Below are positions 1 to 64,000 of a DNA stretch of 64,000 bases, piece by piece. The notes below the pieces were generated by a model. The model saw only the letters and a program-made list of their open reading frames with translations, was not told the origin of the DNA and did no database searches. The first letter of the stretch is position 1. Every line of letters starts with the position of its first letter. The stretch lies in assembly GCF_036226745.1 (NCBI RefSeq), contig NZ_CP109013.1, forward strand, positions 6,758,001-6,822,000, written 5' to 3'. The position numbers and the translations under genes were made by a program. Origin of the DNA: Streptomyces sp. NBC_00683 (GTDB lineage: Bacteria; Actinomycetota; Actinomycetes; Streptomycetales; Streptomycetaceae).

Positions 1-2
1 TC

Positions 3-227
3 GAGGCCGGTGGGCAGTCGTCGGAGGAGAGGCGATGGGCGCATGCGGCAGTGGAGGCGAGGGACAAGGCGCTTGAGGCAGGAGCCAAGGGTGTCGATAC
101 CGCCAGAAGCCTCGGCAGCGAGACCCTTGACCGCGCCGGCTCGGTGACGGAGAAGCTCGCCAGTGGGATCGCCGAGCGAGTGCGCCGTCGGCGCGGACGC
201 GATGAAGAGCCAGACGAGAAAGGCTGA
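3..227 (+). CDS. 3' end of an unidentified protein (partial)
   Basis: An open frame enters from the window edge and ends at TGA 225-227, giving at least 74 residues. The visible tail is rich in Ala, Glu and Arg, looks helical, and ends in a very basic run followed by acidic residues. The third codon positions are G/C-rich as in the real genes nearby. The start and most of the protein lie outside the window, so no function can be assigned. Confidence 0.55.
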   Translation, partial: EAGGQSSEERRWAHAAVEARDKALEAGAKGVDTARSLGSETLDRAGSVTEKLASGIAERVRRRRGRDEEPDEKG

Positions 228-294
228 GCGGGCGCCGGTCATCGGGTACGTGCGCAGCCGGCTGTACCGCCAAGCATGGGATGCGTAGCGCCAC

Positions 295-323
295 TTGTGA
301 ACTGAGTCAATGATTGCCATGCT
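295..323 (+). promoter_or_regulatory. Shared island promoter motif, copy 1
   Basis: TTGTGAACTGAGTCAA lies at 295-310. Read as a promoter, TTGTGA (295-300) is the -35, followed by 17 bases and CATGCT (318-323) as the -10. The same layout recurs at 5276, 10073, 20047 and 28434. The core is an imperfect palindrome (TGAACT, one base, AGTCAA). It precedes the first CoiA-like gene, whose start is at 359. That it acts as a promoter or operator is inferred from its repetition and spacing. Confidence 0.7.
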
Positions 324-358
324 TGCCGGGATGCTTCTCACGGGGGAGGGTGCCCGCC

Positions 359-2728
359 TTGCACGACCATCGCCTTGTCCAGACTGCCGTGATCGGTCAG
401 AAGAACTCCGACCTCCCGATCATCCTGCCCATGGACGCGTTCGAGCTGGACATCTGGCGCAAGAGGCACCCGGACTACACGTACTGGTGCGGACTGCAGC
501 TCGGTGGCTGCGGCGGTGAGCTGAGCGACCGCCGGTGCACCGACAAGGTGTGTCACTTCGCCCACCAACCGGACGCCCCCGTCTGCCGTCGCAAGGCCAC
601 CGGCGAATCCAGTGCGGACCATCTCTTCATCAAGCAGGGCGTCCGGCGCCTGATGGAGGTGCGGAAGCTCCAGGGCAAGGTACAGACACATGATCTCGGG
701 ACCAGCCCCGGTGACGCCGTCGATGTGTATCTCGCCGACAGTCGCCGTCGACTGCGCTTCCAGCTCAGCGCGGTGGACTACCGGACATGGCGCAGAAGCG
801 CCGAGGACCTCGGCGCGCAGGGCGGTGACATCGACTGGATCTTCGGCACCGAAGGGCCTGTCACCCAGCAGTTCCTCGGCCGCCAGGGCTACTGCCTCCG
901 CGTGCGCTGCGAAACGGTCGGAGGGGAGCGGCGCGTGGACATCGGCGCCGAGGCCCGGGACCGTACGGTCGCTTGGACCCCGCTCGAGGACTGCACCCTG
1001 ACACCCTCTGGCATCGTCACGCCTCATGTCGAGGAGATCCGCCTGTCCCGGCCGCTGCCCAGGCCGATCGCTTTCCCGGTCCTGGGTTCGGTGGTCTTCG
1101 CACCCGTCCCGGGAGCCATGACGCCCGAGCGTTCGCCCTTCGAGGAGAACGGCCGACGACTCCTCCTCGCGGACGTGAAGCCGGTGGACGGCCCCATCGT
1201 CCGGACCGTTGTCTCCCTGCCGGGCGACACCGACAGCCCACCCGCCGAACACGTCTACCGCGTCTCCGAAGGTGCTCGCGTCCTGATGGCCGAGGACGGC
1301 GGCGGCTGGGCCGTCAAGGCGGACCGCTACCAGAGGCTCAACGCACACGAAGCCCAGCGCACGGGACTGTGGACCCCGCCTCCCGGGGGCACCATCGAGC
1401 CGGTGGCCGTGACGGCACCTCGCCGCGAGCAGCCGGCGGGCAGGAATTCGGCAGTAGCGCCCACCGTGGCTCAGCCCTCGAAGAAGGCATTGAAGAGGGC
1501 AGCGAAGAAGGTCTCGGAGAAAGCCTCGGAGCAGGCTCAGGCCCCGCGTGGCCCCAGCACCTGGCCCAAGCAGGTGAACGCCCTGCGCGAGGCTCTCAGG
1601 CAGAGCGCCCGCCGGGGCCGTACCACGACGTGGGAAGAGCTCGCCCGGACCGTCGGTCGCGCACTCGACACCTGCACGACCGAGGACCGGATCTCCCTGC
1701 TCCTGGACGTGGATCAGCCGCTGTGGGAGCACGTGCCGGTGCTGTCCGCGCTCGTCAGGGAGAACGGGGCGCCCCCGTCGTATCTGCCGCGACTACTTTC
1801 CCGGCTTGGTGTGGCTGACTCCGAGCGCTCGTCGCAGATCACACGTTGGGCCGATGTGGAGGCCGACCGGGCCTTCGCCGCCTACGCAAAGCCCGCACGC
1901 CTGATGCCGCCTCGGCTGTCTCTCAGGCCCGAGCGGCGCGTGCCGCAGCAGCGGGAGCAGGAGAGCGCGCCGCAACAACCCGCCAAGCCCCGGACCGCCC
2001 CGGCAGTGAGGGAGCCCAGGGTGGAGCCGAAGGTCCAGAACCCGGAGGACGCACGGCGCGTACGGGCGCTCGTCACGCGACTCGACGCGTTGATACCCGG
2101 GCTGGGCAAGGACGCCCGCAGGCCGGCGACCAGAGCTCTCGGTCGTGCGGAAGCCTGGCTCGCCTACCGGGAAGGCGAGAGGCGGCCCCAGGGGCAGCAG
2201 CAGAAAAAGGTGGCGTGTGAGACCCCGGAGTTCGTCGTCAGTCTGCTGGAGTACACGCTTCGGGCAGCCGAGCGGGGGCGCGAGTCCGTAGGGGTGCCGG
2301 GACGGCGGCGTGCGACAGCTCCCGCAGCTCCGCACCAGTCTGCTGAGCAGGCGAAGGCGACTGCGGGAGACCCAGTGGAGTGGCTGACGAGACAACTTAT
2401 CGGTGTGGCGGCCCTGGGGGAGACCATTCCGGCCCTGCACCTGGACGGGGGCGTGCGTCGGCCCGATCTGCAGCAGCGGATGGAGTCGCTGGACAGTCAG
2501 CTTCCGAACGACGTGCCGGTGCTCTCGGCGCTCGTGCTGGGAGCGGACGGCGGACCCGTCCCCTTCTTCCGCGACGTACTCGGTGCTGCGGGTCTTGCCG
2601 TTCCATCGACCGATGAGGCGTTGCGCCGAGTATGGCGTCGCGAGCAGGAACGGGCCCACGCTGCCTACGGGAACCCGCCGAGAGAGCTGCCGCCCCGCCT
2701 TACCCCTGAAGCGAGCTCCTGGGAGTGA
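359..2728 (+). CDS. CoiA-like nuclease-fold protein with two PxLSALV modules (789 aa)
   Basis: Residues ~30-90 carry a Cys/His zinc-finger-like segment with a CHFAH motif and then a SADHLFIK stretch. Residues ~105-180 match the CoiA-like PD-(D/E)XK nuclease fold (D-x-V-D-V strand, FQLS strand, WIFG). Charged linkers follow. Two copies of a helical module with the signature PVLSALV sit at ~404-523 and ~672-785. I chose TTG 359 because GGGGGAGGG (342-350) sits about 8 bases upstream and the paralogue starts at the matching place; GTG 350 is possible. CoiA of naturally competent bacteria acts on incoming DNA, but this protein's substrate is unknown. The shared promoter motif lies 49 bases upstream, and a 270-aa gene follows in the same direction. 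Confidence 0.75.
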   Translation: MHDHRLVQTAVIGQKNSDLPIILPMDAFELDIWRKRHPDYTYWCGLQLGGCGGELSDRRCTDKVCHFAHQPDAPVCRRKATGESSADHLFIKQGVRRLMEVRKLQGKVQTHDLGTSPGDAVDVYLADSRRRLRFQLSAVDYRTWRRSAEDLGAQGGDIDWIFGTEGPVTQQFLGRQGYCLRVRCETVGGERRVDIGAEARDRTVAWTPLEDCTLTPSGIVTPHVEEIRLSRPLPRPIAFPVLGSVVFAPVPGAMTPERSPFEENGRRLLLADVKPVDGPIVRTVVSLPGDTDSPPAEHVYRVSEGARVLMAEDGGGWAVKADRYQRLNAHEAQRTGLWTPPPGGTIEPVAVTAPRREQPAGRNSAVAPTVAQPSKKALKRAAKKVSEKASEQAQAPRGPSTWPKQVNALREALRQSARRGRTTTWEELARTVGRALDTCTTEDRISLLLDVDQPLWEHVPVLSALVRENGAPPSYLPRLLSRLGVADSERSSQITRWADVEADRAFAAYAKPARLMPPRLSLRPERRVPQQREQESAPQQPAKPRTAPAVREPRVEPKVQNPEDARRVRALVTRLDALIPGLGKDARRPATRALGRAEAWLAYREGERRPQGQQQKKVACETPEFVVSLLEYTLRAAERGRESVGVPGRRRATAPAAPHQSAEQAKATAGDPVEWLTRQLIGVAALGETIPALHLDGGVRRPDLQQRMESLDSQLPNDVPVLSALVLGADGGPVPFFRDVLGAAGLAVPSTDEALRRVWRREQERAHAAYGNPPRELPPRLTPEASSWE

Positions 2729-2797
2729 GCGGGAGTCCATGGTGCGCACAGCAGGTCGATTCTCTCGTCCCGATGATCCGGAACGCAGGGTGACAAG

Positions 2798-3610
2798 ATG
2801 ACGCCGTTTTCCGGCAGGACTGCCCTCGACGTGCTCGACGCCCATTTGGAAGATCTCCGGGACGGAGCGGATCTTCCGCTGCTGCCTGACGGACTCGACG
2901 GTCACGCCGTCGATGAGGCGGGCGACCTCGTTCACTGGGCTCTCGACCGGCTCAAGGGCTTTTCTCGGCAGCCCGGGGACGTCTTCACGCAGGAAGTCGG
3001 CAGCCTGTTGGAGGAGTTCCGCACGCGGGTGTGCCCTTGGAACGTGGCAGCCGTCCGGCTGCTCGGCGACCCGTACGTCTTCGTGGCCACAGGGCCTCGC
3101 TCGCACGAGAACTGGGCGCACGACGTGCTGGCGGTACTGCACCGCTCGGTCCGTGACCCGCGCGGGTGGGTCCGACTGGATCCGGACCGCACCAACAGCG
3201 CTCGCGACAGCGTGCCCGCTTACCCCTTCGATCCGCCTGCCGCATCAGAGCTGGCCGATCACCTGTACCCCCTGGACAGGAAGGCGGCGGATACTGCCCT
3301 CGCTGTCATGACGGAGGAATGGATGGGGGAGCGCGCCCCCGTGCGAACCCGCCCGGACCAGGACGCCGTGCTGACGGACGCCCGTACACTCCTCGACCGG
3401 TACGGGCCGGATGCGTGTTACTGGACCAACGCGAGGGCCGCCGCGTCCGGGCCGGCCCCGGACTTCCTCACGGCGGGCCTCAAGGGCACCGAGTCCCACC
3501 ACTTCCTCACCGGCGAGTACATCAACGGCCTCGACCTGTTGGAGGACCTGGGCGTGATCGCGGTGAGCCACGACGAGGTGGGCGTCTTCTGGTCGATCGG
3601 CGCGTACTGA
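2798..3610 (+). CDS. Hypothetical protein (270 aa) downstream of CoiA-like gene
   Basis: I do not recognise this family. The protein is soluble and acidic, with no signal peptide or membrane segment. Motifs that stand out are a Trp/His-rich stretch around residues 105-120 (ENWAHDVLAVLHRS) and a C-terminal part ending in GVFWSIGAY. The ATG at 2798 has GCAGGGTGA just upstream. It lies 70 bases after the CoiA-like gene with no visible terminator between, so the two are probably cotranscribed. That makes it a candidate partner or accessory of the nuclease-like protein, but this rests on position only. Confidence 0.65.
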   Translation: MTPFSGRTALDVLDAHLEDLRDGADLPLLPDGLDGHAVDEAGDLVHWALDRLKGFSRQPGDVFTQEVGSLLEEFRTRVCPWNVAAVRLLGDPYVFVATGPRSHENWAHDVLAVLHRSVRDPRGWVRLDPDRTNSARDSVPAYPFDPPAASELADHLYPLDRKAADTALAVMTEEWMGERAPVRTRPDQDAVLTDARTLLDRYGPDACYWTNARAAASGPAPDFLTAGLKGTESHHFLTGEYINGLDLLEDLGVIAVSHDEVGVFWSIGAY

Positions 3611-4117
3611 CGAGTGTCGAGGGCCTGATTGTGAGGAGCCTGCAGTCGGCACTTGGCCCCCGTACCACCTTGTCGGCCCCCTGCCCAAGGATGCCCCTCG
3701 AATCCCCCTCCGCGGACCTCGCCGAACGCGTAATCTGCTTCATGGTGTCCCTACAAGAGGTCCACCTGACTTAACTGGCAGTTCTTGCAAGGGACTTACC
3801 GGCTCATGATGCGGACACGGCGAATCTGCCTGAGGCTTCTGCGGGAAGCTGCAAGGAGCTCTCTGTCCACCGGCGCGCCCACTCATGGCCGCGATCTGCA
3901 GGGACTGCATCCGGGTAATCCGATGGCCCAATGAACTCGGCGAAGTACCGCAGGGAATCACGAGAGGCTCGGATCAGCCGTCCGTAGGCCGGAAGTGGGA
4001 GCCGCGTTTGCACGGGGCAGGGCATTTTCTTGAGTTCACCAATGGTGGCCGATTTCGCTTGAAGAGTTCGAGTTGTGCCGCGACCCAGTCTTTCGACTTC
4101 ATGAAGGGGGAACGAGT
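3611..4117. other. Intergenic stretch without a supportable gene
   Basis: These 507 bases are richer in A/T than the flanks. Short open frames exist on both strands, but none shows codon-position bias, a ribosome site or a recognisable motif. They may be decayed sequence or a long leader for the membrane protein gene that follows. GGGGG at 4106-4110 is that gene's likely ribosome site. Confidence 0.5.
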
Positions 4118-4699
4118 ATGAGTGCAAGCTGGGCGGGTTTACTGATCGCCATGGTCGGCGTGGCGGGAACGCTGGGAGCCGCGCTGCTGACCCAGAATCG
4201 CGCGGACCGCATCAAGCGCATGGAGCTCCAGGCCTCCGCTGAACAGCGGCGCGAGGAACGTGGGCATGCCGAGGCGCTGCTCCAGGCGGAGCAGGCCAGG
4301 CAGTGGCAGAGCGAGAGCCTTGAACGGCGGCGCACCTGCTACATCACACTGAACACCGCCTCACGCCAGTACGTGACGGAGATGACCAATTACGTGCATG
4401 CGCTGCGAGGCAGACAGGATGTCGATGCGGCGCTGGCCAGCTTGGAAGTGGCCCGACTGGGCTTTCGGGACAGTTACGCGGAGTCCCAGATGGTCTTCCC
4501 GGACGCGGTGCTGCGTGCCGCCAGTGCGGCCAAGACGGCTTTGAACACCGCGTACGGCACGCTCAGGAAGTACGGAGCTGAACCCTCCGCATACGCCGAG
4601 GAACTGGCGGCCCTGGAAGGTGCGTTCCATGAGCAGGTCTGGCCCTACCTGGGAGCACTGAAGCAGTCGATGCGTGCTGATCTGGGCATCGACGAATGA
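4118..4699 (+). CDS. Membrane-anchored coiled-coil protein with a TTA codon (193 aa)
   Basis: Residues ~5-22 form one hydrophobic helix at the extreme N-terminus, followed by a long charged, Gln/Glu/Arg-rich region (~28-75) typical of a coiled coil, and then a mostly helical domain to the end. It is therefore probably a single-pass protein with its bulk in the cytoplasm. The ATG at 4118 follows a GGGGG run. Codon 8 is TTA (4139-4141), a rare codon in Streptomyces that makes translation depend on the bldA tRNA, so expression may be tied to development. Similar small TM-plus-coiled-coil proteins are common in actinobacterial accessory regions, but no function is known to me. Confidence 0.7.
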   Translation: MSASWAGLLIAMVGVAGTLGAALLTQNRADRIKRMELQASAEQRREERGHAEALLQAEQARQWQSESLERRRTCYITLNTASRQYVTEMTNYVHALRGRQDVDAALASLEVARLGFRDSYAESQMVFPDAVLRAASAAKTALNTAYGTLRKYGAEPSAYAEELAALEGAFHEQVWPYLGALKQSMRADLGIDE

Positions 4700-4855
4700 C
4701 GAACCCGTGCGCGACAGGCAGCGAGACGACGCGGCTTTGATCGTCAGCACTTGCCGAGTGTCGTACGGCGGCGACTCGTACAACAGCCGTACGGTGCGCC
4801 GTGGTACGGCGGAGTACCCTGGCCGACACCGAGGGCGCGGGGGCACGGTGGCCGC

Positions 4856-5281
4856 ATGTCACCGAGAAACGCCGCTACCGGACTCCGCGCCGAGCCGGCC
4901 GAATTCGTCATCCGCCTCAGCAGCTGGCCGCGTGGGGGATCGCGTATGGCTCCGGCAACGCCTGGACGGTCGCCCTGGTCACGGCTGAACTGGCCGCCAA
5001 CGCGATCACCCACGGTCGCCTGCCCGACCGTGATTTTCGCCTGGCTCTCGGGCTCCTGCCCCACGCCGTGCGTATCGAAGTGACGGACACCCGCCCCGAG
5101 CGCCTCCTGTCGAACCTGTCACCCGCCCTCCCTGATGCCACCGCAGGCCGCGGGCTCCTCATCGTCGACGCGTACGCACCGCTGGGGCTGCACGGTTCAT
5201 GACACCTGCACCAAGACGGTCTGCGCGGAGGTGGACGCGGCGAACGGTACTCAAGCGAGTGAGGCAACTGAGACCTTGTGA
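4856..5281 (+). pseudogene. Broken ATP-binding anti-sigma-type kinase gene (HATPase_c_2)
   Basis: Three frames must be joined to recover a typical Streptomyces RsbW-like ATP-binding protein. The ATG at 4856 starts an N-terminal part (AEPAEFVIRLSS) in one frame. The body (QQLAAWG, ELAANAITHG, IEVTDTRPE, GRGLLIVDAYA) is in another. After a shift near 5180 the usual ending (RWGCTVHD, KTVCAEV) reappears and stops at TGA 5279-5281. The region normally between the first two parts (an STRRGAR-like helix) also seems missing. An internal deletion plus a frameshift make it non-functional. Its ancestral stop overlaps copy 2 of the shared promoter motif. Confidence 0.75.
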
Positions 5282-5304
5282 ACTAAGTGCATGGGTTGCA
5301 TACT
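5276..5304 (+). promoter_or_regulatory. Shared island promoter motif, copy 2
   Basis: TTGTGAACTAAGTGCA at 5276-5291. TTGTGA (5276-5281) is followed by 17 bases and CATACT (5299-5304). The right half-site differs from the consensus (GTGCA instead of GTCAA). It lies 69 bases before the second CoiA-like gene. The sequence after it (TTGCATACTTGCC) also resembles copy 1, so the two CoiA-like promoters are the most alike. Confidence 0.65.
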
Positions 5305-5359
5305 TGCCAGAAATACTTTCAGGTTCGCCCCTGTTGGGGTGAGTGTTCCTCGGAGGGTC

Positions 5360-6892
5360 ATGGCTCCTTTCGACAGTCGGCTCGTGCAGACCGCCGTGAT
5401 CGGCGGGCGCAACTCGGGAACGGCGATCATCCTGCCAGCGGACGCCGACGAGCTCGAATTCTGGCGTCGTCGTCACCCTCGGAACACCTACTGGTGCGGT
5501 AGTCAGCTCGGCGGCTGCGGCAGCGAGTTGTCAGACCGTTTGTACCGGGACAAGGTCTGTCACTTCGCTCATCGGCCGAACACCTCCTGCCATCGGACGG
5601 CGACCGGTGCGAGCAGTGCGGACCACCTCTTCATCAAGGAGGACCTCGCAGGTTGGGCCGGTCGGCAGAAATTGAAGGGGCGCGCAAGTCTCCGCAATCT
5701 CGGTACGGGACCGGGAGACGCTGTCGACTTCCGCGTCAGCGGGGGCCGGCAGCATCTGCGTTTCCAGTTCAGCAGGCTCTCCCACCAGGAATGGACTGGG
5801 ACCTGTTCGCAATTGGCTCGCGAGGCGGCCTCTCTCGACTGGATCTTCGGGCCGGGCTCGGCGCACCACGAGACCATGGAGGCGATGTACGACCAGTACG
5901 GCTTTCTGCTTCGTTTCCGCTTCGAGACACTCGGGGCTGCACGATGCATCCGGATCAGGGCGGAAGAGCCTCGGAGCAGCACCGACTGGGTGCGGCTTGA
6001 CGCCTGCGCGATGACACCGGAAGGGCTGAACGTGCCAGGCGCGGTAAGAAGGCGGACGCGCGCCCGCCCCCGGCCCTCCGCCGCGCCCGGCGGCGCCACG
6101 AAGAGTGCAGTTAAGAGGTCACGTGAGCAGGTGGTAGCAGCGCTGCGGGAAGCCCTCATCGCAGCCGCCCGTCTCAGGACCCGCCCCACGTGGGATGCTC
6201 TCTGCCGCTCGGCAGGAGCTGATCTGCAGGATCTCCCTGACTCAGACCGCCTCAGGATGCTCGTGGAGGTAGACACGCATGGCAGGAGCGAGCCCATGCT
6301 GTCGGCCCTGCTTCGTGCGGACGACGGGAACCCTCCGCCCTATGTTGCCGAAGTCGTGGCTGCGGTGGGTTGCGGTGTCCCGGCGTCCGCGACGGTGCTC
6401 AGGCACTGGTGCCAGCGTGAGGCCGACCGGGTATTCGCCGTGCACGGCGTGCCTTCCCGCACGGCACCCCTGCGTCTGCAACTCGCGTCGGACGGGACCG
6501 TAGGCCGACAGGGATCAGAGGTGGCGGAGCACCGCATGATCGTGCATGTCCAGGGCGGCCCGGTGCTTGGTGCCATTCCGCGGAGAGATGTCGATTTCGT
6601 GTCCGCCCTTCGCGGTGCGAGGCAGCGGGGCAGTGCCAGCCGTATCGGTGTACTCCTGAAGCGTGCCGACGAGGAGATCGACCGGGCCCCTCAGCACCGT
6701 CGTGCCGCTGTGGTGGAAGAGGTGAAGATCGCGCGGCGTTGGCTGGAGGCGCATCCAGTGAAGCGGGACGGCGGGCGTAAGACGAAGAAGGCGTCCAGGG
6801 GTGCATCGCAGCCGGCGGTAGGTAGAAAGGCTCAGCCGAAGCCAAAACGGAAGCCGAAGTCGACTCGGACAAAGAAGAAGAGGTCGAATTGA
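5360..6892 (+). CDS. CoiA-like nuclease-fold protein with one PxLSALV module (510 aa)
   Basis: This is a paralogue of the protein at 359. It has the same N-terminus (RLVQTAVIG), the same Cys-rich finger ending in CHFAH, the SADHLFIK stretch, and the CoiA-like core (GDAVDF strand, LRFQFS, LDWIFG) within residues ~5-175. It keeps one PMLSALL module (~256-375) instead of two, then a helical stretch, and ends in a very basic Lys/Arg tail (~485-510) that could bind nucleic acid. The ATG at 5360 has GGAGGG (5352-5357) just upstream and aligns with the paralogue's start. Gene duplication with module loss or gain is the simplest reading. Catalytic activity is not established. Confidence 0.75.
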   Translation: MAPFDSRLVQTAVIGGRNSGTAIILPADADELEFWRRRHPRNTYWCGSQLGGCGSELSDRLYRDKVCHFAHRPNTSCHRTATGASSADHLFIKEDLAGWAGRQKLKGRASLRNLGTGPGDAVDFRVSGGRQHLRFQFSRLSHQEWTGTCSQLAREAASLDWIFGPGSAHHETMEAMYDQYGFLLRFRFETLGAARCIRIRAEEPRSSTDWVRLDACAMTPEGLNVPGAVRRRTRARPRPSAAPGGATKSAVKRSREQVVAALREALIAAARLRTRPTWDALCRSAGADLQDLPDSDRLRMLVEVDTHGRSEPMLSALLRADDGNPPPYVAEVVAAVGCGVPASATVLRHWCQREADRVFAVHGVPSRTAPLRLQLASDGTVGRQGSEVAEHRMIVHVQGGPVLGAIPRRDVDFVSALRGARQRGSASRIGVLLKRADEEIDRAPQHRRAAVVEEVKIARRWLEAHPVKRDGGRKTKKASRGASQPAVGRKAQPKPKRKPKSTRTKKKRSN

Positions 6893-7152
6893 TCTTCTCA
6901 GAGCCCGGCTTTTGTGCAGGTTTCACGAGCGCCTATCTGGCTGGTTAGCCACACCTGCCGGACATGACGCACTTGCTCTTTGGTGCCAAGCTCTGCGGTC
7001 ACAGAATCTGCCTTCGGTAATCGGGCGTGTTGCTTCGGTTGTAAGGACCTTGAGGCTTCCACAATCCCGGCAGGGTGGCGCGCCGATTGCACTCTCGGGG
7101 GCCGACGGGGGGACCGAGCGATGACAGGACGCTTCGCTTCAGCCGAGGCCCG

Positions 7153-7485
7153 TCACGGAGCCGGAGCGAACACCATCCGAACGATCGCCGTCAGAATCAG
7201 AATGACAGGGATCGCGTACCACCAACGCCGAAGGCCCACCAATGCGACGAAGGCGGCCGTCACCGCGGCTGCCAGCAGCTCGGTCACCAGGGCGAAGACA
7301 GCCATCGCCCGCGCAGTGTCGGTGATTCCGGTGTCCCATGGCCCTTGGGGCTCGGCCAGCAGGGCGTTCAGTACGAAAAAGCCGCCGACGGTGTTCAGTA
7401 CCAGCAAGAAGACGGCGCACAGAGCTGTCGCGACCACCCTCCCCGGGGACCTTCTCGTTTGACTCGTCGTGTTCTGCTCAGTCAC
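7153..7485 (-). CDS. Small membrane protein (110 aa) at the end of a T7SS-like operon
   Basis: Three hydrophobic helices are visible: VVATALCAVFLLVLNTVGGF, a middle AVFALVTELLAAAVTAAFVALVG stretch, and a last YAIPVILILTAIVRMV. A short polar N-terminus precedes them. The GTG start at 7485 overlaps the end of the upstream muramidase-like gene by eight bases, and an earlier ATG at 7506 is possible. The coupling suggests it works with the secreted proteins before it, for instance as a membrane partner or self-protection protein. That is inference only. Confidence 0.65.
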   Translation of the reverse strand: MTEQNTTSQTRRSPGRVVATALCAVFLLVLNTVGGFFVLNALLAEPQGPWDTGITDTARAMAVFALVTELLAAAVTAAFVALVGLRRWWYAIPVILILTAIVRMVFAPAP

Positions 7486-8869
7486 CCAAGGCCTGCCTTG
7501 CTTCATCGATCTTGTAAGTGAAGCCGCGACCGTATGCCTGGGCGTCGCCTGTCTGCCAATACGGGCCGCCGTTGTACCGGGCGGCGAGTTCCTGGTACTG
7601 CGCGGGAGTCATCTGTTCGGCCGGCACATCGGCGAACGTACTCTCCGCTTTCAACTGGGCCAGATATTCGGACGCGATGTAGACGTTGGTCGCCGGATCC
7701 TGGGTAGCCCTCTCGACCTCGTCGCGCTGGACCTGTGTCATGTTCTCCGGGTCGTACCCGAGTACTTCCGCCGACCTGCGGATCTGGATCGCGATCGGGC
7801 CCATGGAGGTCTGGTCCGCTTCACCGGTGAGGCCGACCTTGTCCGCCACCCACTGGAATTCGGGCCACACCTCGTGTTGGTTCTGACGGTACTGGTCACT
7901 CACGTCGTCGAACCATTTCGGGTCACCTTGTACCTCTTGCCAGGCGATTCCCGCGATCATGTCAGCCGGCAGGCCGGTGTAGGCGGCGGCATCTCTGATG
8001 TGTTCGCGGTTGGTACGTATCCATTCCCTACGATCCGCGTCGGAGTTCGACAGCAGCCACTGGTTCTGGTCCATGGCGGCCGGCATGCCGTCGAGCCGGG
8101 TCCGGATGTCCTGGAGTTTGGGAGAGACCCGGTCGGTGCCGACGTTCGCGGGTATTCCGTCGACCTTAGGGCCTACCCCGGGCAGAGCCACATTGGGGTC
8201 GCGCCTCGACTCGCCGACCTCTAGGCGGAACGCCGGCATCCCCGCGAGCAGGATCGACGGGTCCGGTACATCTCCGCGGAAGTCAGGAATCGAACGGCGG
8301 GCCTTGTTCAGCTCGGCCACGCACGTCGACCGCGCCTCGCCCTCGATCCGCCGGGCGTCGTCGAAGGCGTGCTTGGCCGAGTTGTAGTGTCGCTCGGCCT
8401 CCTCCCTGATCTCGTCGACGTCCACGGTGATCTCCGCGAACCAGTCGAGCACGCCGGTCCTCTTACGGAGGTCCTCCCACTGCCGCATCGGCTCCGCCCG
8501 CTGTGCCGTCTCCGTGACCGGTTCGGCCACTCTCGACATGACCTTGGACAACTCGGCCTCGCTCGACTGCCCGCTTTCGAAACGCGTCTTGGCACGTTCG
8601 ACGGCGTCGGCGTAGTCGACGAGCGCCGCCCAGGATTTACGGAAGGCAGCCGAGAGGGCGGTGGCAAGGCTTTCCGCTTCGCGCAGCCGCTTCTCGTAGA
8701 GGTCGTTGGCCTCGCTCACCCACTCGGTACGGGAGGCCTTGAGGAACGTGCTGTCGGTCGCGTCCAGTAGCTGATGGAGCCGACGGTACTCCTGCGCATT
8801 GCGTTCTATCAGAGCCGGATTGCAGAGTTCGAGGAACTCGACGTCGATGCGATAGGTCATCGTGCTCAC
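7478..8869 (-). CDS. WXG-like helical protein with C-terminal muramidase-like domain (463 aa)
   Basis: The first ~190 residues are long charged helices resembling the N-terminal region of type VII secretion substrates. After a Pro/Gly-rich linker, residues ~300-460 look like a lysozyme/transglycosylase-type domain: a MIAGIAWQEVQGDP helix with a candidate catalytic Glu, a TSMGPIAIQI segment and an ARYNGG motif. The GTG start at 8869 overlaps the stop of the previous gene (GTGA). The family link to peptidoglycan hydrolases rests on the Glu-helix and ARYNGG pattern. There is no Sec signal, which fits type VII export. No ESX machinery is in the window. Confidence 0.65.
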   Translation of the reverse strand: MSTMTYRIDVEFLELCNPALIERNAQEYRRLHQLLDATDSTFLKASRTEWVSEANDLYEKRLREAESLATALSAAFRKSWAALVDYADAVERAKTRFESGQSSEAELSKVMSRVAEPVTETAQRAEPMRQWEDLRKRTGVLDWFAEITVDVDEIREEAERHYNSAKHAFDDARRIEGEARSTCVAELNKARRSIPDFRGDVPDPSILLAGMPAFRLEVGESRRDPNVALPGVGPKVDGIPANVGTDRVSPKLQDIRTRLDGMPAAMDQNQWLLSNSDADRREWIRTNREHIRDAAAYTGLPADMIAGIAWQEVQGDPKWFDDVSDQYRQNQHEVWPEFQWVADKVGLTGEADQTSMGPIAIQIRRSAEVLGYDPENMTQVQRDEVERATQDPATNVYIASEYLAQLKAESTFADVPAEQMTPAQYQELAARYNGGPYWQTGDAQAYGRGFTYKIDEARQALGD

Positions 8870-9207
8870 CTGTCCTCGGGTGCCACGTAGCGTCCGGATG
8901 CGAGAATCCTGCGGATTTCCGCGTCAGTCGCGTGATCGGCATCCGCGTAGTTGCCACCGGCGGTCCTGAGCTTCGTGGAGAGAGCGGCCAGTAGCGACAC
9001 GGTGTCCAGGAACTGGTCGTTGCTGAAGCGCGCAAATGAGTCGAGCGCCTCGGACACTTCGTGGTGGGTGCGTGGTACCCGGGCCGTGACGGTCAGCTCG
9101 CCGTCGGGACGACCTTGGTAGAGCAGTCCGGCAAGCTCTACCAGCAGGTTGGAGTTGCCATTGATGGAAGCGCCGCTGACCGCGTAACCGTCGTTGTGAC
9201 CTGTCAT
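8866..9207 (-). CDS. EspC/ESX-secretion-associated-like small protein (114 aa minus stop = 113 aa)
   Basis: This short, mostly helical acidic protein starts at ATG 9207 and overlaps the muramidase-like gene by four bases. The segment VPRTHHEVSEALDSFARFSN and the following helix (LLAALSTKLRTAGGNYADAD) resemble the ESX-1 secretion-associated, WXG100-like superfamily of actinobacteria. It has no signal peptide. As the first gene of a three-gene coupled operon it may be a co-secreted partner or chaperone of the muramidase-like protein. Confidence 0.65.
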   Translation of the reverse strand: MTGHNDGYAVSGASINGNSNLLVELAGLLYQGRPDGELTVTARVPRTHHEVSEALDSFARFSNDQFLDTVSLLAALSTKLRTAGGNYADADHATDAEIRRILASGRYVAPEDR

Positions 9208-9322
9208 GTTCCGTCCCCCGATTGGATCATGGTCACAGGATAGGGGAGGGTGTGTTCCGCCGTCGCACGGACGTGCCCCATACGGCCGGGAGTTGATCCG
9301 CTGCGTCCGGTGACCGCTTCGA

Positions 9323-9380
9323 GCGCCGACCCGATCCGGGCCGGGCCGCAATGCGCGCGCCCGGTCCGGATCGGCGGCGG
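9323..9380. terminator. Hairpin after the phospholipase gene
   Basis: A long GC-rich inverted repeat with a few mismatches (left arm from ~9323, right arm ending at ~9380) begins right at the stop codon of the minus-strand phospholipase gene, upstream of the T7SS-like operon. It fits a factor-independent terminator of the U-less Streptomyces kind. Confidence 0.6.
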
Positions 9381-9878
9381 TCAGGCGGTTTGAGGCGATC
9401 TGTTGGAGCCCACCTCGGCCGGTGCGACGCCGAAGATGTCCACGGCGTGGTAGTACGTCCAGGCCGTGGCGTTGCAGGACGTCAGTGTGGCGCCGGAGTA
9501 GCCGGCACACACGCGCTTGAGGTCCGAATAGAACGCGGAGTCGATGCGGGCTTTGTTGGCGGAGAAGGTGCCGGCTGCCTTGTAGTTCCGGTAGCCGAAG
9601 TCGTGGCGGGCGCACGCCGTTTGGAAGGGGAAGCCGAACGGGTTGTCGGGGGAGGTGCTGCAGTAGTCCGTCCCCCAGTCGAAGCCGTACGCGGCCCATG
9701 CGCCCTGGTTGTTGCGGGCGGCATTCCAGGCGTTGTAACTGGAGGCGCTCGTCTGGGTCCAGGAGCTGAGGACCTGGGGCTTGTCCGAAGGGGCAGCCGA
9801 AGCGGATGCGGCGGGTATCAGGGCGAGCGGGAGCGACAGGGCGACTGTGGCGAGCAAGGTGGCGAAGCGGCGACGCAT
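9381..9878 (-). CDS. Secreted prokaryotic phospholipase A2 (165 aa)
   Basis: A Sec signal peptide (Arg-rich start, ~20-residue hydrophobic core, Ala-x-Ala end near residue 29) precedes a compact domain. That domain carries the catalytic ACARHDFGYRNYK segment, whose His-Asp pair is the active site of the streptomycete PLA2 family (Pfam Phospholip_A2_3). Paired Cys residues and a GFDWGTDYCS calcium-loop-like stretch are present. Size matches the family. GGAGG precedes ATG 9878. It hydrolyses the sn-2 ester of phospholipids outside the cell. It is an ordinary exoenzyme sitting between the accessory units. Confidence 0.9.
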   Translation of the reverse strand: MRRRFATLLATVALSLPLALIPAASASAAPSDKPQVLSSWTQTSASSYNAWNAARNNQGAWAAYGFDWGTDYCSTSPDNPFGFPFQTACARHDFGYRNYKAAGTFSANKARIDSAFYSDLKRVCAGYSGATLTSCNATAWTYYHAVDIFGVAPAEVGSNRSPQTA

Positions 9879-10308
9879 GAGCAACCTCCATGGGATGAAA
9901 GGGAGTTGTGGTGGCCGTGCTTCTCGCGGGTCTCGCGAGCCGCTCCAGAATGACGCCATGTACCTGCCATGCCTAGCTCTTGCGCCATCTGGACGCCAAG
10001 AATTGGTGTGAGTGTCGGGGAGTGGTCGGGGGGCCGCCCGGTGGGGCTCGGCATTCCCGAACCGCCTGGGACTTGTGAACTGAGTCAACGAATGCAATGC
10101 TTGGGTGTCGGTAGGTCGTCGCGAAAGGCTGCCGCCCGGCCCGGATGTCGCCGTGTCGGACCGCTGGCACCGGGCCGTGAGCGGCGGGCAGGGGCCGCGG
10201 GGCGCAACCTGGTCGACCGTCAAAATGGTGTCGTGATGCATATGTTGACGGGTGTGGCTGCATGCCCGTAGCGGCGTTCCCCTGGGCGCTGCCAGGGAGG
10301 GACAGCAG
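9879..10308. other. Divergent promoter region between PLA2 and the HelD-like gene
   Basis: These 430 bases hold the phospholipase promoter on the left, motif copy 3 at 10073, and a ~200-base leader before the HelD-like start. A ~57-codon frame beginning near 10095 is open but lacks a ribosome site and codon bias. No other feature is evident. Confidence 0.45.
10073..10101 (+). promoter_or_regulatory. Shared island promoter motif, copy 3
   Basis: TTGTGAACTGAGTCAA at 10073-10088 is identical to copy 1 over all 16 bases. TTGTGA (10073-10078) is followed by 17 bases and AATGCT (10096-10101). It points to the HelD-like gene at 10309, implying a leader of about 200 bases, longer than for copies 1, 2 and 5. 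Confidence 0.7.
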
Positions 10309-13300
10309 ATGAAGACCACCACACGCGACCAGGTCATCGCCGATGAGCAGAAGGCCGTGGACCGCGCGTACGACTGCTACGCCGAGCGACTCGCCGAGAT
10401 GACCGGGACTTCAGCAGCCACAGCCGCTGCCAGCAACAAGGACGGCATCGCCAACCGCCTCGACGCGGAGGAGAAGGCGGCGGCATACGACGGACTTGGT
10501 GGCGAATCACTCGTCACCGCCCGTGTCGACGCGCCGGAGGAGCCAGGAGGTGCGCCCCTGCCCTGGTACGTCGGGCGACGGGCCGTCTCCGACATCCGGA
10601 CCCGTGACACTGTCGTCGTGCTGTGGACCAGCCCGCTGGCGACGAAGTGGTTCGCGGCGCAGCCGCACGCGCCCGGCGACGTCGCCCTGCGGCGTCAACT
10701 GCGGTGTGTGCAGCGCGTCGTCGAGGACTACTTCGATGACATCGCTCCGGCTCTCCCCGTCCCCGATCCTGCCCTTCCCATGCTCCCGGCCGTGCCGACG
10801 CCTCGGCCGGCCGGGGACGATGCCGCCGTGCCGGAGACTGCCGTTGCCGGCGGAACAGGAGCGGAGTGGTCGGACATCGCCGCACGCGGAGGGCGCCCAC
10901 CGGTCCGTACCCCCGCTGATGTCGTCCGGCTCCAGCGCCGCAAGCCCCTCCAGCCGGACGACTTCCTGCTCCGGGAGCTCCAGCGCTCCCGCAGCGGCCG
11001 CATGAGGGACATCGTCGAGACCATCCGCCGTGACCAGATGGACCTGGTCACCGGCTCCCCTTCGGACATCCTCGTTGTGCAGGGCGGGCCGGGCACGGGC
11101 AAGTCCGCCGTCGGTCTGCACCGTGTGACCTGGCTCGTCAACAATGACCACTTCAAGGCTCAGGACATCCTGGTCATCGGCCCGCACCAGCGCTTCCTCG
11201 ACTACGTCGGCCAGGTCCTGCCCACCCTCGGAACCCGCGACGTCAACGCCGTACAGCTGTCCCGGTTGTGGGACGGCGAGGTGCTCGGCCCCGATACACC
11301 CCAGGCGCGGCTGGTGAAGTCCGACGAACGCATGTCGGCGGTCCTGCGGCGCCGCGTCGAGCACGAGTGCCGTCCGGAGGCCGTCGACGGCCTCCTCACC
11401 GCACCCTCCTTCGAGGGCGATGAGCCCGCCTTCACCATCACCGTCGGCAGTACGACTCTGCGCATTCCGCGCACGGAGGTTCACGCCCTCTTCGAGGAGG
11501 CGCGCGGCGGTGACGGGCCCCACCGTGAGCGCCGCGAGCGCTTCCGTAGCCTGCTCGTCGACCGCCTCCTGCGGGAACTCGCTGCTCTGGCCCCGCGTCG
11601 CGGAGCGGACGGGACGATCCGCCGCAGCCTGGAACGCAACCGCCAGGTGGAGCGCCTCCTCGACCGAGCGTGGCCCTCACCGGGCGCCCGCGAGGCTCTG
11701 CGCAGCCTCTACGACTCTGCCGACCTGCTGCGCGCCTGTGCCGACGGAATTCTCGACGAGGAGGAGCGGGCCGCGCTGCACCGGCCGCGGGCCGACAAGG
11801 CAGAGGACGATCCGTGGACCTTGGACGACCGTGTCTGTCTGGAGGAACTCCGTTACCTCGTCACGGGTGAGACGCCGCGGCGGTACGGCCACATTGTCGT
11901 CGACGAGGCCCAGGATCTGACCCCCATGCAGGCCCGCGCCCTGCGACGCCGCGTCGCCAGGGGCGGCTCGATGACCGTACTCGGCGATCTTGCCCAGGCC
12001 ACCGGCCCGTACCCGTACCCGGGATGGGACCGCCTCGGCGCGCTCCTGTCCGACCACGGTGACTGGCGCATCGAAGAGCTGACCACCAGTTATCGCGTAC
12101 CCGCTGAGATCATGGAGTTCGTCGCTCCGCTGGCTCGCACGGTCGCCCCCTCGCTGCCCTACCCGCGTGCAGTGCGCGAGGCCGGCGCGGAGGCCGTACG
12201 CACGATCGCCACCGAGCCGTGGAAGCTGCTCGGCGATACCGTCACCCAGGCCGTCCGCCTCGTCGGCAGCAGCGACGGGCGCAGCCTTCGTTCCGTCGCC
12301 GTCATCGTTCCCGACGACTCAGGATGGCTCGACGAGATCGCCCGCCATCTGGACGCGGCCGACGGCATCACGGAACACGAACGTGAGGCGGTGTCCGTGC
12401 TGGCCGCCACCCAGGCCAAGGGCATGGAGTACGACCATGTCCTCGTCGTGGAGCCCGCCACCATCGCCGACCGCGGCCCGGCCGGGCTGCGCCAGCTCTA
12501 CATCGCGCTGACCCGCAGTACCCAGAGCCTGACCGTTCTGCACACCTCCCCCCTGCCGGACGCCCTGACGGGCACCGCCGGGATCACGCAGGAACTGCTC
12601 CCCGGGACAGAACTCGGCTCCGGCACCGGCGCCGCACCGGTGGAAGCAGACATCCCGGAGATCGGTACCGACATCCGGGTCCGGGTCATCGGCCATACCA
12701 CCGGCGGCAACTACAAGGTCGAGGCGATCTCCCCCGCCACGGGCCGCCCGCTTCTCATGGCCGTGCGCCACGGCTCCACGCCTCCCGTCCATGGGGCGGA
12801 GCTGGACGCCTGGGTACTCCGTCATGCTTCCAGCGTCAGTTTCGTCACCGTTGACGAACGTGGCCGTCGGCCCATCTCGTCCACCATGGCCCGGCGTTAC
12901 GCGGACGCGCTCGCAGTTGTCGAGGACCTGGCCGGCGGGAACGTCCCCGAGGATTTCCGTGCCCGGCTGTCGGAGCTCAAGGGCATGGCCAACCGCTGCC
13001 TGCGTCTGGACCAGCACGACTGGCTGGATGTCTGGCATGTCCTCGGCTCCCCGGACAGGACCCGACTGAACCTGCTGCGGGACCTGGCGGCTAACGCCAC
13101 CCGCGCGTCCTCCTCCGGCGTACCGGACCTGGACCGGTTTCGGGCCGAATTGGAGCGCAGTGGCCTGGCCGAGGACCTGGCGGAGGCACGGCGGACTATC
13201 GAACGCCGCATCGGTGGCGCGGCCGTCCCGGTGGCGGAGAACGAGAAGGACGGCACGGACTCCACGCAACCGTCCGAGACACCCAAGGCACCTGAGCAGT

Positions 13301-13797
13301 CCGAGCCGAAAGCAGAAGAACTTATGACCACCCCCACGGACGCCCCCACCGCACCGGCACATGTGGAACAGCCCTCGGGCCTCCTCGGCGTCCTCGCGGT
13401 CTCGGCCGCAAAGGACCGCACCTGCAAGACCCATGAGGCGGTGCGCTTCGAACTCAAGGCGGCCCTTCTGCGCGCGGGCCGGGAGCTGGAGCCCGAACAC
13501 CCGGTCGTCGACGTCAACTGCGTCACGGAGACCGGCCACGTGCTCTTCGAGGTGCTCGGAGTCGGCCTCAACATGTACGCAGACCTCCGCTCGGGAGCGG
13601 CACGCCTCCGCGAGATCAACCACATTCTGGCCATGCCGGCCGACCACCTCTGCCTCGTCCTGTCCGGGCCGCCGGCCGAGGACTGGTCGGCCGCCACCGT
13701 CCACGACGTATTCGGCGTCGACGTCCTGTGGCGCACGTCGCAGCAGACGTGGGCCGGTCAGGGCGCCGACATCGCGCTGGGGGCGGAGCACTCATAG
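10309..13797 (+). CDS. HelD-like UvrD/SF1 helicase with long C-terminal extension (1162 aa)
   Basis: The N-terminal ~100 residues start with an EQ-x-AVDRAYDCYAERL helix and a YVGRR-type strand, as in HelD, the motor that frees stalled RNA polymerase. SF1 motifs follow: Walker A QGGPGTGKSA (~258-268), GPHQRFLDYVGQVLPTLG, motif II VVDEAQDLTPMQ (~530), YRVP, and YIALTRS (~730). Canonical HelD ends about here at 700-780 residues. This protein adds ~400 more: a small beta-rich part (~785-830), helices, a Pro/Glu linker and a C-terminal domain of unknown type (~1026-1162). GGGAGGG precedes ATG 10309. It carries motif copy 3 and sits among defence genes, so a role in sensing or clearing foreign transcription is plausible but unproven. 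Confidence 0.75.
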   Translation: MKTTTRDQVIADEQKAVDRAYDCYAERLAEMTGTSAATAAASNKDGIANRLDAEEKAAAYDGLGGESLVTARVDAPEEPGGAPLPWYVGRRAVSDIRTRDTVVVLWTSPLATKWFAAQPHAPGDVALRRQLRCVQRVVEDYFDDIAPALPVPDPALPMLPAVPTPRPAGDDAAVPETAVAGGTGAEWSDIAARGGRPPVRTPADVVRLQRRKPLQPDDFLLRELQRSRSGRMRDIVETIRRDQMDLVTGSPSDILVVQGGPGTGKSAVGLHRVTWLVNNDHFKAQDILVIGPHQRFLDYVGQVLPTLGTRDVNAVQLSRLWDGEVLGPDTPQARLVKSDERMSAVLRRRVEHECRPEAVDGLLTAPSFEGDEPAFTITVGSTTLRIPRTEVHALFEEARGGDGPHRERRERFRSLLVDRLLRELAALAPRRGADGTIRRSLERNRQVERLLDRAWPSPGAREALRSLYDSADLLRACADGILDEEERAALHRPRADKAEDDPWTLDDRVCLEELRYLVTGETPRRYGHIVVDEAQDLTPMQARALRRRVARGGSMTVLGDLAQATGPYPYPGWDRLGALLSDHGDWRIEELTTSYRVPAEIMEFVAPLARTVAPSLPYPRAVREAGAEAVRTIATEPWKLLGDTVTQAVRLVGSSDGRSLRSVAVIVPDDSGWLDEIARHLDAADGITEHEREAVSVLAATQAKGMEYDHVLVVEPATIADRGPAGLRQLYIALTRSTQSLTVLHTSPLPDALTGTAGITQELLPGTELGSGTGAAPVEADIPEIGTDIRVRVIGHTTGGNYKVEAISPATGRPLLMAVRHGSTPPVHGAELDAWVLRHASSVSFVTVDERGRRPISSTMARRYADALAVVEDLAGGNVPEDFRARLSELKGMANRCLRLDQHDWLDVWHVLGSPDRTRLNLLRDLAANATRASSSGVPDLDRFRAELERSGLAEDLAEARRTIERRIGGAAVPVAENEKDGTDSTQPSETPKAPEQSEPKAEELMTTPTDAPTAPAHVEQPSGLLGVLAVSAAKDRTCKTHEAVRFELKAALLRAGRELEPEHPVVDVNCVTETGHVLFEVLGVGLNMYADLRSGAARLREINHILAMPADHLCLVLSGPPAEDWSAATVHDVFGVDVLWRTSQQTWAGQGADIALGAEHS

Positions 13798-13850
13798 CGC
13801 GCTCCTGCTGCCCACCACCGTTGTCCGAGGTGACTGACAGACTCGCGATC

Positions 13851-15953
13851 ATGTTCACGGGGATCGATGACGTCGACTGGGCGTCCATGGGCCATGCGTA
13901 CGGCGATGCTTCCGATGTGCCGGATTTGCTGCGAGGGCTGGCGTCCTCCGACGCGGCCGAGCGGGAGATCGCACTCGACGGCATGCACGGCGCCGTGCAC
14001 CACCAAGGGGACGTGTACGACAGCACCGTCGCGTGCATCCCCTTCCTGTTCGAACTGGTCGGGACAGCAGGCCTGCCGGGACGCGGCGAGATCGTCGACC
14101 TGCTGCGCAGTATCGAGGGGGACGGCCGGGACCCGGAGGAGATGGACTTCTGGTCCGACGACGAGGACGAGTACGCGGCCTGGGCCGGGATGCTCGCCGA
14201 GGCGGAGTCGCAGGTGCGGGCGCGCAGCGGTGTGCTCCTGGAGCTCCTCGACGACGCCTGCGAGGGGCTGAGGTGTGCGTTGCCGGGCGCGCTGGTGCAG
14301 TTGCACGAGGAGCCGGAGACGGTTCTGGCAGCGCTGCGCCGAAGGCTCGCTGAGGAGCGGGATCCGGGGGTCTTGCGGGCGTTGGCCGCAGCGCTGGGAG
14401 AACTGGGCGTCCGCGAAGCCAAGTTCGCGGAGCGTGCCGGTGAGACTCTGGCCGGCCTCCTCGCCCGGAGGAACGGTCCGGGCGATGCCGGGCTGCGACT
14501 GTCCGCCCTCCTGCAGCTGGCGCGGTGCGCGCCCGGTCGGCTCCCGGAACGGTCAGTGGATATCGCCACCGGTGTGATGCGGGAGGCACGCGACGCGCAG
14601 GAGGACGAATCGGCGGGCGAGATCAAGGGCGCCGCCCCACAGACACCGACGATGATTTCCTATCTGCGCCGGCTCAAGGCGTCCCAGCGCACCACGGCCA
14701 AGGCCTCCTGGGCGACCGAACTGCTCGCGGACCTGCACCGTGCCCTGGACGACCGAGTCGTCGAACGCTTCGCGCTGTTGGAGGACCAGCTGCGCAGCCC
14801 TGACTGGGGCCAGCGGCGTGAGGCGATCGACATGGGTGGTCTGTTGCTGACGGGATGGCGGGGCCCGCACGAGGAGCCCGTGCGGCTTCTGGGCGAGCAG
14901 ATCCGCGAAGCCGATCACCGCATCGTCCGGTGGGCGGCATCGGAACTCAGACACCTATACGCCCTCGGCAGGCCGGCGGCCGACGCACTGGCCGAACGGG
15001 CGGCGGCCGGGCCGGACTTCCCACCCCAGGCCCGGTGGAACGAAACCTCCTACGGGGCCGTGCTGAGCGCGCTCGCCGCACAGGGAGACGCGCGGGCCGT
15101 GCCGGGGCTCGTGGGAGTGCTGCGGTTCGGACACGTGCCGGAGGACCTGGGTGACTGGATCGACCGCATGGGCGAGGGTCCTGCCGCGGCGCTGGCGCCG
15201 GTGCTGGACGGAAGACTGCGCGCGGTGGATCCCGTGAACCGTTCCTGGGGCGCCGAGTACCTGCTGAAGGCCGCGGTTGCCGTCGGATCGGCCGAGGCGC
15301 CGAGCACGGTCCTCCGGATCCTGCGGACTGCGGAGGGGCGGGCCGTCCCGGCAAGGGGCGCCGCGTTGCGCGCCCTGGCACGGCTCGGCCCGACGGTAGC
15401 CCGCGAGGCACTCCCGGAGCTGCGGTCACTGGCGCGGAACGGTGCGCCGCACCACAGCGTCGACGCGGCAGCAGCACTGTGGCCGGTCGGGGGCGAGGAG
15501 AAAACCGTCCTCCCCGCACTCAGGACAGCGCTCACAGCGAAGGACTGGTCGCCGCGGCATGACGCGCTGCGAGTGGTCGCCGACATGGGAGCGAGGGCTG
15601 CCGTACTGCTGCCCGAACTGCGTGCGCTCGCGGCGTCACCGGAGAGGAACGTCGGCTGGGTCGCGGGCACCCTCGCGGTGGCACTGTGGGAGGCGAGCCG
15701 TGACGTGGAGGAGTCCATGCCCGTCCTGCTGCACGCGTGGTCCGCGCACATCGACAACCGGCCTGACGTAGCCCGGGTATGGGCGGGCATGGGTTCCGCG
15801 GCCACTCCTGCGGTCCCCGTGCTCCGCCAAGAGCTCGTTGCCGCACGCCGCCACAACAACACAGGCGGCAGAGGGCGTATGCGCTACCGCTGCGCCGACG
15901 ACGAACTGCTGTTGCGGCACGCTCGCGCCGTGTTCAAGGTGTGCGGCGGGTAG
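13851..15953 (+). CDS. HEAT-repeat protein (700 aa)
   Basis: The whole length is made of helical repeats of PBS-lyase/HEAT type, with recurring A-x-x-AL-x-x-LA patterns and a clear run of repeats from about residue 190 to the end. The N-terminus (MFTGIDDVDW...GAVHHQGDVYD, then ACIPFLFELV) is one I know as a common streptomycete HEAT protein of unknown function. GTG 13830 is an alternative start. It begins just after the HelD-like gene but has no motif copy, and it is probably a scaffold unrelated to the island genes. Confidence 0.75.
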   Translation: MFTGIDDVDWASMGHAYGDASDVPDLLRGLASSDAAEREIALDGMHGAVHHQGDVYDSTVACIPFLFELVGTAGLPGRGEIVDLLRSIEGDGRDPEEMDFWSDDEDEYAAWAGMLAEAESQVRARSGVLLELLDDACEGLRCALPGALVQLHEEPETVLAALRRRLAEERDPGVLRALAAALGELGVREAKFAERAGETLAGLLARRNGPGDAGLRLSALLQLARCAPGRLPERSVDIATGVMREARDAQEDESAGEIKGAAPQTPTMISYLRRLKASQRTTAKASWATELLADLHRALDDRVVERFALLEDQLRSPDWGQRREAIDMGGLLLTGWRGPHEEPVRLLGEQIREADHRIVRWAASELRHLYALGRPAADALAERAAAGPDFPPQARWNETSYGAVLSALAAQGDARAVPGLVGVLRFGHVPEDLGDWIDRMGEGPAAALAPVLDGRLRAVDPVNRSWGAEYLLKAAVAVGSAEAPSTVLRILRTAEGRAVPARGAALRALARLGPTVAREALPELRSLARNGAPHHSVDAAAALWPVGGEEKTVLPALRTALTAKDWSPRHDALRVVADMGARAAVLLPELRALAASPERNVGWVAGTLAVALWEASRDVEESMPVLLHAWSAHIDNRPDVARVWAGMGSAATPAVPVLRQELVAARRHNNTGGRGRMRYRCADDELLLRHARAVFKVCGG

Positions 15954-16013
15954 GGCATCTCAAGGGTGACAGCACCCGAACGGAGTGGTCGGCCCCGGTC
16001 GTGAGGAGACGGC

Positions 16014-16054
16014 CCGTGTACGCCGGGGTGGCGTAGCCCGCCCGGCGTACACGG
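16014..16054. terminator. Bidirectional terminator between convergent genes
   Basis: A perfect 14-bp stem (16014-16027 with 16041-16054) and a 13-base loop lie between the convergent HEAT-repeat and GmrSD-like genes. Confidence 0.75.
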
Positions 16055-16064
16055 ATCTCACGTC

Positions 16065-18617
16065 TCACACCCTCCGGGCCAGGTCCAGGGCTGCCGTGTG
16101 GATGAACCAGTCCAGTGCCTCGCAGATCGCCTCGCTGTGCTTGGCGAAGACAGCGAGCGGGAACGAGGGACGCAGCTCCAGCTTGGCCTCGGAGAGGTCG
16201 ATGCCGTCGATCTTGTTGAGTCGCTGCAGCAGCTCGCGTCGCTGTTCTGTGTCATCGAACGGGGCACGGTCCTTGAGGTACTGGAAGACGACCTCGACCG
16301 TTCCGCTGACCGGGTAGAGGCCGAGCGGCCAGATCAGGTGGGGGTGAGTGCTCGTACCGGCGTCGAGCATGGGGAAGCAGCTCGTCTCCTCGTGGCGCCC
16401 GTAAGTGAGATAGCCGCCTTGGTGACGCCAGAAGTCGAGGGTCGTAGTCACTCCGGCCGAGGCCTCCGGCCAGTGCTCCTGCAACTGGCTGCGGAAACGC
16501 CCGGCCGCCTCGGTGTTCTCGCCGTCCGGCAGAGGATCGTGCGCGGTCTGCTGGGTGACGTCCTTGCCCAGCAGCGTCGCCAGTTCGGCGGCTGTCAGGC
16601 GCTGGGACGTGTGGGCGCGGCCGTAACGGTCGAATCGGATGCCCTCGCTTTCGAGCACGTCCTGGGGCGGCAGCCGGTCGCTGCCTTCTGCCCAGCGGAA
16701 TCCGGCCGAGACTTTGCCCTCGGAACTCAGCACGCGATAGGCGCCGATCACCGTGGGATTGGCCGACAGATAGGCCCCGACAGGTACCGGATGGCTGCCG
16801 ATGAGCTCGGCGACATCGCCGTACGCCGTCCACGTTCCGCTGGGCATCGCGACCAGTGCCGCCCGCAGCTCCGTCCAGCTCGACGACTCCTCACCGACTG
16901 AACGGAATCCGCCGATCGGGCCGGGCCACAGCTCCACGGCACGCTCCCAGAGGTGGTCGGCGCGGGCCATGATCTCCGCCTTGCCCCAGCGCTTCGACGA
17001 GGCGATCTCCTGATTCATCCGCAGCGCGCTGGCGTCGAGGATCTGCTGCTTGCGCTGGAAGGGGTGGTTGGAGAGTTTGGAGTTGTCGCCTGTCAGGGTC
17101 AGGTTGCCGAGGGTATGGACCAGCAGGTCGTGCAGCTCCTGAGGAGACTGGCCCTCCTCCGTCTCGTCGGAGAGAAGGTCGAACCACGCCTGCGCCGGCC
17201 GCTGGGGGAGGACATGCTCGACCGTGAGTGACGCTTTGGCGAAGTCGACTGGCTCGGTGGGGGAGTAGCTCTCCTCCAGGCGGCGCAGGATGTAACTGCG
17301 CTGCAGGGGGCGTCCGCCCCAGTAGAAGGGCTTGCTGCGGACCGCTGCCCGCAGCTCTTCGTCGCTCGGCCACCGGCGGCGCTTCCCCGACAGGAAGCGC
17401 CGGACCGCCTCGGCCGCGGGACGGTCGGTCTCCAGGTCTTTCGGAGCTTCCATGAAGATGCGGTTGATCCCGGCCGTCGGTGTCTGGCAGATGAGGCGCC
17501 TGGCCAGATAGGACTCGACGTATCGCAGGGCTTCCGCCGCGTCCTCCGGGGTCGTGGCGCCCGAGTCGACGAGGTCCAGCAAATGCAGAGCCAGGGGGTA
17601 GTGCGTCTGCCCGCCCCACGCGACCAGGCGTTCCAGGGCTGAGCGCAGGGGCGTCGACCGCTCGCGGGTGGGGTCGACGATGCGGAGGAATCGCTGGGCG
17701 CGCTCCGACAGTTGGGCGATCTCGTGCTGCAGTGCCTTCTCGTCACCCGCGAGCGGCTGCAACCGCTTCTGCTGTTCGCGGTAGATCTCGCTCTGTTTCG
17801 TCTTGTAGTGACCGCGTACGACCAGGTCGAGCCAGACCAACAGCTCCAGGTTCTTGGGGCCGAGGCTCTGCTGCATGGGCAGCCACAGCTCCTGGTAGAC
17901 CCGCTCGCCGCGCTGGGGCAGCAGCATGAAGACATAGTTGCGCAGCAAGTCGCTCTGGCTGAGGCCGACACCGGTGTTGTTGATCGACTCGAAGATCCGG
18001 TACACGTTGTCGCCCGGCTCAGCGGTGATCTCCACGATTGACAGCAGGCCCTTGAGGACGTTCTCCACCGCCTCCAGCCAGCACTTCGAGTCCGCCGCCG
18101 TCACCCGCCCCTCGGATAGGGCTCCGAGGAAGAACCGGTAGGCGAAGCCGATGTTGCCGCCGCCACCTGCCTGAGGGGCAGATCCGACGCACTCGGTGAA
18201 CGCCTGGCGGTCCGCCTGGGTGGGCAGCAGCCGGTAGTGGTTCAGGGCCTCCTGGTACTCGTTGACAAGGATCTGGCGGTGCACCCGCTCGGCGCCCCGG
18301 GGGTCGCCCGAGTCCCTGAGCTGATCGCGGAGCGCGGTGAATGCCAGCATCAGCGTGGTGAGACGCTGCTGGCCATCCACGACCAGCCACTTCTGCACTC
18401 CGCCGGCCTGGATCTGTCCCGGCGCGAGAACGACGGAGCCAAGGAAGTGCGGTGCCGCAGCCTCACCCGCCCGGTGCTGCTCTACGAGCTCGCTCACGTC
18501 CTCCCAGAGCCGCAGAAGCTGATCCCGGCCCCAGCTGTATGTCCGCTGGTAGAGCGGGACCTGGAACTGCTTCTCCCCCTGGATAAGGTTGAGAAAGGTG
18601 ATCTCCTGCGCGCGCAT
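16065..18617 (-). CDS. Single-chain GmrSD-type protein (DUF262 + DUF1524) fused to an alkyltransferase-like domain (850 aa)
   Basis: Residues ~1-110 hold a DUF262 (ParB/Srx-fold, GmrS-like) domain: FQVPLYQRTYSW, then WLVVDGQQRLTTLMLAF (DGQQR, ~81). Residues ~450-530 are DUF1524 (GmrD-like HNH): VEHVLPQRP, then TLGNLTLTGDNSKLSN. GmrSD is a type IV restriction enzyme against phage DNA with modified, for example glucosylated, bases. At ~576-685 there is an MGMT/alkyltransferase-like domain (MPSGTWTAYGDVAELIG, YRVLSSEGKVSAGFRW) in which the PCHR active-site Cys is replaced (GAYR), so it may only bind bases. A final ~140 residues are unrecognised. I chose ATG 18617 because GGAAAGG is six bases upstream; ATG 18623 is also possible. 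The 122-aa gene lies 43 bases upstream. Confidence 0.8.
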   Translation of the reverse strand: MRAQEITFLNLIQGEKQFQVPLYQRTYSWGRDQLLRLWEDVSELVEQHRAGEAAAPHFLGSVVLAPGQIQAGGVQKWLVVDGQQRLTTLMLAFTALRDQLRDSGDPRGAERVHRQILVNEYQEALNHYRLLPTQADRQAFTECVGSAPQAGGGGNIGFAYRFFLGALSEGRVTAADSKCWLEAVENVLKGLLSIVEITAEPGDNVYRIFESINNTGVGLSQSDLLRNYVFMLLPQRGERVYQELWLPMQQSLGPKNLELLVWLDLVVRGHYKTKQSEIYREQQKRLQPLAGDEKALQHEIAQLSERAQRFLRIVDPTRERSTPLRSALERLVAWGGQTHYPLALHLLDLVDSGATTPEDAAEALRYVESYLARRLICQTPTAGINRIFMEAPKDLETDRPAAEAVRRFLSGKRRRWPSDEELRAAVRSKPFYWGGRPLQRSYILRRLEESYSPTEPVDFAKASLTVEHVLPQRPAQAWFDLLSDETEEGQSPQELHDLLVHTLGNLTLTGDNSKLSNHPFQRKQQILDASALRMNQEIASSKRWGKAEIMARADHLWERAVELWPGPIGGFRSVGEESSSWTELRAALVAMPSGTWTAYGDVAELIGSHPVPVGAYLSANPTVIGAYRVLSSEGKVSAGFRWAEGSDRLPPQDVLESEGIRFDRYGRAHTSQRLTAAELATLLGKDVTQQTAHDPLPDGENTEAAGRFRSQLQEHWPEASAGVTTTLDFWRHQGGYLTYGRHEETSCFPMLDAGTSTHPHLIWPLGLYPVSGTVEVVFQYLKDRAPFDDTEQRRELLQRLNKIDGIDLSEAKLELRPSFPLAVFAKHSEAICEALDWFIHTAALDLARRV

Positions 18618-18660
18618 GCGCATCCTTTCCTGCCGTGGACCGGCAGATGTGTCGAGCGCT

Positions 18661-19029
18661 TCAACGTGCCGAGTAGTGCTTCGCCAGGTGCACGAGCTCG
18701 CGTGTCCACAGCTCGGTCTCGTCACCGGAGCGTGAGAAAGGGGCGCGGCGAGCGAGCTGGAAAAAGCCCCCGGACGGCCATGCCGTGGACTTGAGTACGA
18801 CGAGGGCGGACAGCATGGGCAGACACCCATCAGGGCTCTCCCGCAAGGACGCGTCCTCCAGCAGGTAGGACATCGGCCCACGGTGTGCAGGGACATCGTG
18901 TCCCTGCACGTCCAGTTCGGCGCTGAGTGCGCTGTACGTGAGGGGCTCGGCACCGGTGGCAGCACGCGCTTGCAGGATCCGGACCATGACATCCAGGGCC
19001 TGCTCGAACTCCGGCGTGTTCCTCTTCAT
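18661..19029 (-). CDS. Small PxLSALV-module protein, partner of the GmrSD-like gene (122 aa)
   Basis: Nearly the whole protein is one helical module. It has a TYSALSAEL helix, HRGPMSYLLEDAS, the signature PMLSALVVL, a GFFQLARR segment, and an ELWTRELVHLAKHY ending. The same module occurs in both CoiA-like proteins of this window. GGGGAGGG precedes the ATG at 19029. It is the first gene of a two-gene unit with the GmrSD-like protein, 43 bases apart. A protein-protein adaptor or regulatory subunit is the likeliest role, by inference. I recall similar short proteins next to other actinobacterial defence genes, but the family has no function that I know of. Confidence 0.7.
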   Translation of the reverse strand: MKRNTPEFEQALDVMVRILQARAATGAEPLTYSALSAELDVQGHDVPAHRGPMSYLLEDASLRESPDGCLPMLSALVVLKSTAWPSGGFFQLARRAPFSRSGDETELWTRELVHLAKHYSAR

Positions 19030-19134
19030 GCGCCCTCCCCAGGACTACGACTGACACGGTAATGGATCAGAGTGGTGGTGCGTGACGGTTCATGTACGCA
19101 GGGTGCGCTTGCGTCCGCCGAGTGGGTCCCGCGG

Positions 19135-19974
19135 TCATGCACTCGTGCTCGCGCCCACGGTGGCCGAATGGTTCGACACCTTGGGCATCGTCTCGTTGGG
19201 GGAGCGGCGCAGCAGCTTCATGCTGCGGCCCTCGACCCAAGCATTCCAGGACTTGAGGTAGTACAGGAGGTGCTCGCGGGAGTCGTCGCGGCGTCGATGT
19301 GCCTTACCGCTGGCCAGGCTGAGCATCGTGTTGCGCAGGGTGAGACGCGGGTCGCCGGACTCCAGCAGCGCGCCCGTGATGATGCCGTCCCGCCACGCGG
19401 TCTGGTCGATGTCGGGGCGTGTCCCTGTGGTGACGTACCAGCCGATGGTTGCTGCCGTGACAGTGATGCGGCAGGCGCGACTGAGTGCGATGCCGTGCTG
19501 GAGCGCGTCGCGGATGCCGGGGTGCTTGTCCAGCATCACCAGCAGCTGGTCGTTGCTGGTGGTCGACGATCCGCCGCTCCAGGCGGAGTTCGGGACGTGC
19601 AGATAGAGGTGGAGCCCGCGCAAGGCTGCCGCGAGGTGTGTGGCGTTGGTCTCGCCGACGAGTGCGAGCGTGTCCCGGCCGGTGCGCTTGCGGCCGGTGT
19701 CCATGACTGTGAACGCAGTGCGGGGCACCCCGTGTGTGACGGTCAGCGGCACCGCGATACCTGCCTTGGCGATCGCTGCGAGTCGGTGCTGGCCGTCGAT
19801 CAGCACGTCGTCCTCGTCGAAGGCGATGCCCTGGTGCGTGAGCTGCCATTCGCCGCGCTGGATCTGGGCGGCAAGCTGCTGGACGGTGCCCTTGCTGAGG
19901 GGGCGGTTACTGGTGTTGTGCGTGAGCCACTCGACGGCCAACTCGGGAGAGACGTTGAGGATTTCCATGTGCAT
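19135..19974 (-). CDS. ParB/sulfiredoxin-fold protein (279 aa)
   Basis: Residues ~5-65 match the ParB-like N-terminal fold: a NRPLSKGTVQQLAAQI helix, then DEDDVLIDGQHRLAAIAKAG. DGQHR is the conserved motif, shared in spirit with DUF262 proteins. The rest is helical with no HTH or nuclease motif that I recognise. ATG 19974 is chosen because AAAGGGG is about nine bases upstream; longer starts add an Arg-rich stretch. Such proteins are frequent in phages, plasmids and defence loci, where they may hydrolyse NTPs or bind DNA. It is divergent from the large SF1 helicase gene, with motif copy 4 between them. Confidence 0.65.
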   Translation of the reverse strand: MHMEILNVSPELAVEWLTHNTSNRPLSKGTVQQLAAQIQRGEWQLTHQGIAFDEDDVLIDGQHRLAAIAKAGIAVPLTVTHGVPRTAFTVMDTGRKRTGRDTLALVGETNATHLAAALRGLHLYLHVPNSAWSGGSSTTSNDQLLVMLDKHPGIRDALQHGIALSRACRITVTAATIGWYVTTGTRPDIDQTAWRDGIITGALLESGDPRLTLRNTMLSLASGKAHRRRDDSREHLLYYLKSWNAWVEGRSMKLLRRSPNETMPKVSNHSATVGASTSA

Positions 19975-20046
19975 GGTGGTGGCCCCTTTGGGTGAGCGGC
20001 GGCGACGCAAGGCGGCTGATGAGTGCGTGACAAGCTTGCATCGGCA

Positions 20047-20074
20047 TTGTGAACTAAGTCAACCAGTCCATATT
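20047..20074 (+). promoter_or_regulatory. Shared island promoter motif, copy 4
   Basis: TTGTGAACTAAGTCAA at 20047-20062. TTGTGA (20047-20052) is followed by 16 bases and CATATT (20069-20074). It reads toward the 1,941-residue helicase gene, with a leader of about 220 bases. On the other strand the element begins TTGACT, which could equally serve as a -35 for the ParB-like gene, so control may be two-way. Confidence 0.65.
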
Positions 20075-20169
20075 ACTGTTCACGCGCCGCGGGTGTGGAT
20101 TGAGTCGCTGCTGTGAGGCTCTGGTGCACCCGCTCTGCGCCACTTCCCCTGGTACGCTCGCCGCGTGTG

Positions 20170-20180
20170 CTGAGTTCACA
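20170..20180 (-). promoter_or_regulatory. Degenerate reverse half of the island motif
   Basis: Read on the minus strand, TGTGAACTCAG matches ten of eleven bases of the shared core TGTGAACTGAG, then diverges. It faces the ParB-like gene. No good -10 follows it, so it may be an extra operator or chance. Confidence 0.3.
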
Positions 20181-20296
20181 CGTGAAGTGGTGGGGGTGTG
20201 CTGGGGGCGCGTGCAAGACCGGCGCTTCGGGTGGCCGGGGCGGGATTTCACAAGTGGCCACCTTGTCGGCGGCCCTCAGCGGCAGTGGGGTGGCGC

Positions 20297-23200
20297 GTGA
20301 GCCAGAGCGAGAACATGCTGGGTGACGGCATTCAGCCGGTCGGTTCCGTGCATCAGTACGACGACGGGTTGATTGTCCGGGTCGACGATGTCGTGCCGTA
20401 CGAGTTGGTGGACGCCGGTGACTCCCACGGGTACCGGCAGGGTGATGACCTCATCCGTTGCACCCTGTACCTCAGCAACGGAACGGGGCAGCCCATCGAT
20501 ATGGGCGGGATCCGTCTGGCGGTCCGCGGAGGGACGTACGGAAAGTCAGCCCGGCAGGTGCTCGACTACCGGACCGAAACGCTCGATGACGAGTTGGACG
20601 GCACTCTGCGCACGGGGCGGCGGCTCTCGGCGACCTGGGCGTACAGCATTCCGGCCGGAACGGCTGGAGAGCTCGACTTCGAAGTGCAGTTCAGGAGCGG
20701 GGACGCGCGGGAGAGCGTCACCTTCACCACCGCACACCCGTCTCGCCCGGTCGATCCCCGGGTTCCCGCCGCCCGGACGGCACCTACAGCACTGCCCGAC
20801 CAGGCAGTGCTGTTCGGTGACGATCAACGGTCGCTGTTCGACACGGCGGAGCCGGAACCGGACGTTTCCGGTGACTACGTTGTCCGCCCGAGCGCTCCCG
20901 TGAAGATCCCCGCTCTGTCCACGGAAAAGACCGATGCCGCCCGCGTCCGGCAGATCTTCCGCTTCCTTGCCGAAGCCGAGGAGTCCAAGGCCAGGCCCGT
21001 CCGCACTCTCGACGGCGCAGCAGGGGCCGTGTGGTTCGAGGAACTGCCGGACGACCCCGGCGTCGCCGTGATGGTCGACGGGGCGCTGCAGACCGACGAC
21101 CCGGCCTGGCTGACTGTCGCACGGCCGGAGCGTGAGGACGCTCCCCAGCCGAAGCCACTGCTGGCGCCCTGGGTGGACGAAACCCGGATCCGAGACTTCA
21201 AGCAGACCCGTGCACCCCATCTGCGGCGGCGGATCGAACCCGAATTTCCGGACTGGTCACAGGGCATCCCGCTGGAGAAGACGTACCACGAACTGGACGC
21301 GCACCCGAAGCGGGAAAAGATCGAGAAGCTGTATGCGGCGTGGGAGCAGGAGTGGGCCGCCTGGGCGGAGCGGCGCCGGGCGATCGACCCGCTCGTGAAG
21401 CTCTACGACCGGCTCCACAAGATGCACGAGGATGCCGCGAATCTTGGTGAGGCCTACGAACTCGTTGTCGGGTTCGGGCGGTTGACCTGGGAGACGACCT
21501 CCGGCCAGCGCGTGGAACGGCACCTTGTCACCCACCGGGCCACCGTGCAGCTCGACCCGTCGACCGGCACCCTTACGGCTGCCCCTGACCCGAGCGGCGT
21601 CGGCATGGAGCTCGAAGAGGGCATGCTCGACGGCGCACAGCACGTCCCGGGCCCCGTCCGGGAGGAGATCGTGGGTGTCCTCGACGGCGCATCGGATGCC
21701 ACGGACCCCGAACAGCTCGATGCCCTGCACACCGCTCTGCGCAGCTGGGTCAATGCCGCTCACAGTGCCGGAAGCTATACGCCGGCCGTGGAGCGCGTCA
21801 GGCCCCGCAGTCTGGATGTGCCACATGTCGGACTCGCCCCGGCACTCGTACTGCGCGAGCGCAACAGGCGTTCCACCCTTGATGCGCTCAAAGCCATCGC
21901 TCGCCAGATCGACGGCGGCACGCCTCCCACCGAGCTGCTCGGCTACATCGCGGGTCGCGACGGGGCCCTCACGGCAGCCGGCCTCGCGGCGGCCCAGGAC
22001 GGCGGGGCACAGACCGACAGCGGTGAGATGTACTTCGCCCTCCCGGCAAACGAGGAGCAGCGCACCATCGCCGAACGGCTGCGGGCCAACAGGCTCGTCG
22101 TCGTCCAGGGGCCGCCCGGGACCGGCAAGACGCACACCATCGCCAACCTGGTGACCGACCTGTTGGCACAGGGCAAGCGTGTCCTGATCACCAGCCACAC
22201 CCCCCGTGCCCTGCGCGTGCTGCGGGACAAGCTGCCGGAGTCCGTGCGCGACTTGTGTGTCAGCCGCACCGAGGACGGCGCTGCCGCGCAGCGTGAACTG
22301 GAAGCGTCCGTCAGCAAGATCCTGAGCGAATACGCCGGTTACGACCCGAATGCGTCGCAGCGCGAGATCCGGACGCTGCAGGCCCGGCTCACCGCAGCCC
22401 GGTCCGCACAGCAGGCCATGCTGCGCGACCTTGCCGTTCTGCGGCAGCAGGAGACCCACCGCTTCGAGGCGGAGATCGGCGACTACAGCGGGAGTCTCCA
22501 GGAGATCGCCGAGCGACTCGCGGGCGAGGCCGGCACGTACGACTGGATCGGCAAGGTCCCACAGGAACAACCGGCCCTGAGCGCCGAGGACGCATTGCGG
22601 GTTCTGTACACCACCCGTGCCTTCACTCCCCACCACCAGGCCCTCGCTGCCGAGGTGCCCGGCCCCTCCGAGCTGCCGAGCCCCGGTGACTTCGAAGAAG
22701 CCGTCGAGGTCGTGCGCTCCGCAGAGGACGCGCACGCGGCCGTGCGACAGGACGTGCTGAGTCAGCAGTACGACGCGGCTATCCGTAGTCTCGCCGAGGA
22801 CGAGCAGGAACGGGTCTCGGCCGCCCTCGACGCCTTCGCCGGTGCCCGCGTACGGGCCGGGTCGTTGGCTGCCGCAGCCGGTGAGTGGGCCGTCGCCCTG
22901 CTGCGTGAAGTAGGCGCAGGTCAGGACTGGCAGACCCGCAGCAGACACGCCGCCGTGACAGAAGCCCTCGCCACCGCCGACGCCTCGCTCTCGGCCATGG
23001 GTAACGCCATGGTCAGCGGACTGGAGCAGTACGATCCGGTCACCGCGCTCGGCCAGGCCACCGCGCTGCACGACGGACTGAAGCAGGGGCAGAAACTGCG
23101 GGGCTCGCTCGGAATGCGCTCGAAGCTGTCCAAGGCCGTCGGACCGTTCGTGGAGGCCGTCCGTGTCGATGGGAGGGCACCTGAGGACGTCGGCACGACC

Positions 23201-26122
23201 GTCGTCGTGCTCGCCCGCATCCAGCTCGAACTTCGACTGGCTCAGGTGGAGTGCGAGTGGGGCACTCCGGCGAATCCCTGGCAGGGGCACGGTCCGCGCC
23301 TCGCCCGCCTGCGGCAGGAGGCCGAGGCGCTCGACGCTCTCCTTGCCGTCGCGGCAGCGCGTACCGAGGTGCTCACGGCCGCTGCCACTTCGCAGGAACT
23401 GGCCGTCGCGACCTGGCACGACCAGTCCGTCGAGAGCGCCGTACGGGCGCTGCTACGAGCGGCCACCACGCTCCGTGCGGCCGAGCAGTCGCGCCGTGTC
23501 ATCGCCGCCACAGAGGAACTTCTCCGCGCTTGGAGCGACCGGGCCGGTGTCTCGCCTGCAGTGGCACGGGCCCTGGACGCCGTCCGCGCCCGGAACCCGG
23601 AGGGCTACCGGGAATTCAGCCAGGAGCTCGCAGAGGTCCGCGAGGCGGCCCGGCTGCGTGCCGAGCAGCACGTGGCGCTCGTCCGCGCGCAGGCAACCTT
23701 CCCTTCGCTGGCCGAGAGGATCACGGGGACACCGGAGGACAACACCTGGGACACGCGCCTTGCCGCCCTGGCCGAGGCCTGGGCCTGGTCCGCCTGGCGC
23801 GAGCGCATGGAACGGCTCACCGACCCGGACGCCGAGCGCACCCTGCGGGGGCGGCTCACCGAGGCTGACGGCGAGGCCCGGATCATGCTCGCGCGCCTCG
23901 CCGCGGCACGCGCCTGGCACCGTTGCCTGGGGCTGCTGACCGGTGACCAGTCGCGTGCGCTCAGCGCGTATCAGCAGGCCGCCCGTCGCATCAAGGGCAA
24001 GTACCAGCACCGCTACCGGCGTGACGCCCAGGCCGCCCTGCGCAAGGCGCAGACGGCCGTACCCGCCTGGATCATGCCCCTGCACCAGGTCGCGGAGACC
24101 GTCCCCATGGACCGACCCGGCCTGTTCGACGTAGTCATCGTCGACGAGGCAAGCCAGTCCGGTCTCGAGGCCATGCTCTTGAGTTGGCTCGCTGACCGCA
24201 TGGTCGTCGTCGGCGACAGCAAGCAGGTCAGCCCCTCCAACGTCGGACTCAAGCAGGACGAGTACTTCCACCTCAGGGACCGGTTGCTCACCGGACTCGA
24301 GACGGACGTCCGCAGCCTCTTCGGCCCGGAGTCCAGTTTCTTCGACCTCACCGAAGCACTCTCCGCGGGCCGGGGCACGCTCATGCTCAAGGAGCACTTC
24401 CGGTGCATGCCGGAGATCATCTCCTTTTCCAACGACCTCTGCTACAACGGCCGGCTACAACCTCTGCGCCAGTACGGTGCCGACCGCCTGCCGCCCGTAC
24501 GCACCGTGTACGTCGGCAACGGCGAGGCCCTCGGCGCCAACAGTCGTCTGGCCAATGCAGCCGAGGCCGAGGCGCTCGTCTCCGAGATCGTGCGCTGCTG
24601 CGCCGACCCCTCGTACGAGGGGAAGACCATGGGTGTCATTAGCCTCCGCGGAAGCAAGGCACACCTGGCGGAGCTGGAGAACCTGCTTGCCGAGCGCCTC
24701 GACTACGAGCAGCGGGAGGAGCGGCGCATCAGGGTCGGCGACGCCGAGGACTTCCAGGGAGACGAGCGCAATATCATGTTCATCTCGTGCGTCAACTCGC
24801 CCACCACGGCCGCTGGGACAGTGCCTGGAGGCTTCACCGGCAAGACGTACGAGCAGCGCCTGAACGTGGCCGCCTCCCGCGCCCAGGACCAGGTGTGGGT
24901 GTTCCACAGTGCCCGCGCCGAGCAGTTCCACGAGAACGACCTGCGCCGCCAGTGGCTCGACCACCTCACCCGGCCCGCCGAGGAGGAAACCGCCGCGGTC
25001 GACGGGAAGGTGCTGCCCGACGTGCGGCACGAGGCGTTCGACAGTCTCTTCCAACAGCAGGTGTACCTGGAACTGACCCGGCGCGACTACCGTGTCCGCC
25101 CCGGCTACAAGGTCGGCCGGCATGCCATCGACCTGGTCGTCGAGGGTGGCACGCGGCGGCTCGCCGTGGCGTGCGACGGCGACACCTTCGCGGAGGGTGA
25201 GGACGCCTCGACGGCAGCTGCCCGGCAGCGCGATCTGGAGCGGGTGGACTGGACGTTCGTACGGATCCGGGGAAGCCGCTTCCACCTTGACCGGGAGCAG
25301 GCGCTGGCACCGCTCTGGGTGGAGCTGGAACGGCTTGGGATCAAGCCTGTCAGGCAAGAGTACCGGGCCGTCGAGGACGGGACAGATGTGAGCGCCCGGG
25401 AGGAGGCAGATGCCGACGAGGGATCGGCCGAACCCGAATCGGAGGCCGTGGGGGTGGACGCCGACGCCGAGGGTTCTGCGCCACAGACTGCGGCCGTACC
25501 CGCCCCGCCCGTTCCGGCTCCGCAGGCAGTGGCACCGGCGACTCCTACGCCTCCGACGCCCTCGACACGGGTTTCTGGGGTGCCGTCGCCCACAGTGTCG
25601 GTACCGGCCCCCGTCGCCGCCCGCAAGGCGGCGGAGCACCGGGAGATCACCCATACCTCCCCGGGTGCCTTCCCCGTACGGGAGATCCCGGCGGCAGCCT
25701 TCCAGCGGCTGGTTCGCGAGATGCAGCAGCTGCAGGCTGCGGTCGACGCACCCAGCGACACGCCGGAGGGCCTCGACGCACCCGAGCTGGTGTTCCTACG
25801 CCGGACGCAGGCCGATCAGCGCGACCGTCGCGCCAAGCGCCTCGTGTTCCTTCGGGCGTTCCTCGACTCTGTGGCAGTCGGCGGAACGGAAGCGCCGCAG
25901 GTGGTCGTCCCCGGTGCGCTTCTCGTCCTCGAGTTCGACGGCCGGGTCGACGAGGAGACGCTGTACACGGTCGCCGAACTGCCCGCGGAGGGCGCGGACA
26001 CCGTCTCCCCCTCCTCGCCGCTCGGGCATGCCCTGATGTGGCAGCGAGTGGGGCGCGACCTCTCGTACAACGCCTCACATGACAAGGCGCACCGAGTCGT
26101 CGTCCGTGAGATCCGGGCCTGA
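20297..26122 (+). CDS. Giant SF1 (DNA2/UPF1-like) helicase with Vsr/DUF559-type nuclease and GreA/B-C-like domain (1941 aa)
   Basis: Residues ~10-150 form a beta-rich, DUF4352-like domain. Helicase domain 1 begins with VVQGPPGTGKTHT (~604). A coiled-coil-rich insertion of roughly 500 residues precedes motif II VVIVDEASQSG (~1280) and GDSKQVSP. Domain 2 carries EDFQGDERNIMF and EQRLNVAASRA (~1520). Then comes a Vsr/DUF559-like nuclease (~1575-1690; GRHAIDLVVEG...LAVACDGD), a Pro-rich linker (~1695-1775), and at ~1865-1938 a segment like the C-terminal domain of GreA/GreB (PGALLVLEF, YTVAELP, SPSSPLGHALMW). Start GTG 20297 is the first in frame with a G-rich ribosome site. No such domain set is known to me as a named system. 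It may couple RNA polymerase binding to nucleic-acid cleavage. Confidence 0.75.
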   Translation: MSQSENMLGDGIQPVGSVHQYDDGLIVRVDDVVPYELVDAGDSHGYRQGDDLIRCTLYLSNGTGQPIDMGGIRLAVRGGTYGKSARQVLDYRTETLDDELDGTLRTGRRLSATWAYSIPAGTAGELDFEVQFRSGDARESVTFTTAHPSRPVDPRVPAARTAPTALPDQAVLFGDDQRSLFDTAEPEPDVSGDYVVRPSAPVKIPALSTEKTDAARVRQIFRFLAEAEESKARPVRTLDGAAGAVWFEELPDDPGVAVMVDGALQTDDPAWLTVARPEREDAPQPKPLLAPWVDETRIRDFKQTRAPHLRRRIEPEFPDWSQGIPLEKTYHELDAHPKREKIEKLYAAWEQEWAAWAERRRAIDPLVKLYDRLHKMHEDAANLGEAYELVVGFGRLTWETTSGQRVERHLVTHRATVQLDPSTGTLTAAPDPSGVGMELEEGMLDGAQHVPGPVREEIVGVLDGASDATDPEQLDALHTALRSWVNAAHSAGSYTPAVERVRPRSLDVPHVGLAPALVLRERNRRSTLDALKAIARQIDGGTPPTELLGYIAGRDGALTAAGLAAAQDGGAQTDSGEMYFALPANEEQRTIAERLRANRLVVVQGPPGTGKTHTIANLVTDLLAQGKRVLITSHTPRALRVLRDKLPESVRDLCVSRTEDGAAAQRELEASVSKILSEYAGYDPNASQREIRTLQARLTAARSAQQAMLRDLAVLRQQETHRFEAEIGDYSGSLQEIAERLAGEAGTYDWIGKVPQEQPALSAEDALRVLYTTRAFTPHHQALAAEVPGPSELPSPGDFEEAVEVVRSAEDAHAAVRQDVLSQQYDAAIRSLAEDEQERVSAALDAFAGARVRAGSLAAAAGEWAVALLREVGAGQDWQTRSRHAAVTEALATADASLSAMGNAMVSGLEQYDPVTALGQATALHDGLKQGQKLRGSLGMRSKLSKAVGPFVEAVRVDGRAPEDVGTTVVVLARIQLELRLAQVECEWGTPANPWQGHGPRLARLRQEAEALDALLAVAAARTEVLTAAATSQELAVATWHDQSVESAVRALLRAATTLRAAEQSRRVIAATEELLRAWSDRAGVSPAVARALDAVRARNPEGYREFSQELAEVREAARLRAEQHVALVRAQATFPSLAERITGTPEDNTWDTRLAALAEAWAWSAWRERMERLTDPDAERTLRGRLTEADGEARIMLARLAAARAWHRCLGLLTGDQSRALSAYQQAARRIKGKYQHRYRRDAQAALRKAQTAVPAWIMPLHQVAETVPMDRPGLFDVVIVDEASQSGLEAMLLSWLADRMVVVGDSKQVSPSNVGLKQDEYFHLRDRLLTGLETDVRSLFGPESSFFDLTEALSAGRGTLMLKEHFRCMPEIISFSNDLCYNGRLQPLRQYGADRLPPVRTVYVGNGEALGANSRLANAAEAEALVSEIVRCCADPSYEGKTMGVISLRGSKAHLAELENLLAERLDYEQREERRIRVGDAEDFQGDERNIMFISCVNSPTTAAGTVPGGFTGKTYEQRLNVAASRAQDQVWVFHSARAEQFHENDLRRQWLDHLTRPAEEETAAVDGKVLPDVRHEAFDSLFQQQVYLELTRRDYRVRPGYKVGRHAIDLVVEGGTRRLAVACDGDTFAEGEDASTAAARQRDLERVDWTFVRIRGSRFHLDREQALAPLWVELERLGIKPVRQEYRAVEDGTDVSAREEADADEGSAEPESEAVGVDADAEGSAPQTAAVPAPPVPAPQAVAPATPTPPTPSTRVSGVPSPTVSVPAPVAARKAAEHREITHTSPGAFPVREIPAAAFQRLVREMQQLQAAVDAPSDTPEGLDAPELVFLRRTQADQRDRRAKRLVFLRAFLDSVAVGGTEAPQVVVPGALLVLEFDGRVDEETLYTVAELPAEGADTVSPSSPLGHALMWQRVGRDLSYNASHDKAHRVVVREIRA

Positions 26123-26128
26123 TCGCAG

Positions 26129-26162
26129 GGCCGCCGCCGACCCGCGAGGGTCCGCGGCGGCC
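26129..26162. terminator. Bidirectional terminator between convergent helicase genes
   Basis: A 15-bp stem with one mismatch (26129-26143 with 26148-26162) and a four-base loop lies between the SF1 helicase-nuclease gene and the convergent UvrD-like gene. Confidence 0.75.
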
Positions 26163-26169
26163 ACATCTC

Positions 26170-28341
26170 TCAGTCGGCGACCGGATCGAGCATGGGGCTT
26201 CGCTGGCCGCTCCACGAGACCGACAGGGCGTCACGGGCACGCGTGCACGCGACGAAGAGCAGGCAGTGCTCCGCCATCAGGTCGGACTGGTGCTGAACCG
26301 GGTCCACCTCCGCCGGGGTCACCTGCTGTGCGAAGGGCAGCACCTTGGACGTCACCCCGACCACGCCCACGCAGCGGAACTCCAGCCCCTTCATGGCGTG
26401 CATCGTCGCCACCCGGACCCCCGAGACCTCTGGGCCGGGGTCGTCCTTCACCGCGACCGCAGGGATGCCCTCCCGGCGCAGTCGGGCGATGACAGCATCG
26501 ACGAGAGTGTTGAAACGGGCGCACACCGCGACCTCGGAGGGCTTCACCTTGTCCTTGTCGATCCAGTTCCGGATCTGCTCGGTCAGTGCCTTGAGTTCCT
26601 CGTCCTGGCTGTCGTACCCGTGTGCCGCAGGGAGGCCGCCGTGAAGCTGGGATCGGTAGCCCCGCAGTGAGTCGCGGCCTGCGTCGTCATCGTCGTCCTC
26701 GCCGAGCCTGCCCACCGGCTGCCCGTCGAGCAAGGACGCCGACCAGCGGAGAATCTCCTCCGTGCTGCGGTAGTTGAGGCGCAGCCGGGACGTTCGGCCG
26801 CGGACGTGGACGCCCAGCGACCGCAGTGAGACCCGGGAGTCGTAGACCCGCTGGTGGGGGTCGCCGACCAGGAACATGTCGTCGGACTGCGGCGCCACGG
26901 ATGCGCGCAACACGCGCCACTGGGCCGGGTGCAGGTCCTGCGCCTCGTCGACGACCACGTGACGGTAGCGCGGACCGCTGTCTGCGAGGCAGCGCGCGGC
27001 CTGGTCGCACAGCTGGGTGTACGTTGCGGAATCCCGGGAGGACAGATCGGCGGTAAAGCGCTCCATCACGCGCCAGAGCCGGGCCCGTTGCACCCGCCCC
27101 ACCTGTGTCCCGCGCCCCCGCCGTACACAGCGCAGATACTCCTCGGGCGTGCGGAGCCCCTGGGCGAGTACGACGTTACGGAATTCCTGGGACAGGAACT
27201 GTTCGGTCCAGGGCAGGTCCTCACGGGCGGTGGCCCTCGTCCAGGCACTCCTCTCCGCCGCGCCGGAGAGGGGTTTGGGGGCGCTGCCCCTCGCTCCCCG
27301 GACGACCCGGGCGGCGAGCGAGTCCACGGTGGTCACGTCGACGCGCTTCAGGAGGTGCGCGTCCGTCTCGCCGAGCAGGAGCGCCAGACTGTCCCGCAGT
27401 GCGGCCGCCATGGCGTTGGTGAAAGTGGTCAGCAATATCCGGTCGTCCTCCTGGCCGGTGCGCAGCAAGTGGCGCACACGGTGCAGGGCGACCACCGTCT
27501 TGCCGGTTCCCGGACCGCCTGTGACCTGAGCCGGACCGTTGAAGCCCGGGTGGTACGCGTACCGCTTCTGGGCGGGATGGAGGAAGATCCGCCAGCGTGC
27601 GAGGTCCTCGGTGAGGATGCGTTCCAGCTCACCCGGACCAGTCACCTCCACGAGGCGGTCGGGGCTGTTGAGGATCGCCTCGGCGAGGGTGACGGCGGGC
27701 CGGTCCTCGGCCGTGCGGACCATCTGACCACGTGAGGCGATCAGCTGCTCCCAGACCTCCTGGACCGGGTAGTCGGCCGCCAGGTACTCCAGCACCTCGT
27801 ACTGGTCGGCCGGCATCATCGGCGGGGCCATGACCGTCAGGTCGTCGGCGGTGACGCAGACCCGGGCGAGTCGCAGGACCTGGTCGTCGATGCCCAGGTC
27901 ACGCAGCACGGTGTCCGAGTGCCGCTCGAAGAGACGCGCGGGAGTGGCGACCGCCTTGCTCTCGAAGTACGTCTCCATCTGCTCCAGGGCCTCGACGTTG
28001 CGCACTTCGAGGCCGCCGGTCGCGCTGTTGACGGAATAGGCGCGCTTGCAGGCCCAGTGGATCGCCTCGTCGTGGGTGGCGACCCGCAGCAGGGTGAACA
28101 GTTCGCTGCCGTCGTCGGGGGCGAGAAGGACACCGCGGTAGGACTTGGTGATGCGAATCGTTCGGATCCGTCGGTCGCGAGCCCGCTCCAGCTTCTCCAG
28201 ATGCATGCCCTTGCTGGCGTGCAGTTGGGGGACAGTCAGACTCCGAAACATCTGGATCGCTTCGTTGACCTCCTTCTGCACAGGTCTCTGCAGCGAGATG
28301 AGGTCCGCGACGAAGTCGTCGGAGAGGGCGAGTCGGGGCAT
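26170..28341 (-). CDS. UvrD/Rep-type helicase with RelE/ParE-like N-terminal domain (723 aa)
   Basis: The first ~95 residues read like a RelE/ParE toxin fold: FVADLISLQRPVQKEVNEAI, KGMHLEKLERARDRRIRTIR, YRGVLLAP, LLRVATHDEAIHWA. Then SF1A helicase motifs follow: QVTGGPGTGKTVVALHR (~270), TTFTNAM, VVVDEAQDLHPAQW (~462), GDPHQRVYDSR, LNYRST, ATMHAMKGLEF, and a final VACTRAR. It ends with a short tail. The ATG at 28341 faces the drm operon across a 183-base divergent region that contains motif copy 5. Fusion of a toxin-like fold to a UvrD core recurs in actinobacterial and cyanobacterial proteins that I recall, but its role is unknown. Confidence 0.75.
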   Translation of the reverse strand: MPRLALSDDFVADLISLQRPVQKEVNEAIQMFRSLTVPQLHASKGMHLEKLERARDRRIRTIRITKSYRGVLLAPDDGSELFTLLRVATHDEAIHWACKRAYSVNSATGGLEVRNVEALEQMETYFESKAVATPARLFERHSDTVLRDLGIDDQVLRLARVCVTADDLTVMAPPMMPADQYEVLEYLAADYPVQEVWEQLIASRGQMVRTAEDRPAVTLAEAILNSPDRLVEVTGPGELERILTEDLARWRIFLHPAQKRYAYHPGFNGPAQVTGGPGTGKTVVALHRVRHLLRTGQEDDRILLTTFTNAMAAALRDSLALLLGETDAHLLKRVDVTTVDSLAARVVRGARGSAPKPLSGAAERSAWTRATAREDLPWTEQFLSQEFRNVVLAQGLRTPEEYLRCVRRGRGTQVGRVQRARLWRVMERFTADLSSRDSATYTQLCDQAARCLADSGPRYRHVVVDEAQDLHPAQWRVLRASVAPQSDDMFLVGDPHQRVYDSRVSLRSLGVHVRGRTSRLRLNYRSTEEILRWSASLLDGQPVGRLGEDDDDDAGRDSLRGYRSQLHGGLPAAHGYDSQDEELKALTEQIRNWIDKDKVKPSEVAVCARFNTLVDAVIARLRREGIPAVAVKDDPGPEVSGVRVATMHAMKGLEFRCVGVVGVTSKVLPFAQQVTPAEVDPVQHQSDLMAEHCLLFVACTRARDALSVSWSGQRSPMLDPVAD

Positions 28342-28433
28342 GGGCGTCCTCAGATCGCTGGGCGGCCGGCGGCCGGTGGTCGTGGAACAGAGTAGATACT
28401 CAGCACCGGCGGAAGCGAGACGGCAGGCAGGTA

Positions 28434-28462
28434 TTGTGTGAACTGAGTCAACGATCTATGTT
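28434..28462 (+). promoter_or_regulatory. Shared island promoter motif, copy 5
   Basis: The core GTGAACTGAGTCAA lies at 28438-28451. With TTGTGT (28434-28439) as -35, 17 bases separate it from TATGTT (28457-28462), the best -10 of the five. It lies 74 bases before drmA. Confidence 0.7.
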
Positions 28463-28524
28463 GGGCGGGTCGTTGTATGTAATACCTCACTTCACGGCCC
28501 GTTCCCGTCCGGAAGGACCACCAC

Positions 28525-31500
28525 ATGCCGGCCCAGCCCGACCCGGCCGCCGTCCCGCATCCGCTCGACGAAGTGCCCCAGACCTTCCTCTCCGGCGACT
28601 CGTACGGTGTGCGGGACGGACTCGTCACCTATATCCGACGTGATCTGCTGGGGCCGTGGGACGGTGAGACCGAGACGTTGCCAGGGTCGTCCTCGGGACC
28701 CCGCGACCGGTATCTCGTCGGAATGCTGGGGCCGCGGCCCCACGCCACGACTTCCGACGGCATCGCCCTGGCCGCCGCGCAGAGCGCGGACAGCGAATCC
28801 GGGGACGAGGGAAAGGGCGACGACAGCGAACCCAGGGACCACCTGACCCCGCAGGCAGCCGGCCATATCTGGGCCTCCTCCATGGGGCTCTCCTTCACCG
28901 TACCTGCCTCCGTCGGCACGCTCAGTGTCACCGCTCGCTGGGGCCGCTACACCCAGTCCGAGGAAGCCACGGACCAGGGAACAACCCGCAAGGTATGGGC
29001 ACGTGAGCCGGTGGAGTACCCGGTCGACATCGACGTCACCAGTGCGGCAGGCCGGACCGTTCCTCTCGAGGGCGCCATCGTCCTCGACGTACAGGTACGC
29101 CACCACAGTTCGGGCAGCGGCGAGGACCTGCGTATCGTCGAATTGGCCCTGGTGAACGGGCAGGAGGACAGCCGCGACGCGCGTGACGCCCGCTGGCTCT
29201 TCCAGGTCGGTATCGAAGTCACCGCTTTCCCCGACGATCAGGCGGCGGTGTTCTTCCCCGTCGACGATCCCCTCGATCCGGCGAACCGGGGCAACGCTCC
29301 CGAAGACCCCGAGGACCGTCGCCTGCGCCTCCTGTACCGGGACAGCCTCAGCCACGCCAACGGCCGCAATGTCGCCGTGCACGCCCACGTACGAGACGGC
29401 GAACGCAACGCACACCGGCTCGCCACCACCTGGCTGCCCGAATACGACGTCCGGGCCACCACCGCGCCCACCGTCCAGGACCTGGATCTGCTGCGCGGCC
29501 TGGAGCTCGGCATGGACGAACTCGCGGAGATGGCCGTACCGGGGCGAGGCAGCGAACTCAGCGCAGCCCTCGCCCCACTGGCGGACGGCTACGCTGCCTG
29601 GCTCGAACAACAGCGTCGCAGCGCCCGTTCGCTGCCGGAGGACCTGCGCGAATCGGCCCTCGTCGCCATCGAGCAGGCCTTGGAGATCTGTGACCGCATC
29701 ACGCTGGGCATAGACACACTCGCCGCTGACGACACCGCTCTCGCAGCGTTCCGGTTCGCCAACCGGGCCATGGCGCTCCAGCGCCGCAACACTTCCATCG
29801 CCACCGCCAGGGCAGGTCGTGAGGACGACAACGGCTCCTACCGCGAGGCCAGGGACGAGGTGTACGACAAAGGCAAGGAGGGGGCCAGCTGGCGCCCGTT
29901 CCAGCTCGCCTTCGTGCTGCTCAACCTCGCCTCCCTCAGCGCTCCGGGTCACCCGCACCGCGGGACGGGGCGCGAGGCCCTCGTGGACCTGCTGTTCTTC
30001 CCGACCGGTGGTGGCAAGACCGAGGCCTACCTCGGACTCGCCGCGTACACCTTCGCGTTGCGCCGCCTGCAGGGAACTATCGGTTCCGGCGCACAGGCAC
30101 GCAGTGGGGAGGCGGGTGTCGGCGTCCTCATGCGCTACACCCTGCGCCTGCTGACTGCCCAGCAGTTCCAGCGCGCCGCCGCTCTCGTGACCGCCTGCGA
30201 GGTACTGCGCCGCGAGGAGTTCGCACGGGATGTGCGCTGGGGCGCCACCCCGTTCCGTATCGGACTGTGGGTCGGGACCTCCGTCTCGCCCAACTGGTTC
30301 GACGAGGCCAAGGAGCAGATCGCCGGCGCCCGCGAGAGCGCAAGCGACAAGCACGCCAGGGTCCTGCAAGTCCTCACCTGCCCGTGGTGCGGGAGCGGTC
30401 TGACCGCGCGCTCCCACATGGAGTACGACGAGGCCCGGCGCCGGGTCCTGCTGTACTGCCCGCGCGGCGAGGGACCGGACCGATGCCCGTTCTCGAGGCT
30501 GGAATCCCCCGGTGAGGGCATCCCCGTCCTGACGGTCGACGAGGAGATCTACCGGCTCGCACCGTCCCTGCTGATCGCAACCGTCGACAAGTTCGCCCAG
30601 CTTCCCTGGAACGGGTACGCGGGCCTGCTGTTCGGCCGGGTCACCGAGATCTGCCCGCGTCACGGCTACCGGCACGACGACTTGGACGCCAAGACCGGCT
30701 GCGGCAGTCGGCACCACGCCAAGGGCGACCTGCCAGGCGTCACCGCGCAGCCCGTCACGCGCCTCCGGCCGCCGGACCTGATCATCCAGGACGAGCTGCA
30801 CCTGATCTCCGGTGCTCTCGGCACCACCGTCGGTCTGTTCGAGTCCGCCATTGACCAGCTGTGCACCTGGAGCTTCACCGATGCCCAGGGGCAGCAGCGC
30901 GAGGCCGGGCCCAAGATCGTCGCATCAACGGCAACCACCAAGCGCGCCGCGGACCAGGTGCTCGGCGTCTTCGGCCGGAAGGTCGCCGTCTTCCCTCCAC
31001 AGGTTCTGGACGTCGGCGACACCTTCTTCTCCCGGCAGGTCGAACTAAGCCGAGAGAACCCCGGCAGGCGCTACCTCGGCGTGTGCGCCCACGGCACCCG
31101 GCTCAAGGCCGCCGAGATCCGGGTCGCCGAGATCCTGCTGCTGGCGGGACAGCAGCTCTTCGACGACTACGGCAAGCCTGCCGACCCGTACATGACTCTC
31201 GTCGGCTACTTCAATGCCACCCGTGAACTCGCTGGTATGCGGAGGTACATGGATGACGACATCACCACCCGGGTGCGTTCCAACGGAAGCCGGAAAGGGC
31301 AGGACACCCTTTCCGACCGCATCGTCAGCCGAACCGGCATGCTCGGTATTCAGGAGCTGACGTCGCGCATCTCCTCCGCCGACATCGGCGCCGCACTCAA
31401 GAGGTTGGAGACCGGCTTCGACCCGGAACGCGATACCTCTGTCCGGCGGCGTGCCTTCCTGCGCGAGTACGCCATCGCCATCAAGGAGAAGCGAGAGCCC

Positions 31501-32343
31501 CGTGCCTCGATGACCCCGATGGCCCGGCAGGCCGTCGACGTCGCCCTCGCTACCTCCATGCTTCAGGTCGGTGTCGACGTCTCACGGTTCGGCCTGATGC
31601 TGGTCGTCGGCCAGCCCAAGAACACCGCCGAATACATCCAGGCGTCGTCACGGGTCGGACGTGACTCCAAGCGCCCTGGGCTCGTCGTCACCCTCTACAA
31701 CTGGGCTCGCCCGCGCGACCTCGCCCACTACGAGGACTTCGAGCACTACCACGCCACCTTCTACCGGCAGGTCGAAGCGCTCTCCGTCACCCCGTTCACC
31801 CGCCGGGCCCTTGACCGGGGAGTCGCCGCCACCTACGTCGCCGCGCTGCGTCAGGCAGCGTACGAGACCTCCCGCAACCTGGACGCCCATGTGGTCGACC
31901 TGGACGGACCGCTCGCGGCCGAGGTGGAGCGCCGCTTCCTGGACCGGGCCGAAAGGGTGGGCCAAGAACGTGCCCGCGAATACCTCAGCGAGCGTCTGGA
32001 CCGGTTGAAGGACGAATGGCGCCGTAAGCGCGACGAGAGCAGTGCGGCCCTCGGCTACCGGCGGGAGAAGCGCAAGAACACCATCGTGAGCGGACTCCTG
32101 CGTCGAGCCGACGGCTCGCAGTGGACCGAGCTCACCGTCGGTATGTCCATGCGCGAGACGGAGAACGAGATCAACCTGCTGCTGCCGGGCGGCGGGGCAT
32201 TCCTCGACGAACCCGCGGGTGCGGGCCCCGACTGGAACTTCGGCGCGGCAGGCACCGATGCGGACTCTGACGACGCGGCCGTCGTGGACAGCGACGAGTA
32301 CGGGCCCACCACCACCGGCGGAGCCGGGAAGGGACAGCGATGA
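28525..32343 (+). CDS. drmA: DISARM helicase DrmA (1272 aa)
   Basis: This is a SF2-type helicase-related protein. Walker A is FFPTGGGKTEAYLGLA (~491), the DEAH-box equivalent is IIQDELHLISG (~753), motif III is SATTKRAADQ (~800), and motif VI is EYIQASSRVGRD (~1038) followed by the family's characteristic Tyr/His-rich FEHYHATFYRQVEALSVTPF. A Cys-rich insertion (CPWC...CPRGEGPDRC, ~617-660) and a second Cys/His patch (CPRHGYRHDD) look zinc-binding. Length matches DrmA. DrmA and DrmB act together on incoming phage DNA in DISARM. GGAAGGA precedes ATG 28525. The gene overlaps drmB by four bases (ATGA). Control is probably through motif copy 5. Confidence 0.9.
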   Translation: MPAQPDPAAVPHPLDEVPQTFLSGDSYGVRDGLVTYIRRDLLGPWDGETETLPGSSSGPRDRYLVGMLGPRPHATTSDGIALAAAQSADSESGDEGKGDDSEPRDHLTPQAAGHIWASSMGLSFTVPASVGTLSVTARWGRYTQSEEATDQGTTRKVWAREPVEYPVDIDVTSAAGRTVPLEGAIVLDVQVRHHSSGSGEDLRIVELALVNGQEDSRDARDARWLFQVGIEVTAFPDDQAAVFFPVDDPLDPANRGNAPEDPEDRRLRLLYRDSLSHANGRNVAVHAHVRDGERNAHRLATTWLPEYDVRATTAPTVQDLDLLRGLELGMDELAEMAVPGRGSELSAALAPLADGYAAWLEQQRRSARSLPEDLRESALVAIEQALEICDRITLGIDTLAADDTALAAFRFANRAMALQRRNTSIATARAGREDDNGSYREARDEVYDKGKEGASWRPFQLAFVLLNLASLSAPGHPHRGTGREALVDLLFFPTGGGKTEAYLGLAAYTFALRRLQGTIGSGAQARSGEAGVGVLMRYTLRLLTAQQFQRAAALVTACEVLRREEFARDVRWGATPFRIGLWVGTSVSPNWFDEAKEQIAGARESASDKHARVLQVLTCPWCGSGLTARSHMEYDEARRRVLLYCPRGEGPDRCPFSRLESPGEGIPVLTVDEEIYRLAPSLLIATVDKFAQLPWNGYAGLLFGRVTEICPRHGYRHDDLDAKTGCGSRHHAKGDLPGVTAQPVTRLRPPDLIIQDELHLISGALGTTVGLFESAIDQLCTWSFTDAQGQQREAGPKIVASTATTKRAADQVLGVFGRKVAVFPPQVLDVGDTFFSRQVELSRENPGRRYLGVCAHGTRLKAAEIRVAEILLLAGQQLFDDYGKPADPYMTLVGYFNATRELAGMRRYMDDDITTRVRSNGSRKGQDTLSDRIVSRTGMLGIQELTSRISSADIGAALKRLETGFDPERDTSVRRRAFLREYAIAIKEKREPRASMTPMARQAVDVALATSMLQVGVDVSRFGLMLVVGQPKNTAEYIQASSRVGRDSKRPGLVVTLYNWARPRDLAHYEDFEHYHATFYRQVEALSVTPFTRRALDRGVAATYVAALRQAAYETSRNLDAHVVDLDGPLAAEVERRFLDRAERVGQERAREYLSERLDRLKDEWRRKRDESSAALGYRREKRKNTIVSGLLRRADGSQWTELTVGMSMRETENEINLLLPGGGAFLDEPAGAGPDWNFGAAGTDADSDDAAVVDSDEYGPTTTGGAGKGQR

Positions 32344-34232
32344 GCTTCAACTCCAACCGCCGGGTCGGCGCAGTCCGCCCCAGCCACCTCATGTTCACCA
32401 CGGGCATCGGCTCCCTCGTCGACCTGCCCAACTTTTCCGTCCTTGTCAAAGGGCTCGATTTCTGGAGCTACTCGGGCGTCACCGACTACGGCATCGACGA
32501 ACCCCGCCTGCGAGCCGCCGCCAACCGCTCTCTCCAGCGCTACGGGCGCTCCCAGATCGAGCAGTTGCGGGCCGCACCGTGGCTGGAAGGCGGGGACACC
32601 GATCCCAAAGGCTCGGCCGCGCAGGGGACCGGCGTGCCCGTCACACCGTTCCCGCAGTGGCTACGGTGCACCGCGTGCAACGTCCTGGCGGCCGTCGACT
32701 CGGGCGAGTTCACGTTCATCAACTCCAACCCGCGCACCCCGCACGAGGCGAAGTTCGTCCACGACTGCAAGCGGGGCAAGCCCCTGGCTGTCGCGGCCCG
32801 ATTCACGCTTGTCTGCACCGCCGGCCACCTGGACGAATTCCCCTACACGGCCTACGTCCACCACGGCCAGAACTGCTCCAAGACTGCTCGCCCCAAGCTG
32901 CGCATGAAAGACCACGGCGGCAACCAGGCAGCCAACGTCACGATCGAATGTGTCGCCTGCGGCACCAAGCGCAACATCCGTGAGGCCATGGGCGAACGGG
33001 GGCGCCGCAACCTCCCCCACTGCCGGGGGCACCACCCGCATCTGGGCTCCTTCAGCCCGAAGGGCTGCAGTGAGCAGGCCGTACTGATGGTTGCCGGCGC
33101 GTCCAACCAGTGGTTCCCGCTGACTCTCAGCGCCCTCGCACTGCCCAAGGGGCAGGGTGGTGACATCGACAAGCTTCTCGAGGACCACTGGCCGGAGCTG
33201 CAGGGCATCGGATCCCGGGAGAACTACGAGCTCCTCGCGGGCATTCCGGCCTTTGGCTATCTCAGGGAGTTCGACGCGGACGCCTTGGTCGCGGCCATCG
33301 CGGCCCGCAAGGAGGGAGCCGACGGGCCGGTCCCCTCGGCTCCCGACGTCCAGGAGAGCCTGTACGGCCCCGAATGGGATGCCCTGTCCGGTCCCGTCCC
33401 TCGGCCGAGCGACGACTTCGCGCTACGGCAGGTCCCCGTACCGGAACCGCTGGGCGAACTGTTCTCCGATCTACGGCAGGTCGAACGGCTTCGTGAGGCA
33501 CGCGCGTTGATCGGCTTCACCCGCCTCGACGCGCCCGATCCGGAGTCACCGGAAATCGGCTACCAGGTCGGCCTCTCACGCACTGCACAGAACTGGGTGC
33601 CGGCCAGCGAGGTACGCGGTGAGGGCATCTTTCTGCGTGTGCACGACGGACTGATGGCCGAATGGGTGGCGAGGGTGGAGAAGTCCTCACAGATGGAGGC
33701 CCACCGGGGAGCCTTCGGCCGCTTCCGTACCAACCGCAAGTCGGATCGCAAGACCAGTGACTTCGACCCTCTGCACGGCTGGCCCGGGGCGCGATACATC
33801 GCTCTGCACACCCTCTCGCACCTGTTGATCCGTACCATCGCGCTGGAGTGCGGCTACAACTCGGCCTCCCTCGCAGAGCGGATCTACGCAGGGGATGAGG
33901 GGAACCCGAGGACGGGCATCCTCATCTACACCGCCGTCCCGGACTCCGAAGGCACTCTCGGAGGCCTTGTCTCACTGGCGGAGGAGCGGGAGTTCGGCCG
34001 GATTGTCCGCCGTGCTCTGGCTGATGCCTCCCACTGCTCCGGCGACCCGCTGTGCTCGGAGAGGCTTCCGCACGATCCCGCCGACTTCCTCCATGGAGCT
34101 GCTTGCCACATCTGCCTCTTCGTCTCCGAAACCACGTGCGCTCGTGGTAACCGGTTTCTGGACCGCCGCTTCCTCGTTCCCCTTTCGGGAGACAAGGACC
34201 AGGTGCTCACGCCGGTGAGTCTGCTGCCGTGA
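32340..34232 (+). CDS. drmB: DISARM protein DrmB (DUF1998; 630 aa)
   Basis: The N-terminus (RRVGAVRPSHLMFTTGIGSLVDLP) is typical of DrmB. Zinc-binding Cys clusters follow (LRCTAC at ~109, CTAGHLDEFPY at ~160, CVACGTKR). The C-terminal part is the DUF1998 domain: RYIALHTLSHLLIRTIALE (~485), GILIYTAVPDSEGTLGGLVSL, then a final Cys set HCSGDPLC and CHICLF...TTCARGNRFLD. In DISARM it forms a complex with the DrmA helicase. Overlaps of four bases with drmA and drmC show a tightly coupled operon. Nothing in the sequence suggests decay. Confidence 0.9.
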   Translation: MSFNSNRRVGAVRPSHLMFTTGIGSLVDLPNFSVLVKGLDFWSYSGVTDYGIDEPRLRAAANRSLQRYGRSQIEQLRAAPWLEGGDTDPKGSAAQGTGVPVTPFPQWLRCTACNVLAAVDSGEFTFINSNPRTPHEAKFVHDCKRGKPLAVAARFTLVCTAGHLDEFPYTAYVHHGQNCSKTARPKLRMKDHGGNQAANVTIECVACGTKRNIREAMGERGRRNLPHCRGHHPHLGSFSPKGCSEQAVLMVAGASNQWFPLTLSALALPKGQGGDIDKLLEDHWPELQGIGSRENYELLAGIPAFGYLREFDADALVAAIAARKEGADGPVPSAPDVQESLYGPEWDALSGPVPRPSDDFALRQVPVPEPLGELFSDLRQVERLREARALIGFTRLDAPDPESPEIGYQVGLSRTAQNWVPASEVRGEGIFLRVHDGLMAEWVARVEKSSQMEAHRGAFGRFRTNRKSDRKTSDFDPLHGWPGARYIALHTLSHLLIRTIALECGYNSASLAERIYAGDEGNPRTGILIYTAVPDSEGTLGGLVSLAEEREFGRIVRRALADASHCSGDPLCSERLPHDPADFLHGAACHICLFVSETTCARGNRFLDRRFLVPLSGDKDQVLTPVSLLP

Positions 34233-34993
34233 GCAGGCGAAGGTTCGAGGCCGCGGCCGAGGCGGTTGCAGTGAGCCTCGGCCCTTCCCGCACGAAGGAC
34301 CTTGCCGGGTTGCTGGCCCGGGGGCACAGCAAGGAGCGGGCGTTGACCGAGCTTGCGACGCCGGGGGTCCGGGAGGCCGTGGCGGAACTGTACGAAGAAA
34401 TGGAGGCGGACGCACTGCCCAGCGCGGAGGCTGCGGCCTACCTGCGGGGCTATGTCGCGGCCCAGTTGCGCGCACGGGATGCCGTCCAGGTCAGGACGGT
34501 GTGGAGCGGGCCCGCCACACCCGGGGTGCCTGTTCGGGCAACCGCTCAGGTGCTGGTCGAAGTCATCGACGAGGCCCGTGACGAACTGCTCGCCATGACG
34601 TACGCGGCACGTCCCTACAGGGCGCTGACGCATGCCCTGACCGAGGCGACGGCCAGGGGAGTGCGGGTGCATGTGGTGGTCGAGACGCTGGCCGGCGCAC
34701 GAGGCCTCCTCTCGGGCCGGGAACCGGCTGGTGCGTTCGCATCCATACCCGGGTTGCACCTCTGGCATTGGGTACGCGAACCGGCTGCCGGCTCCGCCTC
34801 GCGGCAGCACGCGAAACTCGCCGTCGCCGACCGGCGCGTCCTCTTCCTGGGCAGCGCGAACCTCACGGAATCCGCCGCCCGGCGCAATATCGAGGCAGGA
34901 GTCCTGGTACGGGGCGGGGACGCGCCGCGGCGGGCGGCCGAGCACGTCGAGGAGCTACAGCGCACAGGAGTGCTCCGGCCGCTCCGCGCGTGA
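34229..34993 (+). CDS. drmC: DISARM phospholipase-D-family protein DrmC (254 aa)
   Basis: The protein has a PLD/nuclease fold with one HKD motif, RQHAKLAVADRRVLFLGSAN (~192-211), followed by NLTESAARRNIEAGVLV. The N-terminal half is helical, and a VLVEVIDEARDELLAMTYAA strand-helix unit leads the PLD domain. The GTG start at 34229 overlaps drmB by four bases. DrmC is part of the three-gene DISARM core, though it was dispensable in the tested Bacillus system. After it the island ends: the next gene is convergent, 12 bases away, and unrelated. No methyltransferase gene follows. Confidence 0.88.
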   Translation: MSRRRFEAAAEAVAVSLGPSRTKDLAGLLARGHSKERALTELATPGVREAVAELYEEMEADALPSAEAAAYLRGYVAAQLRARDAVQVRTVWSGPATPGVPVRATAQVLVEVIDEARDELLAMTYAARPYRALTHALTEATARGVRVHVVVETLAGARGLLSGREPAGAFASIPGLHLWHWVREPAAGSASRQHAKLAVADRRVLFLGSANLTESAARRNIEAGVLVRGGDAPRRAAEHVEELQRTGVLRPLRA

Positions 34994-35005
34994 TCGCTCA
35001 CAGCC

Positions 35006-36046
35006 TCAGGCGAGGTTCGAGCCGCCGTGGCCCGTCGCCGCTCTCGTCGCCTCGTCCGGCTTCCGCCGCATCGCGGACAGCAGGGTGACGACCGTGCCGG
35101 CGACCGCCCAGGCCGACAGCACCAGCAGGGGGCCGGTGACCGCGTTGCCCTTGAAGTACGCGATCGAGCGGGCCACCCAGGTTCCCGCGCCTGGCGGCAG
35201 GGCGGGGCCGATCGCGCGCCAGAAGTCCGGCAGCATCGGCAGCGGGAAGGCGCCGCCGGCGCTCGGGTTGCCCGCGATCACGATGATCAGCACGGCCAGG
35301 CCGATGCCGACGATGCCGGTGAGTGCCTCCAGGGCGAGAGTGGTCATGCCGACCGAGAAGACGACCAGGGCGCCGAGTCCGGACAGGGCCCACACGCTGC
35401 CCGGGAGTGCGCCGAGCACCGGTCCGACGATGACCGCGCCGCCGATCCCGCCCGCGATCGCGTACAGCGCCATGACTCCGGTGCGGATGAGCGCGCGCTG
35501 CCGGTTGGCGGGCCGGGTGCCCGCGCTGATCGCCAGGATCGAAGCGCAGAGGTAGCCGCCGACGCACCAGCCCACGACCAGGTAGAAGGACGACAGGCCG
35601 TCGAAGTCCTCCGGGGAGGCCGGGGCCACGTCCACGGCTCGCACCGTGCGCTGCCGGGGCTCCTCCGCCCTCGCGATGATCTTGACCAGGCTGTCCGCCA
35701 GTACGGTGCCGCCGCCGGAGGCGACGAGGACCGTGTCCGTCCTCCCGGTGGGGCTGACGACCAGGGCGCCGTCGATCTCGCGGTTCATGATCTGACTGCG
35801 GGCCTCGGCCGCGTCGCTCACCGCGCGCGGGTCCAGCGGGCCGCCCGGGAGGTCGCCCAGCTGGGTGACGAGCTGCCCGGACATCTGCTGCGGGGCCACG
35901 ACGCCGAAGGGGACATCCGTCGGGTCGGGCTTGTGTAGCGCCCCGACGTACGACGCGATGAACAGCAGCTGCAGCCCGAGCACGCCGATGACGAGCAGTG
36001 CGGCCCGCGTGGTGACGGCGTTCTTCACTTCACCGGCGAAAGTCAT
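35006..36046 (-). CDS. ABC-2-type / DUF3533-like membrane protein (346 aa)
   Basis: One N-terminal membrane helix (AALLVIGVLGLQLLFIASYVGAL) is followed by an extracytoplasmic domain of ~130 residues. At least five more helices follow from ~155 to the end (SFYLVVGWCVGGYLCASILA and others). This layout matches the ABC-2 permease / YhgE-Pip-like superfamily. No ATPase partner is adjacent. It is convergent with drmC and has no island motif, so it probably marks the return to ordinary chromosomal genes. Confidence 0.7.
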   Translation of the reverse strand: MTFAGEVKNAVTTRAALLVIGVLGLQLLFIASYVGALHKPDPTDVPFGVVAPQQMSGQLVTQLGDLPGGPLDPRAVSDAAEARSQIMNREIDGALVVSPTGRTDTVLVASGGGTVLADSLVKIIARAEEPRQRTVRAVDVAPASPEDFDGLSSFYLVVGWCVGGYLCASILAISAGTRPANRQRALIRTGVMALYAIAGGIGGAVIVGPVLGALPGSVWALSGLGALVVFSVGMTTLALEALTGIVGIGLAVLIIVIAGNPSAGGAFPLPMLPDFWRAIGPALPPGAGTWVARSIAYFKGNAVTGPLLVLSAWAVAGTVVTLLSAMRRKPDEATRAATGHGGSNLA

Positions 36047-36380
36047 GCCCCTACGGTCCGGGCGGTCCGCCGATCACGCAGGCGGGGCGGGGCTGAATGG
36101 CCCAGGGGGCGGAGGAGCGGACACGGGCGCCGCAGGTGACGAAGCTCTCGCCGCGAACGGATACATGCGGCGCGGAGGCCGATCTGCGCCAACCCTCCTG
36201 CCGGGCAACGGAGGTGACGGTGAGACACCTGTCCAGGGCATGCCATCAGCACTCTGGAATACGATCACACGTTCGAATCGTGTCGCCGACCTGGGTTGAT
36301 GAAGCTAAGGTAATCGAACGAGCGTACGATAGACGTATCGGGTGAATGGGTTAAATGGGGTGGAGTGATGGAGGTGCGAC
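36047..36380. other. Intergenic region upstream of dnaE2
   Basis: These 334 bases lie between the divergent membrane protein and dnaE2. They contain the LexA box at 36314 and, 40 bases before it, a second TTCGAA-centred imperfect palindrome (about 36267-36283). No short gene is supported. Confidence 0.5.
36314..36329. promoter_or_regulatory. LexA (SOS) box of dnaE2
   Basis: TCGAACGAGCGTACGA fits the actinobacterial LexA consensus TCGAAC-N4-GTTCGA with one mismatch, in the promoter region of dnaE2. A possible -10 (TACGAT, 36325-36330) overlaps it, so bound LexA would block transcription until DNA damage. Confidence 0.8.
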
Positions 36381-39300
36381 ATGGCGGGCTTCGCCCATCT
36401 GCACGTCGCGTCCGGTTACTCCGTCCGCTACGGCGCGGCCCATCCCGAGCACCTCGTCCGGCGGACCGCCGAGCGCGGTATGGCTGCGGTCGCGCTCACC
36501 GACCGGGACACGGTCACCGGAGCCGTACGGTTCGCGCGGGCCTGCGCGAAATCCGGCGTCCGGCCGGTCTTCGGTGTCGATCTGGCGGTCGAGGCCATCG
36601 CACCGCCGCCTCCGGCACAGCGTCGTCGTACCCCGGCACGCGGTGGCGCGCACGTCGTCGAGCCGCCGCTGCGGTTCGTGCTGCTCGCGCAGGACCGGGC
36701 CGGATGGGCCCGGCTGTGCCGCATCACATCGGCCGCGCACGCCGGCACCGCATCCGGCGCGGCACCGGTGATGGTGCCGTGGGAGGCACTGCGTGAGCAC
36801 GGCGGTCCCGGACTGACCGTGCTGCTCGGGCCGCTCTCGGAGCCGGTACGGGCGCTGGCGGCAGGCAGGGAGGACGTCGCCGTGAAACTGCTGGCGCCGT
36901 GGCAGGAGATCTTCGGGGACGGGATCCGGCTGGAGGCCGTCGCACAGAGGCGTTCCGGCCTCGGCCCCGGATCGCTCCGCCTGGCTGCCCGCACCCTGGC
37001 GCTGGCCGACCGCACCCGCACCACCGCCGTGCTGTCGAACGCCGTCCGCTACGCCGACCCGGACCAGCACCGGCTCGCCGACGTCCTGGACGCCGCGCGG
37101 CTGCTGCGGCCGATCGACCGGCGCCGCCTGGACAGCGGGCAGCGCTGGCTCAAGGACGAGGGCGCGATGGCGGGCATCGCACGGATGATCGCCGAGTGCG
37201 CCGGAGCCGGCCCCCGGCGGGCGGGCCGCCTGATGGCGGACACCACCGCCGCCGCCGTCTCCTGCGCCGTCGACCCCGTGGCGGACCTCGGACTGGGAAC
37301 GCCGCACTTCCCGGAACCGGAAGTGCTCGGCGCAGGGACCCGAGCGGGCGGAGCGTCGCAGCTGCTGCGCCGCCAGTGCGAGACGGGTCTGGCCCGACGC
37401 GGCCTGGACCGGGACCGAGCGGCGCTCGACCGGCTGGACGAAGAACTCGGCGTGATCGCGGAGCTGAAGTACGACTCGTACTTCCTCGCCGTCGGCCAGG
37501 TCGTCACCGACATCCGGGCCAAGGGCATCCGAGTCGCGGCCCGCGGCTCGGGCGCCGGGTCGATGGTCTGCCACGCGCTCGGCATCGCCACCGCCAACCC
37601 GCTCGACCACCACCTGCTGTTCGAACGCTTCCTCAGCGTGCGACGGGCGTCCCTGCCGGACATCGACATCGACGTGGAGTCCGCCAGGAGGCTGGAGTGC
37701 TACGACGCGATCTTCGAACGGTTCGGCAAGGAGCGGGTGGCGGTCACCGCCATGCCCGAGACCTACCGGGCCCGCCGCGCCCTGCGCGACACCGGCCTGG
37801 CCCTGGGGATCGCGCCCGCAGAGGTCGACCGGATCGCCAAGAGCTTCCCGCACCTGCGGGCCTGTGACATCACCGGCGCGCTCGCCGAGCTGCCCGAACT
37901 GCGGCAGCTGGCGGCCGAGGCGGACCGGTACGGACCGCTGTGGGAGCTCGCCGAGGGCCTCGACTCCCTGGTCCACGGCATGGCCATGCACCCCTGCGGC
38001 GTGGTCATCAGCAACGCGACACTCCTGGACCGGCTGCCGGTGCAGCCGACCCCGCAGGGCGACTACCCGATGGCGATGGCGGCGAAGGAGGAGATCGAGG
38101 CGCTGGGCAACATCAAGCTCGACGTCCTGGGCGTGCGGATGCAGTCCGCGATGGCCCACGCCGTCACCCAGATCGAAGGAGCGACCGGCAACCACATCGA
38201 CCTGGACGACCCGCAGCAGGTGCCGCTCGACGACGTCTTCGCGTTCAAGCTCATCCAGGAGAGCCAGACCCTGGGCCTGTTCCAGCTCGAATCACCCGGC
38301 CAGCAGGACCTGCTGTCCCGGCTGCAGCCCCGCGACCCGCAGGACGTCATCGCCGACATCAGCCTCTTCCGTCCCGGACCGGTCGCCGGAGGCATGCCCG
38401 AGCGGTACATCGCCGCACGCCACGGCGGCACACCGCACTACGCCCACCCGGACCTCGAACCGGTACTCGCCGACACCTACGGCGTGACCATCTGGCACGA
38501 GCAGATCATCGAGACGCTGTCCGTGCTGACGGGATGCGACCGCGCACTGGCCGAGATCGCCCGGCGGGCACTCGGCGACAAGAACCGGCTGCCCAGGATC
38601 AAGGACTGGTTCCATCGCCAGGCACGCGCTCGCGGTTACCGCGCGGAGGTCCTCGACGAGGTGTGGGGGACCGTCGAGGCCTTCGGCGCCTACGGCTTCT
38701 GCCGGGCCCATGCGGTCGCCTTCGCCGTACCCGCCCTGCAGAGCGCCTGGCTCAAGGCGCACTATCCGGCGTTCCTGCTGGCGGGCCTCCTCGAACACGA
38801 TCCCGGGATGTGGCCCAAGCGCGTCCTCGTCGCCGACGCCCGCCGCCGCGGGGTGCCGGTCCTGTCCGTCGACATCAACCACTCCAAGGTGGAGCACACC
38901 GTGGAGCGGACCGACACGGAGCAGTGGGGGGTACGCCTCGCACTGTCCTCGGTGCACGGCATCAGCAAGGAGGAGTGCGCACGGATCGAGGAGGGGCAGC
39001 CGTACGGATCACTGTCGGACTTCTGGCAGCGGGCCCGCCCCGGCCGGCCGGTCGCCGAACGCCTCGCGGAGATCGGTGCCCTGACCTGCCTCCACGACGG
39101 CCGCCTCACGCGGCGCGACCTGCTGCTGCAGATCGCCGAACTCCACCGGGCCTCCCGTACCCGGTCCGCGGGCAAGGGCCAGCTGCCCTTCGACGCGGAC
39201 GTGGCCGGCGGCGCGGAGCCGAGCGGTCTTCCGGAGATGACCGGGCGCGAAGCCCTGAGCGCGGAGCTGGGCACACTCGGCATCGATGTCTCCAGGCACC

Positions 39301-39836
39301 TGATGGAGCACCACCACCGCCTCCTGCGCGAGATCGGCGCCACCGACGCGGCCCACCTGGCCGGACTGCGCGCCGGTCAGCAGGTCCTCGTCGCCGGTGT
39401 ACGGGCCTCCACCCAGACCCCGCCCATCGCCAGCGGCAAGCGCATCATCTTCGTCACCCTGGAGGACGGTGCGGGACTGGTGGACCTGGCGTTCTTCGAG
39501 GACTCCCACCCGGCCTGCGCGCACACCGTCTTCCACAGCGGGCTGCTGCTGGTCCGCGGCACGGTCCAGGTGCGCGGGACCCGTCGCACCGTCGTCGGCA
39601 CCATGGCCTGGGACCTGGACGAGATCGCCGCGGCCCGCCGCGACAACGGCCCCGAGGCCGCGCTCGCCCTGCTCGGCGCCGACCATCCGCAACCGACTCC
39701 CGCACAGCCGCAGCGCACCCTGGTCAACGGCACCACGGGCGCCCGGCTGCACCCGTACGCCGACCTGCAGCCTGCCGGCAGCCGCACGGCCGACCTGAAG
39801 AAGTTCGGCTACACCAGCCCGGGGAGCGCGGGATGA
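36381..39836 (+). CDS. dnaE2: Error-prone DNA polymerase III alpha subunit DnaE2 (1151 aa)
   Basis: This is a C-family polymerase. The N-terminal PHP domain begins FAHLHVASGYSVRYG. The catalytic core has the SLPDIDIDVES aspartates (~428-438), GSGAGSMVCHALGI, and the SLFRPGPVAGGM fingers region. A helix-hairpin-helix and an OB fold (IIFVTLEDGAGLVDLAFFE) are at the C-terminus. Length fits DnaE2, not DnaE1. Together with its LexA box this marks it as the damage-induced translesion polymerase. GGAGGT precedes ATG 36381. It overlaps the following Y-family-like gene by four bases. Confidence 0.93.
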   Translation: MAGFAHLHVASGYSVRYGAAHPEHLVRRTAERGMAAVALTDRDTVTGAVRFARACAKSGVRPVFGVDLAVEAIAPPPPAQRRRTPARGGAHVVEPPLRFVLLAQDRAGWARLCRITSAAHAGTASGAAPVMVPWEALREHGGPGLTVLLGPLSEPVRALAAGREDVAVKLLAPWQEIFGDGIRLEAVAQRRSGLGPGSLRLAARTLALADRTRTTAVLSNAVRYADPDQHRLADVLDAARLLRPIDRRRLDSGQRWLKDEGAMAGIARMIAECAGAGPRRAGRLMADTTAAAVSCAVDPVADLGLGTPHFPEPEVLGAGTRAGGASQLLRRQCETGLARRGLDRDRAALDRLDEELGVIAELKYDSYFLAVGQVVTDIRAKGIRVAARGSGAGSMVCHALGIATANPLDHHLLFERFLSVRRASLPDIDIDVESARRLECYDAIFERFGKERVAVTAMPETYRARRALRDTGLALGIAPAEVDRIAKSFPHLRACDITGALAELPELRQLAAEADRYGPLWELAEGLDSLVHGMAMHPCGVVISNATLLDRLPVQPTPQGDYPMAMAAKEEIEALGNIKLDVLGVRMQSAMAHAVTQIEGATGNHIDLDDPQQVPLDDVFAFKLIQESQTLGLFQLESPGQQDLLSRLQPRDPQDVIADISLFRPGPVAGGMPERYIAARHGGTPHYAHPDLEPVLADTYGVTIWHEQIIETLSVLTGCDRALAEIARRALGDKNRLPRIKDWFHRQARARGYRAEVLDEVWGTVEAFGAYGFCRAHAVAFAVPALQSAWLKAHYPAFLLAGLLEHDPGMWPKRVLVADARRRGVPVLSVDINHSKVEHTVERTDTEQWGVRLALSSVHGISKEECARIEEGQPYGSLSDFWQRARPGRPVAERLAEIGALTCLHDGRLTRRDLLLQIAELHRASRTRSAGKGQLPFDADVAGGAEPSGLPEMTGREALSAELGTLGIDVSRHLMEHHHRLLREIGATDAAHLAGLRAGQQVLVAGVRASTQTPPIASGKRIIFVTLEDGAGLVDLAFFEDSHPACAHTVFHSGLLLVRGTVQVRGTRRTVVGTMAWDLDEIAAARRDNGPEAALALLGADHPQPTPAQPQRTLVNGTTGARLHPYADLQPAGSRTADLKKFGYTSPGSAG

Positions 39837-40813
39837 CCAAGCGTCAGCGGCACATCGCCCACCTCCATCTGCACGACGTACTTACCGAGACCCGGTACGC
39901 AGACGTAATCGAACTGGTGTCTGGTATCACGCCTCACGTCCAGGCTGTTCCGCCCGACGCCGTTCAATTGGACCTCGCCTCGGCGCTCCGGTACTTCGAC
40001 ATGTCCCCCTACGATGTGGTCCAGTTGGCGAAGATCAGGATGAAGGCCCTGTACGGCATCGACTGCAGCGCCGGCCTCGCGGGCAATCGCATGCTGGCGG
40101 CCATGGCGGCCGACGCGTCCGCGCCGGGGCATACCACCTGGGTCCCTGACGGGCGGGCCGCCGAATGGCTCCACCCCCGCCCGGTCACCGCACTGCCGGG
40201 GATCGGCCGTGCCACGGCATCGACGCTCAGCAGATACGGCTTGCACACCGTCGGCCAGGTTGCAGACGTACCTCCGGCGACCCTGCAGCGCCTTCTCGGC
40301 GCCGCTCAGGCGCGGCTGCTGGCCGAACGTGCCCGCGGTCACGACCCCCGCCCGGTCACTCCCATGGAGCCGGCGGCGCACCTGACCGACGATCTCGTGC
40401 TCGACCGGGACTGCCTCGACCCGGCGCAGCATCACCGATCCGTCCTGGGGCTCGCCGACCGGATCGGCCAGCGCCTGCGCGGTGAGGGCCAGGTCGCCGG
40501 CCGGATCACCCTCACGGTGCGGTACGCCGACCGCAGTTCCACCACCCGCGTGCACAAGCTGCCGGAACCCACCAACCACTCGCCCGCCCTCGTCGCAGCC
40601 GCTCTGGGCCTGCTGGCCGCCCTCGGGCTGCAGCGGGCACGGGTCCGTGCCTTCGCCGTCCGCGCCGACGACCTGCTGCCGGCCGGCGGTGCCTACCGCC
40701 AGCTCTCCCTGGACCGCGGGGACGCCAGGGCCCGCGCCGCCGAAGCCGCCGCGGACCGGGCACGCCGGCGCTTCGGGGCGGGGGTCGTGCGGCCGGGGGC
40801 CCTGGCCGATTGA
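39833..40813 (+). CDS. Degenerate Y-family polymerase-like protein, ImuB-like partner of DnaE2 (326 aa)
   Basis: The middle resembles the palm/HhH region of Y-family polymerases (ALPGIGRATASTLSRYGLHTVGQVADV) and the end resembles the little-finger domain. The catalytic carboxylates are absent: where Pol IV has a D-M-D strand there is HLHLHD, and the SIDEAYLD region reads AVQLDLASA. This matches ImuB, a non-catalytic recruiter of DnaE2 to the beta clamp, although the gene is shorter than typical ImuB. It is coupled to dnaE2 (ATGA). No imuA-type gene is adjacent. Confidence 0.75.
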   Translation: MTKRQRHIAHLHLHDVLTETRYADVIELVSGITPHVQAVPPDAVQLDLASALRYFDMSPYDVVQLAKIRMKALYGIDCSAGLAGNRMLAAMAADASAPGHTTWVPDGRAAEWLHPRPVTALPGIGRATASTLSRYGLHTVGQVADVPPATLQRLLGAAQARLLAERARGHDPRPVTPMEPAAHLTDDLVLDRDCLDPAQHHRSVLGLADRIGQRLRGEGQVAGRITLTVRYADRSSTTRVHKLPEPTNHSPALVAAALGLLAALGLQRARVRAFAVRADDLLPAGGAYRQLSLDRGDARARAAEAAADRARRRFGAGVVRPGALAD

Positions 40814-40836
40814 CCGTGTGGGCTACCGGCATTTCT

Positions 40837-40878
40837 TTACCGACGCGTAACTTCCCCCGCTACCTTACTCGCGCGTAA
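40837..40878. promoter_or_regulatory. Twin TTAC-N6-GTAA boxes before the lipase gene
   Basis: TTACCGACGCGTAA (40837-40850) and TTACTCGCGCGTAA (40865-40878) are near-identical 14-mers spaced 28 bases start to start. They lie about 100 bases before the lipase start. Each has inverted-repeat ends (TTAC/GTAA), like operator half-sites for a dimeric regulator bound on one DNA face. Confidence 0.6.
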
Positions 40879-40979
40879 TTTGGCATGAGCACATAGAAAT
40901 GCCAGCACATTCAGCTTGTGGTCCGGACCACAGGGCGCACAGACATCGCAACTCCCTTGAGCCGCAAGGAGATCGCTCG

Positions 40980-41885
40980 ATGCTGCCCTGGACCCGTGCC
41001 CCGCGTACCCCACGCGCGCGCCGACCCCTCACCGCACTCTTCCTCGCCGTCGCCGTACTCGCCACCCCCATGGCGACCGCGACCGCAGCCACCCCCACGG
41101 AAGCCGCCGCCACGTCCGCCGCGTCCTCCCGTGGCTGGAACGACTACTCCTGCAAGCCCTCCGCCGCCCATCCCCGCCCGGTCGTCCTGGTCCACGGGAC
41201 CTTCGGGAACTCGATCGACAACTGGCTCGTCCTCGCGCCGTACCTCGTCAACCGGGGCTACTGCGTCTTCTCGCTCGACTACGGGCAGCTCCCGGGCGTG
41301 CCGCTCTTCAACGGCCTCGGCCCCATCGACAAGTCGGCCGAGCAGCTCAAGGTGTTCGTCGACAAGGTGCTCGGCGCCACCGGCGCACCCAAGGCCGACA
41401 TCGTCGGCCACTCCCAGGGCGGCATGATGCCCAACTACTACCTGAAGTTCCTCGGCGGCGCCGCCAAGGTGAACGCCCTGGTCGGGATCGCCCCCGACAA
41501 CCACGGCACCACACTCCTCGGCCTGACCAAGCTCCTGCCGTACTTCCCCGGCATCGAGGACCTGCTCACCATGAACACCCCCGGCCTCGCCGACCAGGTC
41601 GCCGGATCCGCCTTCATCACCAAGCTCAACGCGGGCGGCGACACCGTGCCCGGTGTCCGCTACACCGTCATCGCGACCCAGTACGACGAGGTCGTGACCC
41701 CGTACCGCACGCAGTACCTGAGCGGCCCGAACGTACGCAATGTCCTGCTCCAGAACCTGTGCGCCGTCGACCTCTCCGAACACGTCGCGATCGGGACCAT
41801 CGACCGCATCGCCTTCCACGAGGTCGAGAACGCGCTCGACCCGGCGCACGCCACCCCGACGGACTGTCTGTCGGTGATCGGCTGA
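40980..41885 (+). CDS. Secreted triacylglycerol lipase / alpha-beta hydrolase (301 aa)
   Basis: A signal peptide of ~35 residues (Arg-rich, then LTALFLAVAVLATPMATATA) precedes a lipase domain. The oxyanion strand PVVLVHGTFGNS, the nucleophile elbow IVGHSQGGM, a central Asp (APDNHGTT region or TQYDEVVTP), and the late His in LSEHVAIG are present. It resembles Streptomyces LipA-type extracellular lipases. AAGGAG lies ~10 bases before ATG 40980. The twin upstream boxes suggest lipid- or stage-dependent control. Its stop is followed by a strong hairpin. Confidence 0.88.
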   Translation: MLPWTRAPRTPRARRPLTALFLAVAVLATPMATATAATPTEAAATSAASSRGWNDYSCKPSAAHPRPVVLVHGTFGNSIDNWLVLAPYLVNRGYCVFSLDYGQLPGVPLFNGLGPIDKSAEQLKVFVDKVLGATGAPKADIVGHSQGGMMPNYYLKFLGGAAKVNALVGIAPDNHGTTLLGLTKLLPYFPGIEDLLTMNTPGLADQVAGSAFITKLNAGGDTVPGVRYTVIATQYDEVVTPYRTQYLSGPNVRNVLLQNLCAVDLSEHVAIGTIDRIAFHEVENALDPAHATPTDCLSVIG

Positions 41886-41887
41886 GC

Positions 41888-41932
41888 CGGCCGGGTCCCC
41901 CGCGCGGTGCGGCCGCGCGGGGAACCCGGCCG
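41888..41932. terminator. Bidirectional terminator after lipase and LPMO genes
   Basis: A GC-rich inverted repeat with small mismatches (about 41888-41907 pairing with 41912-41932) lies exactly between two convergent genes. Confidence 0.75.
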
Positions 41933-41939
41933 TGAGCGG

Positions 41940-42965
41940 TCAGCCGCGGTGGGAGCCGGTGGCTGCCCGGCGGCGGACCGAGGCGAACAGGGCGCTCGCG
42001 CCGATCGCCAGCGCGGCCGCACCGCCGATCGCCAGGTAGGTGGTGCTGTCGCTGCCACCGGTCTCGGCGAGAGTCTCGTCCGCGGCGCCGGCCGGAGCGG
42101 CGGCGGCACTGTTCGGCTCAGGAGCGTTGGCTCCGTCCCCACCCTCGCCCCCGTCGGCCGGGGCCGCCTCGGTGACCTTCGCGCCCGTCGCGGCGTCGCT
42201 GTCACCGTGCCCGTTGTGCTCGACGGACGACTTGTCGGCGCCCTCGTCGATGTCCTGGTCGGACGGGGCGGAGGCAGCCGGTGCCGGGACGGCGGCAACG
42301 GAACCGCTGCCGGTCCCCTCGCCACCGAAGACCACGTCGGAGCAGGCGTAGAACGCCTCGGGGGAGTCCGAACGCTGCCAGACGGTGTACACCAACTGCC
42401 GTCCCGAAGCCTGCGGCACGGTGCCGTCGAAGACGTACGACCCGTTCTCCAGCTTCGGGTCGGTCGCCTCGGCGAACGGCTTCTCCTGGAGGTCCGACCA
42501 CTTCAGCGGCTGCGAGGGGTCGTAACCGGCCTTGGTGAGGTACAGCTCGAAGGAACCCTTGTGCGGTGCGGTCGCCCGGAACCGGAAGGTGTGACTGCCC
42601 GCCTTCATGGGGGTGGACGGCCAGTCCGCGCGCGGCAGGTCGAGCCCCTTGAACTTGTCGTTGCCCGCGCTGCACAGCTTGCCGTCCGGGATCAGCTCAC
42701 GGTGCTTGCCCGCCGCGTTGGCGATGTTCACACCGTTCCAGTCGTACAGCGCCTGGGTGCCGCCCGCCGCGACCGCCGCCTGGCACGCGGCGGACTTCGG
42801 GCTCTCAGGCCCCTCCGCGAAACAGGCCGAGACCCGGCTCACCGGGTCGGTCAGCGAACCGTGGGCGGCCGCCGGGGCGGCGGACAGCCCGGTCAGTGCG
42901 AGCGGAGCGATGCCGAGCGCGACGATCGGGGCGAGCCTGCGGCGAGCGGTCTTGATGGCGGCCAT
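41940..42965 (-). CDS. Sortase-anchored AA10 lytic polysaccharide monooxygenase (341 aa)
   Basis: The signal peptide ends before HGSLTDPVSR, so the mature protein begins with His, as needed for the copper histidine brace of AA10 enzymes that oxidatively cut chitin or cellulose. The catalytic domain runs to ~residue 205 (NGSYVFDGTVP, LVYTVWQRSD). It is followed by a ~95-residue Ala/Pro/Glu-rich stalk and an LAETG sortase signal, a membrane helix and an Arg tail. This puts it on the cell wall, which is unusual for an enzyme class that is mostly freely secreted. AGGAG precedes ATG 42965. Confidence 0.9.
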   Translation of the reverse strand: MAAIKTARRRLAPIVALGIAPLALTGLSAAPAAAHGSLTDPVSRVSACFAEGPESPKSAACQAAVAAGGTQALYDWNGVNIANAAGKHRELIPDGKLCSAGNDKFKGLDLPRADWPSTPMKAGSHTFRFRATAPHKGSFELYLTKAGYDPSQPLKWSDLQEKPFAEATDPKLENGSYVFDGTVPQASGRQLVYTVWQRSDSPEAFYACSDVVFGGEGTGSGSVAAVPAPAASAPSDQDIDEGADKSSVEHNGHGDSDAATGAKVTEAAPADGGEGGDGANAPEPNSAAAAPAGAADETLAETGGSDSTTYLAIGGAAALAIGASALFASVRRRAATGSHRG

Positions 42966-43158
42966 GGTGGCGGTTCTCCTTCGACGGACGCGTCTGTGAG
43001 GGGACGGCACAGGGCCGAACGCCGGTGCGGCCCCCCGTACGAATGCCGCACCGACGGAACGGACCCCGTCCCGGTGATCAGCAAACTAGCCGCCGTCCAG
43101 GGCGGATCCGGCCGTGGAAAGCCGCAGGTGGCCATCGTTATGGCGGGCTTAAGGGACC

Positions 43159-43223
43159 GCTAAGCCTGTCGTCAGAGTGGCGTGCGGCGCGCCCTGTTGG
43201 AGCCCATGGTCAGGCGGCCTCAC
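43159..43223. repeat. 65-bp direct repeat, left copy
   Basis: It matches 47235-47299 in the same orientation, with four differences in 65 bases. The pair encloses an IS630 element, a serine hydrolase gene, an IS remnant and an ankyrin gene (4.1 kb). Confidence 0.8.
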
Positions 43224-43313
43224 AGTCCAGGACTGTCCGGGCGGGTCCACCACGTGTCATGGTCGGTGGTTCCCACTTTGGCTCCCAGATCGGGACTGGG
43301 TGGCTCCCAAACG

Positions 43314-43347
43314 ACAGCAGGCCCGGACGGAGGTCCGGGCCTGCTGT
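43314..43347. terminator. Orphan terminator-like hairpin
   Basis: A perfect 15-bp stem (43314-43328 with 43333-43347) and a four-base loop. No gene ends near it on either strand, suggesting that the gene it served has been deleted. Confidence 0.65.
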
Positions 43348-43413
43348 TCGTAGGAGGTGGCTAACGTTTCCGGCACTAGGCCCTGTTGCGAAAGTGAGTG
43401 CTGAGGCGCGCTA

Positions 43414-44657
43414 GTGCGGTGACCGGGTGACTTCGCCGGGTCGGTGGGATGTGGGACGGTGGGTTGTTGAGCTTCATCCGTTCCAGCTTTGTGGAGGCGT
43501 GGTGGCAGAGCCGGTCAGGGTCCGTCGGTTATCCGACCAGGAGGGCCGGCAGCTGCAGCAGATCGTGCGGCGCGGCACCATGAACACGGTGCGCTACCGC
43601 CGCGCGATGATGCTGCTGGCCTCAGCCGGAGGCAGCCGGGTCCCGGTCATCGCCCAGCTGGTGGCCGCGGACGAGGACACCGTGCGCGACGTCATCCACC
43701 GGTTCAACGAGATCGGCCTGGCCGCACTGGACCCTCAGTGGGCGGGAGGCCGTCCCCGCCAGCTCAGCCCTGACGACGAGGACTTCGTCGTCAAGACGGC
43801 CACCACCGGTCCGGCCCGCCTGGGTAGGCCCTTCACCCACTGGTCCCTGCGCAAGCTCGCCGCCTACCTGCCCACCGTCCCGGGCCGGACCATCAATCTG
43901 GGACGCGAGGCCCTGCGCTGCCTGCTGGCCCGAAGCGGTGTCACCTTTCAACGCACCAGCACCTGGAAGGAGTCCACCGACCCCGACTACGACACCAAGC
44001 TCGACCGGATCGAGTACCTACTGGAGCACGCGCCGGACCGTGTCTTCGCGTTCGACGAGTTCGGACCGCTCGGCATCCGCCCCACGGCCGGGACGAGCTG
44101 GGCACCGGCCGGCCGCCCGGACCGGCTGCCGGCCACCTACCACCGCACCCACGGGGTGACTTACTTCCACGGCTGCTACTCGGTGGGCGACGACACCCTG
44201 TGGGGCGTCAACCGCCGCCGCAAAGGCGCCGTGAACTCCCTGGCCGCACTGCGATCGATCCGCGCCGCGCGCCCCGACGGCGACCCGATCCACGTGATCA
44301 TGGACAATCTCTCCGCCCACAAGGGCACCAGAATCAGGACCTGGGCCACCCAGCACCAGGTCGAGGTCTGCTTCACCCCGACGAACGCCTCCTGGGCCGA
44401 CCCGATCGAGGCCCACTTCGGGCCCCTGCGGCAGTTCACCCTGGCCAACTCCCACCACCCGAACCACACCGTCCAGACCCGTGCCCTGCAGGCATACCTG
44501 CGCTGGCGAAACACCCACGCCCGCCACCCCGACGTCCTGGCCGCCCAACGCCGCGAACGCGCCCGCATCCGCAGCGAGAAAGGCATCCGCTGGGGCGGAC
44601 GCCCACTCCTCGCAGTTGCATAACCACCGACCCGGCGAAGACACCCGGGCACCGCAC
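43414..44657 (+). mobile_element. Intact IS630-family insertion sequence (~1.24 kb)
   Basis: Terminal inverted repeats of about 33 bases, with only two mismatches over the first 30, lie at 43414-43446 and about 44625-44657. They are flanked by TA on both sides within CTAG (43411-43414, 44657-44660), the classic IS630 target and duplication. One transposase gene fills it. Confidence 0.88.
43502..44623 (+). CDS. IS630-family transposase (373 aa)
   Basis: An N-terminal HTH region (VRRLSDQEGRQLQQI through DEDTVRDVIHRFNEIGL) precedes a DDE superfamily-3 catalytic domain with FAFDEFGPLG, IHVIMDNLSAHKG and SWADPIEAHFG supplying the Asp, Asp and Glu. It is full length with no frameshift, so the element may still be active. 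GTG 43502 follows GGAGGC; an earlier in-frame GTG at 43427 falls inside the inverted repeat and is unlikely. Confidence 0.88.
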   Translation: MAEPVRVRRLSDQEGRQLQQIVRRGTMNTVRYRRAMMLLASAGGSRVPVIAQLVAADEDTVRDVIHRFNEIGLAALDPQWAGGRPRQLSPDDEDFVVKTATTGPARLGRPFTHWSLRKLAAYLPTVPGRTINLGREALRCLLARSGVTFQRTSTWKESTDPDYDTKLDRIEYLLEHAPDRVFAFDEFGPLGIRPTAGTSWAPAGRPDRLPATYHRTHGVTYFHGCYSVGDDTLWGVNRRRKGAVNSLAALRSIRAARPDGDPIHVIMDNLSAHKGTRIRTWATQHQVEVCFTPTNASWADPIEAHFGPLRQFTLANSHHPNHTVQTRALQAYLRWRNTHARHPDVLAAQRRERARIRSEKGIRWGGRPLLAVA

Positions 44658-44731
44658 TAGCTCAAGCTCCCGCAGCCTGGCGCACAGCTTCTCGTAGCGG
44701 CCTTCGGCAACACCCGGTCGGCCGCTATCTC

Positions 44732-46159
44732 TTACTCGACGTCAGGTCGTGTCATCAGTGGCGAACGCACGTGCAATTCCAGGCTGGGACCGGTCAGGGG
44801 CACGGTGCTCCAGGTCGCCGCCGCGGTCCTCGCCTCGGCGTCGACGACCAGATGAACGCGGTGCGGGGTGGTGACGACGTAGAGATCGGCCACGAATGTG
44901 CTGCCCTGCCAGGCACCGGCCGCGACGACAGGCCGACCGAGCGGGGAGCTTTCCCGCCAGTCGCCATGGCCGACCTCAACGTCGAGGAGCGACTCGAACC
45001 GTACAAGCCATCCGCCGTCGACGGGATCGATGATCACCGTCGTTCCGTTGGGCAGGGCCGAGCCCTCAGCGGAGGCGTCGAGCGTCGCACTGGCCGAACG
45101 CCCCGGGTCGGCGGAACCCGGCACCGGCGACAATGACAGTTGCTGCAGTCGATCGGCGAGGATCTCGTCGTCCTGGGCGCTTCCCGCATGGTCCACGCCG
45201 GGTAGCAAGCACTCCCATATGGCGTCGAGCACCTCCTGGGACGCCCCTTGGGCGGTCACGGCGACCACGAGATCGTGCGAGGGGACCACCACACACTGCT
45301 GTCCGTAGGAGCCATGACCGTGGTAGCCGTGACGCGACATCCAGAACTGATAGCCGTAGCCGTAAGAGAAGTCCGCCTGGTCCGATCCGTCCAGGATCCA
45401 CTCGCTGTCGATGTGCCGACTGGTCGCGAGCTCCACCCATTCGCGCGGGACGAGTTGCTGGTCGCCGAAGCGGCCGCCGCGCAGCAGTAGTTCACCGAAG
45501 GCGGCAATGGCCTCGGTCGTGAGGTGCAGTCCGTGGAATCCGAAGGCGGCACCGCTCTTCACCCGGTCCCATTCGGCGTGGTCGACGCCCATCGGCTTGA
45601 AGAGGCGCTCGTCGAGGAACTCCGGGAGACTGCGACCCGTGACCCGTTCCACCATCCGGGCCAGGATGAAGGTGGTTGAGTTGTCGTAGGTGTGCCGCGT
45701 TCCCTCGGCCGTGGCAAACGGCAGGCCCAGGAAGCCCTTCACCAAGTCGTCGGGTTCCAGCTGCCAGGCTTCGGCGAGGCTGTCCGTGGGGTGCCCGGCC
45801 GTCATGGACAGCAGGTGGTGAACGGTGATGCGGCTTCCCTGCTCCGAGATGTCGGCCGGGACGTGGTCGGGCAACACCTGCACTACCCGATCGTCCAGCG
45901 AGAGGAGTCCGTCGGCGACCGCGAGCCCCACGGCGATCGACGTGAACGATTTGGTCAGCGAGTAGAGAAGATGCGGACGTTCGGCCGAGTACGGCGCCCA
46001 CCAGCCTTCGGCGACGACGTGGCCGTGGTGCACGACCATGATGGAGTGACACTCGATCGATCGTGCTTCGAGCCGGTCCAGCAGCGCGGCGATCGAACGG
46101 GACGAGATTCCCGAGGCAGCCGGTGCCGAACGTGGAAGCAGGGCGCGTTGAGCAGACAT
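44732..46159 (-). CDS. Serine beta-lactamase-family hydrolase (475 aa)
   Basis: The beta-lactamase/DD-peptidase fold spans residues ~20-340. The SxxK nucleophile is SLTK in LLYSLTKSFTSIAVG (~75), a YDN triad-like motif occurs in TRHTYDNSTTFI, and HGHGSYGQQ lies where the third conserved box sits. A C-terminal ~120-residue beta-rich domain follows, as in many esterase/peptidase members. There is no signal peptide, so it is probably cytoplasmic and more likely an esterase or peptidase than a resistance enzyme. ATG 46159 is preceded by a weak GAGAG. Confidence 0.8.
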   Translation of the reverse strand: MSAQRALLPRSAPAASGISSRSIAALLDRLEARSIECHSIMVVHHGHVVAEGWWAPYSAERPHLLYSLTKSFTSIAVGLAVADGLLSLDDRVVQVLPDHVPADISEQGSRITVHHLLSMTAGHPTDSLAEAWQLEPDDLVKGFLGLPFATAEGTRHTYDNSTTFILARMVERVTGRSLPEFLDERLFKPMGVDHAEWDRVKSGAAFGFHGLHLTTEAIAAFGELLLRGGRFGDQQLVPREWVELATSRHIDSEWILDGSDQADFSYGYGYQFWMSRHGYHGHGSYGQQCVVVPSHDLVVAVTAQGASQEVLDAIWECLLPGVDHAGSAQDDEILADRLQQLSLSPVPGSADPGRSASATLDASAEGSALPNGTTVIIDPVDGGWLVRFESLLDVEVGHGDWRESSPLGRPVVAAGAWQGSTFVADLYVVTTPHRVHLVVDAEARTAAATWSTVPLTGPSLELHVRSPLMTRPDVE

Positions 46160-46510
46160 TCTGACTCTCTGACAGATGCACGCGGATCTCGTTCGACCTT
46201 TGAGCTGGAGGTGGATCGATGACAGCGATGTGCATGGAGCAGGGGCTGCCAGCCTGGGTATGCTACGGCCAGGTCGAGTCACGGTTCCATGAGGTTTTTC
46301 TTCATGGGTCGATGGCGGTGTCCGACAACTCTGCACGCAGGGGGTCGACCGGCAGGTGCGGGCTTGTGGGCGCCGCCGTAGATACGGCCTGCAAGCAGCA
46401 GCAGCACCAGCCGTTGTGCAGTCTACGGACGCCTGGACGCACTGGGCGCTTTGTCATCATTGGTGCAGGTCGCCGGGCCCGCCGCGGCGCGTGCGGTTGG
46501 GGGATGGGGT
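46160..46510. other. Gene-free stretch next to IS remnant
   Basis: Contains the serine hydrolase promoter side and sequence of no recognisable content up to the broken IS end. No supportable gene. Confidence 0.4.
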
Positions 46511-46744
46511 CGGGACCCGGTTCCCGCCGGCCGAGGCAAGCAGCAGCATCGTGCTGCGGTAGCGCACCGTGCTCATGGCTCCGCGCCGCCCGATCTGCTG
46601 CAGCTTCTGCCCTTCCTGGTCGGACAACCAACGGACCCTGACCGGCTCTGCCACCACGCCTCCGCGAAACCGAAACGGATAGGGCTCAACGCCGCACCGT
46701 CCCACAGAGCACCGACCCGGCGAAGTCACCCGGTCAACGCACTA
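46511..46744 (-). mobile_element. Truncated IS630-family copy (left end only)
   Basis: The terminal repeat and the first ~75 transposase codons of the element at 43414 recur here in inverse orientation, diverged in places (for example QQIGRRGAMSTVRYRSTM against QQIVRRGTMNTVRYRRAM), then stop abruptly after an ASAGGNRVP segment. CTAG at 46742-46745 marks the old target. It is inactive. Confidence 0.8.
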
Positions 46745-46745
46745 G

Positions 46746-47183
46746 CTACGGAGTTGGGTGAGTTGCCGGTTGTGCCCCTGCTGCCCGAAGGATCTCGGCA
46801 GTGTCAGGGTGAGGGCCGCTGTTCGCCCAGTCCAGCGGGGACTTGCCTGTGCCGTGGTCTTCGCGAAGGTTGGGATCGGCGCCATGCGTCAACAACTGCC
46901 GGATCGTTTCGGTGTGCCCCCAGCAGGCGGCTGCGCAGAGCGGTGTGCCCTCAGAGCCGAGGCCGCTGCTTTCGGTGTCGGGAGAAGCCCCGGCTTCCAA
47001 GAGCAAACGAGCTATCTCGGCTTCGCCCTGCACTGAAGCCAGGTACAGCGGAGTGGTGCCGTCACTGTTCCGTCTCTCTGGACTTGCTCCACTGCGCAGC
47101 AGGGCCTTCGTGCGCATGGCGTCACCTGCCAGGACTGCTTCGAAGAGGTGGCGGGAGAGCTTCTTCTGCTGGCGCTGCTTCAT
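46746..47183 (-). CDS. Ankyrin-repeat protein (145 aa)
   Basis: About four ankyrin repeats span residues ~10-140 (DGTTPLYLASVQGEAEIARL, GTPLCAAACWGHTETIRQLL, KSPLDWANSG). No signal or membrane segment. The stop codon (46746-46748) sits one base from the IS remnant's target site, so the original C-terminus may have been replaced by the insertion. Ankyrin proteins bind other proteins; the partner is unknown. Confidence 0.75.
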   Translation of the reverse strand: MKQRQQKKLSRHLFEAVLAGDAMRTKALLRSGASPERRNSDGTTPLYLASVQGEAEIARLLLEAGASPDTESSGLGSEGTPLCAAACWGHTETIRQLLTHGADPNLREDHGTGKSPLDWANSGPHPDTAEILRAAGAQPATHPTP

Positions 47184-47234
47184 AGCCGGTGAGGCTAGCG
47201 ATTATGAGTACGCCGGAGCCATTCATATCCATTC

Positions 47235-47299
47235 GCTAAGCCTCTCGTCAGGGTGGCGTGCGGCGCGCCCTGCCGGAGCCCATGGTCAGGCGGCCTCAC
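47235..47299. repeat. 65-bp direct repeat, right copy
   Basis: Partner of 43159-43223 (61 of 65 bases identical). It lies just upstream of the ankyrin gene's start. Confidence 0.8.
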
Positions 47300-47396
47300 C
47301 GTGCCGCTGTGCGGGGTTGCGGAATTCCGGCGCCGCCGACGGGAGCCGTTCGCTCGGCATCTGGATCGCCTGCGACGACGGTGCCCGGCTGGGCGC

Positions 47397-47558
47397 TCAG
47401 AGGCCGTCCAGCACGTTGTTGACCAGGTCCACAACCCGGTACTTCACCTGGTGCCACCGGTTGCAGTACCGCTTCGGCCGCCACCAACGGCCCTGCTTGA
47501 TCGGCCGTTTGCACCACTTGCACGGCTTCAGCCGCAGCTTGACGTCCAGTCCCCCCAT
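47397..47558 (-). CDS. 53-residue zinc-finger-like protein
   Basis: A short frame from ATG 47558 encodes a basic protein with CKWCKRPIKQ and RYCNRWHQVKYR. The CxxC-x15-C-x3-H spacing fits a treble-clef/zinc-ribbon finger seen in many small streptomycete proteins. Lys/Arg content suggests nucleic-acid contact. It lies in the recombined segment just outside the right 65-bp repeat. No strong ribosome site is visible (GGTCGGGGC upstream). Confidence 0.55.
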   Translation of the reverse strand: MGGLDVKLRLKPCKWCKRPIKQGRWWRPKRYCNRWHQVKYRVVDLVNNVLDGL

Positions 47559-47705
47559 GCCCCGACCTTAGCGGCCGTACCTGTGCCGCAGATCGTGGAC
47601 CAGTACGTTCACCAGGCCCCGCCCGACCGCACGGTCAAGCGCCTCGGGCCTTCCGGTTCCGCCTAGATGGTTCAGGTCCATGAATGGAAATCAAGTACCG
47701 GACCA

Positions 47706-47752
47706 TTGACGCGTTCACGGCAAACACTCTAGCGTCCTTAGAAAGCGCTTTC
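47706..47752 (+). promoter_or_regulatory. Promoter with LacI-type operator of the pectate lyase gene
   Basis: TTGACG (47706-47711) and TAGCGT (47730-47735) are 18 bases apart. A perfect 12-bp palindrome GAAAGCGCTTTC (47741-47752) overlaps the expected transcription start, as for repression by a LacI/GalR-family sugar sensor. Confidence 0.7.
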
Positions 47753-47811
47753 GTCTCGCGCTCTCCTCCCTCCCCCCATGGTCGGACGAGTCGACCCAAC
47801 CTGGAGACACG

Positions 47812-48981
47812 ATGCAACTGAGACCTCTCATCGCATGCGTCAGCCTGCTGGCCGGCATGCTTGTCGCGCTGTCCGGCAACGCGGTGCACGCCGCGGGCAC
47901 CGAGCTGTACGTGTCGCCCGACGGCACCGACAGCGCCGCCGGAACCGAGTCGGACCCCACGACGCTCACCTCCGCCATCAGCCGTGTCACTCCCGGCGGG
48001 ACGGTCCACCTGCGCGGCGGGACCTACAAGTACTCGCAGACGGTCACCATCCCGCAGGGCAACGACGGCACCTCGGGCGACCGCACGGAGCTGTCCGCCT
48101 ACCCGGGTGAGACCCCCGTCCTGAACTTCTCGGCCATGGCCGAGGAGACGACGAACCGCGGGCTCGCCGTGAACGGGTCGTTCTGGCACGTGAACGGAAT
48201 CGTCGTCGAGCACGCCGGTGACAACGGGATCTTCGTCGGTGGCAGCAACAACATCATCGAGCGCACGGTGACGCGGTTCAACCGCGACACCGGGCTGCAG
48301 CTCTCACGGATCCTGTCCACCACCCCCAGTGACGAGTGGCCGTCCAACAACCTCATCCTGAGCGCGGAGTCGCACGACAACGCGGACTCCGACGGTGAGG
48401 ACGCCGATGGCTTCGCCGCGAAGCTCACCGTCGGCCCCGGGAACGTCTTCCGCTACGCCGTGTCCCACAACAACATCGACGACGGCTGGGACCTCTACAC
48501 CAAGTCGGAGACGGGACCGATCGGCGCGGTGACCATCGAGGACTCCCTCGCCTACAGCAACGGCACCCTGAGTGACGGCAGCCAGGACTCGAACGGCGAC
48601 CGGAACGGCTACAAGCTCGGCGGCGACGACATCGAGGTCGACCACGTCGTCCGGCGCAGCATCGCCTACGACAACGGCAAGCACGGGTTCACCTACAACA
48701 GCAACCCCGGGCACATGTCGGTGTCGGGCAACGTCAGCATCGACAACGCCGAGCGCAACTTCCAGTTCGACGACGGCACTTCGGTGTTCCGGGACAACGT
48801 GTCGTGCCGAAGCGGCGACGGGACGAACGACAGGACCATCGGTGACGTCGACGGTTCGAACCAGTTCTGGACCGGTACCAACGGGTCCCGGTGCTCCGAC
48901 TACGCCGGCGCCCTGGACTGGTCGTTCGCCACGGACGGCAGCCTCGCCGTGACCTTCGGCGGGAATTCTGTGACGCCGTGA
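47812..48981 (+). CDS. Secreted pectate lyase, PL9-like beta-helix (389 aa)
   Basis: A ~28-residue Sec signal peptide is followed by a right-handed parallel beta-helix. The first coil has YVSPDGTDSAAGTESDPTTL. The central NADSDGEDADGFAAKLTVG and NNIDDGWDLYTKSETGPIG segments carry the Asp-rich calcium site and the Lys of family PL9. It cleaves polygalacturonate by beta-elimination outside the cell. GGAG precedes ATG 47812. The LacI-type operator upstream implies induction by pectin-derived sugars. Confidence 0.85.
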   Translation: MQLRPLIACVSLLAGMLVALSGNAVHAAGTELYVSPDGTDSAAGTESDPTTLTSAISRVTPGGTVHLRGGTYKYSQTVTIPQGNDGTSGDRTELSAYPGETPVLNFSAMAEETTNRGLAVNGSFWHVNGIVVEHAGDNGIFVGGSNNIIERTVTRFNRDTGLQLSRILSTTPSDEWPSNNLILSAESHDNADSDGEDADGFAAKLTVGPGNVFRYAVSHNNIDDGWDLYTKSETGPIGAVTIEDSLAYSNGTLSDGSQDSNGDRNGYKLGGDDIEVDHVVRRSIAYDNGKHGFTYNSNPGHMSVSGNVSIDNAERNFQFDDGTSVFRDNVSCRSGDGTNDRTIGDVDGSNQFWTGTNGSRCSDYAGALDWSFATDGSLAVTFGGNSVTP

Positions 48982-48987
48982 CCGACT

Positions 48988-49028
48988 CCCGGCCGGTCCG
49001 TCCTGTCGTGTCGGACGGACCGGCCGGG
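48988..49028. terminator. Bidirectional terminator
   Basis: A perfect 16-bp stem (48988-49003 with 49013-49028) with a nine-base loop lies between the convergent pectate lyase and PhoD genes. Confidence 0.85.
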
Positions 49029-49054
49029 GCCCAACGGCGCCCTGTGACTGCCGG

Positions 49055-50620
49055 TCAGATCTGGACGCCGGGCACCTTGTCCTCCACGACCACGCTCGCG
49101 CGCGTACTGATCGGCGCGTCCGGCTTCGTCACGAAGGGCAGGACGCGGAAGTCGCTCGTCCATCGCTCACGGTCCACCGTGACCCGGACGTAGCCGCGCT
49201 GGCTGTTGAAGAACTTCATGTGCGGGTTCGCCGCGAGGAACGTCTCGCCCTGTGCCGTCATGTCCGCGCCGTCGCCGCCGCTCGTGACCGAGGTGCCCAC
49301 GAACTCCGAACCGACGGTCGCCGAGGACGGATCGGCGTAGTCGCGCTTCAGGTCCCACGCGTAGTTCTGGTGCCGGTCGCCCGTGATGACGACCAGGTTG
49401 CGCACCCCGCGGGTGTCGGCCTCGGCCAGCAGCCGGTTGCGCTCGGTGACATAGCCGTCCCACGGGTCCATCCAGACCGTCGTGCCGGGACCCGGGTCCT
49501 GGTCGGTCTGGCCCATCGGGGCCTGGTTGCCGAGGATCTGCCAGCGGGCGGACGAGCGGCTGAAGCCCTTGAGGACCCAGTCCCGCTGCCGGGCACCGAG
49601 CAGGGTCCGTGCCGGGTCGAAGCGCTCGGCGCAGTCCGCGGACGTGCCGTCGCCGCACGGCTGGTCGTCACGGTACTGGCGGGTGTCGAGCATGGTGAAG
49701 TCGGCGAGGCGCCCGTAGGAGAGCCTGCGGTACATCTGTACGTCGGGGCCGTTCGGCAGCTGGGTATGGCGCAGCGGCGCGTGCTCGTACAGGGCCTGGA
49801 ACGCGTCGGCCCGGCGCTTCAGGAACGTCTCGGGGTTCTCGTTGTTCTCGGAGACCTCGTCCGCCCAGTTGTTCTCCACCTCGTGGTCGTCGAAGGTCAT
49901 GATCCACGGGAAGTTGGCGTGCGCCTCGCGCAGCGGGGCCTCGGACTTGTAGAGGCCGTACTGCAGCCGGTAGCGCGCCAGGTCGAGGGTCTCCGTGTGG
50001 AACCTGGGATCGGTGGTCACGCCGCGCTTGTTCGTCCTGACGCCGGACTCGTACAGGTAGTCACCGAGGTGCACCACCAGGTCCAGGTCCTCCTGCGCCA
50101 TGTGGTGATAGGCCGTGAAGTAGCCGTCCTGCCACGCCTGGCAGGACGCGAAGGCGAACCTCAGCCGGCGCGGGGAGTCCCGGGGCGCCGGGGCGGTGCG
50201 CGTACGTCCGACGGGGGAGACGGCGGAGCCGGCCCGGAAGCGGAACCAGTACACGCGGTCGGGCGCGAGGCCGTTGACCTCGGGGTGGACGGAGTGCGCC
50301 AGTTCGGGAGTCGCGATCACGCTGCCGCGGCGCACGACCCGGCGGAACCGCTCGTCGAGCGCCACCTCGTACTGGACGCGGACGGGTGTGGTCGGCATGC
50401 CGCCGAGGCCGTCCTGGGCGAACGGGTCGGGAGCGAGACGTGTCCAGAGCACGACCCCGTCCGACGTGGGGTCGCCCGAGGCGACGCCCAGGGTGAACGG
50501 GTCACCCTTCAGGGCGGGCGCGGCGAACGCGGACTGCGCGTCCCACGCCCCCGTCCCGAGCATCAGCGCGGCGGCTGCGGCCCCGCCGAATCCGAACATC
50601 TGCCTGCGGGACACGGACAT
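49055..50620 (-). CDS. phoD: PhoD-type alkaline phosphatase/phosphodiesterase (521 aa)
   Basis: A Tat signal (SRRQMFGFGG, then a long Ala-rich helix to AFAAP) is followed by the PhoD N-terminal beta domain and the metallophosphatase domain: FASCQAW, HLGDYLYESG, TFDDHEVENNW, ITGDRHQNYAWDL. These supply the iron/calcium ligands. It releases phosphate from diesters outside the cell. ATG 50620 is 13 bases after GGAGG; GTG 50629 is a possible alternative start. Confidence 0.9.
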   Translation of the reverse strand: MSVSRRQMFGFGGAAAAALMLGTGAWDAQSAFAAPALKGDPFTLGVASGDPTSDGVVLWTRLAPDPFAQDGLGGMPTTPVRVQYEVALDERFRRVVRRGSVIATPELAHSVHPEVNGLAPDRVYWFRFRAGSAVSPVGRTRTAPAPRDSPRRLRFAFASCQAWQDGYFTAYHHMAQEDLDLVVHLGDYLYESGVRTNKRGVTTDPRFHTETLDLARYRLQYGLYKSEAPLREAHANFPWIMTFDDHEVENNWADEVSENNENPETFLKRRADAFQALYEHAPLRHTQLPNGPDVQMYRRLSYGRLADFTMLDTRQYRDDQPCGDGTSADCAERFDPARTLLGARQRDWVLKGFSRSSARWQILGNQAPMGQTDQDPGPGTTVWMDPWDGYVTERNRLLAEADTRGVRNLVVITGDRHQNYAWDLKRDYADPSSATVGSEFVGTSVTSGGDGADMTAQGETFLAANPHMKFFNSQRGYVRVTVDRERWTSDFRVLPFVTKPDAPISTRASVVVEDKVPGVQI

Positions 50621-50731
50621 CGCGACCACGGGTCCTCCTCGGTTGATCTGCGCCAACCTCGGACACGCTGCCGGGAGTTGATGTCATGCTCACGCGCAAC
50701 GTATGGCCGGGGGCCGAGCGATGCGTGAACA

Positions 50732-50781
50732 GGACACCTATACGTCGAGCGGCTCAGGACACCTGTACGGCGAGTGGCTCA
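50732..50781. repeat. Tandem 25-bp repeat between phoD and a response regulator gene
   Basis: Two head-to-tail 25-bp units (50732-50756 and 50757-50781, four differences) start GGACACC and end GGCTCA. The second overlaps the stop codon of the response regulator gene. A third start (GGACACC) follows within the gene. Confidence 0.6.
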
Positions 50782-51477
50782 GGACACCGCCCGGTAGCGC
50801 CGCTCCGGCCGCCCCGTACCCCCGTACCGCAGCGACACCTCGGCCCGCCCCGTCTCCGCGAAGTACTCGAGGTAGCGGCGCGCGCTGACGCGGGACAGGG
50901 CACCCGCCTCCGCGCACTCGGAGGCCGACAGACCCGCCGGGTGGTCCCGCAGAATGCGCTCCACGAGGTCCGCGGTATGTCCCGCGAGGCCCTTGGGCAG
51001 TTCGCGCGATCCCGGGGGACGGGTGCCGAAGATGCGGTCCACGTCCTCCTGGCGGGCTTCCTGGCGGGACTCGTCGAGTGCGCTCAGGCGATTGCGCAGC
51101 GCCGCCACGTGCTGCAACTGCTCCTGCAGTGCCGAGCGGTGGAACGGCTTGATCAAGTAGTGCAGCGCGCCCGCCCTCAGCGCCGCCCTGACCACTCCGG
51201 CGTCGCGGGCCGCCGTGATGAAGAGCGCGTCCGCGCTGTGGGCGTCCGCGTTCAGCTCCTCCGCCGCGCGCAGCTCCCGCAGCACGTTGATCCCGTCCAT
51301 GTCGGGCAGATAGATGTCGAGCAGGACCAGGTCGGGGCGCAGCCGACGGGCCGCGCGCAGGGCCTCGGCGCCACTGTGGGCCACGCCGACGACCGTAAAT
51401 CCGTCCATCGCGGACACATAGCGGCTGTGCAGCTTCGCGACCATGAAGTCGTCGTCCACCACCAGCACTTTCGTCAC
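50779..51477 (-). CDS. CitB/DcuR-type response regulator (232 aa)
   Basis: The receiver domain (~1-125) has VLVVDDDFM, phospho-acceptor Asp in LVLLDIYLPDMDG, ITAARD and LIKPF. The C-terminal HTH reads DLVERILRDHPAGLSASECAEAGALSRVSARRYLEYF. GTG 51477 starts 134 bases from the divergent tctC gene, so it likely activates tctCBA in response to tri- or dicarboxylates. Its usual sensor kinase neighbour is missing; downstream lies phoD. Confidence 0.85.
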   Translation of the reverse strand: MTKVLVVDDDFMVAKLHSRYVSAMDGFTVVGVAHSGAEALRAARRLRPDLVLLDIYLPDMDGINVLRELRAAEELNADAHSADALFITAARDAGVVRAALRAGALHYLIKPFHRSALQEQLQHVAALRNRLSALDESRQEARQEDVDRIFGTRPPGSRELPKGLAGHTADLVERILRDHPAGLSASECAEAGALSRVSARRYLEYFAETGRAEVSLRYGGTGRPERRYRAVS

Positions 51478-51610
51478 GCCCGACACCGTAGGTCGCGACC
51501 ACAACGACCACAACGTCCATTGGTTCCGGAACGGCGACAGCTGGTTAACGCACGGGCAACATGTGGGCCACCTCACACTCGTCCACGCATGGCTCGAAAG
51601 GCGGCACCCG

Positions 51611-52594
51611 GTGCGATTGCGCACTCCACTCGCCCTGTTCGGGGCGGCGCTGCTGGTGGTCGCGGGGCCACCGCTGCTCTCCACGGGCAGCGGCTCCGAC
51701 ACCGGTACGCAGATTCCCGGACTGCGCTTCATGGTTCCCAACACACCCGGCGGCGGTTACGACATCACGGCGCGCACCGCCGCCAAGAACGCCGAGGACG
51801 CCGGCCTCACCCACAGCATCGAGGTGTTCAACCTGCCCGGCGCGGGCGGCACCGTCGGGGTGACCCGGCTGGCCGGCGAACACGGCAACGGCAAGCTCGC
51901 CATGTCCATGGGTCTCGGCGTCGTGGGCGCCGTCCACACGAACAAGTCGCCCAAGACCCTGGCCGACACGACCCCGATCGCCCGGCTCACCGAGGAGCAG
52001 GACATCGTCGTCGTCGCCAAGGACTCCCCGTACAGGACCATCGACCAGCTGATCACCGCCTGGAAGAAGGACCCGGGGAAGATTCCCGTTGGCGGCGGCT
52101 CCTCGCCCGGCGGGCCCGACCATCTGGCACCCATGCTGATGGCGAAGGCCGCCGGGATAGCCCCCAAGCAGGTCAACTACATCCCCTTCGACGGCGGCGG
52201 CGAACTGCTCGCCTCGATCCTCGGCAACAAGGTCGGCTTCGGCGTCTCCGGGGTCGGCGAGTACCTCGACCAGATCAAGGCCGGCGAACTGCGGCTGCTC
52301 GCCGTGACCGGACCCGAGCGCGTACCGGGACTCGACGCGCCCACCCTCCGTGAGGCGGGGCTGGACACCGACTTCACCAACTGGCGCGGCATCGTCGCCC
52401 CGCCGGGCCTCTCCGACGCCGAACGCGACAAGCTCGTCGCACTCCTGCGGGAACTGCACGACTCGAAGCAGTGGCAGGACTCCCTGAAGAAGAACGGCTG
52501 GGACGACGCGTTCCTCACCGGTGACGCCTTCGGCGAGTTCCTGGAGGCCCAGGACGACCGTGTCGCCACCGTGCTGAAGGAGCTGGGACTGTGA
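51611..52594 (+). CDS. tctC: Tricarboxylate-binding protein TctC (327 aa)
   Basis: An N-terminal hydrophobic export signal precedes the TctC/Bug fold: FMVPNTPGGGYDITART, FNLPGAGGTVGVTRL, NYIPFDGGGELLASILGNKVGFGV, LRLLAVTGPERVPG. It captures citrate-like acids outside the membrane for the TctAB permease. There is no lipobox Cys. The GTG start at 51611 has AAAGG upstream. It overlaps tctB (GTGA). Confidence 0.87.
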   Translation: MRLRTPLALFGAALLVVAGPPLLSTGSGSDTGTQIPGLRFMVPNTPGGGYDITARTAAKNAEDAGLTHSIEVFNLPGAGGTVGVTRLAGEHGNGKLAMSMGLGVVGAVHTNKSPKTLADTTPIARLTEEQDIVVVAKDSPYRTIDQLITAWKKDPGKIPVGGGSSPGGPDHLAPMLMAKAAGIAPKQVNYIPFDGGGELLASILGNKVGFGVSGVGEYLDQIKAGELRLLAVTGPERVPGLDAPTLREAGLDTDFTNWRGIVAPPGLSDAERDKLVALLRELHDSKQWQDSLKKNGWDDAFLTGDAFGEFLEAQDDRVATVLKELGL

Positions 52595-53109
52595 CGACAC
52601 CCCCTCCCACCACCGCACGCTCCTGGCTGCGCGAGCACTCCGAACTCGGAGTCTGCGTCCTGCTGCTCGTGCTGGGCGTCCTCGTCCTCACCGACGCCCT
52701 CACGATGGACGTGGACATCACCCAGCGCGGACCCGTCGGCCCCAGGACCGTCCCGGTCGTCGTCGGGGCCGGCCTGCTCGTGGTCGCCGTACTGCTCGCC
52801 GCCGACGTCCTGCGCGGCGGCCGCGGTGAAGCCGAAGGCGGTGAGGACGTCGATCTCGCCGAACCGGCAGACTGGCGCACCGTCGCCCTGCTCACCGGGG
52901 TCTTCCTCGCCTTCGCCGTCCTCATCGGCCCGCTCGGCTTCCCCATATCCGGCGCCCTGCTCTTCTGGGGCTCCGCGTACGCACTCGGCAGCCGCCACTA
53001 CGACCGCGATCCGCTGATCGCGGCGGGGCTCTCGCTCGTGACCTACTTCGTCTTCGACAACCTGCTCGGGGTACCCCTCCCGGGCGGCCCGCTGATGGGG
53101 GTGCTCTGA
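52591..53109 (+). CDS. tctB: Tricarboxylate transporter small membrane subunit TctB (172 aa)
   Basis: Four predicted membrane helices (LGVCVLLLVLGVLVL, VVVGAGLLVVAVLLAADVL, VALLTGVFLAFAVLIGPLG, and a last around PLIAAGLSLVTYFVFDNLL) match the TctB family in size and order. It lies between tctC and tctA with a four-base overlap and a three-base gap. Confidence 0.85.
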   Translation: MTTPPPTTARSWLREHSELGVCVLLLVLGVLVLTDALTMDVDITQRGPVGPRTVPVVVGAGLLVVAVLLAADVLRGGRGEAEGGEDVDLAEPADWRTVALLTGVFLAFAVLIGPLGFPISGALLFWGSAYALGSRHYDRDPLIAAGLSLVTYFVFDNLLGVPLPGGPLMGVL

Positions 53110-53112
53110 CCG

Positions 53113-54621
53113 ATGGATTCCCTCAACTCCCTCATCGACGGCTTCGGCACGGCGCTCACACCGGTCAACCTGCTCTGGGCCGCCGTCGGCGTCCTGCTCG
53201 GCACGGCGATCGGTGTGCTCCCCGGCATCGGTCCCGCCATGGCCGTGGCACTCCTGCTGCCCGTCACGTACGGACTCGAACCGACCGGCGCGTTCATCAT
53301 GTTCGCCGGGATCTACTACGGCGCGATGTTCGGCGGCTCCACCACCTCGATCCTCCTCAACACCCCCGGGGAGAGCGCGGCGGTCGTCGCCGCGATCGAA
53401 GGCAACCCCATGGCCAAGGCCGGACGCGGCGCACAGGCCCTCGCCGCCGCGGCCATCGGCCACTTCAGCGGCGGCATGATCGGCACGATCCTGCTGGTCC
53501 TCCTCGCCCCGACCGTCGCCTCGCTCGCCGTCGACATCGGTGCCCCGGACTACTTCGCCATCATGGTGCTGGCCTTCATAGCAGTCACCTCCGTCCTCGG
53601 CTCCTCCCGGATCCGCGGCCTGGCCTCGCTCCTCATCGGTCTCACCATCGGCCTCGTCGGCCTGGACCAGATGACCGGCCAGCAGCGGCTCACCTTCGGC
53701 TCGCTGCAACTGGCCGACGGCATCGACGTGGTGATCGTCGCGGTCGGGCTCTTCGCGATCGGCGAGGCCCTCTGGGTCGCCGCCCACCTGCGCCGCTCCA
53801 CCGGGAAGCCGATCCCCGTCGGACGCCCCTGGCTCGGGAAGGAGGACGTCGGCCGCACCTGGAAGTCCTGGCTGCGCGGGCCCCTCATCGGGTTCCCGTT
53901 CGGCGCGATCCCGGCGGGCGGTGCGGAGATCCCCACCTTCCTCTCGTACGTCACGGAGAAGCGGCTCTCCAAGCACCGCGACCAGTTCGGCAAGGGCGCC
54001 ATCGAGGGCGTCGCCGGCCCGGAGTCCGCGGCATCCGCCTCCGCCGCCGGGACTCTCGTGTCCATGCTCACCCTCGGCCTGCCCACCACCGCGGTCGCCG
54101 CGGTGATGCTGGCCGCCTTCCAGCAGTACGGAATCCAGCCGGGACCGCTGCTGTTCGAGCGTGAACCCGAGCTGGTCTGGGGCCTGATCGCCTCGCTCTT
54201 CGTCGGCATGGTGCTGCTGCTCGCGCTCAACCTGCCGCTGGCACCCCTGTGGGCCAAGCTGCTGCGGATCCCGCGTCCCTACCTCTACGCGGGCATCCTG
54301 TTCTTCGCGGCCGTCGGCGCCTACGCGGTCGGCGGCGAGGCGGTCGACCTGGTGATCCTGCTGGTGATCGGGCTGATCGGCTTCGGGATGCGGAGGTACG
54401 GACTGCCGGTGCTCCCCGCGGTCATCGCCGTCATCCTCGGCCCGGCCGCCGAACAGCAGTTGCGTCGCGCACTGCAGATCAGCGACGGCAGTGCCACCGG
54501 TCTGGTCAACACCCCGTTCTCCGTGACGGTGTACGCGATCGTCCTGCTCATCCTGGTGTGGCCGCTGGTGAGCAGGCCGGTGACGAGGCTGCTGGTGAGG
54601 CGCCGGGAGGCGCGGAAGTAG
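53113..54621 (+). CDS. tctA: Tricarboxylate transporter large membrane subunit TctA (502 aa)
   Basis: Highly hydrophobic with about a dozen helices. The family signatures [38 protein letters not shown] and NTPGESAA are at the N-terminal third, and a repeat of the fold is in the second half ([18 protein letters not shown]). It imports citrate or related acids with TctB and TctC, driven by an ion gradient. Confidence 0.9.
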
Positions 54622-54657
54622 CGGGTGCTGTCGGCGGCGGCTGAGAGGATTGCGGGT

Positions 54658-56136
54658 ATGACCACGATCGACTGGGACGCCGCCGCCGACTCGTTCGACG
54701 AGGAGCCCGACCACGGGCTCCTCGATCCCGCGATACGCCACGCATGGGCGCAGCGGCTGGAGAGCTGGCTGCCCCCGGCGCGCTCCGAGGTGCTCGATCT
54801 CGGGTGCGGTACGGGAAGCCTGGCGCTCCTCGTCGCCGGGCAGGGGCACCGGGTCACCGCCGTCGACCGCTCGCCGCGGATGGCCGAGCAGGCGCGGGCC
54901 AAGCTCGCCGGGACCGGCACCGAGGTGCTCGTGGGCGACGCGGGGCAACCCCCCGTCGGCAAGCAGCGGTTCGACGTGATCCTGGCCCGGCACATGGTGT
55001 GGCTGCTGCCCGACCCCGCAGCCGCCCTGCACCACTGGTTCACGCTGCTGAAGCCGGGCGGCCGGCTGGTGCTGATCGAAGGCGTATGGGGCGGGGTGGG
55101 ACTCTCCGCGGCCCGCCTCACCGAACTCCTCGCCCCGCACACGGAGCGCATCCACCACGAGCCGCTCTCCGGCGACACCCGGCTCTGGGGCAGGGAGGTC
55201 GACGACGAGCGGTACGTCCTGGTGGCCCGCGCCGAACCGGCACACCGGCACACGGAGGTCGTCGACGTCCATCTGATCCTGCGCCGCGGACCCGATGTAC
55301 TGCTCGCCCGGCGGGCGGGCACGGGGTACGCGGACGGGCTGCTCCACGCCCCCTCCGGCCACGCGGAGGACGGCGAGGACGTCCGGGAGGCGATGATCAG
55401 GGAGACGGCCGAGGAGATCGGCGTCGTACTGGATCCGGACGAGCTGCGGGTGGCCCTGGTCATGCAGCACCGGGGGCCCGGCGGCAGTCCCAGGATGGGC
55501 TGGTTCTTCGAGGCGGAGTACGACCCGGCCAGGCCGCCCCGCAACGCCGAGCCGGAGAAGTGCTCCGAGCTCGGCTGGTTCCCGCTGGACTCGCTGCCGG
55601 ACGACATGGTGGCGTACTGCCGTGCCGGCCTCGACGGGTACCTGGCCGAGGAGCGCTTCCTGGTCCACTGGCACGAGGACGGCGACCCGGTCGCGTACGC
55701 ACCGGACACGGAACGGCGCGCGGTTCCGCTGCCGGTCTCCGTCGCCCCCACCGGCCGGGTCCACCACATCGAGCTGTGGGTGCCCGACCTGGCGGCGGCC
55801 GAGGCGGAGTGGGGCTGGCTGCTGGGCGAGCTGGGCCATGTCCCGTACCAGCGCTGGGCGCAAGGCCTCAGCTGGCGGCGCGGCGGGAGCTACGTGGTGG
55901 TCGCGCAGTCACCCGACCTCGCCGGTGACACGCACGACAGGCTGCGCCCCGGCCTGAACCACCTGGCCTTCCACGTCCGGGACCGTGCGACGCTCGACGC
56001 GCTGGTGGCACGCGCACCCGGGCACGGCTGGCGGCTGCTCTTTCCGGACCGCCATCCGTACGCGGGCGGCAGCACGCACTACGCGGCGTATCTGGAGAAC
56101 GCCGCGGGGTACGAGGTCGAGCTGGTCGCTCCCTGA
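54658..56136 (+). CDS. Methyltransferase-NUDIX-VOC triple-domain protein (492 aa)
   Basis: Residues ~1-190 form a class I SAM methyltransferase (VLDLGCGTGSLALLV; DVILARHMVWLLPDP). Residues ~200-340 are a NUDIX hydrolase with a perfect box: Gly at ~237, Glu six on, then RETAEEIGV. Residues ~365-490 are a VOC/glyoxalase-like domain (VHHIELWVPDLAAAEAEWGWL, GLNHLAFHVRD, YEVELVAP). All three motifs are intact and in one frame. AGAGGA precedes ATG 54658. The combination suggests detoxification or maintenance of a small metabolite, but the substrate is unknown. Confidence 0.85.
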   Translation: MTTIDWDAAADSFDEEPDHGLLDPAIRHAWAQRLESWLPPARSEVLDLGCGTGSLALLVAGQGHRVTAVDRSPRMAEQARAKLAGTGTEVLVGDAGQPPVGKQRFDVILARHMVWLLPDPAAALHHWFTLLKPGGRLVLIEGVWGGVGLSAARLTELLAPHTERIHHEPLSGDTRLWGREVDDERYVLVARAEPAHRHTEVVDVHLILRRGPDVLLARRAGTGYADGLLHAPSGHAEDGEDVREAMIRETAEEIGVVLDPDELRVALVMQHRGPGGSPRMGWFFEAEYDPARPPRNAEPEKCSELGWFPLDSLPDDMVAYCRAGLDGYLAEERFLVHWHEDGDPVAYAPDTERRAVPLPVSVAPTGRVHHIELWVPDLAAAEAEWGWLLGELGHVPYQRWAQGLSWRRGGSYVVVAQSPDLAGDTHDRLRPGLNHLAFHVRDRATLDALVARAPGHGWRLLFPDRHPYAGGSTHYAAYLENAAGYEVELVAP

Positions 56137-56161
56137 TCCGGCCCGATCCGAACGAGAGCTT

Positions 56162-56656
56162 CTAGCCCAGGAGTTCCGCCAGGCCTCCGGTGCGGGCCAG
56201 CTGTTCCAGCTCGTCCAGCGCCCGCACCGCAGCCTCGGCCGCCACCGGGTCCCGGTCGGCCAGGCCGCTCTCCTCGAACTCGTCCTCGTCCAGCCGCAGC
56301 ACGGACGAGCCGTCCGCCGACACCCACAGGTCGAGATCCAGGTCCTCGACCAGGAGTTCGGCGTCCCGCAGGACGGCGGGCCTGGTGATGTCGCAGTACC
56401 AGCCCTTGAGTTCCCCGCCGCCGGTGCGGACCTCCTTCACCGCGAACCACCGGTCGCGCCAGTAGTGCTCGGTGAAGACGTCGCCCGGCTCGAACCGTAC
56501 GAAGCCGAAGTCCCGGGTGTGCGGCGCCGCCCAGGGGGCCCGGACCGTGATGCGGGTGCTGTCGTCGCGGACCAGGTCCGCCGGGTACCGGATCTTGGTG
56601 CTGCCCGCCTTGACCAGGGTGACGAACAGAGCGTTCTCAGGTGAGACGGTGGACAT
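56162..56656 (-). CDS. DUF402-family protein (164 aa)
   Basis: The DUF402 fold (KIRYPADLV, AAPHTRDFGFVRFEPGDVFTEHYW, WYCDITRPAVL, EDLDLDLWV, DEDEFEES) fills the protein. Members include nucleoside di/triphosphatases and the domain partnering ribonuclease FAU-1. ATG 56656 overlaps the upstream acetyltransferase gene by 20 bases, so the two are cotranscribed. Confidence 0.85.
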   Translation of the reverse strand: MSTVSPENALFVTLVKAGSTKIRYPADLVRDDSTRITVRAPWAAPHTRDFGFVRFEPGDVFTEHYWRDRWFAVKEVRTGGGELKGWYCDITRPAVLRDAELLVEDLDLDLWVSADGSSVLRLDEDEFEESGLADRDPVAAEAAVRALDELEQLARTGGLAELLG

Positions 56657-57557
56657 GCCGTACCTCCGTGGCGCAGATCTGGTAGCCGAACCAGGTGTTG
56701 ATCGCCAGCATCGGGCCGTTCCCGGCGTCGTTGCCGGTGTAGGCGTCCGTGTACCCGGCGGCCCGCGCCCGGTACAGCGAGTCGTTCTTCGCGAGCTTCG
56801 CAAGACCCCGGCCGCGGAAGGCGCGCCGGGTGCCGGTCATGCCCGACCAGTAGCGGGTCAGACCGTCGGTCTCCGCCACGCTGAACGCCGCCACCTCGCC
56901 GTCCGCCACCACGACCGAAGTGAGCCCGTGGTCGAAACCGGGCCGGCGCCAGGTCGTCGTCAGCCAGTCCTCGTAGTCGGTGAGTTCGGACGGGGTGTCG
57001 CTCGGCTCGTCCGCGGTCGTCTCGGCGTCCGCCTCGAACAGCGGGCGCGGATCGTCCTCGAAGTCGGCGGCGGTGAGCAACTCCACGCCTGCCGGGGCCT
57101 TCCGGAGAGCCGGCAGGGTGCTGTTCGCCAGATCGAGATGGAGGAAGTGGGCCGGACGGCTCGCCACATAGCCGCGCTTCTCGGCGAACGCGCGGTGGGC
57201 CGGCGCGTCGAGGACCCACGTGTGGACGGCCACCGCACCGACGCCGGCCAGATACTCCTCGGCGGTCCGCACCAGCAGCGAACCCGCCCCGCGCCCCATC
57301 CTGTCCGGACGGGTGTACGGATTGCAGAACCCCTGACCCGGTTCCGGGGTCTCGTAGGCGATACCGACCTGCGCGGTCCCGATCAGCTCGCCGTCCTCCT
57401 CGGCGACCAGCAGCCGGTAGTGCTTGTCGGGATGGGCGTCGGCCAGGTCACGCAGGACCTGCTCCGGAGTCGTCACCATGTAGGGCAGGGCCGCACGCCG
57501 CACCTGTACCCAGGCCTCCGCGTCGGCGGGCCGGAAGTCACGAACGATCACCGTCAT
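56637..57557 (-). CDS. Tandem GNAT acetyltransferase (306 aa)
   Basis: Two GNAT folds are in series. The first has LIGTAQVGI and RPDRMGRGAGSLLVRTAEE (~90-110, the acetyl-CoA loop). The second has VAAFSVAET and TRRAFRGRGLAKLAKNDSLYRA (~245-266), ending in GNGPMLAINTWFGYQ. The substrate is unknown. It is the first gene of the pair with the DUF402 gene, and divergent from the GntR gene. Confidence 0.85.
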   Translation of the reverse strand: MTVIVRDFRPADAEAWVQVRRAALPYMVTTPEQVLRDLADAHPDKHYRLLVAEEDGELIGTAQVGIAYETPEPGQGFCNPYTRPDRMGRGAGSLLVRTAEEYLAGVGAVAVHTWVLDAPAHRAFAEKRGYVASRPAHFLHLDLANSTLPALRKAPAGVELLTAADFEDDPRPLFEADAETTADEPSDTPSELTDYEDWLTTTWRRPGFDHGLTSVVVADGEVAAFSVAETDGLTRYWSGMTGTRRAFRGRGLAKLAKNDSLYRARAAGYTDAYTGNDAGNGPMLAINTWFGYQICATEVRHVHRLT

Positions 57558-57667
57558 GGGCCGGACGGTACGCGGAGTCCGGGTACCCCGCCTCCGAATT
57601 TCCGGCGGCGGGCCCGACCGGCCACCTGGTTGTCGGCGGCGGGCGGGCGGTGCGGGAGAATCGGCCC

Positions 57668-58042
57668 GTGACCCTGACGATCGCCATTGATCCGGATTCC
57701 GCCACCGCCCCGTACGAACAGCTGCGCACCCAGCTGTCCGAGCAGGCCAGGTCCGGCGCCCTGCCCGTCGGCTACCGACTGCCGACCGTACGCGGCCTCG
57801 CCGAGGAACTGGGCCTCGCCGCCAACACCGTCGCCAAGGCCTACCGGGCGCTGGAGGCCGACGGAGTGATCGAGACCCGCGGCCGTAACGGCACGTTCAT
57901 CGCGGCCGCGGGTGACGCGGCGGCACGGAAGGCCGCGACGGCGGCGCAGGAGTACGCCGACGGGGCCAGGCGCCTCGGCCTGTCGCGGGCCGAGGCACTC
58001 TCGCTGGCCGAGGACGCCGTGCGGGCGGCCTACGGGCAGTGA
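57668..58042 (+). CDS. YtrA-subfamily GntR regulator (124 aa)
   Basis: A short GntR protein with the winged HTH PYEQLRTQLSEQARSGALPVGYRLPTVRGLAEELGLAANTVAKAYRALEADGVIETRGRNGTFI divided across residues ~16-80 and only a small helical tail, as in the YtrA group. These usually repress adjacent transporter operons; here the only divergent neighbours are the GNAT/DUF402 pair. GTG 57668 is the start. Confidence 0.82.
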   Translation: MTLTIAIDPDSATAPYEQLRTQLSEQARSGALPVGYRLPTVRGLAEELGLAANTVAKAYRALEADGVIETRGRNGTFIAAAGDAAARKAATAAQEYADGARRLGLSRAEALSLAEDAVRAAYGQ

Positions 58043-58068
58043 CCTCAGGGTGCTGGGACGCAGGGCGC

Positions 58069-59163
58069 TCAGAGGTACAGGCCCTCGTCCGCCCTCGCGT
58101 CCTGCTTCGGCACGGAGGGGGGAACGCTGCCGCGCCGCAGCGAGTACAGCTCGGCGAGCGTCGCACCCTCCCGGCCCAGGCCCTCCTCCGTACCCAGCCA
58201 GGACACCGACTCCGCCCGGGTCAGCGAGCCCACCTCGATCCGGGCCAGGCAGCGGCCCGGCCTGACGACCGCGGGGTGCAGCCGCTCCAGGTCCTCGTTG
58301 GTCGTCACCCCCACCAGGACGTTGCGTCCCTGGCCCAGCAGACCGTCCGTCAGGTTCAGCAGCCGGGACAGCGCCTGGCCAGCCGTGTGCTTGGCCTCGC
58401 CACGGATCAGCTCGTCGCAGTCCTCCAGGAGCAGCAGCCGCCACCGGCCCTTCGCCGAGCCGTCGTCCTCGCCGATCGCGATGTCCATCAGATAGCCGAC
58501 ATCGTTGAAGAGCCGCTCCGGGTCCAGCACGCAGTCCACCTGGCACCAGTCGCGCCACGACCGGGCCAGCGTGCGCAGCGCGGAGGTCTTGCCGGTGCCC
58601 GGGGGGCCGTGCAGCAGGAGCAGCCGGCCGGAGATGTCGTCCGGAGTGACCTTCATCAGCCGGTCCATGGCATCGGCCACCGGAGCCGTGTAGTTGGTGC
58701 GGACCTCGTCCCAGGTCCCCGCGGCGATCTGCCGGGTGGTGCGGTGCGGGCCGCGGCGCGGGGACACGTACCAGAACCCCATCGTCACGTTCTCGGGCTG
58801 GGGCTCAGGCTCGTCCTTCGCACCGTCCGTCGCCTGCGCCAGTACCTTCTCCGCCAGTTCGGGGCTGGTGGCCGTGACCGTCACGTCGGCGCCCCGGTTC
58901 CACCGCGAGATCAGCAGTGTCCACCCGTCGCCCTCGGCGAGCGTGGCACTGCGGTCGTCGTCCCGGGCGGCCCGCAGGACCTTGGCCGCCGGCGGCAGCA
59001 GGGTCGCCCCCGACTTCACACGATCGAGGGAGGAACTGTGCGAGTACGGCTGCTCGCCCGTCGCGAAGCGCCCGAGGAACAGCGCATCGACGACGTCGGA
59101 CGGCGAATCGCTGTCGTCGACGGTGAGCCGGATCGGCAGAGCGGACTCAGGGTTGGCAGACAT
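58069..59163 (-). CDS. DUF5925 domain AAA ATPase (364 aa)
   Basis: The N-terminal ~150 residues match DUF5925 (LTVDDSDSPSDVVDALFLGRF). The AAA domain has Walker A LLLHGPPGTGKTSALRTLA (~183), Walker B LLLLEDCDELI (~250), sensor GVTTNEDLERLHPAVVRPGR with the Arg finger, and a C-terminal lid. It is a BCS1-like remodelling ATPase typical of streptomycetes. ATG 59172 is an alternative start. Confidence 0.85.
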   Translation of the reverse strand: MSANPESALPIRLTVDDSDSPSDVVDALFLGRFATGEQPYSHSSSLDRVKSGATLLPPAAKVLRAARDDDRSATLAEGDGWTLLISRWNRGADVTVTATSPELAEKVLAQATDGAKDEPEPQPENVTMGFWYVSPRRGPHRTTRQIAAGTWDEVRTNYTAPVADAMDRLMKVTPDDISGRLLLLHGPPGTGKTSALRTLARSWRDWCQVDCVLDPERLFNDVGYLMDIAIGEDDGSAKGRWRLLLLEDCDELIRGEAKHTAGQALSRLLNLTDGLLGQGRNVLVGVTTNEDLERLHPAVVRPGRCLARIEVGSLTRAESVSWLGTEEGLGREGATLAELYSLRRGSVPPSVPKQDARADEGLYL

Positions 59164-59285
59164 GGCGCCCATGATCCGGCACGGCGGCACCCCGTGCACC
59201 CAGGTTTCGCGAGCTGCTCCCGGCCGGGGCGCACGGCATCCCCGTACCGCCCAGCCCGAGGTCAGCGCGGCGCGCGCCCTGGGAG

Positions 59286-61142
59286 TCACCCATCGAGCCC
59301 GGGCCCCGGGCGCGCCGCTGCGTGCGCCGTCCCGCGCAGCGCGTACAGATGCGCGTCGTCGTTCGACAGGACGCGCACCAGATCGGGCCGGGCGTCGAGG
59401 CTGCGGATCAGCCGCCGCTCCCACGAAGCGGAGTGCCCCGCGGTGAGCCGCAGGTACTCCGCCTGGCGGTGACCGGCCATCAGATACGCCTGCGGACCCG
59501 CCTCCCGCAGCGCAGCGACCAGCCCGCCCACCAGGACCGGATCGCGGGGCGCGGCCGTCGGACGCAGGGCGCCGGGGGAGAGCGCGGGCCCGGGCCCGGC
59601 CCCGCTTCCGTCGCTCAGCCACACCAGCCGCCCCGGACCGCCGGGAAGCCCCTCCACGTACGCGACAGCCTCGGACTCACCGCGGGTGACCCGTTCGAAC
59701 GGGGCATCGCCGCCCCGCACCACGAGGAAGCCACCGGTCAGCGCGAGCCCCGCGAGGAGCGCGCCGACCGGGGCCGGGCTCATCCGGCCGCGCTCCCGCC
59801 CGCCCGCCGTGGCCCCGGCTGCCGTCCCGGATCCGGCACGCGGAAACAGTGCGAGGGCGGCCAGCAGGGCGGTTCCGGGCAGCGCGCACGCGAAGACCTG
59901 TGCCGCCACGGCCTCGTCCATCGGCCGGAGCAGGAGCACCGGGACCGGCGCGAACGCCACGACGAGCAACGTACGTTCCGAGTGGCCGTGGCTGTGCCGC
60001 CGCCACCATCCGTACCAGGCGAGCAGGAGGACCGCGGCGGCCGGCACCACCCCGGCCGGCAACAGCAGTTGCCGTTCGGTGCCGCCCCCGGGCCCCGGTG
60101 TCCCGGCCGGCGGACGGAACACCCTCAGCGGCTCGCCGGAGAACACGGTCCACCCCACGGCCAGGAGCACGATGAGCACCAGCGGCCCGTACAGCTGCGA
60201 ACGGCGTGCCAGGACGAGCCCGGCGAGGACGGCCAGCATGAACAGGGCAGTCGGCGCATGGGTGACCAGCGCGGCGGCGAACACGGCGACGACGACCGCA
60301 GGGACGGCGGTCCTGGGGCGGAGCCCTTCCGCGCGCACCTCGGCCTCGCCCGGAGGCCGTTCCCCCGGAGGCCGCTCGCGCTCGTACGGATCCGCGTTCC
60401 GGGGCACCCGGATCCGGACCAGTACCAGGGCGACGAACGACAGATGGAGCAGATGGGCGATGCCCTCGGCGGCGCTGCCGTCCGGAACCGCCCAGGCGCT
60501 CAGCACGAAGATCCACGCACCGGTCCACGGAGCCCGCCAGCCCGCCCGGACCTGCCGCATCATCAGCAACAGGGGCCCCAGCGCCAGCAGATGTACGGCC
60601 GCAGGCCACCACCGGGCCAGCACGGCGGCGTCCGCCGGGGTTCCCGTCGTGAACTCCGCCAGGATCTCCGCCGCCCCGGACGGCGCGGAAACGGCACCCG
60701 ACGCGGCCTGCAGGCCGTGCAGGGAGAACAGGGTGGCGAGCAGCACGGCCGTCAGCAGAGCGCGGCGCGGCCGGTCGAGCCAGAGGAGCGAGACGAAGGC
60801 CAGCACGAGCAGCCCGGCCCCCAGAAAGGTCGTCGCGGGCAGTACGGAGACGAGTCCCAGGTCGTCCATCCTGTTCAGCTCCCGGTCACCGAGGGAGCGC
60901 AGCGGCAGCCAGAACAGGGCGAGCGCGGCGGCCAGCAGCAGCCCGATGCCGAGCTCGGGGCCGAACGGCAGGGGGAGCGCGCGGCGACCGCGCGGGGCAG
61001 TGCTGACGTCCCCGGCGGTGCCCGTGAAGGAGCCCGGACCGGCCGACGCGGTCGGGGACGGAGGTGACGTGGGTGAACTCGGGACGGTGGCTGCCTGCGG
61101 CAGCGGTGTTCTCAGCGCCCAGGCGGGCCGGTGCTCGGTCAT
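59286..61142 (-). CDS. Large polytopic membrane protein of a polysaccharide cluster (618 aa)
   Basis: A Pro/Ser-rich cytoplasmic N-terminus (~60 residues) precedes roughly 11-13 hydrophobic helices to ~residue 500, then a soluble C-terminal part likely outside (AYVEGLPGGPGRLVWLSDG, MAGHRQAEYLRLT). The architecture is that of GT-C/ArnT-like or O-antigen-type membrane enzymes, but I see no certain catalytic motif. It follows a strong hairpin, so it is probably transcribed apart from the deacetylase gene upstream. Confidence 0.7.
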   Translation of the reverse strand: MTEHRPAWALRTPLPQAATVPSSPTSPPSPTASAGPGSFTGTAGDVSTAPRGRRALPLPFGPELGIGLLLAAALALFWLPLRSLGDRELNRMDDLGLVSVLPATTFLGAGLLVLAFVSLLWLDRPRRALLTAVLLATLFSLHGLQAASGAVSAPSGAAEILAEFTTGTPADAAVLARWWPAAVHLLALGPLLLMMRQVRAGWRAPWTGAWIFVLSAWAVPDGSAAEGIAHLLHLSFVALVLVRIRVPRNADPYERERPPGERPPGEAEVRAEGLRPRTAVPAVVVAVFAAALVTHAPTALFMLAVLAGLVLARRSQLYGPLVLIVLLAVGWTVFSGEPLRVFRPPAGTPGPGGGTERQLLLPAGVVPAAAVLLLAWYGWWRRHSHGHSERTLLVVAFAPVPVLLLRPMDEAVAAQVFACALPGTALLAALALFPRAGSGTAAGATAGGRERGRMSPAPVGALLAGLALTGGFLVVRGGDAPFERVTRGESEAVAYVEGLPGGPGRLVWLSDGSGAGPGPALSPGALRPTAAPRDPVLVGGLVAALREAGPQAYLMAGHRQAEYLRLTAGHSASWERRLIRSLDARPDLVRVLSNDDAHLYALRGTAHAAARPGPGLDG

Positions 61143-61226
61143 CTCTGTTCTCTCCTGCTCTCTCCTGTGCCGATGGGTGCCTGCGGGCGGCGATGGGTGT
61201 CCCTGGGCAGTGCGAGGAGCGGGCAG

Positions 61227-61270
61227 CCGGACTCACCGGACGGGCGCCGTTGCCCGTCCGGTGAGTCCGG
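61227..61270. terminator. Strong terminator after the deacetylase gene
   Basis: A perfect 19-bp stem (61227-61245 with 61252-61270) and a six-base loop lie 12 bases after the stop of the minus-strand deacetylase gene. Confidence 0.85.
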
Positions 61271-61281
61271 CCGTCCTTGGA

Positions 61282-62106
61282 TCAGGCCGGTCCCGGAGCG
61301 GCCCCTGAAGCCGCTCCGGAGCCGTCGAAGAAGCGGCGCGCACGGCGCACGCCGCGTACGACCGCGAAGCCCTTCGTGAGCGTCCGGTCCACGGCGAAGG
61401 TGCGGGCGACCGCCCGGCCCTCGACCAGTCGTGCGAACTCGGCGGTACGCGTGCCGCGGCGGACCGTCACCCGCTCCAGGGCGTACGGCCCCTGGCGGCG
61501 GTGTGCCAGCGCGTTGCCCACGGCCAGGGACTGGGCGAAGCCCGCCGCCCGCACCGCCTGCCGCACCCGGCGGCTGGAGTAGCCGTAGGGATAGGCGAAG
61601 GAGGCCGGGCGCCCGCCCAGTTCACCGGCGATGATGTCCCGGCAGCGCACCGTCTCGGCCCGCAGCCGCGCGTCGTCGAGCTGGTCCAGCTGGGGATGGG
61701 TGTGGCTGTGGCCCCCGATCTCCACACCCGCCGCCGCGAGTTCCCGTACCTGGCCCCAGTCGAGCATGGTGTCCGGGGCGCCGCCCTCGTCGTACGCACC
61801 GCGCAGCCAGCCGGTGGAGACGAAGACGGTGGCGGCGAAGCCGTGTTCGGCGAGCACCGGCAGGGCGTGCCGGTGCACCCCCTCGTAGCCGTCGTCGAAG
61901 GTGATCAGCACGGGCCGGGACGGCAGGGGCCGCCCGGAGCGCCAGCCCTCACCGAGTGCCGCCGTGGTGAGCGGGGTGAAGCCGCGCCCGGCGAGGATCT
62001 CCATCTGCGCCCGGAACGCGCCGGGCGACACGGAGAGCCCGTACGCGGCGGAGGCCGGACGGTGCCCCACCGCGTGGTACATGAGGATCGGTACGGCCAC
62101 ACTCAC
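61282..62106 (-). CDS. Polysaccharide deacetylase (CE4; 274 aa)
   Basis: The NodB-homology domain has LITFDDGYEG (catalytic Asp and metal Asp), VEIGGHSHTHPQL (metal His pair), and FAYPYGYSSRRVR. ILMYHAVG at the N-terminus is typical. It removes acetyl groups from cell-envelope glycans. The GTG start at 62106 overlaps the upstream glycosyltransferase gene by four bases, showing a coupled operon of three genes. Confidence 0.88.
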   Translation of the reverse strand: MSVAVPILMYHAVGHRPASAAYGLSVSPGAFRAQMEILAGRGFTPLTTAALGEGWRSGRPLPSRPVLITFDDGYEGVHRHALPVLAEHGFAATVFVSTGWLRGAYDEGGAPDTMLDWGQVRELAAAGVEIGGHSHTHPQLDQLDDARLRAETVRCRDIIAGELGGRPASFAYPYGYSSRRVRQAVRAAGFAQSLAVGNALAHRRQGPYALERVTVRRGTRTAEFARLVEGRAVARTFAVDRTLTKGFAVVRGVRRARRFFDGSGAASGAAPGPA

Positions 62107-63149
62107 GACGGCTCACCCCGCGCGCCCGGGCCCGGTGCCCCGGTGTCCTCCGCCTCCGGGGGCCGCCGTTCGACGGCCGGTACGGAGAACGCCGCCCCGT
62201 TGCCCCGGGAACGGACGCTCCCCACGGCGTAGCCGCCCGCGGCTGCCAGCACACCGGTCACGACGGCGCCCGCCCGGCCGGCCCCTCCGGACCTGCCGAG
62301 CAACGCGTCCCGTACACCCCGCACCACCCCGGCCGGAAGCACCCGGGTGGTGTAGCGGCGCTCGGACTCGAGCCCCTTGCCCGCGCCGACGCTCCGCGAC
62401 ACGAGTGCCTTGGAAAGCCCCTCGGCGTAGCAGCGGGTACGGAAGTAGCGGAACCCCTCCCGCACCGCGGGGACCTTGTGGTGGATCACCGCGCGGTCGT
62501 CGATCAGCAGGACCGCGCGGGGCAGGGCACGGGCGAGCCGGATGCAGAGCTCCGTCTCCTCGCCGCCCAGCGGCCGCTTGTCGCCGTCCCGCCCGATGCC
62601 GGTGGCGAAGCCGCCCGCGGCGTCGAACGCCGTGCGCCGGAACGACGCGTTGCCCCCGAGGACGTTGCGGACCCGGACCGTGCCGGGCGGCAGCCCCCTG
62701 TACGTACACCCGACGACCCAGTCGAACTCCTCGGGAAACCAGGCAGGCCTGCGGCCCGAGGACCAGGCGGGCACGGTCCGTCCGCCGACGGCCATCACCC
62801 GCGGATCGTCGTAGCCCTTGTCGAAGTGGCGCAGCCAGTCCTCCTCGGCCACGGCGTCGTCGTCGAGGAACGCGACGATCTCCCCGCGGGCCGCGGCGAT
62901 ACCGGTGTTGCGGCCGGCCGAGAGGCCGCGGGGGCCCGCGTTCGCGAGCACCCGCACCGCCCCGGACCGCCCCGGCTGCCCGTACTCCTTGCCCAGCCGC
63001 TCCAGCAGCGCCGGGTTGTGGTCCACCACCAGCAGGATCTCCCGGGCCGGCAGGGACTGCGCGCGTACCGAGCCGACGGCCGCGAGGATGTCCTCCCAGC
63101 GGTCCTCGGTGTACACACAGATGACCACGGAGAAGTCGCGCAGGTTCAC
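62103..63149 (-). CDS. Family 2 glycosyltransferase (348 aa)
   Basis: A GT-A fold with FSVVICVYTEDRWEDILAAV, LLVVDHNP, SAGRNTGIAAARGEIVAFLDDDAV (DxD, ~85) and GGNASFRRTAFDAAGGF, then GGEETELCIRLARA carrying the catalytic ED. A short hydrophobic stretch near the end (VVTGVLAAAGGYAVGS) may anchor it. The GTG start overlaps the preceding gene by four bases. Confidence 0.88.
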   Translation of the reverse strand: MNLRDFSVVICVYTEDRWEDILAAVGSVRAQSLPAREILLVVDHNPALLERLGKEYGQPGRSGAVRVLANAGPRGLSAGRNTGIAAARGEIVAFLDDDAVAEEDWLRHFDKGYDDPRVMAVGGRTVPAWSSGRRPAWFPEEFDWVVGCTYRGLPPGTVRVRNVLGGNASFRRTAFDAAGGFATGIGRDGDKRPLGGEETELCIRLARALPRAVLLIDDRAVIHHKVPAVREGFRYFRTRCYAEGLSKALVSRSVGAGKGLESERRYTTRVLPAGVVRGVRDALLGRSGGAGRAGAVVTGVLAAAGGYAVGSVRSRGNGAAFSVPAVERRPPEAEDTGAPGPGARGEPS

Positions 63150-63976
63150 AGCACCTGTCCCCGGCCGATGACCGCGGGCACGGCGGCCGCCCGGCGCCCG
63201 CCGCGGCGTACGCGCTTCTCCCTGAGGATCACCCTGAGCACCCGGATCCCGTCGCGCACGGCACTGAGGTTGCTGACGCCGTGGATCCGGTTGTACTCGT
63301 GACTCGGGACCTCCTGGACCCTGAGTCCGGCCTTGACCACCCGGATGTTCATCAGCGTCTCGATCTCGAAGCCCGTGCAGTCCAGGGTGATCCTGTCCAG
63401 GCAGTGCTTCCAGAAGGCGTTGTAGCCGTAGCAGAGGTCGGTGTAGCGGGCCCCGAACTTGCGGTTGACGACGGTGCACAGCGCCCAGTTGCCGAACTTG
63501 CGGACCGGCGTCATGTCGTCCGTGCCGCCCCCGTTGGCGAAGCGGGAGCCCTTGGCGAAGTCGGCGCCGCCGACCAGGGCCGAGACGTAGCTGACGATCT
63601 CTTCGCCGTCCGCCGAACCGTCCGCGTCGACCATCACGATGATCTCACCGGTGCAGGCGGCGAAGCCGCTGATCAGGGCGTCTCCCTTGCCCTTGCCGAC
63701 CTGCTTGACGACCACGACGTCAGGGCGCAGTTCACGGGCCACCCTGATCGTGTCGTCGCTGGAATTCCCGTCGACGAGCACGACTTCATGAATCCAGTCG
63801 GGCAGGGTCTTGAACACATAGGGAAGATTCTCCGCCTCGTTCATGGCGGGGATCACGACACTTACCGGCGGCGCTATCGCGAGGTGGGAAGAGATCGGTC
63901 GGTATTCGCTCTCCATTCGAGCGACTTCGGTCTCTTCGGTTGTCGATCTGATCGAGGAAGGCAGAACTGAACTCAT
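63146..63976 (-). CDS. DPM1-like family 2 glycosyltransferase (276 aa)
   Basis: It resembles dolichol-phosphate mannosyltransferase-type GT2 enzymes: VSVVIPAMNEAENLPYVF, VVLVDGNSSDDT, KGKGDALISGF, IIVMVDADGSADGEE (DxD), FAKGSRFANGGGTDD, CTGFEIETLMNIRV. No C-terminal membrane helices, so it probably makes a polyprenyl-phosphate sugar or extends a glycan at the membrane face. First gene of the operon; AGAGGGA precedes ATG 63976. Confidence 0.88.
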   Translation of the reverse strand: MSSVLPSSIRSTTEETEVARMESEYRPISSHLAIAPPVSVVIPAMNEAENLPYVFKTLPDWIHEVVLVDGNSSDDTIRVARELRPDVVVVKQVGKGKGDALISGFAACTGEIIVMVDADGSADGEEIVSYVSALVGGADFAKGSRFANGGGTDDMTPVRKFGNWALCTVVNRKFGARYTDLCYGYNAFWKHCLDRITLDCTGFEIETLMNIRVVKAGLRVQEVPSHEYNRIHGVSNLSAVRDGIRVLRVILREKRVRRGGRRAAAVPAVIGRGQVL

Positions 63977-64000
63977 GAGTCTTTTCCCTCTCGTCCGGTG

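Follow-up and report, generated by a model that had tools for sequence, protein, structure and literature searches.

How the many systems within one defence island are co-ordinated is largely an open question. The stretch of DNA analysed here (the window, 64,000 nucleotides of Streptomyces sp. NBC_00683, positions 6758001-6822000 of contig NZ_CP109013.1) has one short element in front of several unrelated units. The element is a 17-bp imperfect dyad, TGTGAACTNAGTNMAYR, and is larger than the element first described. Rex- and BioQ-like dyads may be candidates for comparison. The features of the window are collected in Table 1.

Table 1. Copies of the dyad and predicted genes, in window positions.
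Feature	Position	Strand	Remarks
Putative operator copy 1	296..312	+	TGTGAACTGAGTCAATG; TTGTGA 295-300, CATGCT 318-323
'CoiA-like' ORF 1	314..2728	+	start codon uncertain, probably downstream of 314
Putative operator copy 2	5277..5293	+	TGTGAACTAAGTGCATG; CATACT 5299-5304
'CoiA-like' ORF 2	5291..6892	+	real start probably downstream of 5291
Putative operator copy 3	10074..10090	+	TGTGAACTGAGTCAACG; AATGCT 10096-10101
HelD/HelR-like SF1 helicase ORF	10252..13797	+	HelD/UvrD-like, below NCBIfam cut-offs
279-aa protein, DGQHR-like stretch	19135..19974	-	TIGR03187 15.7 bits, cut-off 58.9
Putative operator copy 4	20048..20064	+	TGTGAACTAAGTCAACC; CATATT 20069-20074
Putative operator, inverted copy	20164..20180	-	TGTGAACTCAGCACACG; just 3' of extended -10-like TGGTACGCT 20150-20158
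Giant SF1 helicase with MTES_1575 nuclease domain	20198..26122	+	start 20198 or 20285
UvrD/GajB-like helicase	26170..28341	-	divergent from drmA
Putative operator copy 5	28437..28453	+	TGTGAACTGAGTCAACG; TTGTGT 28434-28439, TATGTT 28457-28462
drmA	28525..32343	+	PADLOC
drmB	32340..34232	+	PADLOC
drmC	34229..34993	+	PADLOC

A preliminary description of this DNA had reported five gene-oriented copies of a core, each with a TTGTGA-like hexamer followed after 16-17 nt by a NATRYT hexamer, and an imperfect palindrome within the promoter spacer. All five copies do point at a named ORF, and four of them are exact to GTGAACTRAGTCAA (297, 10075, 20049 and 28438, plus strand). Promoter-like TTGTGA or TTGTGT and NATNNT hexamers, 16-17 nt apart, are present at all five, and the element is real, as a 17-bp dyad. 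The copy at 5278 is GTGAACTAAGTGCA, with two mismatches to GTGAACTRAGTCAA. The GTGCATG end of operator copy 2 recurs in 10 of the 12 other CoiA-class sites listed, the remaining two having GTACATG. Two details had to be amended. The identity of copies 1 and 3 extends over 18 bases (ACTTGTGAACTGAGTCAA) and not 16, and the count of five missed the inverted copy, which recurs before giant-helicase genes. Five of the six copies in the window are oriented to a gene and lie at a -35-like position.

With up to three mismatches GTGAACTRAGTCAA has six matches in the window, compared with a mean of 2.7 in shuffled sequences, and 7 of 100 shuffles reach six. This count is unremarkable; the exact copies are striking. 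A 17-bp matrix trained on 52 distinct sites, nine MTase promoters among these, finds six window sites above 25 bits and two others at 12.1 and 12.6. None of 20 dinucleotide shuffles reaches 20 bits and two reach 15. Among random 380-nt windows, 166 of 3000 scored at least 10, but this control is inflated because the windows came from site-rich loci, and the shuffles are the cleaner control.

The defence-type products assigned to these units in the preliminary description stand in part. DrmA-B-C and the giant helicase-nuclease (MTES_1575) are recognised by PADLOC and Pfam, whereas the HelD ORF stays below the cut-offs and neither CoiA-like ORF has a match in Pfam or PADLOC; for ORF 1, NCBIfam gave no family match either. 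The label 'CoiA-like' for both ORFs is the name given in that description. ORF 1 belongs to a cluster of 12 members from 11 loci, one of which is the window. The three DISARM genes are all present, and no DISARM methyltransferase was called beside drmABC in the window. The gene for the 279-aa protein is divergent from the giant helicase, with operator copy 4 between the two. The home-made gene caller used here misses genes, for example 5291-6892 and several MTases.

In the whole genome GTGAACTRAGTCAA occurs exactly four times, always in the window (control 0). TGTGAACTNAG is found seven times in 8.52 Mb, all in one 30-kb stretch (6756802-6786447; control 0). The eight exact matches of TGTGAACNNAGTNMAY (control 1) all precede island genes or the gene of a methyltransferase with a putative helix-turn-helix (HTH). 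One mismatch adds eight more; two of these are in the island, and the six at other places have no recognised defence gene. A palindrome match beside a TetR gene (2757673) seems to be accidental or part of an unrelated operator. This genome has ten sites before nine units; most lie within 50 kb and one is 1.6 Mb away.

The core was also found at 87 sites in 40 of 392 Streptomyces genomes, with 11 control hits. Seventy-nine of these sites are a short distance in front of recurrent island genes, which code for defence kinases, DrmA, the giant helicase-nuclease and CoiA-like proteins, where recurrent means present in at least three loci and the families were clustered from the same site-bearing loci, not from independent annotation. 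The other eight have no recurrent downstream gene. Outside the genus, four hits in 3 of 354 genomes are fewer than the seven control hits. The preliminary description had proposed an undescribed defence regulon with a shared switch, and had named enrichment upstream of defence genes in the genome and in related streptomycetes as support for it and random placement in the genome as evidence against it. Since the placement of the sites is non-random in both genome and genus, this proposal is well supported by sequence.

When drmA loci were fetched by protein alone, the site was kept in 28 of 29 from Streptomycetaceae, while one of 39 from elsewhere reaches a 13/16 motif match. The dyad is almost confined to Streptomycetaceae. 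In the drmA set the motif columns are 97% conserved, compared with 60% for the left flank and 56-78% for the right flank.

The protein that we propose as the reader of the dyad is an N6-adenine methyltransferase (MTase) with a putative N-terminal HTH. This link is new in the present analysis, and the preliminary description proposed no regulator. The site lies upstream in 59 of 60 distinct HTH-MTase upstream regions with the helix GVGRAAVSNWRRRH, eight of which had entered via motif search. Among the matches listed, the island form of the MTase is found in 35 of 40 site-bearing genomes versus 1 of 40 site-free genomes (Fisher 7e-16), the latter hand-picked along the genome list from those without a core hit. 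It is on the same contig as the sites in 32 of the 35, again among the matches listed. The dyad is also kept at the solitary MTase I where the core search gave no site in the genome. In this genome an HTH-MTase is located 48 kb upstream of drmA, and in several other genera one is just behind the drm genes. N6_Mtase (PF02384) is above its cut-off in all four MTases scanned. Three of the scanned MTases include the N-terminus, and one of these has a weak match there to Pfam HTH_17 (19.6 bits, cut-off 27). In the alignment of 26 MTase proteins, many residues of a helix-like N-terminal stretch are invariant.

The dyad follows the helix, since helix and dyad are common to subtypes I and II and subtype III has neither of them, although the identity to subtype I is about equal (43-50% for II and 42-47% for III). 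The RAT-type MTases, whose helix has RAT in place of RAA (seven with GVTRATV and one with GVGRATV), have this dyad in none of eight cases. In the alignment TGAAAGC-N3-GTC is common to all eight of their upstream regions, and TGAAAGCRNNGTCAA is present in 8/8 RAT-type genomes (seven at the MTase promoter) versus 0/12 others, which were hand-picked and mostly have no or a weak MTase match. For the wider RAT box, 69 genomes together have 79 sites, against 14 hits for the control. The first 30 loci contain 32 boxes: 22 precede a RAT-type MTase and ten do not, two of these being before the pair of genes in genome G129, one before an HsdM remnant and seven without a clear target. In 16 fetched stretches, partly the same as these loci, six of 18 boxes precede a RAT-type MTase, four precede other defence genes and eight have no clear target. 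With products named by eye, boxes are found before a Ser/Thr kinase in G305 (255 nt), an HsdM in G173 (181 nt), and an OLD-type ATPase (470 nt) and a type IIG-like enzyme (595 nt) in G129. The RAA-type MTases of Actinomadura sit behind drmA genes with the dyad TGTGTA-N5-TACACR; the left half of the dyad is therefore not set by RAA alone. Other RAA-type MTases from outside Streptomyces (L170, L186, L190 and L195, for example) have neither dyad, although several are inside an operon.

The sequences themselves show that the dyad is shared and conserved, which targets it precedes, that it is linked to the HTH-MTase, and that helix and dyad change together. We consider it probable that the element serves as operator for an N6-adenine MTase which carries an extra putative N-terminal HTH and switches a multi-system island. 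The MTase would bind the dyad at its own promoter and likewise at the promoters of many unrelated defence units in various parts of the island, namely the DISARM genes, the giant helicase-nuclease and the CoiA-like units. In other genomes the targets may include defence kinases beside pPIWI-RE and SNF2/DruE modules. The target promoters would probably be repressed. Repression is the most likely mode because the dyad covers the -35/spacer of promoter-like sequences of the drmA, CoiA-like and island-MTase genes, and because the second copy before the giant helicase sits at the expected transcription start. Protective methylation and the costly effectors would then answer to one protein level, and repression would be lifted when unmodified incoming DNA draws the MTase away. 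We infer physical binding, repression and this release. The putative -10 sequences, located by eye, are about 21-24 nt from the start of the dyad for drmA, CoiA and the island MTase, some 50 nt from it for the kinase-pPIWI units and about 70 nt for MTase I. Since these distances differ, one mode of action may not fit all units. It also speaks against this explanation that pure repression would leave the effectors on in a newly entered cell until methylation is complete.

The MTase could instead activate the effector units, or work as a dual regulator that represses itself and stimulates its partners in the manner of M.SsoII. This alternative differs on the sign only, lies within the same explanation, and seems unlikely to us but worth serious weight. 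MerR-like action from a promoter spacer is the comparison for it, the dyad being between the -35 and -10 positions, and timing with the MTase before the effectors would be safer. According to excerpts of PMC6100179, M.SsoII represses M and stimulates R. However, the spacers are normal (16-17 nt) and the second giant-helicase site is downstream of its -10, both of which are easier for a repressor.

It is rather improbable that the dyad is recognised by a separate chromosomal transcription factor, with HTH-MTase genes and effectors alike under its control, while the HTH of the MTase serves otherwise. The near-confinement of the dyad to one family would fit a family-specific regulator, and among the gene families clustered from the fetched loci none is common to every locus. 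However, such a factor leaves unexplained the joint change of box and MTase helix, and the persistence of the dyad at the solitary MTase I where a genome lacks a core-search site.

A -35 region of an alternative sigma factor promoter would agree with the orientation and -35-like position of five of the six window copies. We rejected this, or a simple promoter consensus, as very unlikely, because the dyad is anywhere from 21 to about 70 nt away from a -10, and because a recurrent copy is inverted and follows a -10. The dyad symmetry also argues against it, and inspection by eye revealed no fixed spacing from dyad to -10, as for a sigma-factor-specific promoter. Equally doubtful is a local regulator, either the XRE/DUF397/HATPase set (WhiJ-BldB-AbaA-like) or the DGQHR protein. 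XRE genes occur in nine and HATPase genes in ten fetched loci, but the local regulator genes are missing from most element-bearing fetched loci, including the pPIWI-kinase stretches. The XRE/DUF397 pair is in a minority of these loci, and the XRE gene that WhiJ-type control would place beside the units lies there in nine fetched loci only. The site of WhiJ9, described in excerpts of PMC10294661 as direct repeats CGXXCTCAAC, differs from the dyad; none of the excerpts of PMC6262351 describes a binding site. Shared ancestry of promoter DNA without regulation would suit the drmA and giant-helicase units, which are syntenic orthologues across genomes, but its probability is negligible, as the flanks have diverged while the dyad was kept and the same dyad stands before unrelated families.

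The MTase as operator-binding regulator remains the preferred reading, and a wider form of it is put forward tentatively. The MTase might be an island-wide sensor and switch, so that unrelated defence systems are held off while there is little to methylate. Unmodified phage or plasmid DNA would draw it off the operators and induce the whole island by the very lack of modification that marks the DNA as foreign. Defence genes could join the regulon by acquiring the dyad, and parallel regulons could arise through HTH and dyad changing together.

The analysis suggests that one protective enzyme may switch a collection of otherwise unrelated immune systems. If this is true, one MTase-tied operator is common to DISARM, pPIWI-RE kinases, SNF2/DruE modules and unnamed units, and the island is one regulated organ and not a pile of systems. 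The dyad makes it possible to search by sequence for defence genes of unknown function, and the two matched helix-dyad pairs suit a specificity swap. In Streptomyces genetics, the switch may also bear on how far DNA barriers can be induced.

Among the matches listed in the literature search there was no paper on this regulon or on a methyltransferase regulating a multi-system island, and the sequence strings looked for were absent from the literature searched. In S. venezuelae, as far as the excerpts of PMC10117723 describe, no defence system is consistently changed by phage infection except one dGTPase. The methylation-associated defence system (MADS) is similar in that PADLOC mad2 partly matches two scanned HTH-MTases and mad6 two scanned kinases; however, NCBIfam MAD2 gives only 23 bits (cut-off 720), and the two were compared by profile match, not by gene order. 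The BrxR/WYL regulators of BREX also show a dedicated regulator that controls transcription of a defence locus, but they are separate regulator genes of one BREX locus (excerpts of PMC9122589). RptR is likewise one repressor controlling a defence island; in the excerpts of PMC12255303 it is a stand-alone non-enzyme that recognises 6-bp palindromes in its own promoter region and not in many separate promoters. MTases with an N-terminal HTH repress their own gene (excerpts of PMC3874152). In the M.SsoII/Ecl18kI type the N-terminal HTH binds a dyad in the promoter of the MTase and controls modification and effector genes (excerpts of PMC6100179, PMC3978073 and PMC3874152), as we propose for the present enzyme. 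An MTase catalytic domain and the own-promoter dyad (59/60) are found here as well. The site of M.SsoII, a cytosine-C5 Type II enzyme, spans 15 bp in a single R-M intergenic region (excerpts of PMC6100179), whereas the present MTase is an HsdM-like N6 enzyme with a putative HTH_17-like domain, tied to ten sites before nine units.

The preliminary description had placed one core sequence before five genes of the window. It is found at all five places, but the copy at 5278 deviates at two positions. The aligned sites form a single 17-bp imperfect dyad, TGTGAACT-N-AGTNMAYR, which in the window has T or G directly before it and a NATNNT hexamer located 16-17 nt after TTGTGA/TTGTGT. A sixth window copy is inverted and lies immediately 3' of TGGTACGCT; this arrangement is seen again before genes of the giant helicase (SF1 helicase with an MTES_1575 nuclease domain). 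The pattern TGTGAACTNAG has seven matches in the 8.52-Mb genome, every one within 6756802-6786447, and none in the control. The wider TGTGAACNNAGTNMAY has eight exact matches (control 1), six preceding island genes and two preceding HTH-methyltransferase genes. Allowing one mismatch adds eight, two in the island and six outside it without a recognised defence gene. The exact matches and the two one-mismatch island sites therefore bring the count in this genome to ten sites, which precede nine units.

Positions of the sites and neighbouring features
Feature	Position	Frame	Remark
HTH-methyltransferase site	6738968-6738983	genome	19 kb left of window
HTH-methyltransferase site	5119189	genome	1.6 Mb away
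One-mismatch island site	6741340	genome	before drmD
One-mismatch island site	6778165	genome	
Inverted dyad copy	20164-20180	window	
Syntenic module	16065-34993	window	GmrSD to drmABC
GmrSD-type enzyme	16065-18992	window	
122-aa protein	18661-19029	window	cluster c12
Dyad copy in L129	1501-1517	locus	G692, other family

The syntenic module consists of GmrSD, a 279-aa DGQHR-like protein, the giant helicase-MTES nuclease, a UvrD-like helicase and drmABC. It is seen again in many fetched Streptomyces loci, where its proteins are about 65-90% identical, and looks like a single compound system. The GmrSD-type enzyme contains an O6-methylguanine-methyltransferase-like DNA-binding domain (PF01035) after two GmrSD domains. 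The adjoining 122-aa protein has no assigned family (10 loci including the window) and is elsewhere divergent beside CoiA-like or c21 sites. Near drmD-MmeI genes and units that carry the element, XRE-DUF5753/DUF397 genes are found repeatedly (L036, L037, L039, L096, L098, L105, L116, L121, L122), mostly together with a HATPase (WhiJ-BldB-AbaA-like genes).

The pattern TGTGAACTNAGTNNA occurs at 87 sites in 40 of 392 Streptomyces genomes, often several per island; the reversed pattern, used as control, gave 11 single matches. The exact core by itself has 22 matches in 13 of 199 genomes, including this one (control 0). Outside the genus, a slightly longer pattern gave four matches in three of 354 genomes and did not exceed its control (7); the L129 copy, about 110 nt upstream of a Ser/Thr kinase gene, may therefore be a chance match. 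Stretches were fetched around all 87 sites, window included, and the downstream genes classified: Ser/Thr kinase (23), DrmA (15), CoiA-like (11), giant helicase (10), HTH-methyltransferase (8), c21 family (5), lipoprotein-like (4), HelD-like (2) and DGQHR (1), with eight sites lacking a recurrent downstream gene. For the 79 classified sites, similarity to the downstream gene starts no more than 550 nt away. Both kinases scanned are matched by the PADLOC PD-T4-6 and mad6 models. Kinases flank pPIWI-RE genes in L032 and one adjoins DruE- and DpdE-like helicases in L026, and these gene clusters are found again in other kinase loci. At many kinase-pPIWI sites (L032, L079-L093) a second half-site, resembling TTCAC, lies about 38 nt downstream of the start of the dyad, and a TACNCT-like hexamer comes after it.

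Loci of drmA were picked from GTDB genomes by protein similarity, not by motif (best 80 of 184). At least 13 of 16 motif positions are present in 28 of the 29 Streptomycetaceae loci with upstream DNA, two of which are non-Streptomyces with family checked separately; the exception is L171, whose DrmA has 59% identity. Only one of 39 loci from other taxa (L187) reaches 13. An alignment of 21 close drmA orthologues, among them that of the window, shows 97% conservation in the dyad, while 17-column windows fall to 60% on the left and 56-78% on the right. When 28 of the drmA loci (646 kb) were scanned with a matrix, high scores lay chiefly upstream of drmA, of the giant helicase (both copies) and of a few further starts.

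No gene family clustered from the fetched loci is common to all of them. One protein that does accompany the dyad is an N6-adenine methyltransferase (MTase) whose N-terminal part contains the HTH-like stretch LAxIARxAGVGRAAVSNWRRRH. Eighty genomes were searched with this genome's MTase at 5119305, to which the island form has 43-50% identity. The island form is among the matches listed for 35 of 40 site-bearing genomes (sites on the same contig in 32) and for one of 40 genomes without a site (G039). Fisher's test gives p = 7e-16, or 2e-15 when this genome and G172, where the site match is the MTase promoter itself, are left out. Among the genomes where it was not listed, G186, G054, G008 and G053 have a single site, which is intragenic or precedes a gene without defence look, and in G310 the single site is the promoter belonging to the other MTase form.

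With the helix GVGRAAVSNWRRRH, 59 of 60 distinct MTase upstream regions, eight of which had come in via motif search, score at least 10 and 58 at least 15; the exception is L245 (TGTGTATCGCGTCAACA). Dyad position 8 sets the classes apart: of 24 scoring MTases of subtype I, 23 have C there; the 34 scoring ones of subtype II, the island form, have A (23), T (10) or G (1); and 26 of 28 putative drmA operators have T, so that effector sites are the most symmetric.

Eight MTases have RAT for RAA in the helix (seven GVTRATVSNWRRRH, one GVGRATVTNWRRRH), and the dyad is found in none of these. All eight share TGAAAGC-N3-GTC about 100 nt upstream of the start, a box equal to the dyad in length and similar in its right half but different in its left. 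TGAAAGCRNNGTCAA occurs in all eight RAT genomes versus none of 12 others, located in the MTase promoter in seven and before a kinase in G305. A slightly wider box has 79 sites in 69 of 392 genomes (control 14) and none in this genome. Of the 32 boxes in the first 30 loci, 22 stand before a RAT-type MTase (21 recognised by pattern, that of L315 by eye) and none before an RAA-type. L319 carries two divergent boxes, one 470 nt upstream of an OLD-type ATPase and the other 595 nt upstream of a type IIG-like enzyme; in L328 a box precedes an HsdM remnant, and seven boxes have no clear target. The 18 boxes of 16 further stretches, at partly overlapping places, precede a RAT-type MTase (6) or other defence genes (4: G305 kinase, G173 HsdM, G129 pair), or have no clear target (8). 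L178 (GVTRAAV) carries TGTGAACAATATACATA and L204 (GFGRAAV) carries TGTGAACTGGATACACT, consistent with RAA pairing with TGTGAAC.

The Actinomadura MTases are also of RAA type, yet TGTGTA-N5-TACACR, an analogous 17-bp dyad, lies 97-147 nt upstream of the match start in five (L172, L173, L177, L180, L182) of the six drmA genes from Actinomadura that come with upstream DNA; the sixth, L190, has neither this nor the Streptomyces dyad. More RAA-type MTases outside Streptomyces are without the dyad, several of them within an operon. These cases speak against a simple helix-dyad code.

Upstream of drmA, the CoiA-like genes and the island-MTase genes, the dyad overlies the -35 and spacer of a promoter-like sequence, and in the putative second giant-helicase promoter it lies at the likely start. 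On these grounds we favour, with somewhat better than even confidence, that the HTH-MTase represses the units through the dyad. Activation, or a dual M.SsoII-like role, is a tentative and clearly less probable alternative; the putative -10 of the kinase-pPIWI and MTase I units is farther from the dyad. We suggest that unmodified DNA would release the MTase from the dyad. In the literature searched we saw no case in which an HsdM-like N6 enzyme is linked to the separate promoters of several defence systems. PMC3874152 describes MTases of restriction-modification systems whose N-terminal HTH serves to repress the MTase's own gene, and PMC12255303 describes RptR, a single stand-alone repressor over a defence island. 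For M.SsoII, operator binding and methylation are described as mutually exclusive (PMC6100179).
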